This document shows positions 1-64,000 of a DNA stretch of 64,000 nt, piece after piece; positions within the stretch are counted from its first letter, which is position 1; each line of letters opens with the position of its first letter. The DNA is from Loxodes magnus. Taxonomy: Eukaryota; Ciliophora; Karyorelictea; Loxodida; Loxodidae. Below the pieces are notes generated by a model that saw nothing but the letters and a program-made list of their open reading frames with translations, was not told the DNA's origin and did not search any database. The position numbers and the translations under genes were made by a program. Where the stretch lies: contig CAMPDV010000009.1 of assembly GCA_946699065.1 (NCBI GenBank), positions 248,001 through 312,000 of the forward strand. Direction: 5' to 3'.

Positions 1-34
1 GAGCATTAAAGATTGAAGTTTTCTCATTATAATC

Positions 35-1005
35 TCAAACACTTCCAACTTCTTGAATTTTTCCAGATTCATCTGCTGTCCAGAAGCACTACCACTAACC
101 TTATTCGTTTTCCTATATATTTATATAATTACTTTATAAACTCTACAGATATTGTCTCCTGAACTAACTGCTAATTGATGGCCAGCAATACTCCAACTGC
201 ATTTTCATGCACTGACTCCTAATTAAAATGTGGTAAGAATTTTGAAATGAAGTTATTAAGTTTTTTCGTCCTTTTCAGCAATTCATATATTAACAGTACC
301 ATCTTCAGAACATGAAGCTATCTTTTCATTATCTAAGCCAATACTAGGACACCATTAGACATCTCTTATAATTTCTGCATGCTTTTGCTCAAATTGGTAT
401 ACTTCTTCTATCTTATCTTTTAGATCCCAGATTTTTATAAGGCAATCTCCACCACCTGTTACTAATCTTGCTGTTAAGCTTATATTCTCTACTTATTATA
501 ATACCTAAAGATCTGTAGCTGGAGCCCATGAAAGTCCATGAATTCCGTTTTAATGAGCTAAGACTTTTTAAACATCTCATGTGTCATCAGTTTTTCTTTT
601 AAGAATTGAAATACATCCATCAGATGATCCAACAGCTAGTCAAAGCCCAAGTTCCCAGGGGCAAAATGAAATAACATTTATAGGACCATCATGTTAGGTA
701 TATTCAAAAATATTATTCCAAACATTGGCAGACATTTCTCTCCAAACTACTACTTTCCTATCATATCCACCAGAAGCTAAAATATTACCATATTTAGGAT
801 GCCCCCATGCTAAAGTTAAAACAGCACCTGTATGTCCACCAGGTAATTTACAAACAGTTTAGGTGATTTCATTATCCTTCACTTCAGAAATATGGATAGA
901 GAAGTCTCCAGCACATGTAGCTATTCTTTTACCATAATAATCAAATTAAACATCATGTATCATACCTTCGTGCTGTGATTCAAAAGTCTTAATAGGTTTT
1001 GCCAT
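35..1005 (-). CDS. SEC13: SEC13, WD40 COPII coat / nuclear pore protein
   Basis: SEC13 forms the outer COPII cage with SEC31 and also belongs to the nuclear pore Y-complex and the SEACAT/GATOR2 complex. The six-bladed WD40 reading runs from ATG at 1005 and matches the family throughout: an N-terminal HEGMIHDVQFDYYGKRIATC stretch, then YGNILASGGYDRKVVVWRE, GSSDGCISIL and IASCSEDGTVNIW. Length is 316 aa, normal for SEC13. Four Trp positions (GLW, TWDV, NIW, SAW) are TGA, and several Gln are TAA/TAG. A 20-nt GT..AG intron at 113..132 is needed to reach the last family motif (GQWQCFW). The TGA at 35..37 is a plausible stop, but sense codons continue beyond it to the window edge, so it could be Trp and the gene could extend out of the window. 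Confidence 0.93.
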
Positions 1006-4000
1006 AAACAATTATGAATTTTATATATTTAAAAAATTTAAATTTCGCTAATTAGAATTCCCTAACTTCAGAAATCCTTAAATACTTTCTCTATTATTCC
1101 GAAAATATCTTCAGTCCTACTTTGAATACACTAGCTTTTCATATTTAAATAGGTATAGGAAATTATACCTTAGTTGACTTAAGATCTTCTATTTTAAATA
1201 TCAAGAAATAGACTAAAGGTAGTCTATCATGTGATGATAGTGTATAATATAAGCTTATCTGTACTGCTAGTTTATAAGATTTTAGTAGTTAGCTAGTTTG
1301 TATCTAATGAATATATGAGTATAGTTGACTATAAATCTAATACTTATTAATATAGTAGAAATGCTATTTTATTCAAATTTAACCAGAAATATGCTGAAGA
1401 TATCCAGAATTATCTTGTCTTATAATGAAGAGCATTTGATTATCATTTTCCCTAAACTTAAATTAATTTTCCTTCTTAACCTTCCTTTATCTAATCCATT
1501 TAATGAAATCCTTTAATTTTTCCTTATACTAATGACTAGAATTGTATATCTTAGTCTAAATATTTGAATGCTTATAGAGGTATTTTGATTTGGAACCTAC
1601 TTTAGGTTAGTTAATTACAAGACTACTTACTAGTTATAGGAGCAGAGTTACTTAATCTAGCTTTAATTAATTTTTATAAATGATATAATGAATGCTTTCT
1701 ATGTATAAGCTAGTAATACTCCTAGATGTAATTTTTAGGTTTTAAAGTAAATTATTAATCTCTTTATTTTTCAGAATAAACAAAAGCAAAAATAATTAAG
1801 TGGATAGAAGTCTGACTATGCTAGAGACTATAGTTACCTCTGAGTTACTAGAAGTTACTAAAATCGGTATCTAAAAATAGCAGCTAAGGTAGATAGCTAT
1901 CTGGTTAAGTTTGTAATACAAAGAGATAAACAATGAAGGGTATTATTTAGATAAGGTAGAGAGAATAATTATTTTGAATTGATGCACTAGAAGAATTAGA
2001 AAAATACAAACAATTAACTAATTAAATCTACTGAGACAATATAACTCAACTGATCTAAATACAGTACTAGGAAAATCTTAGTAGCAATTAACTAGAAGAT
2101 AAAGAAGTTGAATTCTAAAAGAAATAAGCATTTAGAGCATTAATTAGTTAAACATCTGACTATTTTCTAAATCTTACCCTTTTTAACTAAAGTTAATATT
2201 TTCCCAGCAATAAACTATCTATAAATCTGGTATTAGATAGATATAATAGCTGTAATATATAATAAAAGGAAGCTAGCAAAAATGGTTAAGGCGTTCTAGA
2301 TAGCATTCTTATTTCAATATATTGGTATATTTATTATACTAAGAAAGGGAGTAAGATAGGATTAATTTTTATAGGCATTACAGATAATAAAGATATCATC
2401 AAAATACTCTTGTTTATCTAGTTCAAATGAATAGATATTCGGTCTATCTTAATATAAATACAGTACTAGTTCTATAAGAACCTGCATTATAACCTTATAG
2501 TTAAGGTTATAGATTTGATTTATTATTTCATTTAGAACTTAAAGATTTAAATCTTGGTAGGTACAAAAAAGAAGCTGTAAATAGAATTAAGGTGCTAGTT
2601 ATAATAGAATGTAGATCAATTATAAGAAAGAGAATTACATTTTAGCATCCATTAAAGAGAAAGCTATACTAGCTCAGAGGAAATTGGACTGAGTTATAGG
2701 AACGCTAATTTAATATAGTTACTGTCTTAAAAAGTTGACAGTCAATCTAGAGGTAAATTTCAATTTTCAATAATAGATTTCTAAAGCATTTTAATTAATA
2801 AAAAAGCTAGAAAATTGATATTTAGCAAGGCTAGTAATATGTTTAATAAATCTAAGTATCTAGATAGTTATTAAATAGGTTCTAGATAAAATCTATGCTA
2901 TAAATCTGGTTTTTTGCTCTAAAATGTTAAAGAAAATTTGGATAATTCACTAATAATATTATAGTTATAAGTGTCAAAATTATTTTATCAATATAATAAT
3001 AATAAAGCTGGCTTCTGATCTAAGCTAATGTTTCTAAAGCCGTCTGCTTACAAATTTTGCGTCTAATATTAAAGCTTGAAAACTAGTTTAATGAAAGAAA
3101 TAAGAGTTTAAATTAATCTATTTGGAAGGTGAACTCCAAAATAATTATCTAAAGCTTTAGTTATATGTAGAACTTAAGAATATAGTTAGCGATTAAAAAA
3201 GCCATTGCGCCTTCCAATAAATTAAAACAAGCTATTGATTTAAGACTAGATAATATAAATAAATAGATATGTAAAAGGTTAAAAAATAAAGAAGTAGAAG
3301 CTTAGAGATAGACTGTTAAAATAGTTCAATATTTAAAATTTAGTAAAATGGTCTATTATTATATTCTACTTCATTAATTGCTGAACTAAGTAAGAAAAAC
3401 TTCTATATCTTCAGACAAAGAGAGAGGAAAAAGCAGAACTATCTTTTATGAAATGTACCAAAATAAGAAATAAAGATAAAACCTAGTTTTCATACTCAAC
3501 CAAGCTAATCAGGTAATGCATGGTTATCTTTATAGAAGCATTTTAAATAAATTCACCTAATCTATACATATTGCATTTCCTTCCTTAGCTAGTTTAAAAG
3601 CTAGCATCCCCAACCCTATTTTATATAATATCTCCATTTCTTCACATCTAATATAAGCAGAAATTTATCTTAGCTTTCTTTGATCTTTATTTACTTAACT
3701 ATCATTTCTGTTATACGATAGGTGTGAATACATTTTCATTTAGCTTACGAGATAAACGTCATAACTTATGTGGAATATTTTGATGGAATAATGGCAGTTA
3801 TATCAGCTAAGATTAGCATACAATCATATTATATGTGAAGAAAGAAATACATCATACCTTCTTTTAATACCATTTCAAGAGCCATAATATACTCACTTAC
3901 ACTTTTATACAAAACAATCTTTTATATCCAGTTCTCACTCAAATGAGTAAGACTGACTTTACAGTTAGAACAAATATTATCTTTAAGGAAGAATGTAAAA

Positions 4001-4207
4001 TAAAGTAAAATGATGAATAAGAGTAATAATACTAACTTCTTATATTACAATGCAAATATTAGACTAAGACGATAAAATACTTAAGGATGAGATGGTGTTA
4101 GTAACTTAATGATTTAGGCTTTTAATATAATTAGACTTTTATATTGAATTTCAAATTACATTTAAGAGTATTTTACGCTTTTAGCTTATCTTCCATATTA
4201 ATCCTTA
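1006..4207. other. Gene-free AT-rich region
   Basis: About 3.2 kb between SEC13 and the desaturase. I found no reading with family motifs on either strand under the UAR=Gln, UGA=Trp code. The sequence is rich in CTAG and TAG/CTA words. The short standard-code ORF at 1325..1516 is hydrophobic AT-rich translation with no support. Confidence 0.6.
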
Positions 4208-5611
4208 ATGTAACAAGGAGCTTAAGAAAGCTAGAAAACTGAAAAAAAATTCACTTGGGAAGAAGTGGCGAAACATAACACTACCAAGTCCTTATGGATT
4301 ATTTATGGTACCAAAGTGTATGACATTACTGACTTCCTTAATAAGCATCCCGGTGGAAGTGAAATGATTTTGATATCAGCAGGAAAAGACTGCACCAACC
4401 TTTTACCTTCCTATCATCCCTTCTCAAACGCTCCTGAAGAAATTTTAAAAAAGTATTATATAGGTGAGGTATCTAGCTTTGAACTACCATAATATACTCC
4501 TGATTCTGGATTTTATAAAGAAGTGAGAGAAAAGGTGGGGGAATATTTTAAAAAGAATAAGATTCAATATAGAAGTCCTCCTCTATTTTCAGGCCTCGCA
4601 TTGATTTTATTTGTTTTGTGGCCTTTAATGTTTTGCTCCTATTTAGGTTTCGCTACTAATTATTTAGGGGAATTTAGTTTATGAACTAGAATTTTGTTCT
4701 CTTTCATTTACGGTTGGTGCTAAGTTATGCCAACTGTGCATGTTGTACATGATTCTTCACATACTGCTTTTGGCAGAAAGCCTTATTAGTGGTTCGTTGG
4801 TCGATTTTTTTTCGACTACATTGTAGGATGTTCAATGACGGCTTGGTTACATTAGCACACTCTTGGACACCACTTGTATACAAATGTATATGAAGTTGAT
4901 CCAGATCTCCCTGCAAAAATGAAAGGAGATGTTAGAAGAACGTGCGAAAGATAGTAATGGGTATCTATTTATAAGTTTTAATGGTTGTATTTACCAATTT
5001 TGTATGGACTTTTCGGAATTAAAATGCGCTTTTAAGATATTACAGAAACATTTCTCAGAGAATCTAATGGTTATATTAGAGCTAATCCACACTCAAAGCT
5101 AATATGGTTAAGCATGATTATTTCTAAATCTTTCTTCGTGTTTTACAGAATTATAGCTCCTGTTGTCATCTTTTAAGTTTGCTCCATTTAAATTAGTTTA
5201 TTATACTTTATGGTAGCAGAACTTACTACTGCATATTGGCTTGCACTCTGCTTTTAGGTTTCCCATGTTTCAACTGAATGCGAGTCTGTGTTTGGAAAAG
5301 AAGACAAAAAGCTTGAAATATATGATGAATGGGCAGTCTCTTAAATTCTGACATCCGTTGATTATGATCACGAAAGCTGTGTTACTACATGGCTTGCAGG
5401 AGCTTTGAATTACTAAGTGGTTCATCATCTGTTCCCATCAGTAAGTCAATACTACTATCCCGAAATAGCTCCCATCGTAAAAGAAACTTGCGAGAAATAC
5501 GGAATTAAATTTAACCTTTTGGATAGTTTCTACAGTGCTCTTAAAGGACATCTAAAGCTATTGAAAATAATGGGAGAGCAAGGTCAAAAAGTTTCTATTC
5601 ATATAGGCTGA
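4208..5611 (+). CDS. Front-end fatty-acid desaturase with N-terminal cytochrome b5
   Basis: This ER membrane enzyme introduces a double bond between an existing one and the carboxyl end of an acyl chain, with electrons passed through its own cytochrome b5 domain. Residues ~20-95 carry the b5 signature YDITDFLNKHPGG. The three histidine boxes follow: HDSSH, HTLGHH and the front-end-type QVVHH, in which the Gln is a TAA codon. Hydrophobic segments lie between the boxes. The 467-aa length is typical and there is no intron. The start at 4208 is the first in-frame ATG ahead of the b5 Trp (FTWEEVAKH); the later GTG at 4265 lies inside that domain. TGA codes Trp at the SLWTR position, and the gene ends on TGA followed by non-coding AT-rich DNA. 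Delta-6 versus delta-5 specificity cannot be read from sequence. Confidence 0.95.
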
Positions 5612-6309
5612 TTAAGATATAAAACTTTACATACTCTTATTTAAATTCATAACATTTTAACTAATCCTATACAACAACATCTCAAACCCCTCTAGTCCCT
5701 ATCTATCTTATTTTCTACCTTATAAATACAAACTTATAATTTCTATAGCCATCAATCTAGCTAACATAATATAACGAAAAGATATTAAAATAAAAGGCTC
5801 ATAATAGAACTATAATTAGCAATCTAGCATGTTGGGTTATTAAATAAGAAGTTATAAACCTTAACTCTAATCAAGCAACTGTTTAATATAATTTACTATC
5901 CAGTAATTTCAACTCTATCATCTCATTTTTTGGTACTACTCCATAGTATGTAAGTATTTATCGTATCATTGGAATCTAGTATAAACTAAATTATTTTATC
6001 ATCTATATTTATACTAGCTGTCTTTGCTGCTTGTAGGTAACTTGCTCAGTTTTTTTAGATAAGTATAATAAACTATAATCTAGAGAATATTCTAGAACTA
6101 GTTTCAACAAAAATAAGCACAATACTAGCTAAGAGAACTATGAACTATATATTGGTTCTAAAGTAAGGAAGAAGGTGATAGGTAAAGGAGGAAGATAAGA
6201 AAGGCATGATATAGTATTGACAACTTATCTGTCGATGCCTTGAAAAAAAAGGTTGAAGTGACTGATTATAAATGCAAGGTGATTTAATTTAACGAATATT
6301 TAAATTTAA
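5612..6309. other. Intergenic, possible promoter of MYB gene
   Basis: No gene seen. The last bases before the MYB start contain a TTTAAATTTAA block directly abutting the ATG. Confidence 0.5.
6297..6309 (+). promoter_or_regulatory. TTTAAATTTAA block abutting the start codon
   Basis: The sequence TATTTAAATTTAA runs straight into the MYB ATG. A very similar block sits immediately before the LIN9 start at 11314, and a shorter form before RPS13. It may be a core promoter or translation-start context, but base composition alone could produce it. Confidence 0.3.
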
Positions 6310-7177
6310 ATGAAGTTAACTATAAAATTAATAATGGACATTGAGATTTAAGGTAAAGCAGATTTAGTTTCAAAGAAAAGTATCTTAGAAGAAAGCAAGT
6401 TTTCGCTTGCAAAGGAGTAGTAAGGTGAAGAAGTCAAGGAATTGTCCTTAGAAGTTTATCACCAAGTACATTAAAGAAATGTTATACCTTAAATGGATAA
6501 AAAGAATTCTTCGAATTCTTAATGAACAAGTGAAGAAGATCAATTAATCATTTATTATAAAATGAATACTTAGCTGAAGTATAAGTAAATAGCAATTATG
6601 CTTGATAGGAAAAATGCGAAGCAGGTAAGAGAGAGATGGTCTTAAAGATTAGATCCATAAATCAACAAGGAAAAATTCTCTTTTTAAGAGTAAAAGGAAA
6701 TTCTTGAAAAAAGCTTAACTTAGAAATGGGCTTCTATTGCTAGATCACTTAATAATCGAACTGATAATCAGGTAAAAAATTAGTTCAACTCCACAATTAA
6801 GAAATCTCTAAGGAAAGTCAGGCTTATGGAAAGAAACGAATCTATAGATTAAGAAGATCTAAATGAACTGGAAAAGTACATTTATGAGAACAGGAACCGC
6901 AAAGAGATTTAAAAATTGATGGAAGAAGCAATAGAATCTTACTAGCAGATTAAAACTAAAAGTAAAAAAAGATAATCACATAGAAGTCAAGAGCAAATAG
7001 TAAGCTATAACTATGTAGATCTCACCTATTAAAGAATGTGAGCTTGAATTTAGAAAAATGCAAAAGACCGAAAAAATTGAATCCGAGCCAAACAATCAAG
7101 AATTTCCTCTAATTTGCTTCAACTATAGTCAAAATATAATAGAAGGAATATATGGAGAATCTAAAATTTAAGTTTGA
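6310..7177 (+). CDS. MYB-type transcription factor (two SANT/MYB repeats)
   Basis: Nuclear DNA-binding regulator, 282 aa. The N-terminal ~65 residues are acidic and uncharacterised. Two MYB repeats follow: WTSEEDQLIIYY..KNAKQVRERW and FSFQEQKEILEK..WASIARSLNNRTDNQVKNQF. The second is the classical R3 recognition helix (RTDNxxKN). The first Trp of repeat one is encoded by TGA. One intron of 19 nt (7000..7018, GTAAGCTATAACTATGTAG) is required: without it the frame after QEQ breaks up, with it the C-terminus reads ISPIKECELEF and on to a TGA stop at 7175. The start at 6310 follows the AT-rich block; an internal ATG at about 6334 is a weaker alternative. The target genes are unknown. Confidence 0.92.
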
Positions 7178-8728
7178 ACTTCAAATTCGTTTTCGAATTT
7201 AATAAATTTAGACATCAAATTTCTCTCTTTTAAAATGCTCAAAACATCTTATTTTTCAATCTCCTCTTACCTACTATAAAGCATTACCTTTAATATGTTA
7301 AAGTTCTCTTGTCTCCTGCTATCTGTTTTTCAACCTATCTATAAACAGGAGAACTAAGATTTGCTTATTTAATATACTTGACTATCCTATTACATATTTC
7401 ATATCTTATAGCTAGAAATGTAAAGGGTAATTTCTATCTAATAGTATTTTTTAGTTAAATTGAATAATTCGAATTGCATAAATTAAGGCTATAATATAAA
7501 AAAAGCAGGTTAAATTTAAGATTCTTATTAATAGTTTAGGAAATAGCAATTTCCTATTAGAAATAACTGCTTTAACTTGAAGAACTATAGATTTATTACT
7601 ATAAGTGTATCGTTAGTTAATTATATTCAACAAACTATTTATTATTATTCTATAAATGCTAAGACTGACTTTCAATCTAACTAGCTACTTCTATAGTGTT
7701 TAGAAAATTATTTAAAGTTGGATATGGCAAATTAATAAGGAAGTTAGGCTTATTCATTTTCTTCTGAAATGAGATTAAACAATTTATAGTTTCAACTGAA
7801 TTAAGACTTTTCAATTATATGAGTAAGAGATAACTGGAAGATTAATGGAGACTGATAAGAAAATAAGACTTTAACTTTTTGTTCATAATGGAATGGGAGA
7901 CAAGAAGCTCTATTGATCTAAAATATACACTATATATAGAGATAGAGCTACTCTATACGAATATACATTAATATACTAATGTAGATTTATTCCTATAATA
8001 GAAGAACATCAATTAGTATCTTCTTTGTAAATCTTCATACTACCATGCATTTAGTTAATAAGTTATTCTACTTTAAAATAATTACCAAGCATAGTCAAGT
8101 GCCCTATTAATAAACTTATATAATAGTATTTTTCTTAAATTTAGAAAGGTTAAAACAGTATTTGTCATAATACTCAAATGACTTTTGCTTTTGAAGCTAA
8201 CTTTAAAGTTGGTATCATTTTCTTAGTCTTTTTAAGGCTTTTATTAACGTAAGATTGAAATAAGAATGTAAATTACATCCACGTTTTGAGGTTTGACTAG
8301 AGGTTAGAAATGAATATTTTTCCTCAAATTACTGAAGAAATAGAATGTTCTTAGAGAAGAGTAGAATTTAATTAGATTATCTGCTAAGATTCTTCTAATA
8401 TAAAGCTATTGGTATATCTTTATTATTGATATCTTCTTTATATAAGAATCTTTAATATTTTGGAAAATAAGTTTGAATATAAATTTCCTCTATAATTTTG
8501 CTTGTCCAGTCTTTGTATACAAACTATCATATCACAATTATAATAAATTAGCAATTTTTATGGTCAACATTGTGATTTGGAGTAATTATTTATAAAAGGA
8601 GACTTATTTTGAAGTTTATGGATGATGAAAAGTGAGTGAAAGTGAGTAAAGGTAGGTTTTAGTGTTATTGTCTTAATGATTTTACAAGAAGTAAACTAAA
8701 AATTAGATAAATATCTGTTATCATTCAA
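7178..8728. other. Intergenic between convergent genes
   Basis: About 1.5 kb between the MYB and COMMD 3' ends. I see no convincing coding signal or RNA gene. Confidence 0.55.
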
Positions 8729-9253
8729 TCACTAAATCGTAGATTGTAACTACGACGCTATTTTTTTCATACCTGTCAGAAGAGTTCTGAGTTGACTTCT
8801 AGAAAGAGCAAAATCAAGGCTTTCTCCTTATGTGGTGTCAAGTTGAACTTTAACATGATTTAGTCTAGGGCAATATTCAAGCTCTTTACAAGCTACTTAG
8901 CTGAGAATTTCCCATTTCATAGCTTTTAGCTATGGTAAGCCTGAATATGTTTTTCCTTCATTTCTTCAATTTTCGATATTATTCTCAAGTACTTCCTAAA
9001 TACACTTCTTAATTTCCTCTGGTGGCTTTTAGAAATCTCCTCTTGAAATGTTTCTTAAATAAGCACATAAATTTCTAGCTATGGCAGTTCTCTTTTCCTC
9101 AGATAAAGCAGCAAAATACTAAAGCATAAGATTCTTGACTTCCTAGCATTCCGGTGTATCCTTAACTTCCCAGCATTGCTCTAGAAGTTCATTGACTCTA
9201 GAGCTATCCAATTTAGATAGTGGAGTTAATTCTTCAAAATTTACTTCTTCCAT
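8729..9253 (-). CDS. COMM domain-containing protein
   Basis: COMMD proteins form the ring subcomplex of Commander, which works with Retriever in endosomal recycling. The 174-aa reading has a helical N-terminal half and a C-terminal COMM domain beginning at LPQLKAMKWEI, with the invariant Trp, and ending SRSQLRTLLTGMKKIASQL. Both the total length and the order of parts fit the family. One Trp (IENW) is TGA, several Gln are TAG/TAA, and the stop is TGA. No intron is needed. Which paralogue (COMMD1-10) it is cannot be decided by eye. Confidence 0.85.
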
Positions 9254-9924
9254 TAATTTTATTTAGTTAATATATTAACACTTTATTCACTTATCTCTTC
9301 ATCCTACTAAACTAACTACTTTATTAGCTTAATTCCCCTTTTAATTTTTGTAATTTTCACTTAACCTATCATTTTGAAATTATGATCTTAATAGTAGAAT
9401 TAAGTTCATAGTTTTCTACCTTTGGACACTTTTGATTTATCTTAAAGATATTAGCTTATTTAATGAAATTTAGGATTAGATAAATACTGATCATGAGGAA
9501 TTAACGGTCTAAAATACTAATTAATTTTCTGAATTTGATATAAAATCCTTAAGCTTAGCTTTCTTAGACTGATGCTCTTAAGCCTACTAATAGAATGTAA
9601 TTTGATTCTCTAGACTGCTTTTGCTAATTTTTACTTCTTTATATTCTAATAATTTATTTTTACCTTTAAGTGAATAGTAAGTATAAGCCTTTTATTTCTA
9701 CATCCTTCAGATATAGTCATTAAAACTTTCATTCTACTCATAATAACTTTTCATTAGAGAATACCTTATCTAAAGATATCAGGATTTTCATATACCGCTT
9801 TAAGTATATAAAGAAGATTAAGCAGTCTTGTGATGAGATACTTAGAAATACAATTAAAGTGGTAATGAGAGAGTTAAAATGCTAGATATAGGTTAGATAG
9901 TTTATTTAATTAAGATTGTTATGA
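9254..9924. other. Intergenic; includes the possible UBA5 read-through tail
   Basis: No independent gene seen. On the minus strand the UBA5 frame stays open past its conserved end for about 50 codons of random-looking sequence before a TGA. Confidence 0.5.
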
Positions 9925-10936
9925 CTATAGATTTTTAAGCTGGGCAGCAAGATCCTGAATGTTTTTTCCCTCTACTAATTTATTAATAGAAGATTCTTAT
10001 TATTGAGGCTAAGACTCTTGATCTCCTACATCTTCAACTTCAATATTCCAATCGTTTTATATCTCAACACTTTGCTCCTGTTTCACTTCATTTAAGTTGT
10101 TAGTTCTTTTCAGTTAGGGCTGTATTATACCTTACATTTTGGATGTAGTATTCTTATAATTCTTTGCACTTCTAGTTTACACAATGTGGGTTGGGTAGTA
10201 AGGGAATATTAGTAAAAAAGTCTTTGAAGGCTGAATAGCCTAGATATAACTTAGTTTCTCCAAACTTCAGAATGAATTTTAAAGTAGCTTAGACTAGAAA
10301 TCCTGCTATAATTCCCATTGTAGTTGGAAGACTTGCAGCACATACTCCAGGCCTTTGTATTTATTTTTCATTATTCTCAAGAATTGCAAGTGCAGGTGCA
10401 CATTCAAAGCAAGCAGTTTCCCCAGGGAAAATAAATTAGATATGACCTTGCAAAGCATTTTCGGAAACTCCAGATTCAATTCAGGTTAAATTCAACTCAG
10501 CACATAATCTATTAATAGTAACTCTTGCAGCATAGTTATCAACACAGCATAATAGTAGATCTGAGCTTTGCTAAATTAGCTCTTTGAATTTCTACCAATC
10601 ACTAGTAGTAATATCTTAGTTAAATGTCTCTATTTGAACATCAGGATTAATTTACTCTAGAGATTACTTAGCAGCCTCAACCTTATACATTCCACTCTAA
10701 TCAGGTCTATAGAAAAGTCGATTCATATTACTAAGTTCAACTTTATCATAGTCACAAAGCAATAACCTTCCCACTCCACATCTTGTTAGCATTTCAGCTG
10801 CAACAGAACCAACTCCTCCTAATCCAATAATTGATAATTTAACTTGCCTTATCTGCTCGTAATTCTTTACTATTCCCATAGTCTGAAGTGCCATCAGACG
10901 ACTGTAAGGGTTTTCTGGAGTAACCTTGCTATTCAT
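9925..10936 (-). CDS. UBA5: UBA5, UFM1-activating E1 enzyme
   Basis: UBA5 adenylates UFM1 and passes it to UFC1 in the ER-linked UFMylation pathway. The 331-aa reading contains the nucleotide-binding [13 protein letters not shown], the CCVDNYAAR helix, the [14 protein letters not shown] strand, and [12 protein letters not shown] with the catalytic Cys. Two CxxC-type zinc pairs follow (CFECA and HCVNQKC). The tail has the acidic W-N-I-E-V-E UFM1-interacting segment and ends DLAAQLKNL, like the UFC1-binding C-terminus of animal UBA5. A 16-nt intron at 10120..10135 joins the two frames. No TGA lies near the conserved end in any frame; the first triplet after KNL is TAG (9925..9927), which I take as the stop. 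If TAG is Gln, a 50-odd-residue non-conserved tail would be added. Confidence 0.94.
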
Positions 10937-10986
10937 AGATATTAATATTTGACAAAAATTATAATTTAAACTTAAAAAATAACTAT

Positions 10987-11028
10987 CACCATTAGCACCA
11001 TTAACACCATTAGCACCATTAGCATCAT
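10987..11028. repeat. 9-bp tandem repeat (CACCATTAG-like)
   Basis: About four and a half imperfect copies of CACCATTAG/CACCATTAA in the intergenic region between two divergent genes. The copies are clean and the GC is higher than in the surroundings. Confidence 0.8.
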
Positions 11029-11292
11029 GTAGTCATACATTCACATAAACTAAATCAGCATAACCATTTACATTTCATACTATTCCATCTATCTAAAGTG
11101 CATTTCATCATTACTACAACCAAAGCAAGTTTATATTAATAGCAGAGTTATAAAATAAAAAAGGTGGTAATAAATGATTATAAAGTAAGGAGCTAGAATG
11201 ATGATTTCTGATTAGCGAGTTAGAAAAAGATTTGAAAAAAGAAGATGAAAGGATGGAATTAAACAAGAGTGTTAGCATAATTATATTCATTA

Positions 11293-11313
11293 TTTTTAAA
11301 TTTTTAAATTTAA
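11293..11313 (+). promoter_or_regulatory. TTTTTAAATTTAA block abutting LIN9 start
   Basis: Doubled TTTTTAAA/TTTAAA block ending exactly at the ATG, like the one before the MYB gene. Confidence 0.3.
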
Positions 11314-13257
11314 ATGAGTAATATCGCGAAGTTACTTGGACCCAAGTGAACTAACGAAGAACTTTAGATCTTCTTCAGGCTTTATAAAAAGCATAAAACT
11401 GACTTCACTAAGATTACCAAAATTTTCCAGGATCAAACTTTTCATAATCTTAGGAAGCTTAAGACGGAGAAAATATAAAAGAGAAGCAAGTAGATGATTG
11501 AAGCGCTTCATAACAAGCTTAAAAGGTGATTGGATAGAGATAAAGCTAAAGTAGAAGATCTTTATTTGGCAATGGAAGACTTTTATGATAATAATCCGCC
11601 TAATGAGTAGAGTAATGATGTAGATATTCAGCAAGAAGCTGAATCAGAAGATCAAAAGCAGGAAAAATAATTGGAAAGCAAAAAGGAGGAAACTGAAACC
11701 TCTTCATGAGAGGAAAATACTGCAAATGCATTTGAAGCCAAAACAAGTCTTACAGATAAGAGTGAAAATGAAAAAACAAAAACTCCGAACGTTAATATAA
11801 ACATCAAAATCCAGTAAAGGCGTAAAAAGAGCTCGCTCGACGGTTCTTAAGTAAATCCTCAATAATAAGACGGTCAAGAAACGGAAAATATTTATGTCAT
11901 TTAAAACGATCAAGAAGAAACTCATATGAGCGTTGAATCAATAGAAAGTTCGTATAACAAGCCTTATAAAAAGTAGAAAACAGAAAAAACGGTTAATGAA
12001 AATCCAAATCCTTCCAACAATTTTAGAAGAAAGTGCTCATATGACAGGTAATCAGTCAAGAACTTTTAATACTCTCCAATATGGTATTTCGATATGGTAA
12101 ACAAGCATTATGTTGGATTTAGAGAAGTTTCACCATATTTCATGGATTGATGTCAAAATGAATTCTTTTATTCATCGCTAGATACAATGTTTTTCCTAAG
12201 TAAGCTGTAGTAAATCACAGGATATCCAAAAGACACAATGAAATTTAAGGATTTAAAGTAGATAAAAATGTTTCTACCTATAAAGTTCTAAAGGTTTGGA
12301 AAGGCATTCATAGAAGAGTAAAAGAAGTAGCTACAATAATATCGGGAGTATATTAGAAACGTATAAAACAAAATAGTTCCTTAAAATTAATTTCCAAACT
12401 AAGAAATTGAAAAAATAGTTCTGTTCAATCAGAAATCCACTAATCCTTTTAAACTCTTAGAGATGGGATAGAGGGTTTACGCTTATCATCCTGAGTATAA
12501 AAGAGTACATAGAGGAATTATTTTATAGAAGAATGGCAATTTGAATACTTACTAAATAAAGTTTGAAAACTAAAGTCTTGGAATTCATAATATTCTAGAT
12601 TTTTATATCAAGTAGATTGACAACTAAGATAGAACTCCTAGTATAGATACATGGTATCACCTTAAAGTTAGTTAAGAACCTCAACTCATGAGAGGAGGTA
12701 TTAACCTATATTCAGTATCATTTTTACTAAGGATTTTAGAACGTAAAGAAAGATCGCTAAACGATATGAAAAGCCTAATATAAAGCTTATAGTAAAAAAT
12801 GAAAAAGAAAAATGATATAGACCCGCAGACTCTTCAGCAGCTTTAATAAACTCCTGAATATAAAAAGACTAAAGAGTAAATATAAATGTACGTCAAAATT
12901 ATGTAGAAGTTAAATATGACACTTTCAGTAGTTGATGAGCAATATCAGTAAAGAACACTAACACAAAAATAGGTGGAAGATTAAGAGTTTATTTAGTAAT
13001 TTGTGGAAAAAAATCAAGCTGTCTTGGTTACTAAAGGAATGAAATATAAAGAAAAAGAAAAAATCTCACATTTGACTATACTTTGCTTGAGACTATTGAA
13101 TGCTCTTAACCAAAGCAAGTTTGTAGAAATGCGCAATCTACTAATGTAACTAAATACATTTCGCGAGGATCAATGCTAGTAGTAGTTTGAAGAAATCTGG
13201 AAGCGAATTAGAAAATTTTCTTATTTTAAGATTATGAAAAGGTACGACAAAATGTGA
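11314..13257 (+). CDS. LIN9: LIN9 / ALWAYS EARLY homologue (DREAM/MuvB core)
   Basis: LIN9 is a core MuvB subunit that works with E2F or MYB factors in cell-cycle transcription. The intronless reading gives 647 aa. Residues ~8-50 form a SANT-like domain starting LGPKWTNEELQIFFRLYKKH, with its first Trp encoded by TGA, as in plant ALY proteins. A charged, Q-rich linker follows. A DIRP-like region at ~265-350 ends KFQRFGKAFIEEQKKQLQQY, matching the family's PRRFS..F..EER.KL..YR pattern. After it comes the GQRVYAYHPEYKRVHRGIIL module typical of LIN9 and then a helical C-terminus. The stop is TGA at 13255. Upstream of DIRP the usual WFY.DIDRP motif is weakly conserved. A MYB gene lies 4 kb away, but nothing links the two beyond the known biochemistry. 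Confidence 0.88.
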
Positions 13258-13965
13258 GATCAGACTAATTTTGCTAATTAAGTTGTGTGAACCTTTTTTC
13301 TTTTCATATCAAAAATCATTTTTCTCACACTTTTATCATACACTCAAAAATCTTCCTTAAGTTTCTCTGATCTATCTTATTCTAATGATGAAACAAACGG
13401 CATAAATTACTAAACAATAAGCAAAAATCTAAAGACTATTACTATAAACACACCATGTTTCTAGCATAATTATTAATTTCCTTCTTGAGAATTAATTCAC
13501 TTATATTCAAACTTTTAATTCCCTTTATTGAGTATTTTTACTAAGCTACTATATTTTCTATTAATAGGTTTAAAATACTTGATATATTTATTATTCAAAT
13601 GAATCAAAAAATAAAGTAATCAGGTGTTACTTACTCTCTTCAGATTAAATAGAGAAGCATATCATAGTCCCTAGCCTAGCTTCTTTTTAAATATGTGGAG
13701 TAATTTTGTTCTAGACATCAAAATATAAAGAATAAGAAAGTGAAGTAAAATAAGGAGGTAAAGCAATTGTAAAAGGGAAGTATTAAATCAGCTAATTTAT
13801 AGCTTAAAGATATAAATTAATGATTTAGCTAACTTCTATTACTAAAAATCTCTCTACTGCATACTATCTATTATCAGCTTTATTATAAAGTAATTGTATA
13901 ATTTTAGTTATATTAAGTATTAGGTATGCTTTATAGGGTATTTAGTAAGTGCTAATTATTAATAA
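13258..13965. other. Intergenic
   Basis: 700 bp of AT-rich sequence between LIN9 and the transporter. No feature seen. Confidence 0.5.
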
Positions 13966-15558
13966 ATGTAAGGAAATAAAAGTGATTTATAGCAGACGTT
14001 GGCTGAAGATTTACCCTAGTATATCGAAGAAGAAGAAAAGTAAAATGTCTTAGTCAACTCGTTAGATAAACTGTTCAATAAAAGAAAGTTCGGCAAGTTC
14101 CAATATTTTCTCTGTTTTGCTATAGCGATGATGGCATTCTGTGACGGAGCTGAGCTTGTAGTTATATCTTTTGCAGCAGAAATTTTGGAAGATGAATGGG
14201 ATTTGACTTCAGCAGAGAGAGGAATGCTGGGTACATTCCTTTATATTGGGTATTTTACAGGAAGTTCTATATCTGGAAAAATAGCTGATAATTATGGAAG
14301 AAAACCTCCACTAATAATTGGAAATATTGGTGTCATTGCTTTTGGCTTATCAGCAGCGGCAATGCCAGAAGTTTGAAGTTTTAGTTTGACAAGAATGTTG
14401 GTAGGTATTTCTATTGGTCTTTTAATGGGAACAAGTAGCACATACCTTGCTGAATTATTTCCAAGCAAATTTAGAGGGAAACTTTTTATTTTCTGGCCAA
14501 TGACTTTTGTAATAGGCGAAACTTATATAGTTCTCATGGCCTTTTGAATCGTACCTGATTTAGATCCTACATATTGGAGATGGCTTATAGTTTCTGCAGC
14601 TGCTCCAATGATTATTCCTCTTATTCTTGTTCTATTTGTACCAGAAACAATTTATTTCTTGGCTAATAAGAAAAGATATGTAGAAGCAATTGAAGTATTT
14701 GACAAAATAAATAGGTTAAATAACGATACTCTGCTTACAGAGGAAGAAAAATAAGTCATCTACAATATTAAACCTCTTGAGAAGCCTAGTCTTAAGGATA
14801 TTTTTAGTCCTGAGCATGTTCGAACTACAATGATTATGACTCTTAGTTGGTTTACGGTTGGTTATGTTTTTTATGGGATTCTTTATATTTTACCTTAAAC
14901 AGTGAGCGATGATTACGGTAACGATGATATTATTCAAGATTATTTAATGTCAGTAATTTTTGAGATTCCTGGAATTTTAATAATGACCTTTATGATAGAT
15001 GTGCCATATTTAGGAAGGAAAAACTCCCTAAAAATTTTCTTTTTATTACAAAATATTTTCCTATTCGTGTGTATGTTTGACCTAGATGAGTCACTTTTTG
15101 TATTTATGATATCTATAGCTAAGTCATGATGTAACAATGCTTTCAATCTATGCTATTTGTATTCAACTGAATACTATCCTACTATGTTGAGAACTACAGG
15201 TCTAGGATTCACAAGTGCAGCAGGAAGAGTAGGTGGAATCTCTAGTCCCTTCTTAAGTGTATTATTTTCAGACATTGATTAACAAATGCCATATTAGGTA
15301 TATTTTGGTATTGGAACATTCTGTTTAATAGGCTGCATGTTTTTATAAATAGAAACCTTCGGTCGAGCATTGGATACACGAACTCCTTCGATTTCAAGAA
15401 GTAGTTCATTTGCAAAAAAGAAGGATTCAGTCATTAATAACACTAATCTTTAATCTAGAAATTTAAGTATAAGCTCTTATTCTCCTATTTAATCTTACGA
15501 TTATATCCAACATTACAAAGCTAAGGAAACTTATCTCTATCATATTTGCTTCCTATAA
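13966..15558 (+). CDS. MFS transporter, sugar/SV2-OCT type
   Basis: Twelve-helix secondary transporter of the major facilitator superfamily. After a ~45-residue acidic N-terminus, TM1 reads FCDGAELVVISFAAEIL and is followed by the loop-2 signature GKIADNYGRKPP. Further on are RMLVGISIGLLMG, YLAELFPSKFRGK, PETIYFLANKKR before the central loop, and the C-terminal-half motif YYPTMLRTTGLGFTSAAGR. These patterns suit organic-ion/SV2-like members. TGA encodes Trp at PEVWSF and MAFWIV. The start ATG at 13966 is the first one in a frame open to TM1. The end is uncertain: no TGA follows the Ser-rich tail in this frame before about 15930. I placed it at the TAA at 15556, but earlier TAR triplets, or splicing into the downstream ORF, are possible. 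The substrate is unknown. Confidence 0.85.
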
Positions 15559-17129
15559 GTACTATAATTTTCAGAGTTAGCTTAATAAATCAGCTTTCTT
15601 TATTAATTCCCTTTTTACTTAATTCTTATCTTTTGTTCTGCTTTTTTACTTCATTAGTTAATCTATCTATACCTGTAAGGAATTAAAATAGCTTCTTGTG
15701 TTCGCTTAATATTTTCACTAAGAAGTGACTATTAATAATAATCTAAATTAAGCTATTTCTTTTAAATATAAGCGACGATTATTTAGATCAGCTCATTGAG
15801 AATTTAATCTATAAGACTATAGAAAGTATAAAAGTAGCGCTGGATAAAGATACTTAAAGTGTTACAATAAAGAACTAGAACTTCAATTGGTATAAATACA
15901 TTTATAGAGGAAACTATCCTTAGCTATTTATGAATTAATCCTTTAAGAAAATTACAATAATTATGGGAAAATTAAAATTAAACGAAAAAATTGAATGCAC
16001 ATATGGATATTTTAATAGCTTAAAAGTATAGAATATTAAAAAGGAGGTATAAGGTGAAGACTCACTGGATTTTTTGATGGAAATAATGAAAAATAACCGA
16101 AATTTTTGATTTGGAAACATTAATTTTTCTTGGATTAGGTGAGTAAAAAGAAGTAATGTCTATCTTATCTAGATATATAAATCATAAAGAGACTAAGGAA
16201 GTTAAAAAACCATCACTAAGGTAATTTCTAATAATCTATAAGATAAGCAATAAAGTAACAGTATTGCAGCAAATAAAATTACTTTAGCTAGATTAATTAT
16301 TCTTTACCCTTTATTCATCAACATTAAATTCATTTTATATAAAGAAAACTAAGCTTGCCTAATATTATAATTATTGAATACTCATTGATAAATACCTGTG
16401 TAGACATTAAGTCTCGAAACCTAAGTTGGAAAGTAATATAGTAAATAATAACAAAAATAATTAAGATTTTCAGTAGTAATATTTTATTTCCTAGCGTGAA
16501 GAAATTAATTTAGTTTCATTGGCTTTTAGCTTACCTTGAATATAGAATAAAAGTAGTAAGTTCAATATATAAAGTAATTAGAAATTTAACTATTATTTAC
16601 TATAAACTACTAAAATATAAACATCATCCTTCTTTTATTTTTCTACTAAAAACATTTTTTTAAACATTCAAATTTGATGAATAAACAGCAACCATAATTC
16701 AAAGCATTCGTACTGAATAAGCTTTTAATCATTTATTATATTTTAAAGGATTTACACATTATCCACAGTACAACCTTATATAAAGATTTAATATAAGAAC
16801 TTAACTTAAACCATCATTTAACAATATAAAATAACTAAAGTCTTTGGTAGTTAAGGCTATTTTAATACCTTTAGGAAGATAATTTGGATACCTTTTTTAT
16901 TGTATAGTGTAAGCTCTGAATAAAAATTTGAATATAGTTGTCTTTTTAATTATTCTCTTCTTAGTTATTTGTTTAGCTTACTTGATAAGTTTAATAATTA
17001 AAATAGAAATTCATAAAAATAACCTTTTAGCTTTGGCTTATTTTATAAGCAATGCTTATTTTAAAAAAGAAGCATTAAATATATAACTTTAGTGTAATAT
17101 AGATCAAAATCCTTATTTTGGGGAAGGAA
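15559..17129. other. Mostly gene-free; holds one orphan ORF
   Basis: Apart from the ATG-less ORF at about 15725..16140, nothing was found up to the Rab 3' end. Confidence 0.45.
15725..16140 (+). CDS. Orphan ORF lacking an N-terminal ATG (exon or relic)
   Basis: From about 15725 a frame reads a plausible protein: SDDYLDQLIENLIYKTIESI, then KNQNFNWYKYIYRGNYPQLF and GEDSLDFLMEIMKNNRNFW, ending on TGA at 16138. There is no ATG anywhere from 15540 to 15928, so it cannot start on its own. Splicing out GTAAGGAATTAAAATAG at 15674..15690 would connect it to the open frame downstream of the MFS gene, which would make it a C-terminal extension. It could also be a decayed gene, or a short gene starting at the ATG at 15929. 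No family was recognised. Confidence 0.35.
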
Positions 17130-17741
17130 TCAACAGCATTTCTTTTTATTAACCTTATTCTTTGGCTAGTCCCTTAGATTCATTTTTTATGACTATCGCT
17201 GAGTTTTTGGATTTTTAAGCGTTGTTTTATTAGACTCAAATAGCTAATTGGCTATAGATTGAAATATTTATTATATATTGATATTTTCTAAGGCTGATAC
17301 TTCAATAAAGCTAACTTCTAAATTCTTTGACATTTCTTCCGCACTTAGTTTATCCACTTATCTCCTATTAACCAAATCACTTTTATTCCCTACAATTATT
17401 TTGGAAACTTAACTAAACTCTGCTTGCTATTTAAACTAATCAATTCAGTATTTAAGTCGATCGAATGTAGTTTTGTCAGTTATATCGTAAACAAAGATGA
17501 TAGCATCAGCTTCTTTAAAGAACTTGGTAGTTATAGACTAAAATCTTTCTTATCCAGCTGTATCGTAGATTCTCAATTTAATGCTAGTTCCCTATACTTC
17601 TATAGTTTTTATCTTAAGATCAACTCCAATAGTGCTCATATAACTCTCTTTAAATCTGTTTTCAGTAAATCTCAATAATATTGAAGTCTTACCTACTCCT
17701 GAATCTCCTAATAGTAGAACTTTGCATACTATCTCCTCCAT
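17130..17741 (-). CDS. Rab-family small GTPase
   Basis: Membrane-trafficking GTPase of 203 aa, no intron. The G motifs are complete: GDSGVGKTS (P-loop), the switch-I Thr in [17 protein letters not shown] (switch II, with a TAA-encoded Gln), NKSD and ISAL-type VSAL. The C-terminus is basic and ends KKKCC followed directly by TGA, the double-Cys geranylgeranylation signal. This end shows that TGA is a true stop, while an internal TGA encodes Trp in LKYWIDQF. The sequence is close to the Rab1/8/35-like group, but I do not assign a subfamily. Confidence 0.95.
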
Positions 17742-18891
17742 AAATTCAAAGTTTAAAATTAATTATTTTCAGTACTTTTTATTTGCATCTGGATTAAATT
17801 AATAAACTCTAGCAAAAGGGTTAAGATAGTCAATATATAGCTACATAAGTGTATAGCTAATTCAAAGATCTAGTAATAACTCTTATAAAATTAAGTTACC
17901 TTTGCATGCTTAATAGTAGATATATAGTTTAGGAATATCTCCATAGATCTTTACTCGGGACTTTTATCAAGGAAGTTTGAAGATATTTTCTAAGTTTTCG
18001 AAGATATAAAAATGTACTTGATATTTAAAATAGAGAATAGAGATCTTCTTTGATCATTCTTTGCAAACTAAACGTATAAAGATAAATGAATTAGTTATTT
18101 ATCTAATCAGAGTAAATAGTAATGATTTATGGACTATCTATAGCAAATGTATAACCATATTGGTTTTATCAAGTCTATATTTAATATATTTAGCTCTTAA
18201 GTTATTTCTTTAAGTATGCTATATTTAATTATATCTTATTGATCTGGAAAACTACCTAATTTTAACTTTTAGCTTTGATCTTCAAAAAGAAACTAGTTAC
18301 ATTTTTTTTTCTGTAGGCTATAGAAATAAATTTATTTACTCAAAGCTAAATTTATTCTATTAGTAGATCCATAATCTCTTTAATATCTTAATTGGCTACT
18401 TCTTTTAAATAAGATAAAGGAAGATGTTTTGGATAATAACGATAATAAGTTATTTAGTGTTATGCTTTATATCTAGATCTTTTATTTCCTCTGTTAAAGT
18501 ATCTTTCTTATTTCGTAGTTCTTGCTATCCAATTTATAAATGAATTAAAAAAGGTAAAATCTAAAAAGGTATTCTATAGAGAAACTTGGAATTAAGAAGC
18601 TTAAAAAGGAAATGTTTGCTTAGAGTTAGCTATCTAAATCTATAGATACCGTTACATGCAACTCCTTAATCTACTTCTCTTTATAAATTTTACTTTTTGA
18701 AAGGCTAAGCAAATCTTTTACCAATTCATATCAAAGTATTATGAATGAGACTGCTTTCGCAAAGATATGTATCTTATCTATGAATAAGGTAGCAATTATA
18801 ATAAGCGTTAGTGTAATATAAAGAGAGAATCTGGTTAATAGAATAAACTTATTTTAAGGAGTTTTCTAAATTTATCTCCATTATATTGCAA
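17742..18891. other. Intergenic
   Basis: 1.1 kb upstream of the Rab gene and downstream of the DHHC gene. No coding pattern seen. Confidence 0.5.
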
Positions 18892-19725
18892 TCAATCCAC
18901 TTTCTCCCTTTCTTCTGGACTTAGCTAAATTATTATGTCATTTAAGTCTTCGACTACTCTGGGATTTATGGGAAAAAAATAGAAAATCCAATGAGTTGTT
19001 CCGAAGTATAATTTTAGACTTTCTTTGAAGCTTTATTACCGTCCTTTCGTTTTCTAATACTCTTCAACTTAAGTCTAGTTTTTTGCGATACTCATTAAAG
19101 TGTCAAAAAGAAGGTCAGAAAGTAAAAGTATTAATGCGACACAAAGCAAGAAAGCGATTACTCCATTTAATAAGGCAAAAAGGTCTACTAGTTGAGAGAA
19201 ATGTCTGACTCTTCTTGAAGGTCCTGCTTTTATACTGGTATAAGCACTGATGCCTAGAATTAAAATTGCATAAACACAACTTAAGTCTATGTAGATTAGA
19301 AAGAGAATGAAGTATTTAGTGTTTTTCTATCCTACACAGTTATTAATTCAAGGACAATGATGATCCTTTAGTTATACACATATTCTACAAGTTGAGCAAT
19401 GATGAGCTCTAGGAGGTTTTCACTATTTACAAAACCGACACCATTTTACAGGATCCAAATTTTCCGGAGGTTCTCGTTTAGGTACTTTTCCAGGGTTAGA
19501 AAACATAGCTCTAATATGAGAAACGACACCAACAAAAGCCAAGGCAACGAAACTAAACAAGACAATAGTACCTGTATCAGTTAGATATAGCTAAAAATAT
19601 CCAGGATTGGCAATATATCAGATTTTATAAATTCCATATCTGACAGATACAAAAAACCCATAACAAATAAAAAAATAATTAAGGCTAACTAAACATATTC
19701 CTTCCCAGTTTATATCACAAAACAT
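18892..19725 (-). CDS. DHHC-type protein S-acyltransferase
   Basis: Integral membrane palmitoyltransferase, 277 aa. Two TM helices precede the cysteine-rich domain CRFCKQWKPPRAHHCSTCRI..DHHCPWINNCVGQKN; two more follow, with a C-terminal NQTQVEEY element in the TTxE position. The catalytic DHHC is intact. TGA supplies Trp at CKQW, CPW and KIW, and TAA/TAG supply several Gln. The predicted stop TGA (18892..18894) follows a charged helix; the frame stays open afterwards but the sequence turns low-complexity. No introns. It probably acts on Golgi or plasma-membrane substrates, which cannot be told from sequence. Confidence 0.94.
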
Positions 19726-21158
19726 TTTATAAAAGAATTATCATATCAATTAATTTAAATTCATCTATACTCTTTATTTTTAAACTCTATCAATCAACAT
19801 CTCTAAGTTTAAAACTAACCAGGCATTTCAAAAGTTAGCTTCTTTATTAACTAAAATATACGTTATATAGATACTTAGGATTATGTTAACAAATCATAGA
19901 ACTAAGCAACTTAGATATCTTATTTGAAAGTACGAATGGATAGTTATAAAGTGAGAATTCAATCTTGTAATGATATAGATTTTAAACTATTGCTAGATAT
20001 TTAATAACTTACAGACAATAAAACTAGATTTATCTATCCTTCTAGAAATCATATATTTATCTTTCTTAAACTTAAAGAGAAATATGGTCTGAAAGGTGAT
20101 TTTAAAAGAAATAGAAATAAGATGAAATTTGATACTATTATAGACTAAAAGCATTAAGAATCATTCAGATTTTAAATCCATAGATGATAAATTAATAGCC
20201 TATATATAAAGTTATCTCTATTAGTTATTTTCCCTAGTATTATTATAAATTGAAGTGAGTCTAATTTTAAGATAAAGGAAGTGTATTTAATAGATAAGAT
20301 TAAAGCTACATTTTCAAAAAGATACTTGTCTTTAAGTGTTTAGTACTTATATCAATAAATAGAAAATAGAATGCCAAGATACTAAATAGCTATTAGTTAG
20401 GTATTCTAACTCACATAATATCTAAACAGCTGCTAATAATGTAGAAATCCGTTATGAGTATTATTGTAATGACTTAGAAGACTTTAAAAGCTTAAATGAC
20501 ACCTGGATTGTATTACTTAGATAATTTAGATATCTTAAAGATATTATCTATGTTTCTAACCATTTAATAAGATTAAAAAGTTATAATAAAGCATCTATGA
20601 GTATGAAAGTCTTCAACTAACTTTGTAATTTTACTTAATAGCCAAAGAATATGAAATAGAGTGCTTATATTCTGTAATTAATAGCTAATTACGTTAATTT
20701 GGTACGAGAAGGCTAAAGAATATTTTTCCTCTTAGTAGTTTTAAATACGAACTTTATAACAATAATTAGCATCTATCACTCTATTTTATTCATCTAAACC
20801 ATAACTAAAGCTACTAAATCATATTTAGCAATTAATCTCTTTAACTATATTTTTAAATTAGCAATCCAAATAGATTTTATCAGTTAAAGGATGCATAAGT
20901 TTCTATGATATTTGATAGAAGTAATAATATAATGCTAGCTATTAAAAGAGTTAGATGATTTATCATATCCACAATCCTTGCTTCTTAGGGTTAATATATT
21001 CAGTTAATATCTTTTACCTTTTATTTGATTTCAATAATGCTTTATGTAAGAATACTGCTATTACATGTATCGCTATTATTGAGTGTCTTAACTAATTCAT
21101 AAATTTAAATATTTTCTTATATTTAAAGCTGATTTTTGTTCTGATTGATTTCTTAATC
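19726..21158. other. Intergenic, divergent
   Basis: 1.4 kb between two divergent genes. Only AT-rich sequence was seen. Confidence 0.5.
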
Positions 21159-24100
21159 ATGGCGGGAAATTTTGAAAAAGTATTTAAAAAGGAAGCAAAA
21201 ATTAGTTCTACAAAAAATGCTTTAGGAATAGCCCCCATTAACTCCAGAGAGAAATAGATCCAAATCTCCAGCTAGGAGTGTATCATTTGGAAAGGCGAAT
21301 GTAATAGTATTCGACTAATCGAAAAAAAGTCCAAAATCTAACCTTTAAAGAAGCTTGAGTAAACCTTAGTCGTAGGAGTATGGTTTTCTAGGGAGAAGCT
21401 TTGTGTAAAGTAAAAGAGAAATAGATATTTAAGAAATAAAGAAATGGAAACTGATAGCTTTGTACTTCACTGGAAATGATGTTAAGAAAGATATGGAGAA
21501 TGTTGACTAGATAGAGAGTAACAGGTTAAGACTGAATTAAAAGGAAAACATACTTTAAATTATTTACATTTCAGCAAGCGATAATTTAGAAAGATATAAT
21601 GGAGAGTCATAATGAGTTTCTTGGCCAAAAATTCCTTTCTAAGATGCAAGAATCAACTAACTTATCAGCAAATATGAAATAAAATAATTTCCCTTCTTAA
21701 CTATAGCTAGTATGGATGGCGGCTTGAAAGCTGAAAATGATTTTGAAGAATTTAAAAAAGACTCTCTGCAATGTATAGTGAAGTGGTAATAAAAGCTAAA
21801 TGAATATCAAGAAAGCTTAGAACCAAAATAATTAGTCCTAAGTAAGTAAAATAGTTAATTGCTTTCTGAAATAGTTGAGGAGTACTAATACAATATTTTG
21901 AGCTCAGGCGAACAAAAGAACAATACATATGTTTACTAAAACATTCCAATACCTCAATGTTAGGAGAAAGAAGGGCAGGAAGTGAAGAAAGAGGTTATAG
22001 ATGTAAAGCAAGGATAAAAGATTTAAAGTGTGTAGGATATTTTCAATTTTTGCTAAACGCCAGCAGAAACTTAAATTGAATCAAAAGTTCTGAAAATAAA
22101 TGATTAACCCGTTGCTAATTAATAGAATATTGAGATTCAGCAAAATAACGAAATAGCAGAACAAGATTAAGATTTGATACCGGACTCTTCTTAAAGTGAG
22201 GTATAATAAAATTATAACTAGATACAAGAGCCTTTGGAAAAGAAAGAATAGCCTTAGAATTTTATATCTGAGTTAAGTGCCAACTAAAAGTAACTTACTT
22301 AAGGATAGAGCCATAAAAATGTAGTTTCCAATATATTTTTACCAAGTATTTTATCCGAAAGAGAGAGCGAAATACAAAGCGAACATCCCAATTCTAAATT
22401 TAATGCCTGCTTTCTCAAATCTCCAATACCAACTAACATCATGCTTAGATTTTAACAGGAACAAAAGCAAAATCAAGAGAATTTAAATTAAAGCTTATAA
22501 ATTCAAAAAGAATCACGTCCTTCTTCTAGCTTTGGAAACATATCTTAAAAATAAGAAAAACCTTGTATAGTTACGTAGGATATATAAATCATAGAGAACG
22601 AAAAGAAATAAGAAAGTCTATTAATAAATTAAGCGATGGTAATAGAAAACGATCCCTAGTAGTGTAGTAATAATGTATAATAAATTTATAGCTCCATCTC
22701 ATGCTAGAAGTAGTAAGAAATCTAAACGTAAGCTTAACCAGATATAGCATAGAATTCTCTCTTAAATAACTTTGGTACTAATGCATAATAATAAAATAGC
22801 AGCAGTTTCAATAATATCTAGTCATAACAACCTCAATATCCTTTTTAAGTTTGGCAACTTCCTAATATAACTCCTAGATAATCTGGTGTCTAGTAATAGT
22901 TTGCAAATACAGTAGTTACAGATTTTAAGCTGGGAAATGTATAATAATATCAAGATATAAATAGAAATTATACTAACTTAAGCTCTAATTTGGAATAGCA
23001 TGTATATAACACTAAATCTAAAGAATAGTAGTATTTCAATTGAATAAGCGAGCAGCCTTAGTGCAGAAGTCCTATCCACCAATTAAACCATGAATTGATC
23101 TAATAATAGATATAACTACAAAATAGCTCTAGCAATTAGGCTCAAAATAGCTTAATTAGACTTAATTAAGAAAATAAAGCAAACTTAGTTAAAAAATATG
23201 AGTGGAGTTAGATTTAAGAGTATCCAGATTGGATGGAAATTGAATCTACGACATCGAATATTAAAGGAGAATAAACTAATCAGAATAATAAATAGAAGCA
23301 ACTAAATGAAATCAGTAACATGAAGCAAAGTCAGTAGATTTAAGACTAATTTCTCATATAAAGCCAAATGAAAATTAACACTGTTAATCCTATTTAGTCA
23401 TCTGTGTATAGTAAAAAGTAGGAAAGTGAACTCCGAAGCTAGAATGCATTCTTGTTTTCCTAATAAAATTACTCTATATTACCTTAAGTATTTCAACATC
23501 CGAATTCTTAATAGTCAAACATGAATACGAATTAGTTTCAATGTTTCGGAAATTTTGAAATAGAGGAAATATAAAATCCTTTTTAAAGCATAATAAAAAG
23601 CCCTCCTAATAATAATCGCTATCAAACCTTTGAAAATGATCAAGAAAATATTAGAGGCTCTAATTTTTCAGGAATCACTCCAGCTTTTAGTCAAATAAAA
23701 ATACAAGAAAAGAATAATAAGATATAGGAAGGATAGACAAGCAACGAGGAAATGGATATTTCAAATCAGGCGCAAAAAACTAAGGAGATTGAAAGTGTTC
23801 TTACTTATAATCAAAACTAACAGCAGAGGTTTAATTTAAGTATCGAATACTAGAATTATAATTACCAGACTTAACAATTCAAATAAATTGGAGATATAAA
23901 ATAATGAAACATTGCTTATAAGAAGAAAGAAGACCATACAACCAGAAAGAATGAAATACTAAAAAACCTGGAAATTTCAATCAAAGAAGTAATAACTTAA
24001 GATAAAAAGGTGAACGTAGATAAATAGCAAGCAACAAATTTTGAAGAAGTTGAGATTAATTAAGGATGCTTAAATTAAAGCATGATCTAATATAATCTAA

Positions 24101-24906
24101 ATGAGGAAGATTAAAGGAATCTAACATAAGCTTCTTAATTACTAATAAACTCACAGATTAATAATGAAATCAATTTAAGTTTCGTAAACAAAGTAGAAGA
24201 ATAAATAAAAATACTAGAAAGGTAAGAAGAAAGAAATTCCCAAAACTAATCTGGAATTAAAGAAAGCTTTCAGAAAGAAAACATTATAAGCCAGTTTAAT
24301 TTTCCAATTAATGTTTCAGACTTCCGCATAACAAGTTACGAAGTAAACGAAAACAGGCAAACCTTTATTTATAGATTTGTAGAAAATTCAAGTTCTTAGA
24401 GTAGTAAAATATCGAACTACACTAATTTCTTTATATTTTTGGAAGTTTCTTTTCACAATGTGCTGGACAGTTAATAGGCTACAATAAGAGATATTCACTT
24501 ACATAGAGATTTTCACTTGAGGTATAATAAAGTTTTTAACAAGTACTATGGGTTGCTAGACCCAATATGAAAATATTGTTGCAAGAGAATCAAGAAAAAT
24601 ATGCCATAAAATTTATTAACGGAATATAAATTCAAGGAGGCAAAGGCACTGTTCCAAATTTATTCTAATTTTGAGTAAATACTTAAGCTAACAATAGGTA
24701 ATCATTCACCAAAGAGATTTATCGTAAACACAGATAAAGAAACAATCGATTTTGAGATAGGCTTATTCAACACACAGACAAAAAACATTGAAAATCGTAT
24801 TCTAAGTTATGATTTGAAAGATTCAAATAAGATGAAGAGTGATCTTCAAAGTTAGCTTGAAAAGAGACCTTATGCAGGAGGAGTTTCTGCTCTCATAGTT
24901 GAATGA
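21159..24906 (+). CDS. Large Q/N-rich protein with degenerate nucleoredoxin-like domain
   Basis: 1243 aa. Residues ~24-50 have a Ser/Arg patch with ARSVSFGKANVIVF, which fits the RVxF docking pattern for protein phosphatase 1. Residues ~90-230 resemble a nucleoredoxin/tryparedoxin thioredoxin fold (KLIALYFTG, then WPKIPFQDARINQLISKY and FPFLTIASMDGG), but the expected WCxxC is replaced by GNDVKK, so redox activity is unlikely. Residues ~260-1020 are disordered and extremely Q/N rich, most Gln being TAA/TAG. The last ~220 residues form a folded-looking unknown domain beginning INVSDFRITSYEVNENRQTF. A 16-nt intron (21180..21195) joins the 7-codon first exon; an internal ATG about 30 nt after the intron is an alternative start. 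The stop is TGA. The role is unknown. Confidence 0.8.
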
Positions 24907-25292
24907 GAAAGATTTTGTATATTGCTAATAATTTATATCTATTTATTGTTTTAATCCAATCTGTTTTATAACCTCTACTAATCAACATTAAAGCACAGTC
25001 TTCTATATCATTATCGACAACTTAATTCTGAAATATTTAGAGACATTAGCTTAGCTCCTAGATGCTAATTTATACCCTTTAATCTTTATGTTAAATCATA
25101 CTCTCAAGAGGCTTTTGAATAGCTTGATGCTATTATATGATTAAATACTAATTTAAAGCATATAGTCAATATTTTAGTTTAATGCTGGAAATTAGCAAAT
25201 TTAAAAGTTCTCCAATAAGCAATATCTCCCTGTATACTATGAAGCCTTGAGAGAACACTATTATGCTTATCTCTAGCTAGAACAATTTTGAA
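24907..25292. other. Intergenic
   Basis: 386 bp between tandem genes. Nothing seen. Confidence 0.5.
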
Positions 25293-26213
25293 ATGTTTGA
25301 TGATTTTAATTATCTACCGGTAGATCTGCCAGCTAATATAAGAACAGAGTCATAAATAACTTAATTTGATATAGTGAAGGTAAACAAGGATAACAAAGAC
25401 ACTAATTTCATAGCTGTTATATGCATTTCAAGCATGTAAGTTACTAGTTTCGTTTATGTATTATATCTCTTTCAAGCTGCTGATATACTAGAAATCTAGT
25501 AAGACTAAGATGGGGAATCAAGAGATTTAGGGTATATTCCCTATAAAATGAGCTTTTATTTAATTCAGTAAAATCCTGTACTTTTGATATCAGCTAGTGA
25601 CTCAATGATTCATGCTTATAGCTTAGACTAAATAAATGAAGAATTGGTGCTATTTCAGAATGCTAGCATTCTAAAATTTGATTGTGGGGTTATAGACTTT
25701 AATATCCAATAAATCAAGGAGCAAGAATTAATCCTATTTGTTGGGTTATAAGGAGGCGATCTTATTATACGAAAAATCGATCTAAAAGTGGGGTAATATT
25801 CTGATGTAGTAAGATATTTCGGAGGATCAATCTAATTAAAGAACTTTAAGTATGAAGATAGCCATTGCCTACTAGTGTGTTCAGGATTGAGCCTTGGAGT
25901 TATCTATCATGATATATTTTAAAATCCAGACTCTATTAATCTGCAGAATTTCACTAAACTAGAGTAGATAGTTGATTCAGCATTATGCGGATGCTATAGT
26001 GAAACATACAAGAAACTGTACGTAGGACTTTATAATGGCATTTTATAGACTTATGAATACAGTAAAAAAGAGTAAAAGTGGTTTAAAGTTCAAAGTACTG
26101 AAGTAGGTTGGCCTATTCTGAGTATTGAGTAGTTTAAAAATGTTCTTGCTGTTCTAACTTCAAAAGGAGTGCAAATTTTTATTATTAATGAAGAGCAGAA
26201 AAAAGATGCTTGA
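25293..26213 (+). CDS. KPTN: Kaptin homologue (KICSTOR subunit)
   Basis: Kaptin is a beta-propeller-like subunit of KICSTOR, which tethers GATOR1 to lysosomes and restrains TORC1. The 306-aa intronless reading matches Kaptin best in its C-terminal half: GLSLGVIYHDIF aligns with the family's LGVVYRDVL, QIVDSALCGCYSETYKKLYVG with the DSVLC..TDVD segment, and WPILSIEQFKNVLAVLTSKG with the last strands. The N-terminal half is more diverged. Most Gln are TAA/TAG, no internal TGA occurs, and the gene stops on TGA after KKDA. I am fairly sure of the family but not of KICSTOR function in a ciliate. Confidence 0.72.
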
Positions 26214-26621
26214 CTTAATATTTGATTAAGACTATCTAATTTAATTAGACACATTACCATTAATTCTACTACTTTATGTTAAAGCTTCTGGAGTTTGGCC
26301 TACATTCTCTTAGACTCTTTTGACTAATTATCTTTGGTCTATCTTATGAGAGTATTTAACTATCATAATCATCCATAAGCTTCATCCTGTAAAGACTATT
26401 TTAAACTATGAATTCATAATTTAAAATTTACAGAATATCCATTTTCATAGTTCGGTACTTATACTAAACCAATTGTTGTGGTAGTTATTTTCTTCGCAAA
26501 TAACTAAACTTAATCTAAACTTTATAATTCTTAACTAGTGCCATAGATACAAGCTTAAACTAAGCTTATATAAAGACTTTAATAAATTTAATCTGAAATA
26601 TATTTAAAAATCTTTTTAAAT
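26214..26621. other. Intergenic between convergent genes
   Basis: 408 bp separating two 3' ends. Nothing seen. Confidence 0.5.
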
Positions 26622-27785
26622 TCACATAACTCCATCAGTTGGTCCTGTAAGATAAAAGTTGACGATAAACCTTTTAACTTTATATTCAGGGAATTCATAT
26701 TTAGCTTTTCTTGATTTAGCTAGAATTAATCTGTTCTTTTTCATTGGAATTGTCAAAGTTTCTTCTTGTCCACTTGCTGTTTTAACAATCATATTAAAAG
26801 CTCCTTCATTCTTCTTGCTTATAAAATACATTATTGTTATTTTCCTGCCAGAGTCTTACTCTCCAAATCCACTATCGATGAATTATTTATGATACGAACC
26901 TGTCTGCATAAAGTAGCATATGCAACTAGCATCTGGAATTTACAAGCCTAGAATTGGAACTTTTTTATTAAGTTCAAAGGCGAAAGAATAAAATAAGTCG
27001 TATAAGACTTTGAGTTATGTGCATTTATTGAGAGTGAAATTGAAAGCGTCTTTGTTTGGGTTCTTTTTAGCATCATGAAGTTAAGATCTTGTAAGTCATA
27101 AAATCTTATCATTTCTTATCTGTTTCTATACTGATTAAAAGTCAGTCGAGAATCTTCCATCGTATTCCAGCAGTTCAAGTTCTTATCTTATCTTTCTATG
27201 AACGTTTTTGTCTAAGAAGTCATCCCAAATTATATAATCTTTGTTGATTAGGTCAAACACAGTTTGCTAAGGGATATATTCCAACTCTCTATTCATTTTT
27301 TCTTCAAAACCGCTTGGATGTGCAAGAAGCATAGGTTATTTTGAATAAACAGAATCATCATGAATGAATTACTCTTTCAGCTACTTAGCTACTTCTCTGT
27401 TAATTCCTTTATGTATTATTTGTTTGAGAAGTTCTATCTCTTCTTCCTCAGAAAGACTAAATCCTTCTTATTTTCCTTTATCTATTATATTTTTTGATAT
27501 TTGACTCAAGGACTCAGCTAAACCAGGCAGTAATTACTTTAAATTAAAATCAGAAATAAGCTCCATAGCTAGTTTCTCAATTTAAGTCATATCTTTTTCT
27601 GCTTTATGGATTTTTTAGATTCTTCCTTATTAGCAGCAACCTTTATGTTCAGCATTCTCCTTCCTGATACGATAAGCAGCATCAGGTTCTGCATTTGTAA
27701 ATATTTCAACTAAGTCAATTTAGTCCTTTACAATTTTAAAAAAGCTTTCTGACAATTTTTCAGGCCATTCAACCATTGATTTCAT
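26622..27785 (-). CDS. 2OG-Fe(II) oxygenase-fold protein, metal site degenerate
   Basis: 387 aa. The first ~200 residues are helical and charged, of unknown type. The C-terminal ~190 resemble an EGL9/prolyl-4-hydroxylase-like double-stranded beta helix: KVPILGLQIPDASCICYF, then TGSYHKQFIDSGF.., GRKITIMYFISK and a final KRFIVNFYL strand. By alignment with YVRHVDNP, the first metal His is replaced by Gln and the Asp is shifted or lost; the distal His is replaced by Tyr (AKYEF). The Arg that binds 2-oxoglutarate is kept (VKRFIV). The protein is therefore probably not an iron enzyme, or has unusual ligands. The start at 27785 is the first ATG after an in-frame TGA; the stop is TGA; no intron is needed. 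Confidence 0.65.
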
Positions 27786-28243
27786 TTTAATATTAAGCCT
27801 TTTAAAATTCTAGATCTTCTTAGCTATTCATTTATAGTTTAAATCAGATAACTATATTACTAAAGAAGCTTTCTCGTTATATATTCTGCTTCACTTCTAT
27901 ACTAATACCAGAAACTAGCACTTCTACACTTATTTACCTTCCTACTGCTCTTATCTATCATTTTGCTTTCTCTACAACTTATTAAGTTCTAATTTATAGC
28001 TTTAAAGGTAAAAAATATAACTGAGACTAGTCTCTTTTCTAGTATAGTTTTAGGAAGCAAACAGAGTTATTTATTGAATTTAGAGTTATAGAAGATTAAG
28101 CTTGCTCTTGCTGTTCTGAGTGTATCATTTGAGAAATGAGACAACTATGAGAACATTAAGACTATAAAGGTGCTATAAATAAGCTTCCCATTAGCATTTT
28201 TAAATAAAATAAAGTCAAATAATCTTTACTTTGGCCTTCAAAA
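27786..28243. other. Intergenic, divergent
   Basis: 458 bp between divergent starts. No distinct element seen. Confidence 0.5.
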
Positions 28244-29226
28244 ATGAACTATGAAACGAGATTGAATAATAATAAGCCTGATGATTCAGAGAAAGCTGCT
28301 CAAGTGACTTATTATTTACTAGCGTTCTTAGAACTGTTAATACTAATATGATGCTTGTACAGGTTAATATTCAAAGATGAACTTATAAAGAGAATGGTAA
28401 TTTTCCATATTACAATGTGTCTTTACTGTTTTTTTGCTATTTTATACTTCTTAGATCCTTTAATTAAGTTGAGAGATCAGTCAATTAGCACGTATTAATT
28501 CTTTGAATATTTCCCTGGCTTTATTTGATAAGTAGGTGCGTTCTAGCTCACATTTTTCTGATTTGAGATCCTCTTAGAAATAAAAGAAAACTAGCTGTAG
28601 AAGATTTAAAAACGGAAGTATAAATGCATATTTATCATAAGCTTTATAGTGATACAGCTAATAAGGTTCATAGTCTAGATAGTGTAGATATTGTAATTCA
28701 AGCGTAATAATGAGGAATATGATAAATCATTTGCTAAGCAATATAAGTAATTTTTCTAGTTAGGAAATATATGGAAGTTTCTATTGTCTATGAGTTTTTC
28801 TAAACCTTTGCCTACTTAATTTGTGGATTTGCGACTTGATGAAATTTGAGAAAAAGTTTAGGTCCAAGTCATAGTGGAACGCAGAAGACTCTGAAGTTAA
28901 TGCTGAGTGGTTTACTTTCTTTGTTTATAAGAGCAGTAATAGGGTAAATAATGATAGTAAACTCTGACATTTTCTATGATGATTTCAGAACAAAAGGATA
29001 ATTCATTTGGTATTTTGTAATTCAGAGCTCTTTCTCTATTTCTTTACTACTTTTTCTTTGAGTTGATACCTACCTTCGTTATAATCTGAATGATCAACAT
29101 ATCATAGAAAAAGCAAAAGATGATAAAATCTTTTATTACCTTGTAAGAAAAGATAATTTAAAGGTAGGAAAATTTCACATATTAATCAAGCTAGGTATCT
29201 ATTAATAAAACTAACAGATCATCTGA
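28244..29226 (+). CDS. Seven-transmembrane protein of unknown family
   Basis: 321 aa with about seven hydrophobic segments: YYLLAFLELLILIWCLY, VIFHITMCLYCFFAILYF, FIWQVGAFQLTFFWFEILL, a CIFIISFIVIQLIRFIVQI segment, FQTFAYLICGFATWW, LMLSGLLSLFIRAVIG and FVIQSSFSISLLLFLW. The layout, with a short N-terminus and a charged tail, recalls the TOM1/THH1 or GPCR-like groups, but no diagnostic motif was recognised. A 17-nt intron at 28747..28763 (GTAATTTTTCTAGTTAG) restores the frame between TM4 and TM5. TGA encodes several Trp in the helices and TGA ends the gene at 29224. Confidence 0.75.
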
Positions 29227-29498
29227 TAAGGAAAAAATAACTACTACGGAAGAATTAAGGGAAAGCATCTTATTTTGAGTCTTTAACTCAAACTAATATT
29301 TTTGATATCATTGTTAAGCCCTTAAATATACTATTTTCTCATTTTTCTCTTACTTTATTAATCCTTAAATCTATCTTTCAATTTTATAAACTTCTTGATA
29401 CTAAAAGATATAGAAGAGACTTTGTTTTTCTAGAGATAGATATGAAGCTTTGAAGGGAATGAAAAACTAAAGTTAAAATTAAATTAAAGTTGTGAGTG

Positions 29499-30572
29499 TT
29501 AATTGACTTGAGACTTTAGAGATGCTATTCTATTTTGGTTGATTTTATTTCTAATTACTTTTAAGTGTCCTCTAGCCTCTTTCTTTTTAATTTTAGGTCC
29601 TTCTTCATTCTAGTAGCCTTTTATAGCGTATACCATAAAATTAGCACAAGTCCATGAGTTTTCTCTCCTTCCAGGCTCGTGTAAAAAGCTCATTGCTCTG
29701 AAGGGATTATTTTTAGGCTCTAGAATATATCTGGGCTAGAAAATTGTGCTTCAGATAAGTTGCTCACCTTATAAATCGTCGTAATCATTAGCAGAAGTTA
29801 GAACTGTAATCAACTTAGAGTTCAATATTAAATATAAGTCAGGAAGTCATTATTCCATAAGTTTCGAGTAACCACTTCCAATACCCGTATTGAATCCTAT
29901 TATAAAGCTATTTTACTCATTATATTAAGAAAGGTTTTCTAGTAAAAATTCCCCTAAAGTTCCTCTATAAAACTCAAAACTAACTGCTTCTTCCTTCTAA
30001 TCTATCTTCTTCTAAATTATCTTGGTATGACTTTTTGCGGCGACTTCAGGACCTATTAAATGGAAGTTCCATCTTTTAAGTGGGAAAAATCTAGCAATCT
30101 CCTCAAAATAGTTTGAATCTTAAGCTAACTTTTCTTCCGTTTTATAGCTGACTCCAATCATTAAAATATGTACCTCATCTGAGTTAATGGTAGTAAAAAT
30201 ATCTGGAAGTTGCTATAATATATAAATAAGCGTAAGAGGGTATGATAGTGCGTCTACAAACATTGGCTCTATCTTTATATTCTCTTCAAATCTTTACTTA
30301 AAATATTAACTCCAGTCTTATAACATCCACGGTTCAGATAGTTACATCAATAATGTCAAATTTGCAGTTTCAGCTCATCTGAAAGTTCCTATACATTCTC
30401 CCTATTTATTTTCCTAAAACTCTGTTTATTGCTACAGAACCGAGCAAAAAGGCTTGTGAAGTACTCAATCCTTAACTTGGTGCTCTCTTGAGCAATAATA
30501 AACTTTTTTGCATTTAGCGCAAAATGACTAAGATTTTTTGCCACAGACATTACATTCGTTTGTCTATTCCAT
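29499..30572 (-). CDS. MYND zinc-finger protein, MSS51-like
   Basis: 357 aa. The N-terminal MYND finger is complete: CNVCGKK, CAKCKKVYYCSREHQ and HKPFC. The remainder matches the C-terminal domain of yeast Mss51/ZMYND17-type proteins, with VHILMIGVSY, WNFHLIGPE, FIIGFNTGIGSGY and NSWTCANFMVYAIKGY. Yeast Mss51 is a mitochondrial translational activator for Cox1; animal relatives have other roles, so function is not assigned. No TGA follows the conserved domain in any frame for more than 100 nt. I ended the CDS at the TAA at 29499, since reading on would run into the 3' end of the convergent 7-TM gene. A GT..AG stretch of 16 nt inside MVYAIKG was rejected as an intron. Confidence 0.82.
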
Positions 30573-30918
30573 TATATTAAACTAAAATATTCATAAGATA
30601 ACATCACTTTGCTTTATACATATACAGATAATTACTCTACTATTATGCTAATAGATATTTATAATACCTTACTAGCAAATTCTCTACATCTCACTTTTGT
30701 AGTTAGTTGCTCAATACCGGTCGATTTTTGTTTCTTTTTTGGCTTTTTTTATTTTAAAGTAATCTTCAAGCTGTTTATCTCATAATACTTAAAGCTAATA
30801 TATATAGTTAAGGTTTTGAAGTTAGTTAATCTGTAGGAGATAACTTAATTTAATATTTAGTTTTATTACAAAAAAGTAGTTAAAGCATTTAAAGGTATTT
30901 CCTTTGATTAAGTCCCTC
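30573..30918. other. Spacer between tandem minus-strand genes
   Basis: 346 bp. A lysine-rich stretch in one frame (minus strand, about 30715..30775) ends on TGA and might be a further exon of the RING gene, but A-richness alone could give it. Confidence 0.35.
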
Positions 30919-31533
30919 TCATACTTTCTTTACAATTTATTCAGCATTATTCACTCTTATTCTACAAACTGGGCAGTTTGTAACTCACCCTTCTTCTTAT
31001 CTATAATCCTCTATTAATCCTCCAAATTAATCATATTCTATGTCTCTCTTGCCAAATCATCAGTTATTTAGACACTCTAAATGAAAACGGTGATAGCAAG
31101 TATCAATACGAGCCAGTTCTTTGACTTCATCAAATTTCATTTTTCTGTTTTACAAATCGTGGCATACGTAACTTTCAAGACATATAGGACAATCTCCTTC
31201 AACACTTTCATTTAATAAAGTGATTTCATCTCTTATGAAGTTAATAACTTAGAATAGTATCATATCTTCTTCCTCTTTACTAAGACTTTTTAGTTTGTTC
31301 TTTGCTTGAATAAATAGTTGCTGCACTTACTCGCTGTCAATTCCTGTGTAACTTTCCAACGTTATATTAAGCTCAGGATAGATAATTATATTCAGAACTA
31401 GATGCAGAAGTTAAGCTGATTCTCTAACTTCTGTAGGCTTCACAACAAACTTCCACTTATGCTACGAATCTTGTGTCATTTCATCAGGAAACATGCTTTA
31501 TAGAAACTCTATGTCTTGAGACAGTTACTCCAT
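30919..31533 (-). CDS. RWD-RING E3 ubiquitin ligase, RNF25-like
   Basis: 204 aa. It begins with an RWD-type N-terminus (SQDIEFLQSMFPDE, like the family's EIEALQSIYPDE) followed by helix/strand alternation to ~115. The RING has CPICLE, CYHRFHLEC and CPVCR in order, with an unusually long loop before the last pair, as in RNF25. RNF25 binds UBE2D/E enzymes and acts on stalled ribosomes in animals; the same job here is inference. TGA encodes both Trp of NWW and one more (GWVTN). The TGA at 30919 (after QIVKKV) is taken as the stop; the frame remains open beyond it, so a C-terminal extension is possible. Confidence 0.85.
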
Positions 31534-32606
31534 TTATATTAAATTCTGTCTATTTTCAAAATTTTAAAACACTTAACAAAAATACCAGAAAAGATTACTA
31601 AAAAGAATACTTTCTCTCTGAATTTCCCTATATATTAATTGCACTATTTGAGTTTTTAATAATTGTACTCCTTATTCTACTTCACTTTTTGTTCATGACT
31701 TGTAGTTAATTTAAATCCTTTGGAGAATTTTAATCTTTATGGGAGTTGCAATTAGATCTATATATTAGTTACTATGTTCACATATTAGTCATTAGAACTT
31801 TTTATTCTTATTATCTACTTCTAATATATACCAAAGTATTTCGCTTTTCTAATTCTAAGCATTTAATTAATTTTAAATACTCTTTATATAAGTTGGCTTT
31901 AAACTTCTAATAGGGATTAAAAAATATCTACTATTAAGGATTAAATTTAAGCATTTAGCGAATTATATATTTCAAAGTTAATCTATAAAACTCTAGAATT
32001 ACATTATCTGCTCTATATTATTTTACTTAGTATACTGCTTTAGGATAGTTAAAGATGAAATTATGTTTACGTGCTTAGATATTAATAGATTACCTTACTT
32101 AAAGCGAACTAATAAATCTTAAATGTTAAATATTTTTAATAGTTAAAGTAATAAAGTAATTCTACTACCTTCTTTCACTTTCCATCTCTATCTACAAATT
32201 CATTTTATCAATCTAGTTATTTTTCTTTTATTTAGATTTAACTTGTATAACTAGATATCTGTGTATAAAAATATTAAAATAGGTGTTAAAATTAGAGCTA
32301 AAGTTGTTGAAGATAATGGGAGTATTAACTTAATGATTATATGAAGATTTTATTATGGAAACTTGATAAGATTCTTGCTTTAAATTCTTAGCTTCTAAGA
32401 TTCTTTAGTCTTATATACAAGATTAGGGATTCTTTTTGCTTTCAATGCTTTTTAATATAATGCATTTTTTCCTTTTTTTCAAGACGATTATAGAGTTAAA
32501 GATAAGCTTTGGAATTATTAAATTAGTTAATGGTATAAGAAAATAGAATTGAGGGAAATAAAGGGAGATAATAAATTAATCAAAAAGTAAATAGTAGAAA
32601 GGATCT
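31534..32606. other. Intergenic
   Basis: 1.07 kb upstream of the RING gene. No coding signal seen. Confidence 0.5.
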
Positions 32607-32969
32607 TCAAAATTCAGCTTTCTCTTCTATATGAACTAGAAAATAAATATTTATCCATCCGTTTATATCTTCAGGTATCTCAGAAATCTTTATGTTTTCG
32701 TTTATGATATCACTTTCGCTATATGCTTCTTATAGCTGATAAAAAAAGGAAACCTTCAAATCTTTAGTAAGTTTTCAAACTTACTGCAATGTGCTTTCCA
32801 TATCTGCTATGGAAACTGTGGAATCTATCGCTATTCTCACATTTTCAATATCAAAAGGAGGAGGTCTAGCTGGGATGATATGCACTAAATAAATATCCTG
32901 ATATTGAAGCTTTATTCTATCTGAAGAAAATTGTTCTATTTCAGAGAATTTAATCTAGTCTTTATTCAT
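32607..32969 (-). CDS. Small protein of unknown function
   Basis: 120 aa, no intron, TGA stop. It has a balanced composition with acidic residues, unlike the surrounding non-coding DNA: an N-terminal SEIEQFSSDRIKLQYQDIY, a PARPPPF turn, then helix ADMESTLQQVWKLTKDL and strand GWINIYFLVHIEE. One Trp (VWKL) is TGA. The alternation of strand, Pro-rich turn and helix could be an RWD- or ubiquitin-like small fold, but no family is recognised. Confidence 0.65.
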
Positions 32970-35162
32970 TTTTCGTACAATTTTAACCCTTTAAAGTTTA
33001 AACCAATTTGAAACTTTTATTGCCCTTAAACCTAATTTATTTTAAAGGATAAGATAGTAGGAAATCAATTTAATCTTTATTTAATTAGATACCTAACTAT
33101 CGTTTTATTTCACTATGTTTTGTATTTTCTAGCTTTAATTTAGCTAAAATACCCTATTTTTTAATTGTTACCTTTAAAAATGTTTCAATGTTGCCTTTTT
33201 ATTTATACATTTCTATTTCTCTCTCTGCCTGTAAAATTTTATTTCTTTCGTTATTTTTTTATCGTTTCTCCACTTTATTCATTCACTTTCCTTTTTACAT
33301 TAATGCTATGCTAATTTTTCTTATTCTGATAGTTCTATAGTCACTTTTATTTAATATTCTTAGCTTTATTTCCAAAATTAATCAGTTTTAATTATTTTTA
33401 ACTGAGTCTTTTAGATAAAAATTATTTGATAGTATTACAAAATTGATTGGCTTTGTTATAAAAGCCAAACTAATCTATTGATATAAAGTTAAATTTAAAT
33501 ATATGGATAAATAATATTCAAGAACTAGCTCTTTCTAGAAGTATTGGGAAAAGTAAAGTTTTCCTTATACGGATAAGTAAAGTATTATTATACACATCCT
33601 TATAACTTATTAGGATATACCTAATTTATATTTTCCGTTTTGCTCTCAGCTGCTATTTATTTTATAGCCTGATATTCTATTTGTAGATGTATGATGGATA
33701 AATTAAATTGTATATTAGACTAGTTTTAGGGAAATAATAGCAATGCAGAGTAATAATCTATATTAATGAAAACTGCTTAAATGCTTAAAATCTGCAAAAC
33801 TGGATATTTTGTTTTTAGCGAAAATTCTTAAATACTAAAAGCTTATTTTTATATTATGAATATGATAGAGTCAATTCTAGCTGCATCTATATAGTCTTAT
33901 AATTAATAATTCAAACCTTCTTTTATTAAGCACTTTGAAGTTAATCAAATATGACGAGGACGAAGATGAGTACATAAGCTATTATGGATTTAAGTTATTT
34001 TAGCAAAAGTATTACGAAAACTAACCAAACGATTTATTCTAAAATCCCTTTTTTTAATCTAAAAGATATTTTATTATTTATACTTAAAAAAGCATAGAGA
34101 CTGTTATATATTAATATTAGTTAGTTGAAATCAAACTTATTTAAATTAATAAGTGACTAGATTAGAATAGCATAAGTTATAGTTTGCAGCTTTTTTTTAA
34201 TTGAAGCTTAAATAGACAATCTATAGGCCGAAGATCATAATGCTTTTGAAGTTATGAAAATGAGAAATAAAAAAGATATTTTATCTAGGATGAAATAAAG
34301 AATTCATTAGGTACAAATAATTCACTCATGGAAGTTTAAAAAGTCTTGCAAGTGGACTAGCATCTTATTTAGTTATAGTCATACCATACTTACTTCAGAA
34401 AACTTCATAATTAGAATATTAAAAGAAGTAAACTAGTGTATCTAACAGAACTTGAAAAGCCTATAGTTGATATAAAGTAAATTAGAGAATTTTAAATTAA
34501 ATATATCATGCTTGCTTAGTCCGATTGGCACATATGGAATTAAAGCAAAAAGGAATAAATATAATGTCAAAATAGATGAGATAGTTAATAATAGATATTA
34601 AGCTAACTAAAGAAAGAAAAATTTGCAAATTAAATTGAATAAAAACTTCATAAGGATTAACATCTATAAGAATAAAAGATTTACTATTATATATTAACCC
34701 TATGTTTAAAGAGTAATCAATAAGTATAAATAGACTTTCGAAATGTCTTTTATAAAAAGAACATCTAAAGAATTGAAAGCAGTATTGAATTCTAATTTAT
34801 TAGATTAAAATAAATATATATCTAATTAATTGAATATCTTAGATATTAGTTAGATTTTGTATATAAGCTCATTAAATTCATAAATAGTACACTATATTTG
34901 TTTAAGCTAAAAGGAAATTATTAAGTTTGAGTTTGTCAAATTATATTACTCTTTGCTCTATAAGAAACAATATCCTTTTATTTTAGAAAAAAGGTATTGG
35001 TTTTTCCCTTAAGCACTTAAAAGAATTAAATTGAGAACTTAGAAAATATTAGATAAAAATAGCTAAATGTAATGTATGAATATAAGGATATTGATATGTA
35101 AACCTATGTTTTGAATAAAAAGATAGATTACTAAAAATTCAATTAAATTTGTATTTATCTAA
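32970..35162. other. Long AT-rich region with one TGA-free ORF
   Basis: 2.2 kb. Apart from the doubtful ORF at 33951..35117, no gene was found. Confidence 0.45.
33951..35117 (+). pseudogene. TGA-free ORF, probably not a functional gene
   Basis: About 388 codons without TGA from an ATG at 33951, but the translation is nearly all K, I, N, L, Q, S, F and Y with almost no Gly, Ala or Asp, as expected from translating AT-rich spacer. Another frame of the same stretch starts with an acidic, more protein-like run (KYDEDEDEYISYYGFK at about 33946..33993) but has no ATG and hits TGA after about 70 codons. A decayed gene or chance are both possible. Confidence 0.2.
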
Positions 35163-37344
35163 TCAAACTGCTAATCCTTCCTTAATAACTATATTGCACC
35201 CTTTTGCTAAATTGCTCATCCATTGACCTGGTACGCGTGACGCGAAAAGATTCACAATACTAGTTGGAATTAATCCTTTCATATCAATTTAGTTAACAAT
35301 TGTTATGCTAGTTTCATTAGCACTAATTTATCGCATAATATATCCACATATGAATGTATGAGCTCTAATTGGTTTTTTCTTTTCTTGAGCTAAAGAATGT
35401 TCAATAGACCTAAAATGCATAATAGCTCCACCAGGTTCAGGAAAATCATACTACAAAATTCGTTTCTGAAGAAAATCTCTATTAGTAATTCCAATAGGAG
35501 CTTTGACTTCATATTTAATAATGTCATAGTCTGAAGTATGTTCTATAGTTTCAAAATTTTTGAAGTTTTAATCTCACTTCATTCTAACATTTTAATTAGT
35601 TATAGCTTCTATTATCACTGGAATTGAGAACTTTGTTTTCACAAATGCTTTTATCATATTAAACGGTTAATTTTTAAACTTCTTCATGTGAACTATACAG
35701 TCAGGCTTGTCGGATATTAGTTATCAAGTATTTTTCTCAAGCGGTTCACTTTCAATTCTCATCAGTTCATCTCAATACTATTTTCTCCAATCTTCCTTAG
35801 TTTCTTAAACAGAACCTTAAATAGAAATAGCATCTTAGCATGAATTTTCTTCTTCAATGTCACTCTAATCAAATTATAGTTTTACATCTCTCACAGATTT
35901 CATTAGATCTGAAGTTCTTTTGAAAAGTTCGGTACTAGGTCTCATCTTAATATTAGATTAGTTTTCTTAAAAGCATGAACTATCATCTTCAATCAAAAAG
36001 GGAAATAAATCCTTATTCCTGCCAACTTAATCCTAATCCACATAATTAATAGGTATTACTAATTCTTATTACTTATTGTTACCCTAATAGATGAAGCTCT
36101 ATGATATTTGGTAAGTATTTTAAGTAGCAAAGTCATTTTTACTTCTATCTTAATTATCGTTTAATAATAATTTGCTTTATTTTTAATCTAATAACTATGG
36201 AGTTGCATCACTGTCTTCTTGGATTTCTTAAAGTTGTAGTATTATTTAACTTTTGTCTTTATTTTCGTTTAGCTCAGTATTTGCTTTTTATTTCTCATTA
36301 AGAGGGAAATTCATTTACGGCGAGATATCTTGAGCATTAACTAGCTTTTGCATTACTTCCACCTGCTCACTAAACTTGAAATTACATTTTCTTAATCCGA
36401 GGTTGTCAGATTCTTCGTGAGGAAGAGAATCACATCTTCTGAGAAATAGCTGTCGTTACTTTAGTATGATAGTTCCAATATTTTAATCTTTAAGTGATTG
36501 CTAGAAATCTTAAGCACCTTACTAGCATAAATCGAAAAACTTCATTTCAGTTTACAGCTTTTCAAGTCTTTCTTACTAGTTCTTTATCTCTTATTTACTA
36601 TACGTTATACCTAGGACTGTTATTGATCTTACTGCCTAGTAGGGATATTTCAGAACTATTTCTTTCACCTAAACACTATTTAAAAGCTCATTTAGCTTTC
36701 TAAAAGATTCCAGTTACTTATGTACTGGTTTCTTATGCTCATCTAATGTTTAAAAAAGTGGTAAGAAAAACGTCCAAATTCTCTTAGCGATGCTTTAAAT
36801 AAAAAACTTACTGTCTACAATGAATCTGAGATTTGGAAAATGAGTTAATTTAGATTTTTAAATTAAAAATCAAGTCTAGAAGTGAAACTTGACTCTTATC
36901 TTGCTTTAGAAGCTTTTTTAACTCCTTTACCAACTTCTTATATGGTTTATGGCTTCTATTTTCAATAGCAAAGTTGAACTCTTTTACTACTCTTTCCAGT
37001 ACAGAAGAGTAAGTTTCAATATTTACGTTTTTATTTTTCCTTAATTAATGGCAATATATTAAAAGGCATGTTATTCTTAGCAAATATTGCTTCTAAGTAT
37101 CAAGAGGGTTTTTATATTAACGCTTTTTCACTTTTATCTTCCTACCTACCTGCCAACCTATTCCAGCACCGAGTATTAACCCTGCAAACCCTCCATAAAC
37201 AGTTGTGCTGAAAATTAAGAACCCTAGCAGTCCAAAAATAACGGCTCCACTAATACTTGCAGTTTTGCTATAGTTGCCTATCTAAAACTAATCTATTAGT
37301 TCCTAGATTTATTGATGGTATTTCATTTACTCTTCTAAATCCAT
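35163..37344 (-). CDS. START-domain protein with N-terminal glycine-zipper membrane hairpin
   Basis: 720 aa. Residues ~28-70 form two hydrophobic helices rich in Gly (SISGAVIFGLLGFLIFSTTV and GGFAGLILGAGIGWQVG), followed by basic KIKVKKR, so the N-terminus is membrane-inserted. A helical region (~75-190) and a coiled coil around KNQQERLEKLQTEMKFF follow, then an acidic, Q-rich linker. The C-terminal ~210 residues are a START lipid-binding domain: VRMKWDQNF, ITNRDFLQKR, TSITIVNQIDMKGLIP and the C-terminal helix FASRVPGQWMSNLAKG. A 19-nt intron (36793..36811, GTAAGTTTTTTATTTAAAG) joins the two long frames. The stop is TGA. START proteins move or sense lipids; the ligand is unknown. The membrane hairpin plus START suggests a contact-site role, which is inference. 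Confidence 0.85.
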
Positions 37345-38380
37345 AGCTTGAACAGGGAAAACTTCCCTTACAGTTTTAGAGGAATAGCTTCTATGAAGCA
37401 TTTACAATTATAATTATGTAGGTTTTTAATGGTTATAAGCAAGTTCGTGTTACTACGTATAAATAATTTTTATATGTCATTAGATTTGTTACTTCTAGTT
37501 TAAACGTTTTTCTAGCTTTTGCATCTGTAAGAAAATTAAATGCTAATATAAAAGTTTCATTCTAAAAGATTTAGCCTTAAACAGCTTTAAGAAGAGCATT
37601 AATAAGAAATTTACAAGCTTTATATCAATAACTAGAGGTAGATAATAGAGAAAGGATCAGAATATCCTTTTTAATATGATATTAATGGGAATAGATTAAC
37701 TAGGGGGTAGTTAGTTTAGATCTTATAAAATAAGCAGCCTTTACATAAGAATAGCATTAGCTTATGTCTAGGATGAGTATAATCTATGCTACTATATTGT
37801 ATAATGCATATTTGATAATTAATTTTCTTATTAGGTAGTTTTAAATTTAGCTGTATTAATAGACTCTATTTGCTATAAAAATAAGTCAGTTTTTACATTT
37901 TAGTAAGCAAGAATTTTCTCTAGTATATGTACACAATTTTAAGGGATGAAGAAGCCTCTAATGTTTAATTATAGCGTTATCGAAAGTGAAAGTCAAGATT
38001 TGTAGTTTGAGTAAGTTAAGAAAAATACCTTCGACATATAACGCTAATGAGCTATTTATGTTCATTTAGTTAATAAATGGAAAGCTAGTTTCAATTTAGC
38101 ATTAATAAAGTAAATGATTTTTAGATAGATTGGCAGTAATATTATTAATCTATCTTCATTAGTATACAATTTTTGCTATAAAGAAGCTTTAAATATACTA
38201 AATAAAATAGTTCTGATTCAGTAAAGTTGTATATGTAGATATTATATATTATAAGGAATAAAGTTGATAATTTGAGTGGATCAACTTAATTTTAGCTATC
38301 AGTCGGATTTTTAATTAATTTATTTAAGACAAAAGCAGAGTTTTAAATTATCTGCTGAACATTTATAATCATCATGTTCA
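37345..38380. other. Intergenic
   Basis: About 1 kb with no convincing feature. Confidence 0.5.
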
Positions 38381-39473
38381 TCATTTGCTATAGAACTTTT
38401 CAGTATCTTTCGATGGATCATAGTTTCTAAATAATTTATAGCAGCTAAATTCATCAACATCATTACTCAAAACACCTTTTCCTGCTGGCTGTAGATAGTT
38501 GGGTTCTTTTTACGCATACTTCAAAGTATTTTAATCAGATCTAGTTTAATCTTCATGTTCCTCTGTTTTTTCACAACCTATTTTATCTGGAAAATCAAAC
38601 TTCTTCAATCTCATTGGCATTCCTCTTCTAGAAGGAGGCATAGGATGGTAGTATTCGGGGTGCAAGTTACTGAATTATAGCCTTACAAAATATCATTAGC
38701 TTCAAATTTTTTAAAGTTAAGTCTTCGTCCAGATTTAAGAGGAATTGTATTACTGACACTTTAGTTTTAATCATCATAGTTAACTTCAATTTACTTGACT
38801 ATTCTTTTATTTCTTTCTTAAGACTACAAAATTCTATCATTTTCATATTGGAATTTAAAATTTTGAGTTGGTGGTGACTGCTAAAAAATATTGTCATTTC
38901 TTTCAGCATTCTAATTAATCTATATTTTTCTTGATGGTTCGTTTCTAACAGTTTAGCTTTCGTAATTACCATAAGGAATGGGATATTATGGATCAACTGG
39001 ATTAATACATCTTTTAGTTCTAATAGTTCTTTTAGTTGGTCTTGTACCTTCTATATCTTCAACTTTCAAAGGATCTCTCTAAAGCCTTTAATGTCTTTCA
39101 TTAAATACTTATGCACCTTCAATATCCTGCATTAAAAATTACAGAAACGTCTAATTAATTTCTGATTTATACATTGCATTTAGCTTTCTGGGCAATTTAT
39201 TAAAAGTCTCTTTAGTTTTAATTAAAATCATAGTTGCTTTATCTACTTTGAACCTTTTGCCTAGGTTCAACACTGGAGGATCTCATTTATGATGCTTATA
39301 CTTGAGATATGCTAGGTAGATGTTCTTATTCTTTATTTTCCTTAGAAATCAATTTATACATTTTATTAATATGATCTTTAGGGCCTAGGTTGCTATGGTA
39401 TATCGATTCATCTAAATGATGTCTTACAAGGTTGTGGTATATTCAAAACAGCAAAAGGAGGCCTAGATTACAT
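38381..39473 (-). CDS. Probable ciliary/axonemal protein with D-I-E-G motifs
   Basis: 347 aa assembled from four exons. Introns are at 39412..39427 (16 nt), 39127..39142 (16 nt) and 38670..38686 (17 nt); exon lengths 46+269+440+289 sum to 348 codons including the TGA stop. The protein has an N-terminal YHSNLGPKDHINKMYKL segment, two closely spaced DIEG motifs (SDIEGAQVFN and EDIEGTRPTKRTIRTKR), then VDPQYPIPYGNYE and a conserved-looking HPEYYHPMPPSRRG near the C-terminus. The short basic/aromatic repeats with little secondary structure resemble microtubule-associated proteins of cilia. I do not recognise a named family, so the ciliary role is a guess from style. Confidence 0.7.
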
Positions 39474-40882
39474 TTTTTATAAAAGATTAGAGTGAAACTA
39501 ATTTAATTTATTTCCTCTTAGCATAAACACTTTATTTACCTTATTATTGTGATAGCTTTAGTTACCAAAATAACTTCTATCAACAAATTTTTCTTCTCAA
39601 GCTAAACTTGGATACAAATATGGATTTATTAAACTTGCCTGTCAATATATTTAGCTTTACTTACAGAACATTGAATTGCTTTCAATTTTCTGATTTATAA
39701 AGCACTTTTCTACTCTTTATGCCTAATAGCTAATTATTAGCTTTTATTAGTATCCCAATGAAGCTTTTATAAGGTATATTACACTATGAGTATTAACTTA
39801 AAGTACTCAATCTATTGTAAAAGCTCTGGGTATGGTTCTTTATTTTTGATTTAAGAATTAAGATATTTCTAACAAGTTTAGTATCCAAGCAACTTTAGGT
39901 TATTTAAATAGATAAAATTAAATTGCAGTTATAGAGTCTCAATCTGTCTATTTTCCGTAGAAACTCTAAATTTAAACTTATAAGAGATGGAATCTTCAAA
40001 ATACAACTAAAGTATTCTGCTCACTAATCAAACTTCTTTGTTATAGCATTCTATCAATAGTTAGCTAAATCTATGTTTATCCTTAATAGTTCAAATAAGA
40101 GTAATATTAAGATTATATGCAAAAGAACTTTAAAATAGAAGTACTCAAGAGCATAAATACCTAATTTTATAAAGGATGGGAATTAATTATGATCCTACTT
40201 ATAATTATCCTTTATAAATAGTTAAGTGAAGCTATATACCTTATTTCTACTTAAAGGAGCTAAGTTTATTAATAAACAATTAGATCTTAGTTAGTAGAAA
40301 GTATTTAATAGATATAGAACTAAAAGTTTAAATAATGCTTTTGACTATATTCTTAGTGAGATATTTAAAGGAAGCTTATTATATGAGAAATGATAGAAGG
40401 CCAACTTTAATTATACCAATCATGCTTATAACTTACTTATACTAAAGCTAATTAATTGCTATATTTAAGATCTATTACTGAAATTGTTCAATTCTAAGGA
40501 TAGAAGAATTTTTGGTGCTTTTATCAGTTCAAAGTAATGTGAAAGAGGACAAATATAGTGCTTAAAGATATGAGATAATAGGCCCAAAGAAATTGAAATG
40601 AGGAAATAAGCTTACAAAAGCAATAATTACATGAAGGTATAAATATATAAAGTAAGTGTGCTAGCAATTAGATTTGAATGATATATTAAGATTAAGGAAA
40701 GATGTATAATGTACTCTATAATTATAGATTTTAGGAGTTGTCAAATACATTTTAATATAGGTTGATATAAAGAATAAGGAAATCTGCTAATGTTGATACT
40801 TGATAATATAAATAGGTAATCAAATTAAATAGCTTGGTAGAGTTATTAAGAAGTCTAATATTTAATTAAACTATATTTAAAT
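39474..40882. other. Intergenic, divergent
   Basis: 1.4 kb between the DIEG-motif gene and RPS13. No feature beyond a TATATTTAAAT run before the RPS13 start. Confidence 0.5.
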
Positions 40883-41338
40883 ATGGGTCGTATGCACACT
40901 CCAGGAAAAGGTATTAGCAAATCTGCTTTGCCTTACCGTCGTAAAGCCCCAACATGGTTGACAGTAACTCCAACTCAAGTAACTGACCATATTGTTAAGC
41001 TCGCCAAAAAAGGATTATATCCAAGTTAAATTGGTGTCACACTTAGAGATACAATGGGAGTGCCTCAGGTTTCCTCTTTAACAAGTAACAAAATCTTACG
41101 TGTTTTGAAGGCGTAAGGATTAGCTCCTGAAATTCCTGAAGACCTATATCATTTGATTAAAAAGGCAGTAAATGTCAGAAAACATTTAGAGAGAAACAGA
41201 AAAGATAAAGATAGCAAATATAGGCTAATTATGATTGAATCCAGAATTCATAGATTGGCAAGATACTATAAAAGAACCAAGAAATTACCTGCTAACTGGA
41301 AGTATGTGAGTTCAACTGCTAACGCTCTAGTATCTTGA
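40883..41338 (+). CDS. RPS13: 40S ribosomal protein S13 (uS15)
   Basis: 151 aa, colinear with human RPS13 from [10 protein letters not shown] through the [18 protein letters not shown] core to the ALVS end. It is a small-subunit protein near the central domain of 18S rRNA. Two in-frame TAA codons occur: one at the universally conserved Gln of PSQIGV, the other at a variable position (LKAQGLAP). Both Trp are TGG, and the gene ends on TGA exactly where the family ends. No intron. This is the cleanest proof in the window that TAA is Gln and TGA is a working stop, and that a highly expressed gene avoids TGA as Trp. Confidence 0.99.
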
Positions 41339-42125
41339 AAAAACTTCATCAGACTTTTAATAATCTTTAAACATTTTAACTTACCTTATTTAACTTCCTT
41401 CACTTATATACCTTTATTTATTAGAGTTATTATGATTCCTCAGCTCTATTTACTTTAAATTGCAGAGTCTTTTGTTATCTTTTAAATTGAGTCGATTGAG
41501 GAAAATTAATAATAAGCCATTAAGTTTCTTTATCTATTATACACTTAGAGGTTATTATTTAACATCTATCTAGATGTATGTATCTTGATACCCTTTGAAC
41601 TATTTATTAGTTATTGTAGCTTATCAAAGAGATAGAAATACTACAAGCATATATATTGTTTAGCCAGATATCCTCTAGTACTCCAGGCAAATAATTAAGT
41701 TAAGTTCTAACTATAAAATAAGATAGATTTATTGTGCTTTTTACTATAATTATAAGTTCCTAAATCTTTAATCTAAAACTAAAGCAAACGAAAGGCATAA
41801 AAAGATATTTCGCTTTAAAAGTTAATCCAAATAATAAAATTCAAAGTCTAAGCAACCACTACAAGTATATACTACTGACTATGTGAATGTGATTTGTATA
41901 AGGAACTGCTATCTCTTTTTAAGTTTAAGCCTAAATAGGTAATTATCCTCTAATAGGGCTTAAATAATCTAAAGTATGCTAATAGACGTAAATAAAAATC
42001 AGCTTGCAAGCTTCTTAGATTGTGTTATGCTAATGTAAATGAAGTTTTCTAGCTTAAGCTTAGTAGTTTGAAATGATAATTACAAATAGCTCTAAAGAAT
42101 TTCTGCTTTTATAATAATAAATAAA
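41339..42125. other. Intergenic
   Basis: About 790 bp with nothing recognisable. Confidence 0.5.
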
Positions 42126-43324
42126 ATGATAGGATTTGGACCTAAATTCGAAAGCAAGTTCAACGCTTAGCAAAAGAGATAGTAAAACTAAATAAATGAA
42201 AACATTACAATCAATAAAGAAAAGGACGATATTTAGATACCATAAGCATAGTAATCGAATTCTTATCAGGCACAGCCCTCTTAAGTATAAAATGAAGCTA
42301 CTAATCTATCCTAGAAAATCTAACCTGCTACTATAGTAACAAAGAAGATGGAAATTACGAATTGATAGAACTCAAAATATGAGTAAGACAACGAAATTAA
42401 CACCAAAATATATTATCAAAAGAAGCAGTTTATAGTGGAGTTCAGCGATAGCAAAAGTATAGACAAATCAAAGAAGAGAATAGAAATTAAATTCTAAGAT
42501 ATTGTGGAGATTTATTTCTAGGTCGAAAAGCCAAACTAGATACTTTGTATTATTACTAAAAATTCCCCTCTACAACTGAAAGAATAAACGCAGACTCAGT
42601 CAAGTAATAAAAAGCAAACAAGTTGGAATAAAACTGACAGTGATTTTACGAATGGAGCTGCAATTTCTGCTAACTAATCAAAAGTTACTATAAAGCTATT
42701 TTTCTTGGATCCTTCTTTGACAAGAAAGTAAGGAAAAAATTCTCATTTAGAAAAACTACTTTTATGCGACTAAAAAATTAGAAATTTAATAAGCAATCAT
42801 CCAGAATCAAGACCTAAATCAATTTTCGAGTTCAATGAATCGTTAAATTAAAACTGCTAAAAGGAAAATCCTTAATAGTAAGAAGAATCAGAGCAAGATG
42901 AAGCTGAAGTTCAAAATGGTTAGAATAAGGAATATACAATAATGCCTGGAGTTGATATAACTTTAGATTATGTAAATGAATTGGCTGCTATGACTGAGCA
43001 ATAACTTCACGAGCAGATTGTCAAAATCATTAAGCCAAAGAAGCTTTCACCTACTCAATGGAAAAGGTTTAAATTTAATTGCCCAATCCCTAAATGCATG
43101 AAATAATGTAACAATGAGCAAAGCATTAGAAAGCATATAAAGAAAAAGCACAAGGAACTTATAGACGAAGGAATAGACATTTAGCCTAATGGATAGTACA
43201 TACTTCCTAAAATTTTTCTAATGAACATCCTTGCGCAAACTAAAGTGAATTCCAACTTAGTAAAAAATGCTATTAAGATAGCGGTAAGTATTTTATGTAG
43301 CAAAGAGCATTGGACGAGTTATGA
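42126..43324 (+). CDS. C2H2 zinc-finger protein, Q-rich
   Basis: 393 aa. The first ~80 residues are Q/N rich. A globular segment (~90-260) with alternating strands follows (KKQFIVEFSDSK, KRIEIKFQDIVEIYFQV, KVTIKLFFLDPS); this may be a ligand- or protein-binding domain I cannot name. After a second Q-rich linker comes one C2H2 finger, C-x4-C-x12-H-x4-H (FNCPIPKC..HIKKKH), then a short helical tail. A canonical 17-nt intron (43284..43300, GTAAGTATTTTATGTAG) sits eight codons before the end; once removed, the frame reads QRALDEL and stops on TGA. It could be a nucleic-acid-binding regulator. Confidence 0.82.
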
Positions 43325-45439
43325 AATTTAATTTTATAATTAAAATTAAAAAATTGCTTTTATTATAGCTTCCTTATCTAAAGCCAATCTTATTCCAATC
43401 ATAATATACGCTTCTATTTCTTCTCTTAATTTAAAAAATAAATAAAGATTGCTTTAACTCAAGATTTTCAGATAATGGTATAAAAGCAATGATTAAATAT
43501 TAAGGATTTTTATAGCCTCGCTCTCTATAAGCTGCTAAGATCTTACAATGGATTCACAAAATAATACAACATTAGGTTTCTAATTCATCCTTTACACTTA
43601 AGGTTAGAATTTCTTTAAATAGTGCGACAAATTTTCAGCAGTTTGATCAACATAAATATCTTTCTTAAAGCAGTTTATTAATTGAATCTACTAATTAGTC
43701 AATATTCTTATTTCTAGTTATTAATTGTATTTTCATTAATAATGATAGTATCAAAATTATTATCTATATTCATAATTTAATGTATAGGCCATTAAATAGC
43801 CATTAGATACCTATTATTTAAGAATAAGTCTGTTTAATCTTTCTGATGCTAAAAATAGGCTCTCTGTTTTGTTTCTTCTGCTGGTGGTCAGCTGTTTACA
43901 TCTTATTCACATTCTTAATAATCTAAATAGAAATAAATACATAAACTAAAAGAAACCAAAGTAATTATATAGAAACAGCTAAAACATAAATTTATATGCT
44001 AATTACGATTAATAAGCTTAAGCTTATCTGGTATAGATTAATATCTATGCTTAGAATATTGTAATTCTCAACTATCTAATACCCATTTAAAGTTCAAAAG
44101 TAGCACTTGAAGAAACTTCCAAAATAATATTTCTAGTAGCTATATTATATAAAACAGTGGAGATAATACTAATTTAATCTTTATTAAAATGGAATTAAGC
44201 TATATTTTATAATGCTCCTTCTAGCTCTAAGTGCTATTTTATTGGAATATAATCCTTTTCATTTATTGATTTGATTAATAATATTAGATAATAATTATTA
44301 TTCATATAGCTAGAATAGTTTTGCTTTATTGCAATATAATATTTAAATTTATTAGCGAATTTATACCTATATATGGATTGCTTTCGACATTTTTTGATCT
44401 AAGCTACCAAGATATTAAAAAATAAATGAACTTGATAATAATTTGGTTGAGTTAAGCTAGTTTGATTAGAGATATATCTATTTTGGTCTTTAAATAAATT
44501 AAACTTCAGATTGAGATTCTGTGATTAATTGGAAAGATCACATAAAATAGATGCTATTAGCTATTTAACTACAAGTTTTACTTTATTCCTAATTATTTTT
44601 CATTTTAGAGTGTTTTCAATTTTCTTTCCTTAAACTTATTAATGACTTTTTTATTACTCCGATAAAAGTATTATGCATAACTGAGAAAACTAAATGAGAT
44701 ATCAAAGTTACAGCTTTTCTAGCTTATAAAGCAAGTTTCTCTATTTTAATAGATAAACTTATAAGTTCCAGTTTATGCTGGATGTGACTATTAAATATAA
44801 AGAATATTAATAATTATACCTTTGCATGACTATCTTCTATATTAGACTAGCAATAGCTTAAAAATAGCAATTTTTCTGCTTCAAAACTGATTCTCTAAGT
44901 TTCTACATTATTTATATCCCAAGCAATCTTCTTCATTTCAAAAGTTGGTAGATTTGTTTTTTACTATTTTGCTATATTTGATGATAGTTGAATATAGCTT
45001 ATTTCATAACTCTACAATAAAATTGTTTTGGGTACGCTAAAGGATATAAGCCTAACTTCCCTTTAATTCCTTTTTTTATAGAATCCGCAAAGACAAAATT
45101 TAGTAATACTAGCAAATTCTAAAATTCTAGTTTAGCTATACTATTTTAAAAACTTACTACCTGCAACTCAGTTTTTGCACTACTTAAAATAGAGAAATAG
45201 CTTAGAGTTAAATAAGTTTAATAAGATCCATTAAAAAGATAAGCGATTTTTTCCTCGAGATAGTATTTATAATAAATTAAGTTAAAATGATAAGTTAATT
45301 ACAGAAAGCTAGATAAAATGATAGATTGTTAGCTTAATGATAAATGTATTTTCATACACTAAGTAGAGAAACTTGTAGTGCTATTCATATGTTTATAGGT
45401 TAATATTATAGTTACTTAATTACTTAAACAGTGAAGTTA
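43325..45439. other. Long gene-free region between convergent genes
   Basis: 2.1 kb of AT-rich DNA with many CTAG words. No gene, RNA or repeat array seen. Confidence 0.5.
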
Positions 45440-47558
45440 TCAATCACTAAGGCAGGGATCTTCTTGTAATCTATTAATTTTAGCCTTGTCAAGAACACTC
45501 TGGGCTAGTTTTGAAGAAACTTGAATTTATTTTTGTAGACTCATAAGAGCTTCTTCATCTTTAGATTATCTCACTTTAATGCCTCTAGTCCAAGTTGTAT
45601 CAACTAAAATGCTTTATTATTAATTGCTTTCGTTTTTGCCCTTTACTAATTAAGGCAATGATTACATATTAGTGCTATTATTTTTGTGCTAATTTTCAAA
45701 TGTATTTCATCCTACGCTTTTAAACTATTTAGTACCATATCTTTTATACTATTTATTTATATCTTTTTCTTCATAAGTATCTCTTTCTTCAGACTCAGAT
45801 TCAAATTTTAAAAACATGACATTAGACGGAAGAGGATTAATGTGTAAAAGACCAAGATCTCTAATAGTAGCTACTATTTTAGGGTCATATCTGCTTTCGT
45901 CATACTAGCCAAATCCTAAATATGGTGTTATCAATTCCTTAATTTTCCTCTCTTTTATCTTACTTTTAATTTGCATTTATTTAGTTTTGATATATTACAT
46001 ACTCTATATTAACAGTTACATTCTATATTTTTTCCAAAATATACTTGCTTCGTCATTTGATTGAACTACTGAAAACACTTTAATTAAGTTTTTCATTTTG
46101 AATAAATTCAGATACTTCAGATCTATTTCTATTTTACTTCATTTGCTCTTATGATAAATTTAAATCCATTCCTTCCTTAAAATCTTCTCCAAGTACCTAA
46201 AATAGGAAATTACCTTTTACCTTTGTTTATCGATAGCTTTATAAGCATTATAGCAGTTAGGACATACTCTTACTTTTTTGTATAGCTTTATCATATGTGA
46301 TTGATTATTCCCATCCAAAACTTAATGTATACTCACATCTAAATTAAGAGTTACATTATCTTTCTATTTTATAAGGATCATAATACTCTTCATTAACCTT
46401 TTACTTCTCTCTTAATATCTAGTCATAGTTCATTTCTTTCAAAATTTCATTTTCTTTCCTATCTAATAAGATGGATTTTAAATAGACATATCTTTTACCC
46501 TTTTATCCATTAGATTTACTTTTGATACGCTAGTGTATTTTATAATAAGGCTGAACACTTATTCTTTCATTTTACTTCTCCTTTTTCTTTTTCTCTATCT
46601 ACTTAAGGTGCTTAATATAGTCATGCCTTATATCACAATACATCTTAGACTTGCATTTTTAAATTGTCTAGTTTAACTCTTTAATAGTTCGGTATCTTTA
46701 TAAGCATTCAATGAATTGGATATTATAAGCGTTTAGCAGTCATAATGATCCATTGTCATCCATCAGGAAGTCAAAAACAGCAGAAGTGAGTTTCTGAGTA
46801 ACAAGCTTACAATTCTATCAGACTTCTAGAATATTTTAACAATAGCTGTAGTAATTTCTTTAAGCTTCTCATTAATTAGCAGGGAATTCGATTTAATCCC
46901 ATCTAACTTACTGTCTTTACTGTAGTTTCTTTTCTTTAATATATTCACTTCACGTTCTTTACTTGGTTAGATTAAATCTTTCTTTTCGAAGTTTTTAAAT
47001 CCAGTGAGATCTTTTGGAAATATTGATCGGCAAATATACATTGAACCCACTTCATTAAAGTCTCAATTGTTATTTTAAACTTAATCTGCTTGATAATGCA
47101 CCTCAAATAGCTTTCCTTTCTGAGTTATTAAATACCTGGGAAGGAACATAACTATAAAAGCACTGCCAGTTTATCATCGTAGTTCTAGTGCCGAATACAA
47201 TCTAAGATTAATGCTTTCCAATTAGCTAATAAGTGTCCTACATAAATAATTACCTTTTGTTTAGTCAATGTATTCTTGACCCTTATAAATCCACAGAAAT
47301 ATGGATCTTTTTCCTTGCTTATAATATACTCCTCTATTTTAGGTCATTTTAGTAATTCTTGAGGCTTCAAAGATATTCCGCATTTCTTAAATAAGAACTT
47401 ACATTCTTAAAGTCAGTAAAAAACCACTGATAGGGTTCCCCTTCTTTCAAGAAAATAGTTTAGGGGATTAAAACATTTGCATTGAACGTAATTTGAATGC
47501 TGAATTTATTGTAGGAAAGTGCGTTTAGAATTAAGTAATAATCTTCAGTATGACTCAT
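45440..47558 (-). CDS. Conserved-looking protein of unknown function, seven introns
   Basis: 667 aa from eight exons. Introns are at 47386..47402, 47238..47253, 47120..47135, 46794..46810, 46321..46336, 46197..46213 and 46004..46019 (16 or 17 nt each); coding length is 668 codons. Parts that look folded are TRTTMINWQCFYSYVPSQKG and KLFEVHYQAD, a KLTSAVFDFLMDDNGSLWLL strand pair, a long charged coiled coil, a Cys pair in KKVRVCPNCYNAYKA, and a basic C-terminus. An in-frame TGA at 45707 lies 88 codons before the end; the frame stays protein-like after it (KDEEALMSLQKQIQVSSK..), so I read it as Trp and place the stop at the TGA at 45440. I do not recognise the family. Confidence 0.78.
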
Positions 47559-48445
47559 TTTATATTTGTATAAACTAACTACTCTATTATATCTAATCTA
47601 TTAAAGTAAGAGCTAAAGTAGCTTGTTTATAGTTACTATCCTAGGCTTTTAAAGCTGGAATATTATACAATTAATCAATCTTAGATTGAACTTGATAGTC
47701 TTTATCCTAGAACTAGATGTATATATAAAGCATACCATTACATACTTATCTCTCTAAGTTGTTTTATACTACTTATATAGGTATTACGATGGTTCTTCCT
47801 AGTTATATAAATAAATGGTAACAGATTTATTAAAAACTGATTTTAATACTAGCGATATAATAAGCAATGTAATAAGTTAATATTAGATCACTAAGAATAA
47901 TAGAGGGATTAAGAGATATTAATTAAGGGCTTAATGCTTTATTTAACATTTAAAGCTTAAAGACTATTGATAGTTTATTTAATGACACTATATTACTATC
48001 TATCATTTTTTATTTAACCATCTCTACTTTTGCTACTCAACTTGAGGTAAATATTCCAGGAGTTTGCGAAGTAAAAGGCGTTATATTTATAAAAGGTAGA
48101 GATTAAATATTTCTATCCGTATTTTGCTTTATAGGCGAAAGGGTTGAGAGACTAATTCTATTAATGTGATCTTTTCTAAATAATTCGAAACTCAGAATAG
48201 CTTTAACTGAAAAATCATTATAAAGAGAATTTCTTTCCCTTTTATATCAGATAGCTTTGGCTAGACTAATGCTATAATAAAAGTCTTGCTAAATAAAGAA
48301 ATAGCGACATCCAATAAGATGGTTAAGAAGGTGATAAGACGCTAAGGGATAATAAAGATTAAACTAACGAAGCTAAAAACTGCTAAACTAAATATTTAAT
48401 TGGTTTTGCCAAAAAAGGAATTTCAAATAAATATTAATTTCTAAA
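47559..48445. other. Intergenic, divergent
   Basis: About 890 bp between two divergent starts; nothing seen. Confidence 0.5.
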
Positions 48446-49669
48446 ATGGAGGATGAAATTACCTACATGAAAACTCCTTACTTTTTTGAAGTTGAAAGTC
48501 CTAAATTAAAAAAGGAGTTTCAAGAATTTTATGATAAAGTGATGAGTCCAGTATAAAGTAGCTATGAAGATCTTGATTCTTTATGTTCTCAACTAAAATA
48601 GATAATTTAGGCTGTTGTAGACCGAACTTATTTTGCTCTTGATGGAAAGTTTAAATGTAGAATTGAGCGAGCTTTGAAAAATTTAGCAAAACTAAAAAAT
48701 CGAGTTAGTAAAATAGATGAAGTAATGGAAAAAGATCCTATAATTTATAAGCTATAAGATGAGGTAGACGGGTATCTGAAGCAAATTGATGTTTTAACTA
48801 AAAACGAAGCATCACTATAAGATCAGAAAACTTAGTATGAAAATAAATGCGATGAATTGAAGTAAAGCATCTAAGAATAGAACTTGCTGATTAAATCACT
48901 TAAAAAAGAAAATCTAAAGATTAAGTTTTTTACCTACGAAATTTCTCGCAAATTATGTTAAACCTAACCTCAATTTAAATAATAAGAAATTACTTATACA
49001 TCTCTACCTAAAATTCCTACTGATGTTATAAAATTAAGAGGTATAATTAGCAACTGCAAGAAGAAAAATAGCAAAATTCTTAGTTCTTAGTCAAAATTCA
49101 TTTTTGTAAATAGAAAAAATGAAGAGATATTTTAGAATTGCTTCAAGATTGCTTAATAGGAGTTGCTTAAAACTTAAAGAACTGTTAGATCTAAGAAAGG
49201 TCTTTTTGGAAGTCTGTATTTTGAGTTATTAAATAGTAGAAAAAGAGAAGAAATGAAATTAAAATAGTTTACTTAAATTTCGTCTCCTACTGGATACTTT
49301 TCTCCTTAAATCTCTAGAACGCCTAAGTAATCTTTCTTCGACACTTTTCATAATAATAATTTAAGTTTAAGAGACGACTAAAGAAGGTAGCAACTAATAA
49401 ACCTGGATGTTTCGTTTGAAGAGTTCAAGAAATTTACGCCCTTTTAAGTCCTAGGCTTAATAAGTCTGAGACCTGATGTTATAAACGCATTACATTAGTA
49501 CTTATTTCCAAATAATTTCTTAGTAAAATAATCTCCCCCTTTATAGGTAAAAGTAAAGGTTTCTAAAGAAAAATTGATGCATGAATATAAATAGTTTAAA
49601 CAGTTCCAAGGTAGTTTTGAGAAATATGATTAGTTTAATCCAAGCACAAGAGTCAATACAGTCTCATGA
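48446..49669 (+). CDS. Coiled-coil protein of unknown function
   Basis: 407 aa, no intron, TGA stop. Residues ~60-190 are a near-continuous coiled coil (for example RALKNLAKLKNRVSKIDEVM and NKCDELKQSIQEQNLLIKSL). A basic middle part, a Ser/Thr/Pro stretch (SSPTGYFSPQISRTPKQ) with possible proline-directed phosphorylation sites, and a short C-terminal domain follow. No enzyme motif or membrane segment is seen. It is likely structural or scaffolding, by style only. Confidence 0.75.
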
Positions 49670-50040
49670 ATAATAATGTATTATTTAATATCTAAATTAA
49701 TAGATCTACTATCTATATACATGGCTAACATATAAAGTTATCCATGGTAAGTAAATTATTAACTATTTAATACTTCTATATAGTCAGAAAATTTTTATTT
49801 TATCCATTAGATTTCATATCTTTTTGGTGAATTTCCTAACTTCTTATTCGATCAGTAGTAATAAATTTGATAGCCTAAATATTTAAATGATTATAATATG
49901 CTGCAAGACTTAAGTATAATTAGTATGATTATAAAGATATTCCCCTAGTAATATATTAACAGTAAGTGCTTAATGAAGGGTGATATAATAGTGAATAAAG
50001 GTTTGATGAGTTATAACTTTTTTGATTTAAATTGATTAAA
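49670..50040. other. Spacer, or Kelch gene C-terminal extension
   Basis: 371 bp between convergent genes. If TAA at 50041 is Gln, the first 189 nt (to the TGA at 49852) would be coding. Confidence 0.4.
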
Positions 50041-50895
50041 TTAAATAACATCAAGCCACTTGCCCATCTTGATATCATACATAAATAAATTGTTATCGCA
50101 GTCAAACATGTATACGTTATCAGACTTTGAAACAGGATTGAACCACATGCTTTTCTTAGAGCTTCCTTCAAACTTTTGTCCATGTTTCATAACTTATTTT
50201 TCATCAAAGATAGCAGTTGAATTAAACTTATCGATATTATCGAATAATACAATGATCTAGTCGTTCAAATTGCTTGCATATACATTATGCATTGCACAAG
50301 GCAAGCTTACCTTAGATCTTATTCATGTTCCTAATGAACTATCAAAATGCTGTATAGAATCAAACATTATACTTTCTACTTATCCTCCAAATATATATAA
50401 GTCTGTTTTAAGGTAACTTGAAGCATGTAACTAAACTCCATGAGTTAATTCTGGAAGATCAGAAAAAGTCATCGTCTTACTATTAAAAACTTCAACATTA
50501 GAAATTGTTTTTCGAAGCTTATAATCTCATCCACCAGTAATGATAAGGTTATTATGCGCATCTAGAACCATTCTATGCCAAGCTCTATTAAGCTTCATCT
50601 TAAGCTCTTTAACATCGTTAAGAACATAATCTATAAAAGAGAATCTATTTTAATAGCTGTTTTTCCCTCCACTTGCAATGATTATATGATCATTAATACC
50701 CTAAATAAATGTATAATCCTGATCTATGGGAATAGTGTCCACATGATGACAAGTGAATGAATTGTTTTTAAACTTGTACTAGTAAACTTAATTACTGTTA
50801 TGCTAAATTGTTATATAGACATCTTCACGTTGAGTCATCATCGAAGTATCGTTAAAAGAATAGTTATCTTACTAATGACTTTAGCAGCACCCCAT
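50041..50895 (-). CDS. Kelch-repeat protein with N-terminal MGCC acylation motif
   Basis: 284 aa. The N-terminus MGCCQS fits N-myristoylation at Gly2 plus palmitoylation at Cys3/4, so the protein is probably membrane anchored. The rest has kelch-like beta blades, each with a Gly-Gly pair and a Trp/Tyr partner: IIIASGGKN, NNLIITGGWDY and DLYIFGGQVE, with spacing near 50 residues and a last blade FMYDIKMGKWLDV. TGA encodes Trp in GGW and GTW. After the last blade there is no TGA for 63 codons of hydrophobic, random-looking sequence; I ended the CDS at TAA 50041..50043, with the in-frame TGA at 49852 as the alternative. The binding partner is unknown. Confidence 0.8.
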
Positions 50896-51180
50896 TATTT
50901 CAACTAGAAAATAAAAAGAGCAAAAATAATTTCATATAATGAATATTCAACAACTACTTGCCTAGATTTCTTTAATCTAATTAAAATATCTCATTACTTT
51001 ATTGCTATGCTTAGTCAGTCTGCTTTATACTTATAAAGGAGTATATTTTACTACTTATTTCAATACTAGTTAGTTGGAGTTTATATGATAGATTAAATCT
51101 AAGTGTTGGTATCTGAAAGAAAATTTCTGAACTTTACTTTAAGTTAAATATAAAAATCATTATACGCAATTAATTAGCCT

Positions 51181-52035
51181 TCAAGTTGACACATTAGGAC
51201 CAGAGACTTCTATTTTATAGTTTATTTGCTCTTCCTCAAATTCCCCTATTTCTCACTTTTCTAGCTAAGGCATGAAGCAGGCTGACTTTCCTACATAAAT
51301 TAATGCCAATATTAGAGCTAGGGAACTAAAGCTGCATATACTAATCAAAGAAATAAGCAAAATGTTGTTTTTTTGCTTCTGATGAAGGTATGATTCTACC
51401 ATAATGTAAATTACTATTTATAAAAGGCCAAGAGTCATAAGTAAAATAGGCATTAGTATACATGACTTATTACATTCACGTCATGCTACATATGGTTTGA
51501 ATTTGCTAGTAATCTTCAATTACATTTTGTAATTATAATGACAAAGCTCACACTAAATGCTCTTTAAATCTTCCTTCAGTTTTTTAAGGTTTTTTTCGTT
51601 TTGTCAATTTTAATTTTTTGAAAGGATTCAGTTTTTTAAGCAAGTATCATGTATATATTTCACACTTCCTGAGCATTTACAAGGTGAAATCAAAGAGCCT
51701 AATTAGATATCAATATTTTCTGTATTTCTCCTTTCAAAGCAAATTCTGCACATATTTCCAAAACTTGACTAATTACTGATTCTATCAATGAAAGGTTTCC
51801 TCTCAGGATCTATCAATTTACCCTCTGTATTCGTTTCCTCAACCTTCTCTTCAGACTACAAGTTAACAGAGTTATCAGGAACATAACTTATTCTAGAACT
51901 AGTGTTATCATCGTGAGATTTATTCTATGGCTGAAGAGTTAAATTATTATAGTCTTACGATTATTCAACACTCAGTGGAACAATTTTCCTAGAATTTGAT
52001 AGCTTTACCTTTTTAACTGGTATTTCATTTTCCAT
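51181..52035 (-). CDS. MARCH-type (RING-CH) membrane E3 ubiquitin ligase
   Basis: 284 aa. An N-terminal ~90-residue disordered region precedes a RING-CH/RINGv domain with the C4HC3 ligand order: MCRICFE, SPCKCSG, IHDTCLKNW and CELCHYNYK. Two transmembrane helices follow (CILMPILLMTLGLLQIVIYI and ILLISLISICSFSSLALILA) with a short acidic tail. This is the usual MARCH layout; these enzymes ubiquitinate membrane proteins during endosomal sorting. TGA encodes the zinc-adjacent Trp in KNW and others, and the gene stops on TGA after NVST. No intron. Confidence 0.93.
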
Positions 52036-53052
52036 TTAGAAATTTTCTATCAAGCAACTCTTTTCAATAATTATATTAAACTTTTAAGCAATACCAAGCA
52101 AAACGCTATCAAGCAAGATATGGATCTAATTGAAGGTTAAAGCATTAATATTTAACAAGAGTAATGTATTATATATCCATTCAAAGGATGACAGTAATAG
52201 ATTAATACTAAAATTGAATAATATTATTAATAACTAAAGGTAGCCATTATTTGTTCTTTAGATTTTAAAATATGCTTGTAAGACTTTAATTATCTAAATG
52301 TCTTAATCAGCTAATATGTAAAACTCCTTAATATTCTTACCAATAAAGCTCTTTCTGTTTTGATTATAAACATATCTATAATATTAGCAACTCTCTTTAT
52401 ATTCTATCCGGTAAATTTGTTTTTATTATAGAGTCAAAAAAAGCAACTATTGAGGGAAGGAAATTACTACCTCTCTTTAATCATATCATATCAATGTATT
52501 ATAATGAAATATAAACATTTTCTGTAAGCATTGATTTAACTTTAGCTCTATAAATATATTTTAAGCTATAAAATATTATACTTTCATTCTTTATTCTGTT
52601 ACTAAACTAACAGGATGATATATTTATTCTATAATATGCTATATCAATTGACATTCATTAATTACCCTTAGAAATGGTATTCATCTTTCAATTTATATTA
52701 TCACTGTATTTATAATCTAGCTCATTGATTTGAAGAAGCTAGAGGAATAATTTATGGGATAATTATTTAATGATAAAACCTTATTAGTTCAGTGTCATAG
52801 ATACTGAGGATATTATATATTATCACCAATTCCTTTTAAAAGATTAATTATACCTTTAAAGAAGCATTTATTTACTATTTTCTTTGCTAGTCATGTAATT
52901 ATTCGCTAAATATCTGTAAGATACTGCTTTTTTATTTTTTTCATTATTCTATATTATCTAAAAAACGTTATTTCAAATCCTAAATATCTGCACCTGAAGC
53001 TAATTAATTCATAAAGGTAGTTAGTTTTAATTAATTTTATAAATTTAGTTAT
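52036..53052. other. Intergenic
   Basis: 1 kb between tandem minus-strand genes; nothing recognised. Confidence 0.5.
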
Positions 53053-54726
53053 TCAGGTATTCGGTTTTTTCCCTTTGCTATAATCTTGTACAACTGAATG
53101 GAAACTTTCATTTTCTTCGGCTTTTAGTTATTCTACGATATCCATTCGCTTTTATGCATCAAAGCAATTATTTTGAAATTAATTCCTCTTGGCTGAAGGA
53201 AGACTCATCAAATATTCTTTAGACTCCAGAAATTTAACAATCCAAGCATCTTGTTTTTAGCCATCTTTTTATCCAATCTGTTCTTGAAGCTAAATTTACT
53301 CAACTAGCTTTATAAATTGTTAAAATAGATCTTAATTCAGCGATATGTATTCCTTCTCCTAATTCTACTTCTTTTACTGCATTTTCTGGCCTAATTTTCA
53401 TTTTCATTTATTACTGAATACTTTTTCATCTCCCTCCTTGTATTTTTCCAACTATGCATTCAAACATTTAGTCAGTATAGTTATAGCTGCTCTTTTAAGT
53501 ATTCAGAATATGATTCCAAACACTATTGAAAAGCCTATTAGTAGTCATATTCCTGAAGTATGATATAGATCTCTGGCTTGATAATTCAAATCACATTTTT
53601 TGTTAAAATTTAGAATATCTTCCCTCCTTAAAGTGCCAAATGAGTCAAGAAGCTAAATCCAGTAATTAGTGTCTTAAATGAAATCCTCAGGAACGTTTTT
53701 ACTAAACAAGAACACATGATAAAATCACTAAAATATCTATTCCCCTGATGCAACTTCTAAGCAATGCTGAGAAATTACTCAATCTGCAACTGCATTTTCT
53801 AGAGCAATTGCTTGAATTTCCCCATCTAGCAGTAGGTTGACGTATTACTGTATAACGAAATTACAAGAGCAAGTTTAAAGCTAGTAGGCTCAATTGAGAC
53901 TAATTACAGGTTGCTATATTCCGTTCTAAGTTACTATAAATAGACAGGAAAAGAAGCTATTTTAGCTCCAGCCTCATTAGCCTCTTAAAAATTAAGGAAT
54001 TGAGCTAAATAAAATCTTACGTTTAACTCTATAATTAGTCATTTCTGAAACTACTTAAGCAGTATAAGAAGCTATTACAGCTAAAACTAAAAAGAAGTGA
54101 GCAAACTAAACTATCTAACTGGTAAATTTTTTAAGTACTTTGTCAGTACAAAGGAAAAATGTTTAGCTTGAGTTCCACAAAGAATCACTAAAAGCTTAGC
54201 AGTTAATCTTATTGCTTTTAACTCAAAGTTCAGTTTCAAAAATCCAAATAAAAACTCCGTTTGCAATGTGAATTAAAACAAGTAAAATCCAAAGCAGAGG
54301 TTCAAAAACGACAAAGACTCGAGTATACAAAGAGCTTTTAAATGTTCGGCTAATAATTTTAATCCCTGAATGATAAATAGGTAATGAGTGATTAAAATGT
54401 AATAGTTATTGATAATTAAAAATAACTTCAGGCATGATATTAATTTCTCCTCTAGATAGCTTTATAAGTAATTCATCAGAGTTTAAACAATAAAAGTTTC
54501 ATTAATCAGGTAAAAGACCCATCTATAAAATTATGTTCCTCAGAATATCCAAACTATACCCACTTCATTTCAGTTACTCGCTTTTACTTAAAGGCTATTA
54601 ATCAAAGTCTAAAGGCTCACAATTCTAGTAGGGAATATTGGGACTTATTCCAATCCTGTAAATTTCCTAAGAATTTTTTACAAAGATGAGCAAATTTCAT
54701 ATGATAATTAAAATGCCTAATTTCAT
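53053..54726 (-). CDS. Ionotropic glutamate receptor-like channel
   Basis: 557 aa, no intron. A signal peptide (KLGILIIIWNLLIFV) is followed by an S1-like lobe of the ligand-binding domain (IPYQNCEPLDF, then WSGYSLDILRNIILQMGL). M1 is FEPLLWILLVLIHIANGVFI. A pore-loop region (SDSLWNSSQTFFLC) precedes M3 FAHFFLVLAVIASYTAQVVS, which retains the gating-helix pattern SYTA. S2 then ends in M4, GIWLLIGFSIVFGIIFWIL, and a cytosolic Q-rich tail. There is no large amino-terminal domain, as in plant-independent minimal iGluRs. The ligand residues are too diverged to name the agonist. TGA supplies many Trp; the stop is TGA after KKPNT. Confidence 0.83.
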
Positions 54727-56586
54727 TCAAAATTTACATTTTCAAAAGGTAAATCAAATATTTGATTACTACCTTTATTTCAATAAACACTTCTATTTCC
54801 TTCTTATATCAATTTAATCTTATACCATATCACTTAAATCATAAAATCACAATTTTCAGTCTAAGAAAAGCTTAGACTGTTTAGTAAACTTTGAGTATAT
54901 TGGTTAATGTTAATAACACTCATGATGTATATAGAACTTATATCAATTTTATTAGCTTTCTTATATCTTTACTTGATATTAATATATCATGCAATATTAC
55001 AAACTTGAGATTAAGATAGTATTTATATAGTGTATTTTCTTTAATTCTTCCTTATTTAAATCTAAAGGAAATTACTTGACCACTTTTCAGGTTTATTTAA
55101 GCTTTAATTTAGGTAGGAGAATAGAGGAGCAAATATGGATAAATAGAAACGCAAAATGATGGGATGAGGAAATGATTCCATTTAGTATTAACGATCCCTA
55201 TTTTTGCCGACAAATTTTGATGTAAGTTTGATGAAAGATACCAGTATCGCGAGATGTTATAGAAATGCTTCTAAAACATCATAGTTCTTTATAATAGTTA
55301 GTTATCTTAACTATGAATTAGAAAGCTTTGTTAGCTATTTTATCCTTAAGATTATCTACTAAACTTTTTTAATTTTTATTATTTAAAGCTTTAAGCTAAA
55401 TACATTGAATACTTTCAATTGGCTTTCGCTAATTAAAACAAACGCGAGAAAGACAATTTTTATAACAACCAAATTTAGGTTTCTGGACTTGGCCTTTATT
55501 TATAAATCTAGTACTAAAATATAAGCAATACAATTTCAAATAAGTGAAGCAATAATTTCATAGTTATCTAAATTTATAAGTAGTTGTCAAAGAGCTATTA
55601 GCATTGTTGTTCTTCGTAAGAAATTTACAAAACAAATACAAGAATGCAAAACTATTAATCTTCATTAATTCAATTCTTTATTAATCTAAACTTATCAACT
55701 AAATTTACTAAGTTGGAGCTTAATAATAAGTTGAGCTAAATAAATAAAGATCTGAAATTTATGGTTGTGAGATTTGGGTTAAAAGTTTCCTTATTAAAAT
55801 TTAGATTTAGATAGACTAACCGAAATTGCAAAAAGAAAATCTCACTAAATAATTTTCATAACTATATCAAAACTCAAAGAACTTAGAGATAACTTAAGTT
55901 TCCTTTTTCACTTGAACTTAGATTATTTAGCTAAAGTTACATAAAAAACGAGTATCAAATGAGATTTGAATAATTTCCTTGATATAAAATAGATAATAAC
56001 TTATTCAAATTTGACAAAATCAAATTTCTTACCAAGATATGTTATAAGCACAGTAGTATTAATAAAATAATCGGATCTCAAAATGTTATAAAGGAATACT
56101 GAATATATAAGAAGTTTTATCAAGGTTATTTAGATTTAAGGCTATAAATTATTTACATAATTTTGTGCCATTATCTCTTATTTATATAATAATTTAGCAA
56201 AAATGATATATATTCTTCTAATCAAAATCGTATTTTTAAAAGTTAATACTACTACTAGATTTTTAATTCTAACCGAAACATTTTAGATATTTATTTAAGC
56301 TATTGAACTATTACTCACTTATATGGAATTTAAATTTCGATTACATTCTTAAATTACCTTGTAGAAATTTATCATATATGAAATGCTATTTTGCTTTGGA
56401 CTGAAGCAGTTTTTCATAGTTTATAGTATAATTTTTGATACTAAATATTTCAATTTTTTAATCCCATGTAATCTTATTATCTTTTAGATAAATATTAAAT
56501 CGTTATATGTGCTTAACTAGACCATTTGACTTTTATATTCTAATCATTTTAAAAAATTGAGTTTAAAGCTTCAATTATTAAGAAGC
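54727..56586. other. Long gene-free region
   Basis: 1.86 kb upstream of the channel gene and downstream of dynamin. The dynamin frame stays open for about 120 codons into it without TGA, but the translation is not protein-like. Confidence 0.45.
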
Positions 56587-59254
56587 TAAATTAAAGAATT
56601 ATGTTTATCAATTGTCGCCAAATAAACTTGTGTTTGTCTTTGTTTTAGGTCGTTTTCCTTCATTTTTAGCAAAGTTTCTTACTCCTTCAGCTTGTTTATC
56701 TTCTTCTTGCTTTTCTATTTTTTCTTGAGTTATTTATTCAAACTAGTTTTTACTATCCTATTTTTGTACAACTTATTTTTAAATTAGTGGCTAATTTTGT
56801 TGTTGCTATTAAACAGGAGGCTGCACTTTTTGCACTTCAACTGCTTACATTTCAGGAATTTTAGAATCGACTTAAATTTTTTCTTTGGCTTTAACTTGTG
56901 GCTAGATCTATTAATCAGGCTATTCTTCTTTTAAAATAGCTTTCTTAATTTTTTCCTCTTTTAGCTTTTATTATTATCTCTGCATAAATACCTACCTTCA
57001 TTTCTTCATGCTTCTCCATTTACTCTATTAGTTACTCTTATTATGGTGCAAGACTGTATTAATAACTTACTCAGGCTCTCTTCTAATGATTTTTTGAGCT
57101 TCTTTCAAAGTCTTTTAAGTTTTCTAAAGTGCATCTCTTTCTCTCGTAACGTTTTCTGGCTCTCCCATCATAGAAATGAGTTCTTTAGAGTTTATTTATT
57201 TATAAAGCTCAAATTAGATGCTTTCTATAACTGCTCTAACCAAGAAGGTACCAATCATTTTAGGAATGGTGTCTCTAACATTTCTAACGACTAACTTATA
57301 ATAAGATTCTATTCTTTCCCTGATTTCTTCTGCAAATACTGAACCTCCAGATTTACCTTCTCCTTTTCCTTTCTATAATAACAAAAAGTTACAGGTACAA
57401 TATCTGTTCTTCTTTCCAAGTAGGAAGAATCATTAGTAAATAAATAGTTTTCTTCAGAGTCAATAATTGATAGACAAATCCTTAAGCAATTCTCTTTCTC
57501 CTTATTGAAGACTGAAGAAACTACAAAACTAACTTCTGGAGCCATTGTAGGAAATCTATAGAAAATCCTTTCCGATATTTTTTAGGCAAGATTTTCCATA
57601 AATAAATGAACTTCTTGCACACATTCCTCTACAGGCTCTCTTAATTGTTCTAGTTTTGGTTGAATTAAGAAAGAAAAAACATCGACTGAGGGAAAGCCAG
57701 GAATACTGTCTCCTTGGTGATATTGAATTGCGTCTTAAATATCTTACTCAGTGTAATCTAAAGTTGCTTTAAACGTGGAAGTAGAAAATTTATTTAAAAG
57801 ATTGAAAAACATCTGTTTTATATAAGAACCTCCTTTGAGTCCTTTGGTGATATGAGAAGAAGTTCTCCTTTTATCAAATCTTCCTCTAATGAGATTTTTA
57901 AAGATTTCACAGAAATCTGTGATCATAGCAAAAAGCATTTAGATTTTCTCATGATCCTATGAAGGAAGTGGTGTGCCTAGCTCTTTTAATCTTTCATTAC
58001 AGTATTTCTATTTTAGTATAACTTCATGCATAATTTCTGGTAATATGTTTTTGATGTGGCTGTATAATATTTTTGTTAGTCTTTAGCTTAGAACATCAGT
58101 GCCAAGATATCCATTAGGCATCATTGAGTAAACTGGATGCTTGGCGAAGAAATTTTTTTCTTCCTTTAAAGCTTCTTTGACTTTAACATTATTCTTAATA
58201 TCTTACTATGATCTTAGCTTTACACCTACATATCCTAGTGCTAAAGGAATTTCCTCATTTTGTAGGATGTTTTTTGCACTTGTACCTTTATCCATAATAT
58301 CTATCTTCGTTAGAACTCCTAGAGTTCTCTAGCCTGACTTATCAACATTTCTTGCAAGTTAAAGTCCTTCAGAAGTTGATAAATCTTAGTTTGCTGCTAT
58401 TACGCACAGAATTATAGTTCTGGGGTCTTGGATGTATTTTAAGCACATGTTTCTAGTAATTTCCTCTATGTTTTCAGGTTGATCAGATCCCTTTATAGGA
58501 ATACGTGTGATTCCTGGTAGATCAATAAGGGTTAAATCAGGGCAAGATGGACTATAAATATGCAAGATAATAGGATTATCTACTATTCCCTTATTTTTTC
58601 CAGCAACATCTTCAGTCAGTTTCTCAATTGTTCGCTTTACTTCCTGAAAATCGGTAAACTTTGATTAGGGTAAGTCTTCAAATTTAGCCCAAGGTTAAGC
58701 ACTCTTATCCTGCAAATGAATAAGACGAAGTTCTAAAGGTCTTCTAGTACAAACTCCTTCACCTCTAGGTAGAAAATCAAGACCAACTATCGATTCCATG
58801 ACAGAAGATTTACCACTAGATTAAGTTCCTAGTGTAGCTATTCTAGGTAGAGTAATATATTTTTAAAGTCCACAATCTCTTAAATCATCTACTAAAGATA
58901 TTAAAGAGCGAAGATTATCAAATAAAGTTCCTTGATCTTCTTCCATTTAAAGTACTTTATTAAATGTAGAAGCTTTATATTCCTATTTGTTAAATTAAAG
59001 CATATGTTTCTGTCACCCTAGAGAATCTATTACTTATAAATTGCTTTTAAAATCAGCTGATCTACTAGCTCGTAAATCTTCCGGTGAAAATTAAATATTA
59101 TTTAAATATTTAACTTAAAAGCTTCTTTCATCTTCTTTTTTAAGTACTTTTGACATATAAAAAGCAAATGAACTATTGATATTTAAGATTTCTTGACTGC
59201 TTCAACAGGTAACTAATTTAATTTAACTTCCTTAAATCTTTTAATATTTGACAT
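56587..59254 (-). CDS. Dynamin-family GTPase
   Basis: About 865 aa from five exons; introns at 59197..59213 (17 nt), 57373..57392 (20 nt), 57054..57070 (17 nt) and 56980..56995 (16 nt). After an ~95-residue N-terminal extension comes the GTPase domain: P-loop GTQSSGKSS, GVCTRRP with the switch Thr, LIDLPGI and TKID. The middle domain/stalk follows, and the GED includes [20 protein letters not shown] and [14 protein letters not shown]. There is no PH domain; the tail is a long Q/K/E-rich coil. It severs or remodels membranes (endocytosis or organelle division). An internal ATG at 58946 is a weaker start because the upstream frame reads well. No TGA ends the tail; TAG at 56587 is my best stop, and a TGA at 56609 in another frame is an alternative if one more intron exists. 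Confidence 0.88.
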
Positions 59255-59389
59255 TATTCAATCTTGTTGTTCACTACATATAAGAATTTATAATCATCTT
59301 ATTATATCTTGATATATAGTAAAAATGGATCTAAGTATGTAGTAAAAGGTCTTAATTAAACATATTTGCTGAAAGATAAAATTAAAATG

Positions 59390-61209
59390 TCATTTTCTGC
59401 TCGATAGTTTGAAAGTAGAAGTAGTCTTAAGTTTCTTTTCATATTCCTGCATAGAAATTTACTTTTTGCTATTTTTTAGTTTCAGACATGTACCTCTAAA
59501 TATTATAATCTCCAAATAAAGCCAGTAGCACTGTTCTCTCATCTACTTAATATTTAATACCATAGTTTTAAATGGTAAATTCCTAGTTTATCCTTTTCAT
59601 TTCCAGTTCCTTCAGCTCTGTTATATTTTTCTTAATTTCTGCTAGTTTGTTATTTATTCACTTTAACTCTTGTGAGTATTTAGTATCCTATTAACTATTT
59701 TGAGTCTCTTTAAAATCAACTCTAGATTCGAAAATTAGCTCATTTTGTTAAGGCTCAAATACCACATAAGCTTGCTTTGTATAAAAATCAATTTTGACAG
59801 TAGGAATCATGATTTTAGAAGTTTTGCATTACTAGCCTATTTTTCTTCATAACTTAGCTAGATTTTACTACTATTTATCTTTTTCAGTAGTAGATACACT
59901 CTAAGAAATCTCTTCCTTAATTTCTTATTACCTTTTCAATAAATGATCTATCTGTAAATTACTTTAAGCAATCTAAATTATTACTTACTTTTATCAAAAA
60001 TTGTTTACCTTCGTCATCTAAAAATGAAGGAAAGCTACTCATCTAAATAGATTCATTAAGTTTTAATATTTATTTTATAATTCAACTAATTCCTTCCTTT
60101 CTAACATCATTTCCTTCTTTAAGTATAGCCTATAAATGAATCACCTACTCAGCTGTAACGAAGCCTATTTAGCTTTTTATGTTTTCAATTTAATCTTCAT
60201 AATTCTTTACAACTCCCTTATTTTTACCTCTCAACTCTGTAAAATGATTTTTATCTTAAGTTATTTTTAGTAAATCTTTATTTATTTTGATTCAAGTACT
60301 AAATAAGTCTATTTAATCTTTATCCTCTAAAAAGTTCATTATCTGATCATTTGATAAGTTATTGAAGGAAAATAATTTGTTGCTTGCTTAGATTTTTCTA
60401 ATTTTAATGTCCACTTCTTTTCAGCATGGCTATGTACAGAATTCCATTAAAGCTTATTCCAATTTTTTTTTGCTATTATCTATTTCGTTTATGTAGTTTT
60501 ATAAAGAGGAATTTTAACCTCTGCAGAAATTTAGTTTTTCTTTCATTACTTTAAGTTTTTCCTATAGCTCTAGTTTTCTATCATAGAGGCTACTTTGAAT
60601 ATAATTATTTGAATTTTCCTTGTTTTAAGGTTTTGTTATCTAATCTGTAAAAACATCTTTATGTCTTAGCTATTCTTATTTGGCCGCTTTGAGTTGGTAA
60701 TTTTTCAAATACATCTAAAATTTATACTTTTCTAATCTATTCTCGTTTAAATAGCTTTCATCCAATAATTACTTAGCAGTTCATTTATTTAAGTCTTCTA
60801 CTTATTTTACATCATCTTCTTCCTAGTTCTTAATGAGAGGTTTAATCTTAGTGGTTACTTTCTTTACATATGAATTTGATTTTTTATGCTTTGCAACTAA
60901 GGATTTTTAGATCCTATGCATAGACTCTGAAGTGTTTGCTCTTTTTAAATCCTGACTTTATTTCTATTACTTCCTTTATTAAGTAGAGTAATTAATCAAA
61001 CTTCTATCCGTAGTTTGAGTTTAAAAGCTTTCAGTTAAGAAATAATCAGCTTAACTCTAGTCTAGATTTTATCCTTATCTATAAGTTCTAATTTCCTTCT
61101 ACTTATTGATTTAGTACTATCTATTATATGGTAGCAGCTTTAGATTCTTAATATTTTCATATATGTTTACTTATCTATTCATATTGGCATATACTGGTGT
61201 TGTCTGCAT
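59390..61209 (-). CDS. Coiled-coil protein of unknown function
   Basis: 595 aa from three exons; introns at 59973..59988 and 59447..59462 (16 nt each). The N-terminal ~170 residues are Q/S/K rich and disordered. From ~180 on it is mainly coiled coil (DRKLELQEKLKVMKEKLNF and QEIKEEISQSVSTTEKDK), with a possible small folded part around KIMIPTVKIDFYTKQAYVVF. The start ATG at 61209 opens the longest frame. With the last intron removed, the protein ends KLSSRK and TGA; without it a different TGA would end it ten codons earlier. It may be a centriolar or ciliary coiled coil, but nothing proves that. Confidence 0.77.
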
Positions 61210-61620
61210 TTTTTTAACTTATTTATCAACTATTTCAAATAATAGCAGGACTATTATAAACCTAGTTTCCCTATCCCTGCTAATAAGTAAGTGACTCTTG
61301 TAAGTGATTAAAATGAAATATAGAAACCTTAGTTTAAAATTTACTTTATCTAATCTATTTTTCTGTCTTAAACTACCTAATTTTGAATAAGTTAAGCATG
61401 CATATATAGTATATGTATATATAACGTGCCATTAGTTATTAAGTATTTTGTGTTTATTAGTCTATTCTAGCATTTTGGATATGTTATAAAGCAGGATATT
61501 AAGACTATTAGCTCAACTTAAGATTCAATATATTGACTTTCATTTAAGAGCTCTTTATTTAATTATCTTATAACAGTTAATTAGATATGATTTAGGAATT
61601 TAATTTAGCTGAATATTTTA
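61210..61620. other. Spacer with a short AT dinucleotide run
   Basis: 411 bp. It contains TATATAGTATATGTATATAT near 61403..61422; otherwise empty. Confidence 0.5.
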
Positions 61621-62648
61621 TCAATATATAAAGCATCCTTCTTTTGTGCAAGACTCAGCACTACAAATCTTTGTCCTAACTTTGTTTTTCTGTTTTATAC
61701 TCGGCAGTTTAACTTCATCTTCCTCACTTATACTAAATTTGGCTTCTATTTTCATTTCTTTATAGTTGTCTCCTAGTTCAATATTCTTGGGACTACCGTT
61801 TTATGTTCATTAAATCAGATTAGTTCTGTCAATTTCATTTTGGAGCACTTTATCATAAAAATCTTTCTGAAGGTTCATTAAATTTTATAGGTTTTGCTTA
61901 TCTTCATTAGATTTAGCGAAAGCGAGTATTTTTTCTTCTATATCTTAGTAAGCTTATTAAGTTTATTAAGGACCTTCTACAAAGTTTTTGAATGCTGATA
62001 TATCTGAAATTTAAGTATCACATAATGAAAAAGAAAATTCGCTTTCAGCGATTGTTTTTTATCTATTCTGGAAATTGAGTGGAATAGGACTAGTGAAATA
62101 AGCAAATTTATCTGACAGTCCACTGAAGAAATTAAATTAGGAGATTAAAAACTAACGTTAGAACTTACCTTAGTGACTATAGGATAAATGATACTTAGCT
62201 TTTCTTATTTGCATGCTTCAATTCTTTCTTTAGCAATTTATTAATTTATGATTATCATTTCAATCTTAAATTAAGACTACTGCTCCTTGTCATTAGTTTG
62301 ATCGCTTTAACTTTATTCATTTGACTGTTGAATCTATTTGAATCATGATCTAGTTTATTCGAAGTGCTAGAACCATTCATCTAATTAGCTTATCGTTTTT
62401 TAGATTTCAATTGACTGAATGAGGAATCTTACATTAAGATTGCACTAGTTCTCTGCACTAGTTGAAACCTGGATTATATCTCCAATTATTCCTTTATTCT
62501 AGTCTTTTTCAAATAGCTTAAAAAGTTCATTTGCTAAGTTCTAAAACTGCTTACAAAAGCCTGAATTATAAAATTACTTTCGATCTGATTCTTATACTCC
62601 TTCATAAAAAGGATAACCTAGCGAAGGTGTCTTTCTGTTTTAAGGCAT
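61621..62648 (-). CDS. Protein of unknown function, helical, Q-rich
   Basis: 336 aa from two exons with a 17-nt intron at 62152..62168 (GTAAGTTCTAACGTTAG). The N-terminus (KTPSLGYPFYEG) is followed by amphipathic helices (KQFQNLANELFKLFEKD, QSIEIQKTISQLDEWFQHF), a Ser/Phe-rich middle (FFSGLSDKFAYFTSPIPL), further helices, and a Cys-containing end CSAESCTKEGCFIY before TGA. The coiled-coil-like first half suggests protein binding. No family recognised. Confidence 0.72.
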
Positions 62649-64000
62649 TCTTAGAGAGTTTTCTTAGTGCTATTGTCACTATTTAGTAGTTGCTTTATAA
62701 ACTCGTGACTAACAGAATTTTGGAGCATTAATTATAATTATAAAGATATTTATATTACTAACTTCCATTCACTTCCTCTCCTTTCCCTTATAAATCTGTC
62801 TAAAATACACCTAGCAATCTATGCTAATTTCTATATCTCTAATATAGCTCTTAGTTGATATATAAAGGCACTTATCTATTAAGTTTAATTAAGATTCTTA
62901 ATAAACTAATCTGGGGATTTAGCCTAATACTTAGTTAAGAGCGTGCATTAGATAATAAAGCGGATATAGAATATTAAAAATAGCCAGATTTAATCTCTCT
63001 ATTCATAGTGCTAAACCAATTACAATTAGCTAGTTTGCAAGTGATAATATATCGTACTCAATCACTATACTAATATACAAAGGTAGTTTAGATTATATCC
63101 ATTCATTTATTCTTAAATAATAAGGCTATTTTAAACAGTACCTTAAATATAAAAGATAAAGAAAAGGAATATGAAAGGATATTAGAAATATTATTTATAT
63201 TAGTTAACCCTCCAGAATTTATTACTGTTAATTAATAAAAGTGAACAAAGCTAAACTTACAAAGGTTAAATTAGCATTTCTTAGTCATCTACCGTTTTTA
63301 GACTTACATTGGTTAAGTATAAAATAGATATTTTACTGAGTTTTATTTATAAATTAGTCCATCCTTAAAATAGGTTTCTTAGATCTAAACTATAAATCAA
63401 CTAAATGGCCTAAGTATTGCAGGGGATTAACAGTAGCTATATAATTACAAGGTAAATGTATAAAAGAAAAAGGCTTTTGCAGATTAGTAAAGTCGTACTT
63501 GATATACCGAAATCAATTTTATATAATTGATTTAAGTTACTTAAAAAGTAACTTATATTTGGATTATTGACATTTAGTATCCTTCAAAGTGTTTACATCC
63601 TTATTATTAATCAGAGTTGCTATTATTTAAAGACTGATATTTATAGCTTTGTATTTTTTTATTAGTTACCATGGTATAAATTATTAGATATCCTTGCATT
63701 ATAAAGTTAGGCTATTTCCAAACATTTTATTATTATATGAAGCTTATTCTTTTTTATTAAGTGAAGAGTAAATATTTTACTTTAAATATGAATGCTAAAG
63801 TTAGATATAGTATTAAATATACTTAATGAGACTTCAAATAGTTTAATAGATAAGTTTGGCATAAAGTGAAAGTTAGTTTAGCAAACAGAAGAGATTGTCT
63901 TAATTTAAGTAAAAGAAGCAATAATTACTCATAAATCAATATAGTTAAAAACAAATCATTCAGGCCTTTTTTCAGGCTAGTCATTCACCTCTTTGCCAGT
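62649..64000. other. Gene-free window end
   Basis: 1.35 kb of AT-rich sequence with no supported gene; the promoter of the preceding gene should lie at its left edge. Confidence 0.5.

What the first reader, a model, noticed from the sequence alone, without database searches (positions are those of the whole stretch)
35..62648. All three standard stop triplets are also sense codons
Seen directly: TAA/TAG at conserved Gln (RPS13 PSQIGV, desaturase QVVHH, Rab AGQERF) and TGA at conserved Trp (DHHC CPW, SEC13 blades, MYB first Trp, Kelch GGW). TGA also terminates RPS13 and the Rab (after CC). Established knowledge: UAR=Gln with ambiguous UGA is described in karyorelicts and Condylostoma. The taxon is inferred.
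Basis: partly seen in the sequence, partly recalled or inferred. Interest (0 to 1): 0.85.

Follow-up and report, generated by a model that had tools for sequence, protein, structure and literature searches.

The report
Loxodes code: UGA means several things
This is genomic DNA of a karyorelict ciliate, almost certainly Loxodes magnus, whose published genetic code reads UAA and UAG as glutamine and UGA as either tryptophan or stop; its genome also holds tRNA genes that fit this and a gene in which UGA appears to mean tryptophan, selenocysteine and stop within one message.

Summary
The host genome is 705.73 Mb, the Loxodes magnus MAC assembly 706 Mbp with NCBI table 27, and its eRF1 motifs equal those printed for Loxodes striatus. 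With stop triplets masked, 5 of 6 in-frame TGAs in PDB-aligned spans of five window genes face Trp. TGA=W scored best in 9 of 9 Pfam models, TAR=Q in 1 of 1. TGA also ends RPS13 and the Rab where homologues end. In 16 domain spans TGA is 22 of 57 TGA+TGG, TAR 124 of 175 TAR+CAR. The genome has tRNA-Gln-like UUA/CUA genes (252 pattern matches, control 1), no tRNA-Trp(UCA) by pattern, and 115 tRNA-Trp(CCA) genes with unpaired 27:43 (4-bp anticodon stem) in two arrays, beside 2 with 5 bp. It also has tRNA-Sec(UCA), SepSecS, and a thioredoxin reductase whose ORF carries UGA at two conserved Trp, the Sec site and the stop. Short-stem tRNA in Loxodes and UGA "triality" in related ciliates are in print. 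Verdict: already known.

The parts
1..1002 (-). SEC13 (WD40) gene piece; in-frame TGA at 205-207, 283-285, 577-579 (opposite Trp) and 640-642 (variable column); TAA at 946-948 opposite Gln
4700..5620 (+). fatty acid desaturase; TAA at 5414-5416 in QVVHH
6334..7170 (+). MYB protein; TGA at 6523-6525 = first Trp
9952..11086 (-). UBA5 (ThiF) gene; TGA 10481-10483 opposite Trp; four TAA/TAG codons opposite Gln of the top PDB homologue (10 aligned)
13945..15003 (+). MFS transporter piece with 2 in-frame TGA in the domain span
17130..17744 (-). Rab GTPase; TAA 17550-17552 (AGQERF), TGA 17445-17447 opposite Trp, TGA 17130-17132 = stop after CC
19000..19800 (-). DHHC palmitoyltransferase; TGA 19348-19350 in CPW; TGA=W is the best of 10 readings tried
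29568..30569 (-). MYND/MSS51 protein with 4 in-frame TGA in the domain span
35166..36740 (-). START-domain protein with 2 in-frame TGA in the domain; W reading scores 16 bits above X
40883..41338 (+). RPS13 (uS15); TAA 41027-41029 in PSQIGV, TAA 41114-41116, TGA 41336-41338 = stop at the conserved C-terminus
50047..50901 (-). Kelch protein; TGA 50527-50529 in GGW
51568..52107 (-). RING-variant protein with in-frame TGA in the domain
56611..59924 (-). dynamin (GTPase, middle and GED parts); TAA/TAG throughout, no TGA in the Pfam spans counted

Best explanation
The window is macronuclear DNA of a karyorelict ciliate, almost certainly Loxodes magnus, and uses the published ambiguous code (NCBI table 27). 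UAA and UAG are read as Gln, most likely by cognate tRNA-Gln(UUA) and tRNA-Gln(CUA). [quoted passage not shown] Near the 3' end of the message UGA is read by eRF1 as stop (by proximity to the poly(A) end, the model of Swart et al. 2016). In thioredoxin reductase a third reading, Sec, is set by a SECIS-like hairpin and tRNA-Sec(UCA), so one ORF carries all three meanings. Shown from sequence: codon positions, tRNA gene sequences, the Sec-site UGA and the hairpin. Inferred: which tRNA decodes which codon in the cell, and the poly(A)-proximity rule.
For: X-masked alignments: 5 of 6 TGAs opposite Trp; RPS13 and Rab end at TGA. Pfam: TGA=W best in 9 of 9 models from 6 gene pieces, TAR=Q best of ten readings in 1 of 1. 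UUA/CUA tRNAs: 252 pattern matches, control 1; 7 of 7 fetched regions give UUA or CUA tRNAs by ARAGORN; over the matched stretch they resemble UUG/CUG genes of the same genome. tRNA-Trp(CCA) with 27:43 mismatch: 48 A.C + 67 U.C copies; 5-bp stems in 2. No tRNA-Trp(UCA): 24 pattern hits against a control of 59; 19 of 24 fetched, none a tRNA by ARAGORN, the other 5 have the same matched strings as fetched ones. tRNA-Sec(UCA) three genes, SepSecS, TrxR with TGC-TGA-GGT-TGA in 5 of 5 loci above the family cut-off.
Against: No RNA, ribosome or protein data were available; meanings rest on conservation. One of six aligned TGAs faces a non-Trp column. Only 11 of 50 TAR codons face Gln in single homologues (most are in variable columns). 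Pattern searches can miss tRNAs with introns or unusual loops; about 11 of the 139 tRNA-Trp pattern matches were never seen. Two 5-bp tRNA-Trp genes exist, so UGG and UGA need not share one tRNA. Rfam's SECIS model did not hit the hairpins even at E 10, and the consensus fold of the four is weak (-3.09 kcal/mol). A TrxR-like locus below the cut-off whose end I fetched (C46, L116) shows no GCUG end.
Confidence: 0.95

Rival explanations
1. Condylostoma-type code (table 28): UAA and UAG are also regular stops.
Against: Gene ends that homology fixes all use TGA: RPS13 and Rab, RPS18 3 of 3 loci (its expected end is recalled), eRF1 2 of 2 paralogues, TrxR 5 of 5 loci above cut-off. That is 5 families, a small sample.
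Confidence: 0.03
2. The internal TGAs and TARs are sequencing errors or pseudogenes.
For: Assembly only; I saw no reads.
Against: TGA sits at Trp in 5 of 6 aligned cases and TAR at Gln more than at any other residue; the masked frames stay aligned; fitting tRNA genes exist in many copies; the same kinds of codon occur in eRF1, SepSecS and TrxR of the same genome (eRF1 has TAR only inside).
Confidence: 0.01
3. UGA is read as Trp by an imported mitochondrial or edited tRNA-Trp(UCA), not by the short-stem tRNA-Trp(CCA).
For: Ciliate mitochondria encode tRNA-Trp(UCA) (Swart 2016); nothing here excludes import.
Against: 115 short-stem genes of the U.C or A.C type; short-stem tRNA-Trp is reported for Loxodes, and a U.C mismatch at this pair (numbered 26/42 there) for Condylostoma and Amoebophrya, with reporter tests in other species (passages of PMC12005148 and PMC13092985).
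Confidence: 0.08

Closest known systems
NCBI table 27, karyorelict nuclear code (Swart 2016 PMC4967479; Seah 2022, recalled and not held; Seah 2024 PMC11441545)
   Different: No difference in the code. Here UGA is 22 of 3,094 codons (0.71%) in conserved spans; Swart 2016 give 0.120% for Parduczia and 0.042% for C. magnum overall. Different kinds of sample, so only a rough comparison.
[quoted passage not shown]
   Same: Top pair of the anticodon stem unpaired; reported for Loxodes (Swart 2023, not held, known to me only through).
   Different: Tandem arrays of 48 and 67 copies and two mismatch types (A.C, U.C), plus two 5-bp genes; I have seen no text on this, but the paper that reports it is not held.
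UGA codon 'triality' in Condylostoma and Parduczia, with TrxR (Swart 2016, figure legends)
   Same: UGA as Trp, Sec and stop; Sec codon just before the SECIS.
   Different: Here all three readings are placed in one ORF of Loxodes, with 5 loci and a second UGA three codons after the stop. Whether the Condylostoma or Parduczia TrxR also has internal Trp-UGA I could not see (legend only).
Loxodes striatus eRF1 (table in PMC4695839)
   Same: RAQNIKS, FLCENTF and Ala70, identical to both paralogues here; the review calls such eRF1 UGA-only.
   Different: None seen in these motifs.
Euplotes UGA = Cys and Sec in one gene (recalled, no call)
   Same: One codon, two residues set by position relative to SECIS.
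   Different: Here Trp instead of Cys, and UGA is also the stop.

Membership tests
NCBI table 27 (karyorelict code) | UAA and UAG encode Gln | tested here: met
NCBI table 27 (karyorelict code) | UGA encodes Trp inside genes | tested here: met
NCBI table 27 (karyorelict code) | UGA is the stop codon | tested here: met
   RPS13, Rab, RPS18 x3, eRF1 x2, TrxR x5
NCBI table 27 (karyorelict code) | in-frame UGA depleted just before true stops, short 3' UTR | not tested
   too few fixed gene ends; reported by Seah 2024
Loxodes | eRF1 motifs RAQNIKS / FLCENTF / Ala70 (L. striatus) | tested here: met
   identical in L035 and L036 to the table in PMC4695839
Loxodes magnus | MAC assembly of 706 Mbp | tested here: met
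   705,730,643 bases
Loxodes magnus | 18S rRNA or protein phylogeny | not tested
   no tree was built
[quoted passage not shown]
   115 copies; cmscan marks the pair as non-standard in the C67 type
[quoted passage not shown]
   needs reporter or ribosome data
Selenoprotein TrxR | penultimate UGA in GCUG | tested here: met
   TGCTGAGGTTGA in 5 of 5 loci above cut-off; not seen in the one lower-scoring locus fetched (L116)
Selenoprotein TrxR | SECIS in the 3' UTR | tested here: inconclusive
   SECIS-like hairpin in 4 distinct sequences; weak consensus fold; Rfam SECIS not hit
Selenoprotein TrxR | tRNA-Sec and SepSecS in the genome | tested here: met
   EFSec, SBP2 and SPS not searched
Condylostoma code (table 28) | UAA and UAG also used as stops | tested here: not met
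   no fixed gene end uses TAR (12 loci of 5 families; small sample)

The most novel reading that the evidence does not exclude
In the Loxodes thioredoxin reductase message one codon, UGA, is read in three ways in order along a single ORF: Trp (codons 81 and 91), Sec (488, in reach of the hairpin) and stop (490), with a kept second UGA exactly three codons later. If so, decoding depends only on place relative to the 3' end and the SECIS, and this one mRNA can test all the rules at once; the genome also splits tRNA-Trp into a massively amplified short-stem class and a rare 5-bp class, perhaps one for UGA and one for UGG.
Probability: 0.7. Interest if true: 0.6.

Novelty: already known. Interest (0 to 1): 0.35.

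Why it matters
The code itself is in print. What this genome adds is a clean test bed: frequent sense use of its only stop codon, a tRNA set that could make it work (no UCA Trp tRNA found, amplified short-stem CCA tRNA), and a gene that needs Trp, Sec and stop readings of UGA within one message. How a ribosome tells the three apart could be studied on that one mRNA.

Tried and rejected
L034 was first taken as eRF1 (best Pfam hit); I read its translation as Pelota (by eye), and L035/L036 are eRF1 (L035 by PDB search). The UBA5 scan was off frame and gave nothing; redone. RF00005 over the genome returned only 63 scored hits; ARAGORN on 26 of the 30 loci cut gave tRNA-Lys in each, and tRNA-Ala in some, so patterns were used instead. 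A repeated element with a tRNA-like 3' half and a CTTCAGA loop (L097-L102) was considered as tRNA-Trp(UCA) and rejected (no tRNA by ARAGORN). The Rfam SECIS search failed. A second selenoprotein family (GPx, PF00255) was asked for three times and never answered. Coding segments of the window were guessed by a simple codon-usage model and used only to choose pieces for Pfam. No tree was built and no stop-context statistics were made.
Full report
Where it comes from. The window is G000:C9:248001-312000 of a genome of 705,730,643 bases in 7,843 contigs. Seah et al. 2024 (PMC11441545; I saw the outline with abstract, section 9 and passages) give 706 Mbp for the Loxodes magnus MAC assembly and state that Loxodes uses NCBI table 27, UGA being the only stop and also Trp. 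The eRF1 of this genome carries RAQNIKS, FLCENTF and Ala at position 70, the same as a table in PMC4695839 prints for Loxodes striatus (passages). The genus is thus well supported and L. magnus almost certain; no tree was built.

Check of the observation. To avoid begging the question I masked all three triplets as X and compared five gene pieces with PDB sequences (codon positions). Six TGAs fall in aligned spans: SEC13 four, Rab one, UBA5 one. Five face Trp in all five alignments printed for that gene; the SEC13 one at 640-642 faces L, V, V, S and I. By hand count against one homologue per gene (first listed for four, second listed for dynamin), 50 TAA/TAG codons are aligned and 11 face Gln, the commonest residue; K, N and R have five each, S four (tally). 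Pfam scores for TGA as W, X, C, R: MSS51_C 69.2/62.4/62.6/62.3, MYND 40.6/34.5/31.8/36.0, START 59.0/42.8/43.5/42.7, RINGv 48.5/41.7/38.2/42.2, Myb_6 53.4/47.2/47.3/47.7, Myb 40.5/35/35/35, Sugar_tr 106.4/104.0/101.7/104.2, MFS_1 88.7/83.4/82.2/82.4 (five gene pieces, Sugar_tr and MFS_1 being two models of one). DHHC: W 121.4 against 116.4 for the next of ten readings. ThiF with TAR as Q 192.0, next E and K 188.8, of ten readings. In 16 Pfam- or PDB-supported spans, 3,094 codons: TGA 22, TGG 35, TAA 84, TAG 40, CAA 36, CAG 15; introns inside the spans were not removed.

Where genes end. RPS13 aligns to residue 150 of five 151-residue chains, has one more residue and then TGA. The Rab has TGA after CC. 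RPS18 ends at TGA in 3 of 3 loci (name and expected end recalled), eRF1 in 2 of 2 paralogues, TrxR in 5 of 5 loci above the family cut-off. None of these 12 loci ends in TAA or TAG. So table 27 fits and table 28 does not, on a small sample. I could not test the reported rarity of UGA before true stops.

tRNAs for UAA and UAG. A pattern for Gln-like tRNAs with UUA or CUA anticodons matched 252 times, control 1. Seven regions were fetched and each gives UUA or CUA tRNAs by ARAGORN, which names them by anticodon only; L104, L105, L107 and L110 were also given to cmscan and score 59 to 69 bits. The UUG/CUG pattern gave 215 matches, control 0. Over the 31 bases matched, the commonest UUA and UUG forms differ at two places, one of them the anticodon; CUA and CUG forms differ at about four. 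This makes the suppressors tRNA-Gln by descent, an inference.

tRNA for UGA. The pattern for tRNA-Trp(CCA) matched 139 times (control 22; 100 places listed). Two tandem arrays hold 48 copies (C67, period about 187) with A27.C43 and 67 copies (C148, period 241) with U27.C43, so the anticodon stem has four pairs in 115 of 115; one C67 copy has a shortened D arm. Only 12 of the 139 lack C43, control 11. Two of these, on C110, are tRNA-Trp with five pairs, each with an irregular T arm; three of the other ten were scanned and are no tRNA, seven were judged from the matched string alone. About 11 C43 matches outside the arrays were not listed and not seen. tRNA-Trp(UCA): 24 matches, control 59; 19 of the 24 were fetched and none is a tRNA, the other five repeat the strings of fetched ones. 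The short-stem tRNA in Loxodes is in print (Swart 2023, not held; cited in PMC12005148 and PMC13092985, passages seen). Descriptions of the arrays and the two stem classes I have not met in the listings of searches, which did not ask for arrays as such.

eRF1. L035 aligns along nearly the whole of solved eRF1 chains (532 bits); L036 was compared by eye with L035. Against the solved chains (taken as human numbering, from recall) both differ at E55A, T58R, S60Q, S70A and Y125F. The review PMC4695839 says that in Loxodes the two altered motifs act together to give UGA-only reading, which fits UAR as pure sense. Ser70 is Gly in Blastocrithidia (PMC12153298, passages). Swart 2016 warn that single eRF1 changes do not track codes.

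A third meaning. The genome has three tRNA-Sec(UCA) genes at 63 to 74 bits and SepSecS at 357 bits, itself with one in-frame TGA. The TrxR/TGR family gives 10 matches, 5 above cut-off. The one read in full (L111) has TGA at codons 81 and 91, both opposite Trp of solved TrxR2 (query translated with W), at 488 in GC-U-G, and at 490 as stop. All five 3' ends above cut-off read TGC-TGA-GGT-TGA; the end of one of the five weaker loci was fetched (L116) and shows no such end, the other four were not looked at. Four distinct sequences, 58 to 65 of 82 residues alike pairwise, carry directly downstream a hairpin with a GUGA/GA internal loop and an A-rich tip, like a SECIS; fold z-scores -3.1, -3.2, -4.7, -1.9. 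Against it: Rfam's SECIS model misses them even at E 10, and the joint fold of the four is weak, with several pairs broken in L111. Swart 2016 (sections 7 and 12 read, legends in passages) already call UGA a 'triality' in Condylostoma and Parduczia and align their TrxR. In searches I found no paper on Loxodes selenoproteins; PMC4695839 holds both words but speaks of Loxodes only for UAR and eRF1, and Seah 2024 has no 'selenocysteine' in its main text.

Verdict. The finding is correct and already known for this organism. The best new handle is that one message appears to need three readings of UGA.

Noticed in passing
L079-L083 (G000 C67:482k-491k, C148:155k-173k): tRNA-Trp(CCA) genes stand in two long tandem arrays of 48 and 67 near-identical copies with different spacer periods (about 187 and 241 bases) and different 27:43 mismatches.
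   Followed up: partly
L111-L115 3' ends; L035 and L036 3' ends: A second in-frame TGA exactly three codons after the stop is kept in 5 of 5 TrxR loci (4 distinct) and 2 of 2 eRF1 paralogues while the codons between vary; RPS13, Rab and RPS18 lack it. Tandem stops are reported to be favoured in ciliates with UAR=Gln (PMC6879139, passages).
   Followed up: partly
L097-L102 (C444, C558, C561, C594, C921, C1144): A repeated element with a conserved tRNA-like 3' half (CTTCAGA...GGTGGGTTCGAGTCCC) and no cloverleaf by ARAGORN, perhaps a tRNA-derived short repeat.
   Followed up: no
L077, L078 (C110): The only two 5-bp-stem tRNA-Trp(CCA) genes found have an inserted base or mismatches in the T stem; they may be a UGG reader or decaying copies.
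   Followed up: no
G000 C103, C64, C78, C158, C130, C214, C154, C341: Many tRNA genes (Lys, Ala, Gln, suppressor Gln, Thr among those seen) lie in clusters and tandem repeats on a few contigs.
   Followed up: no
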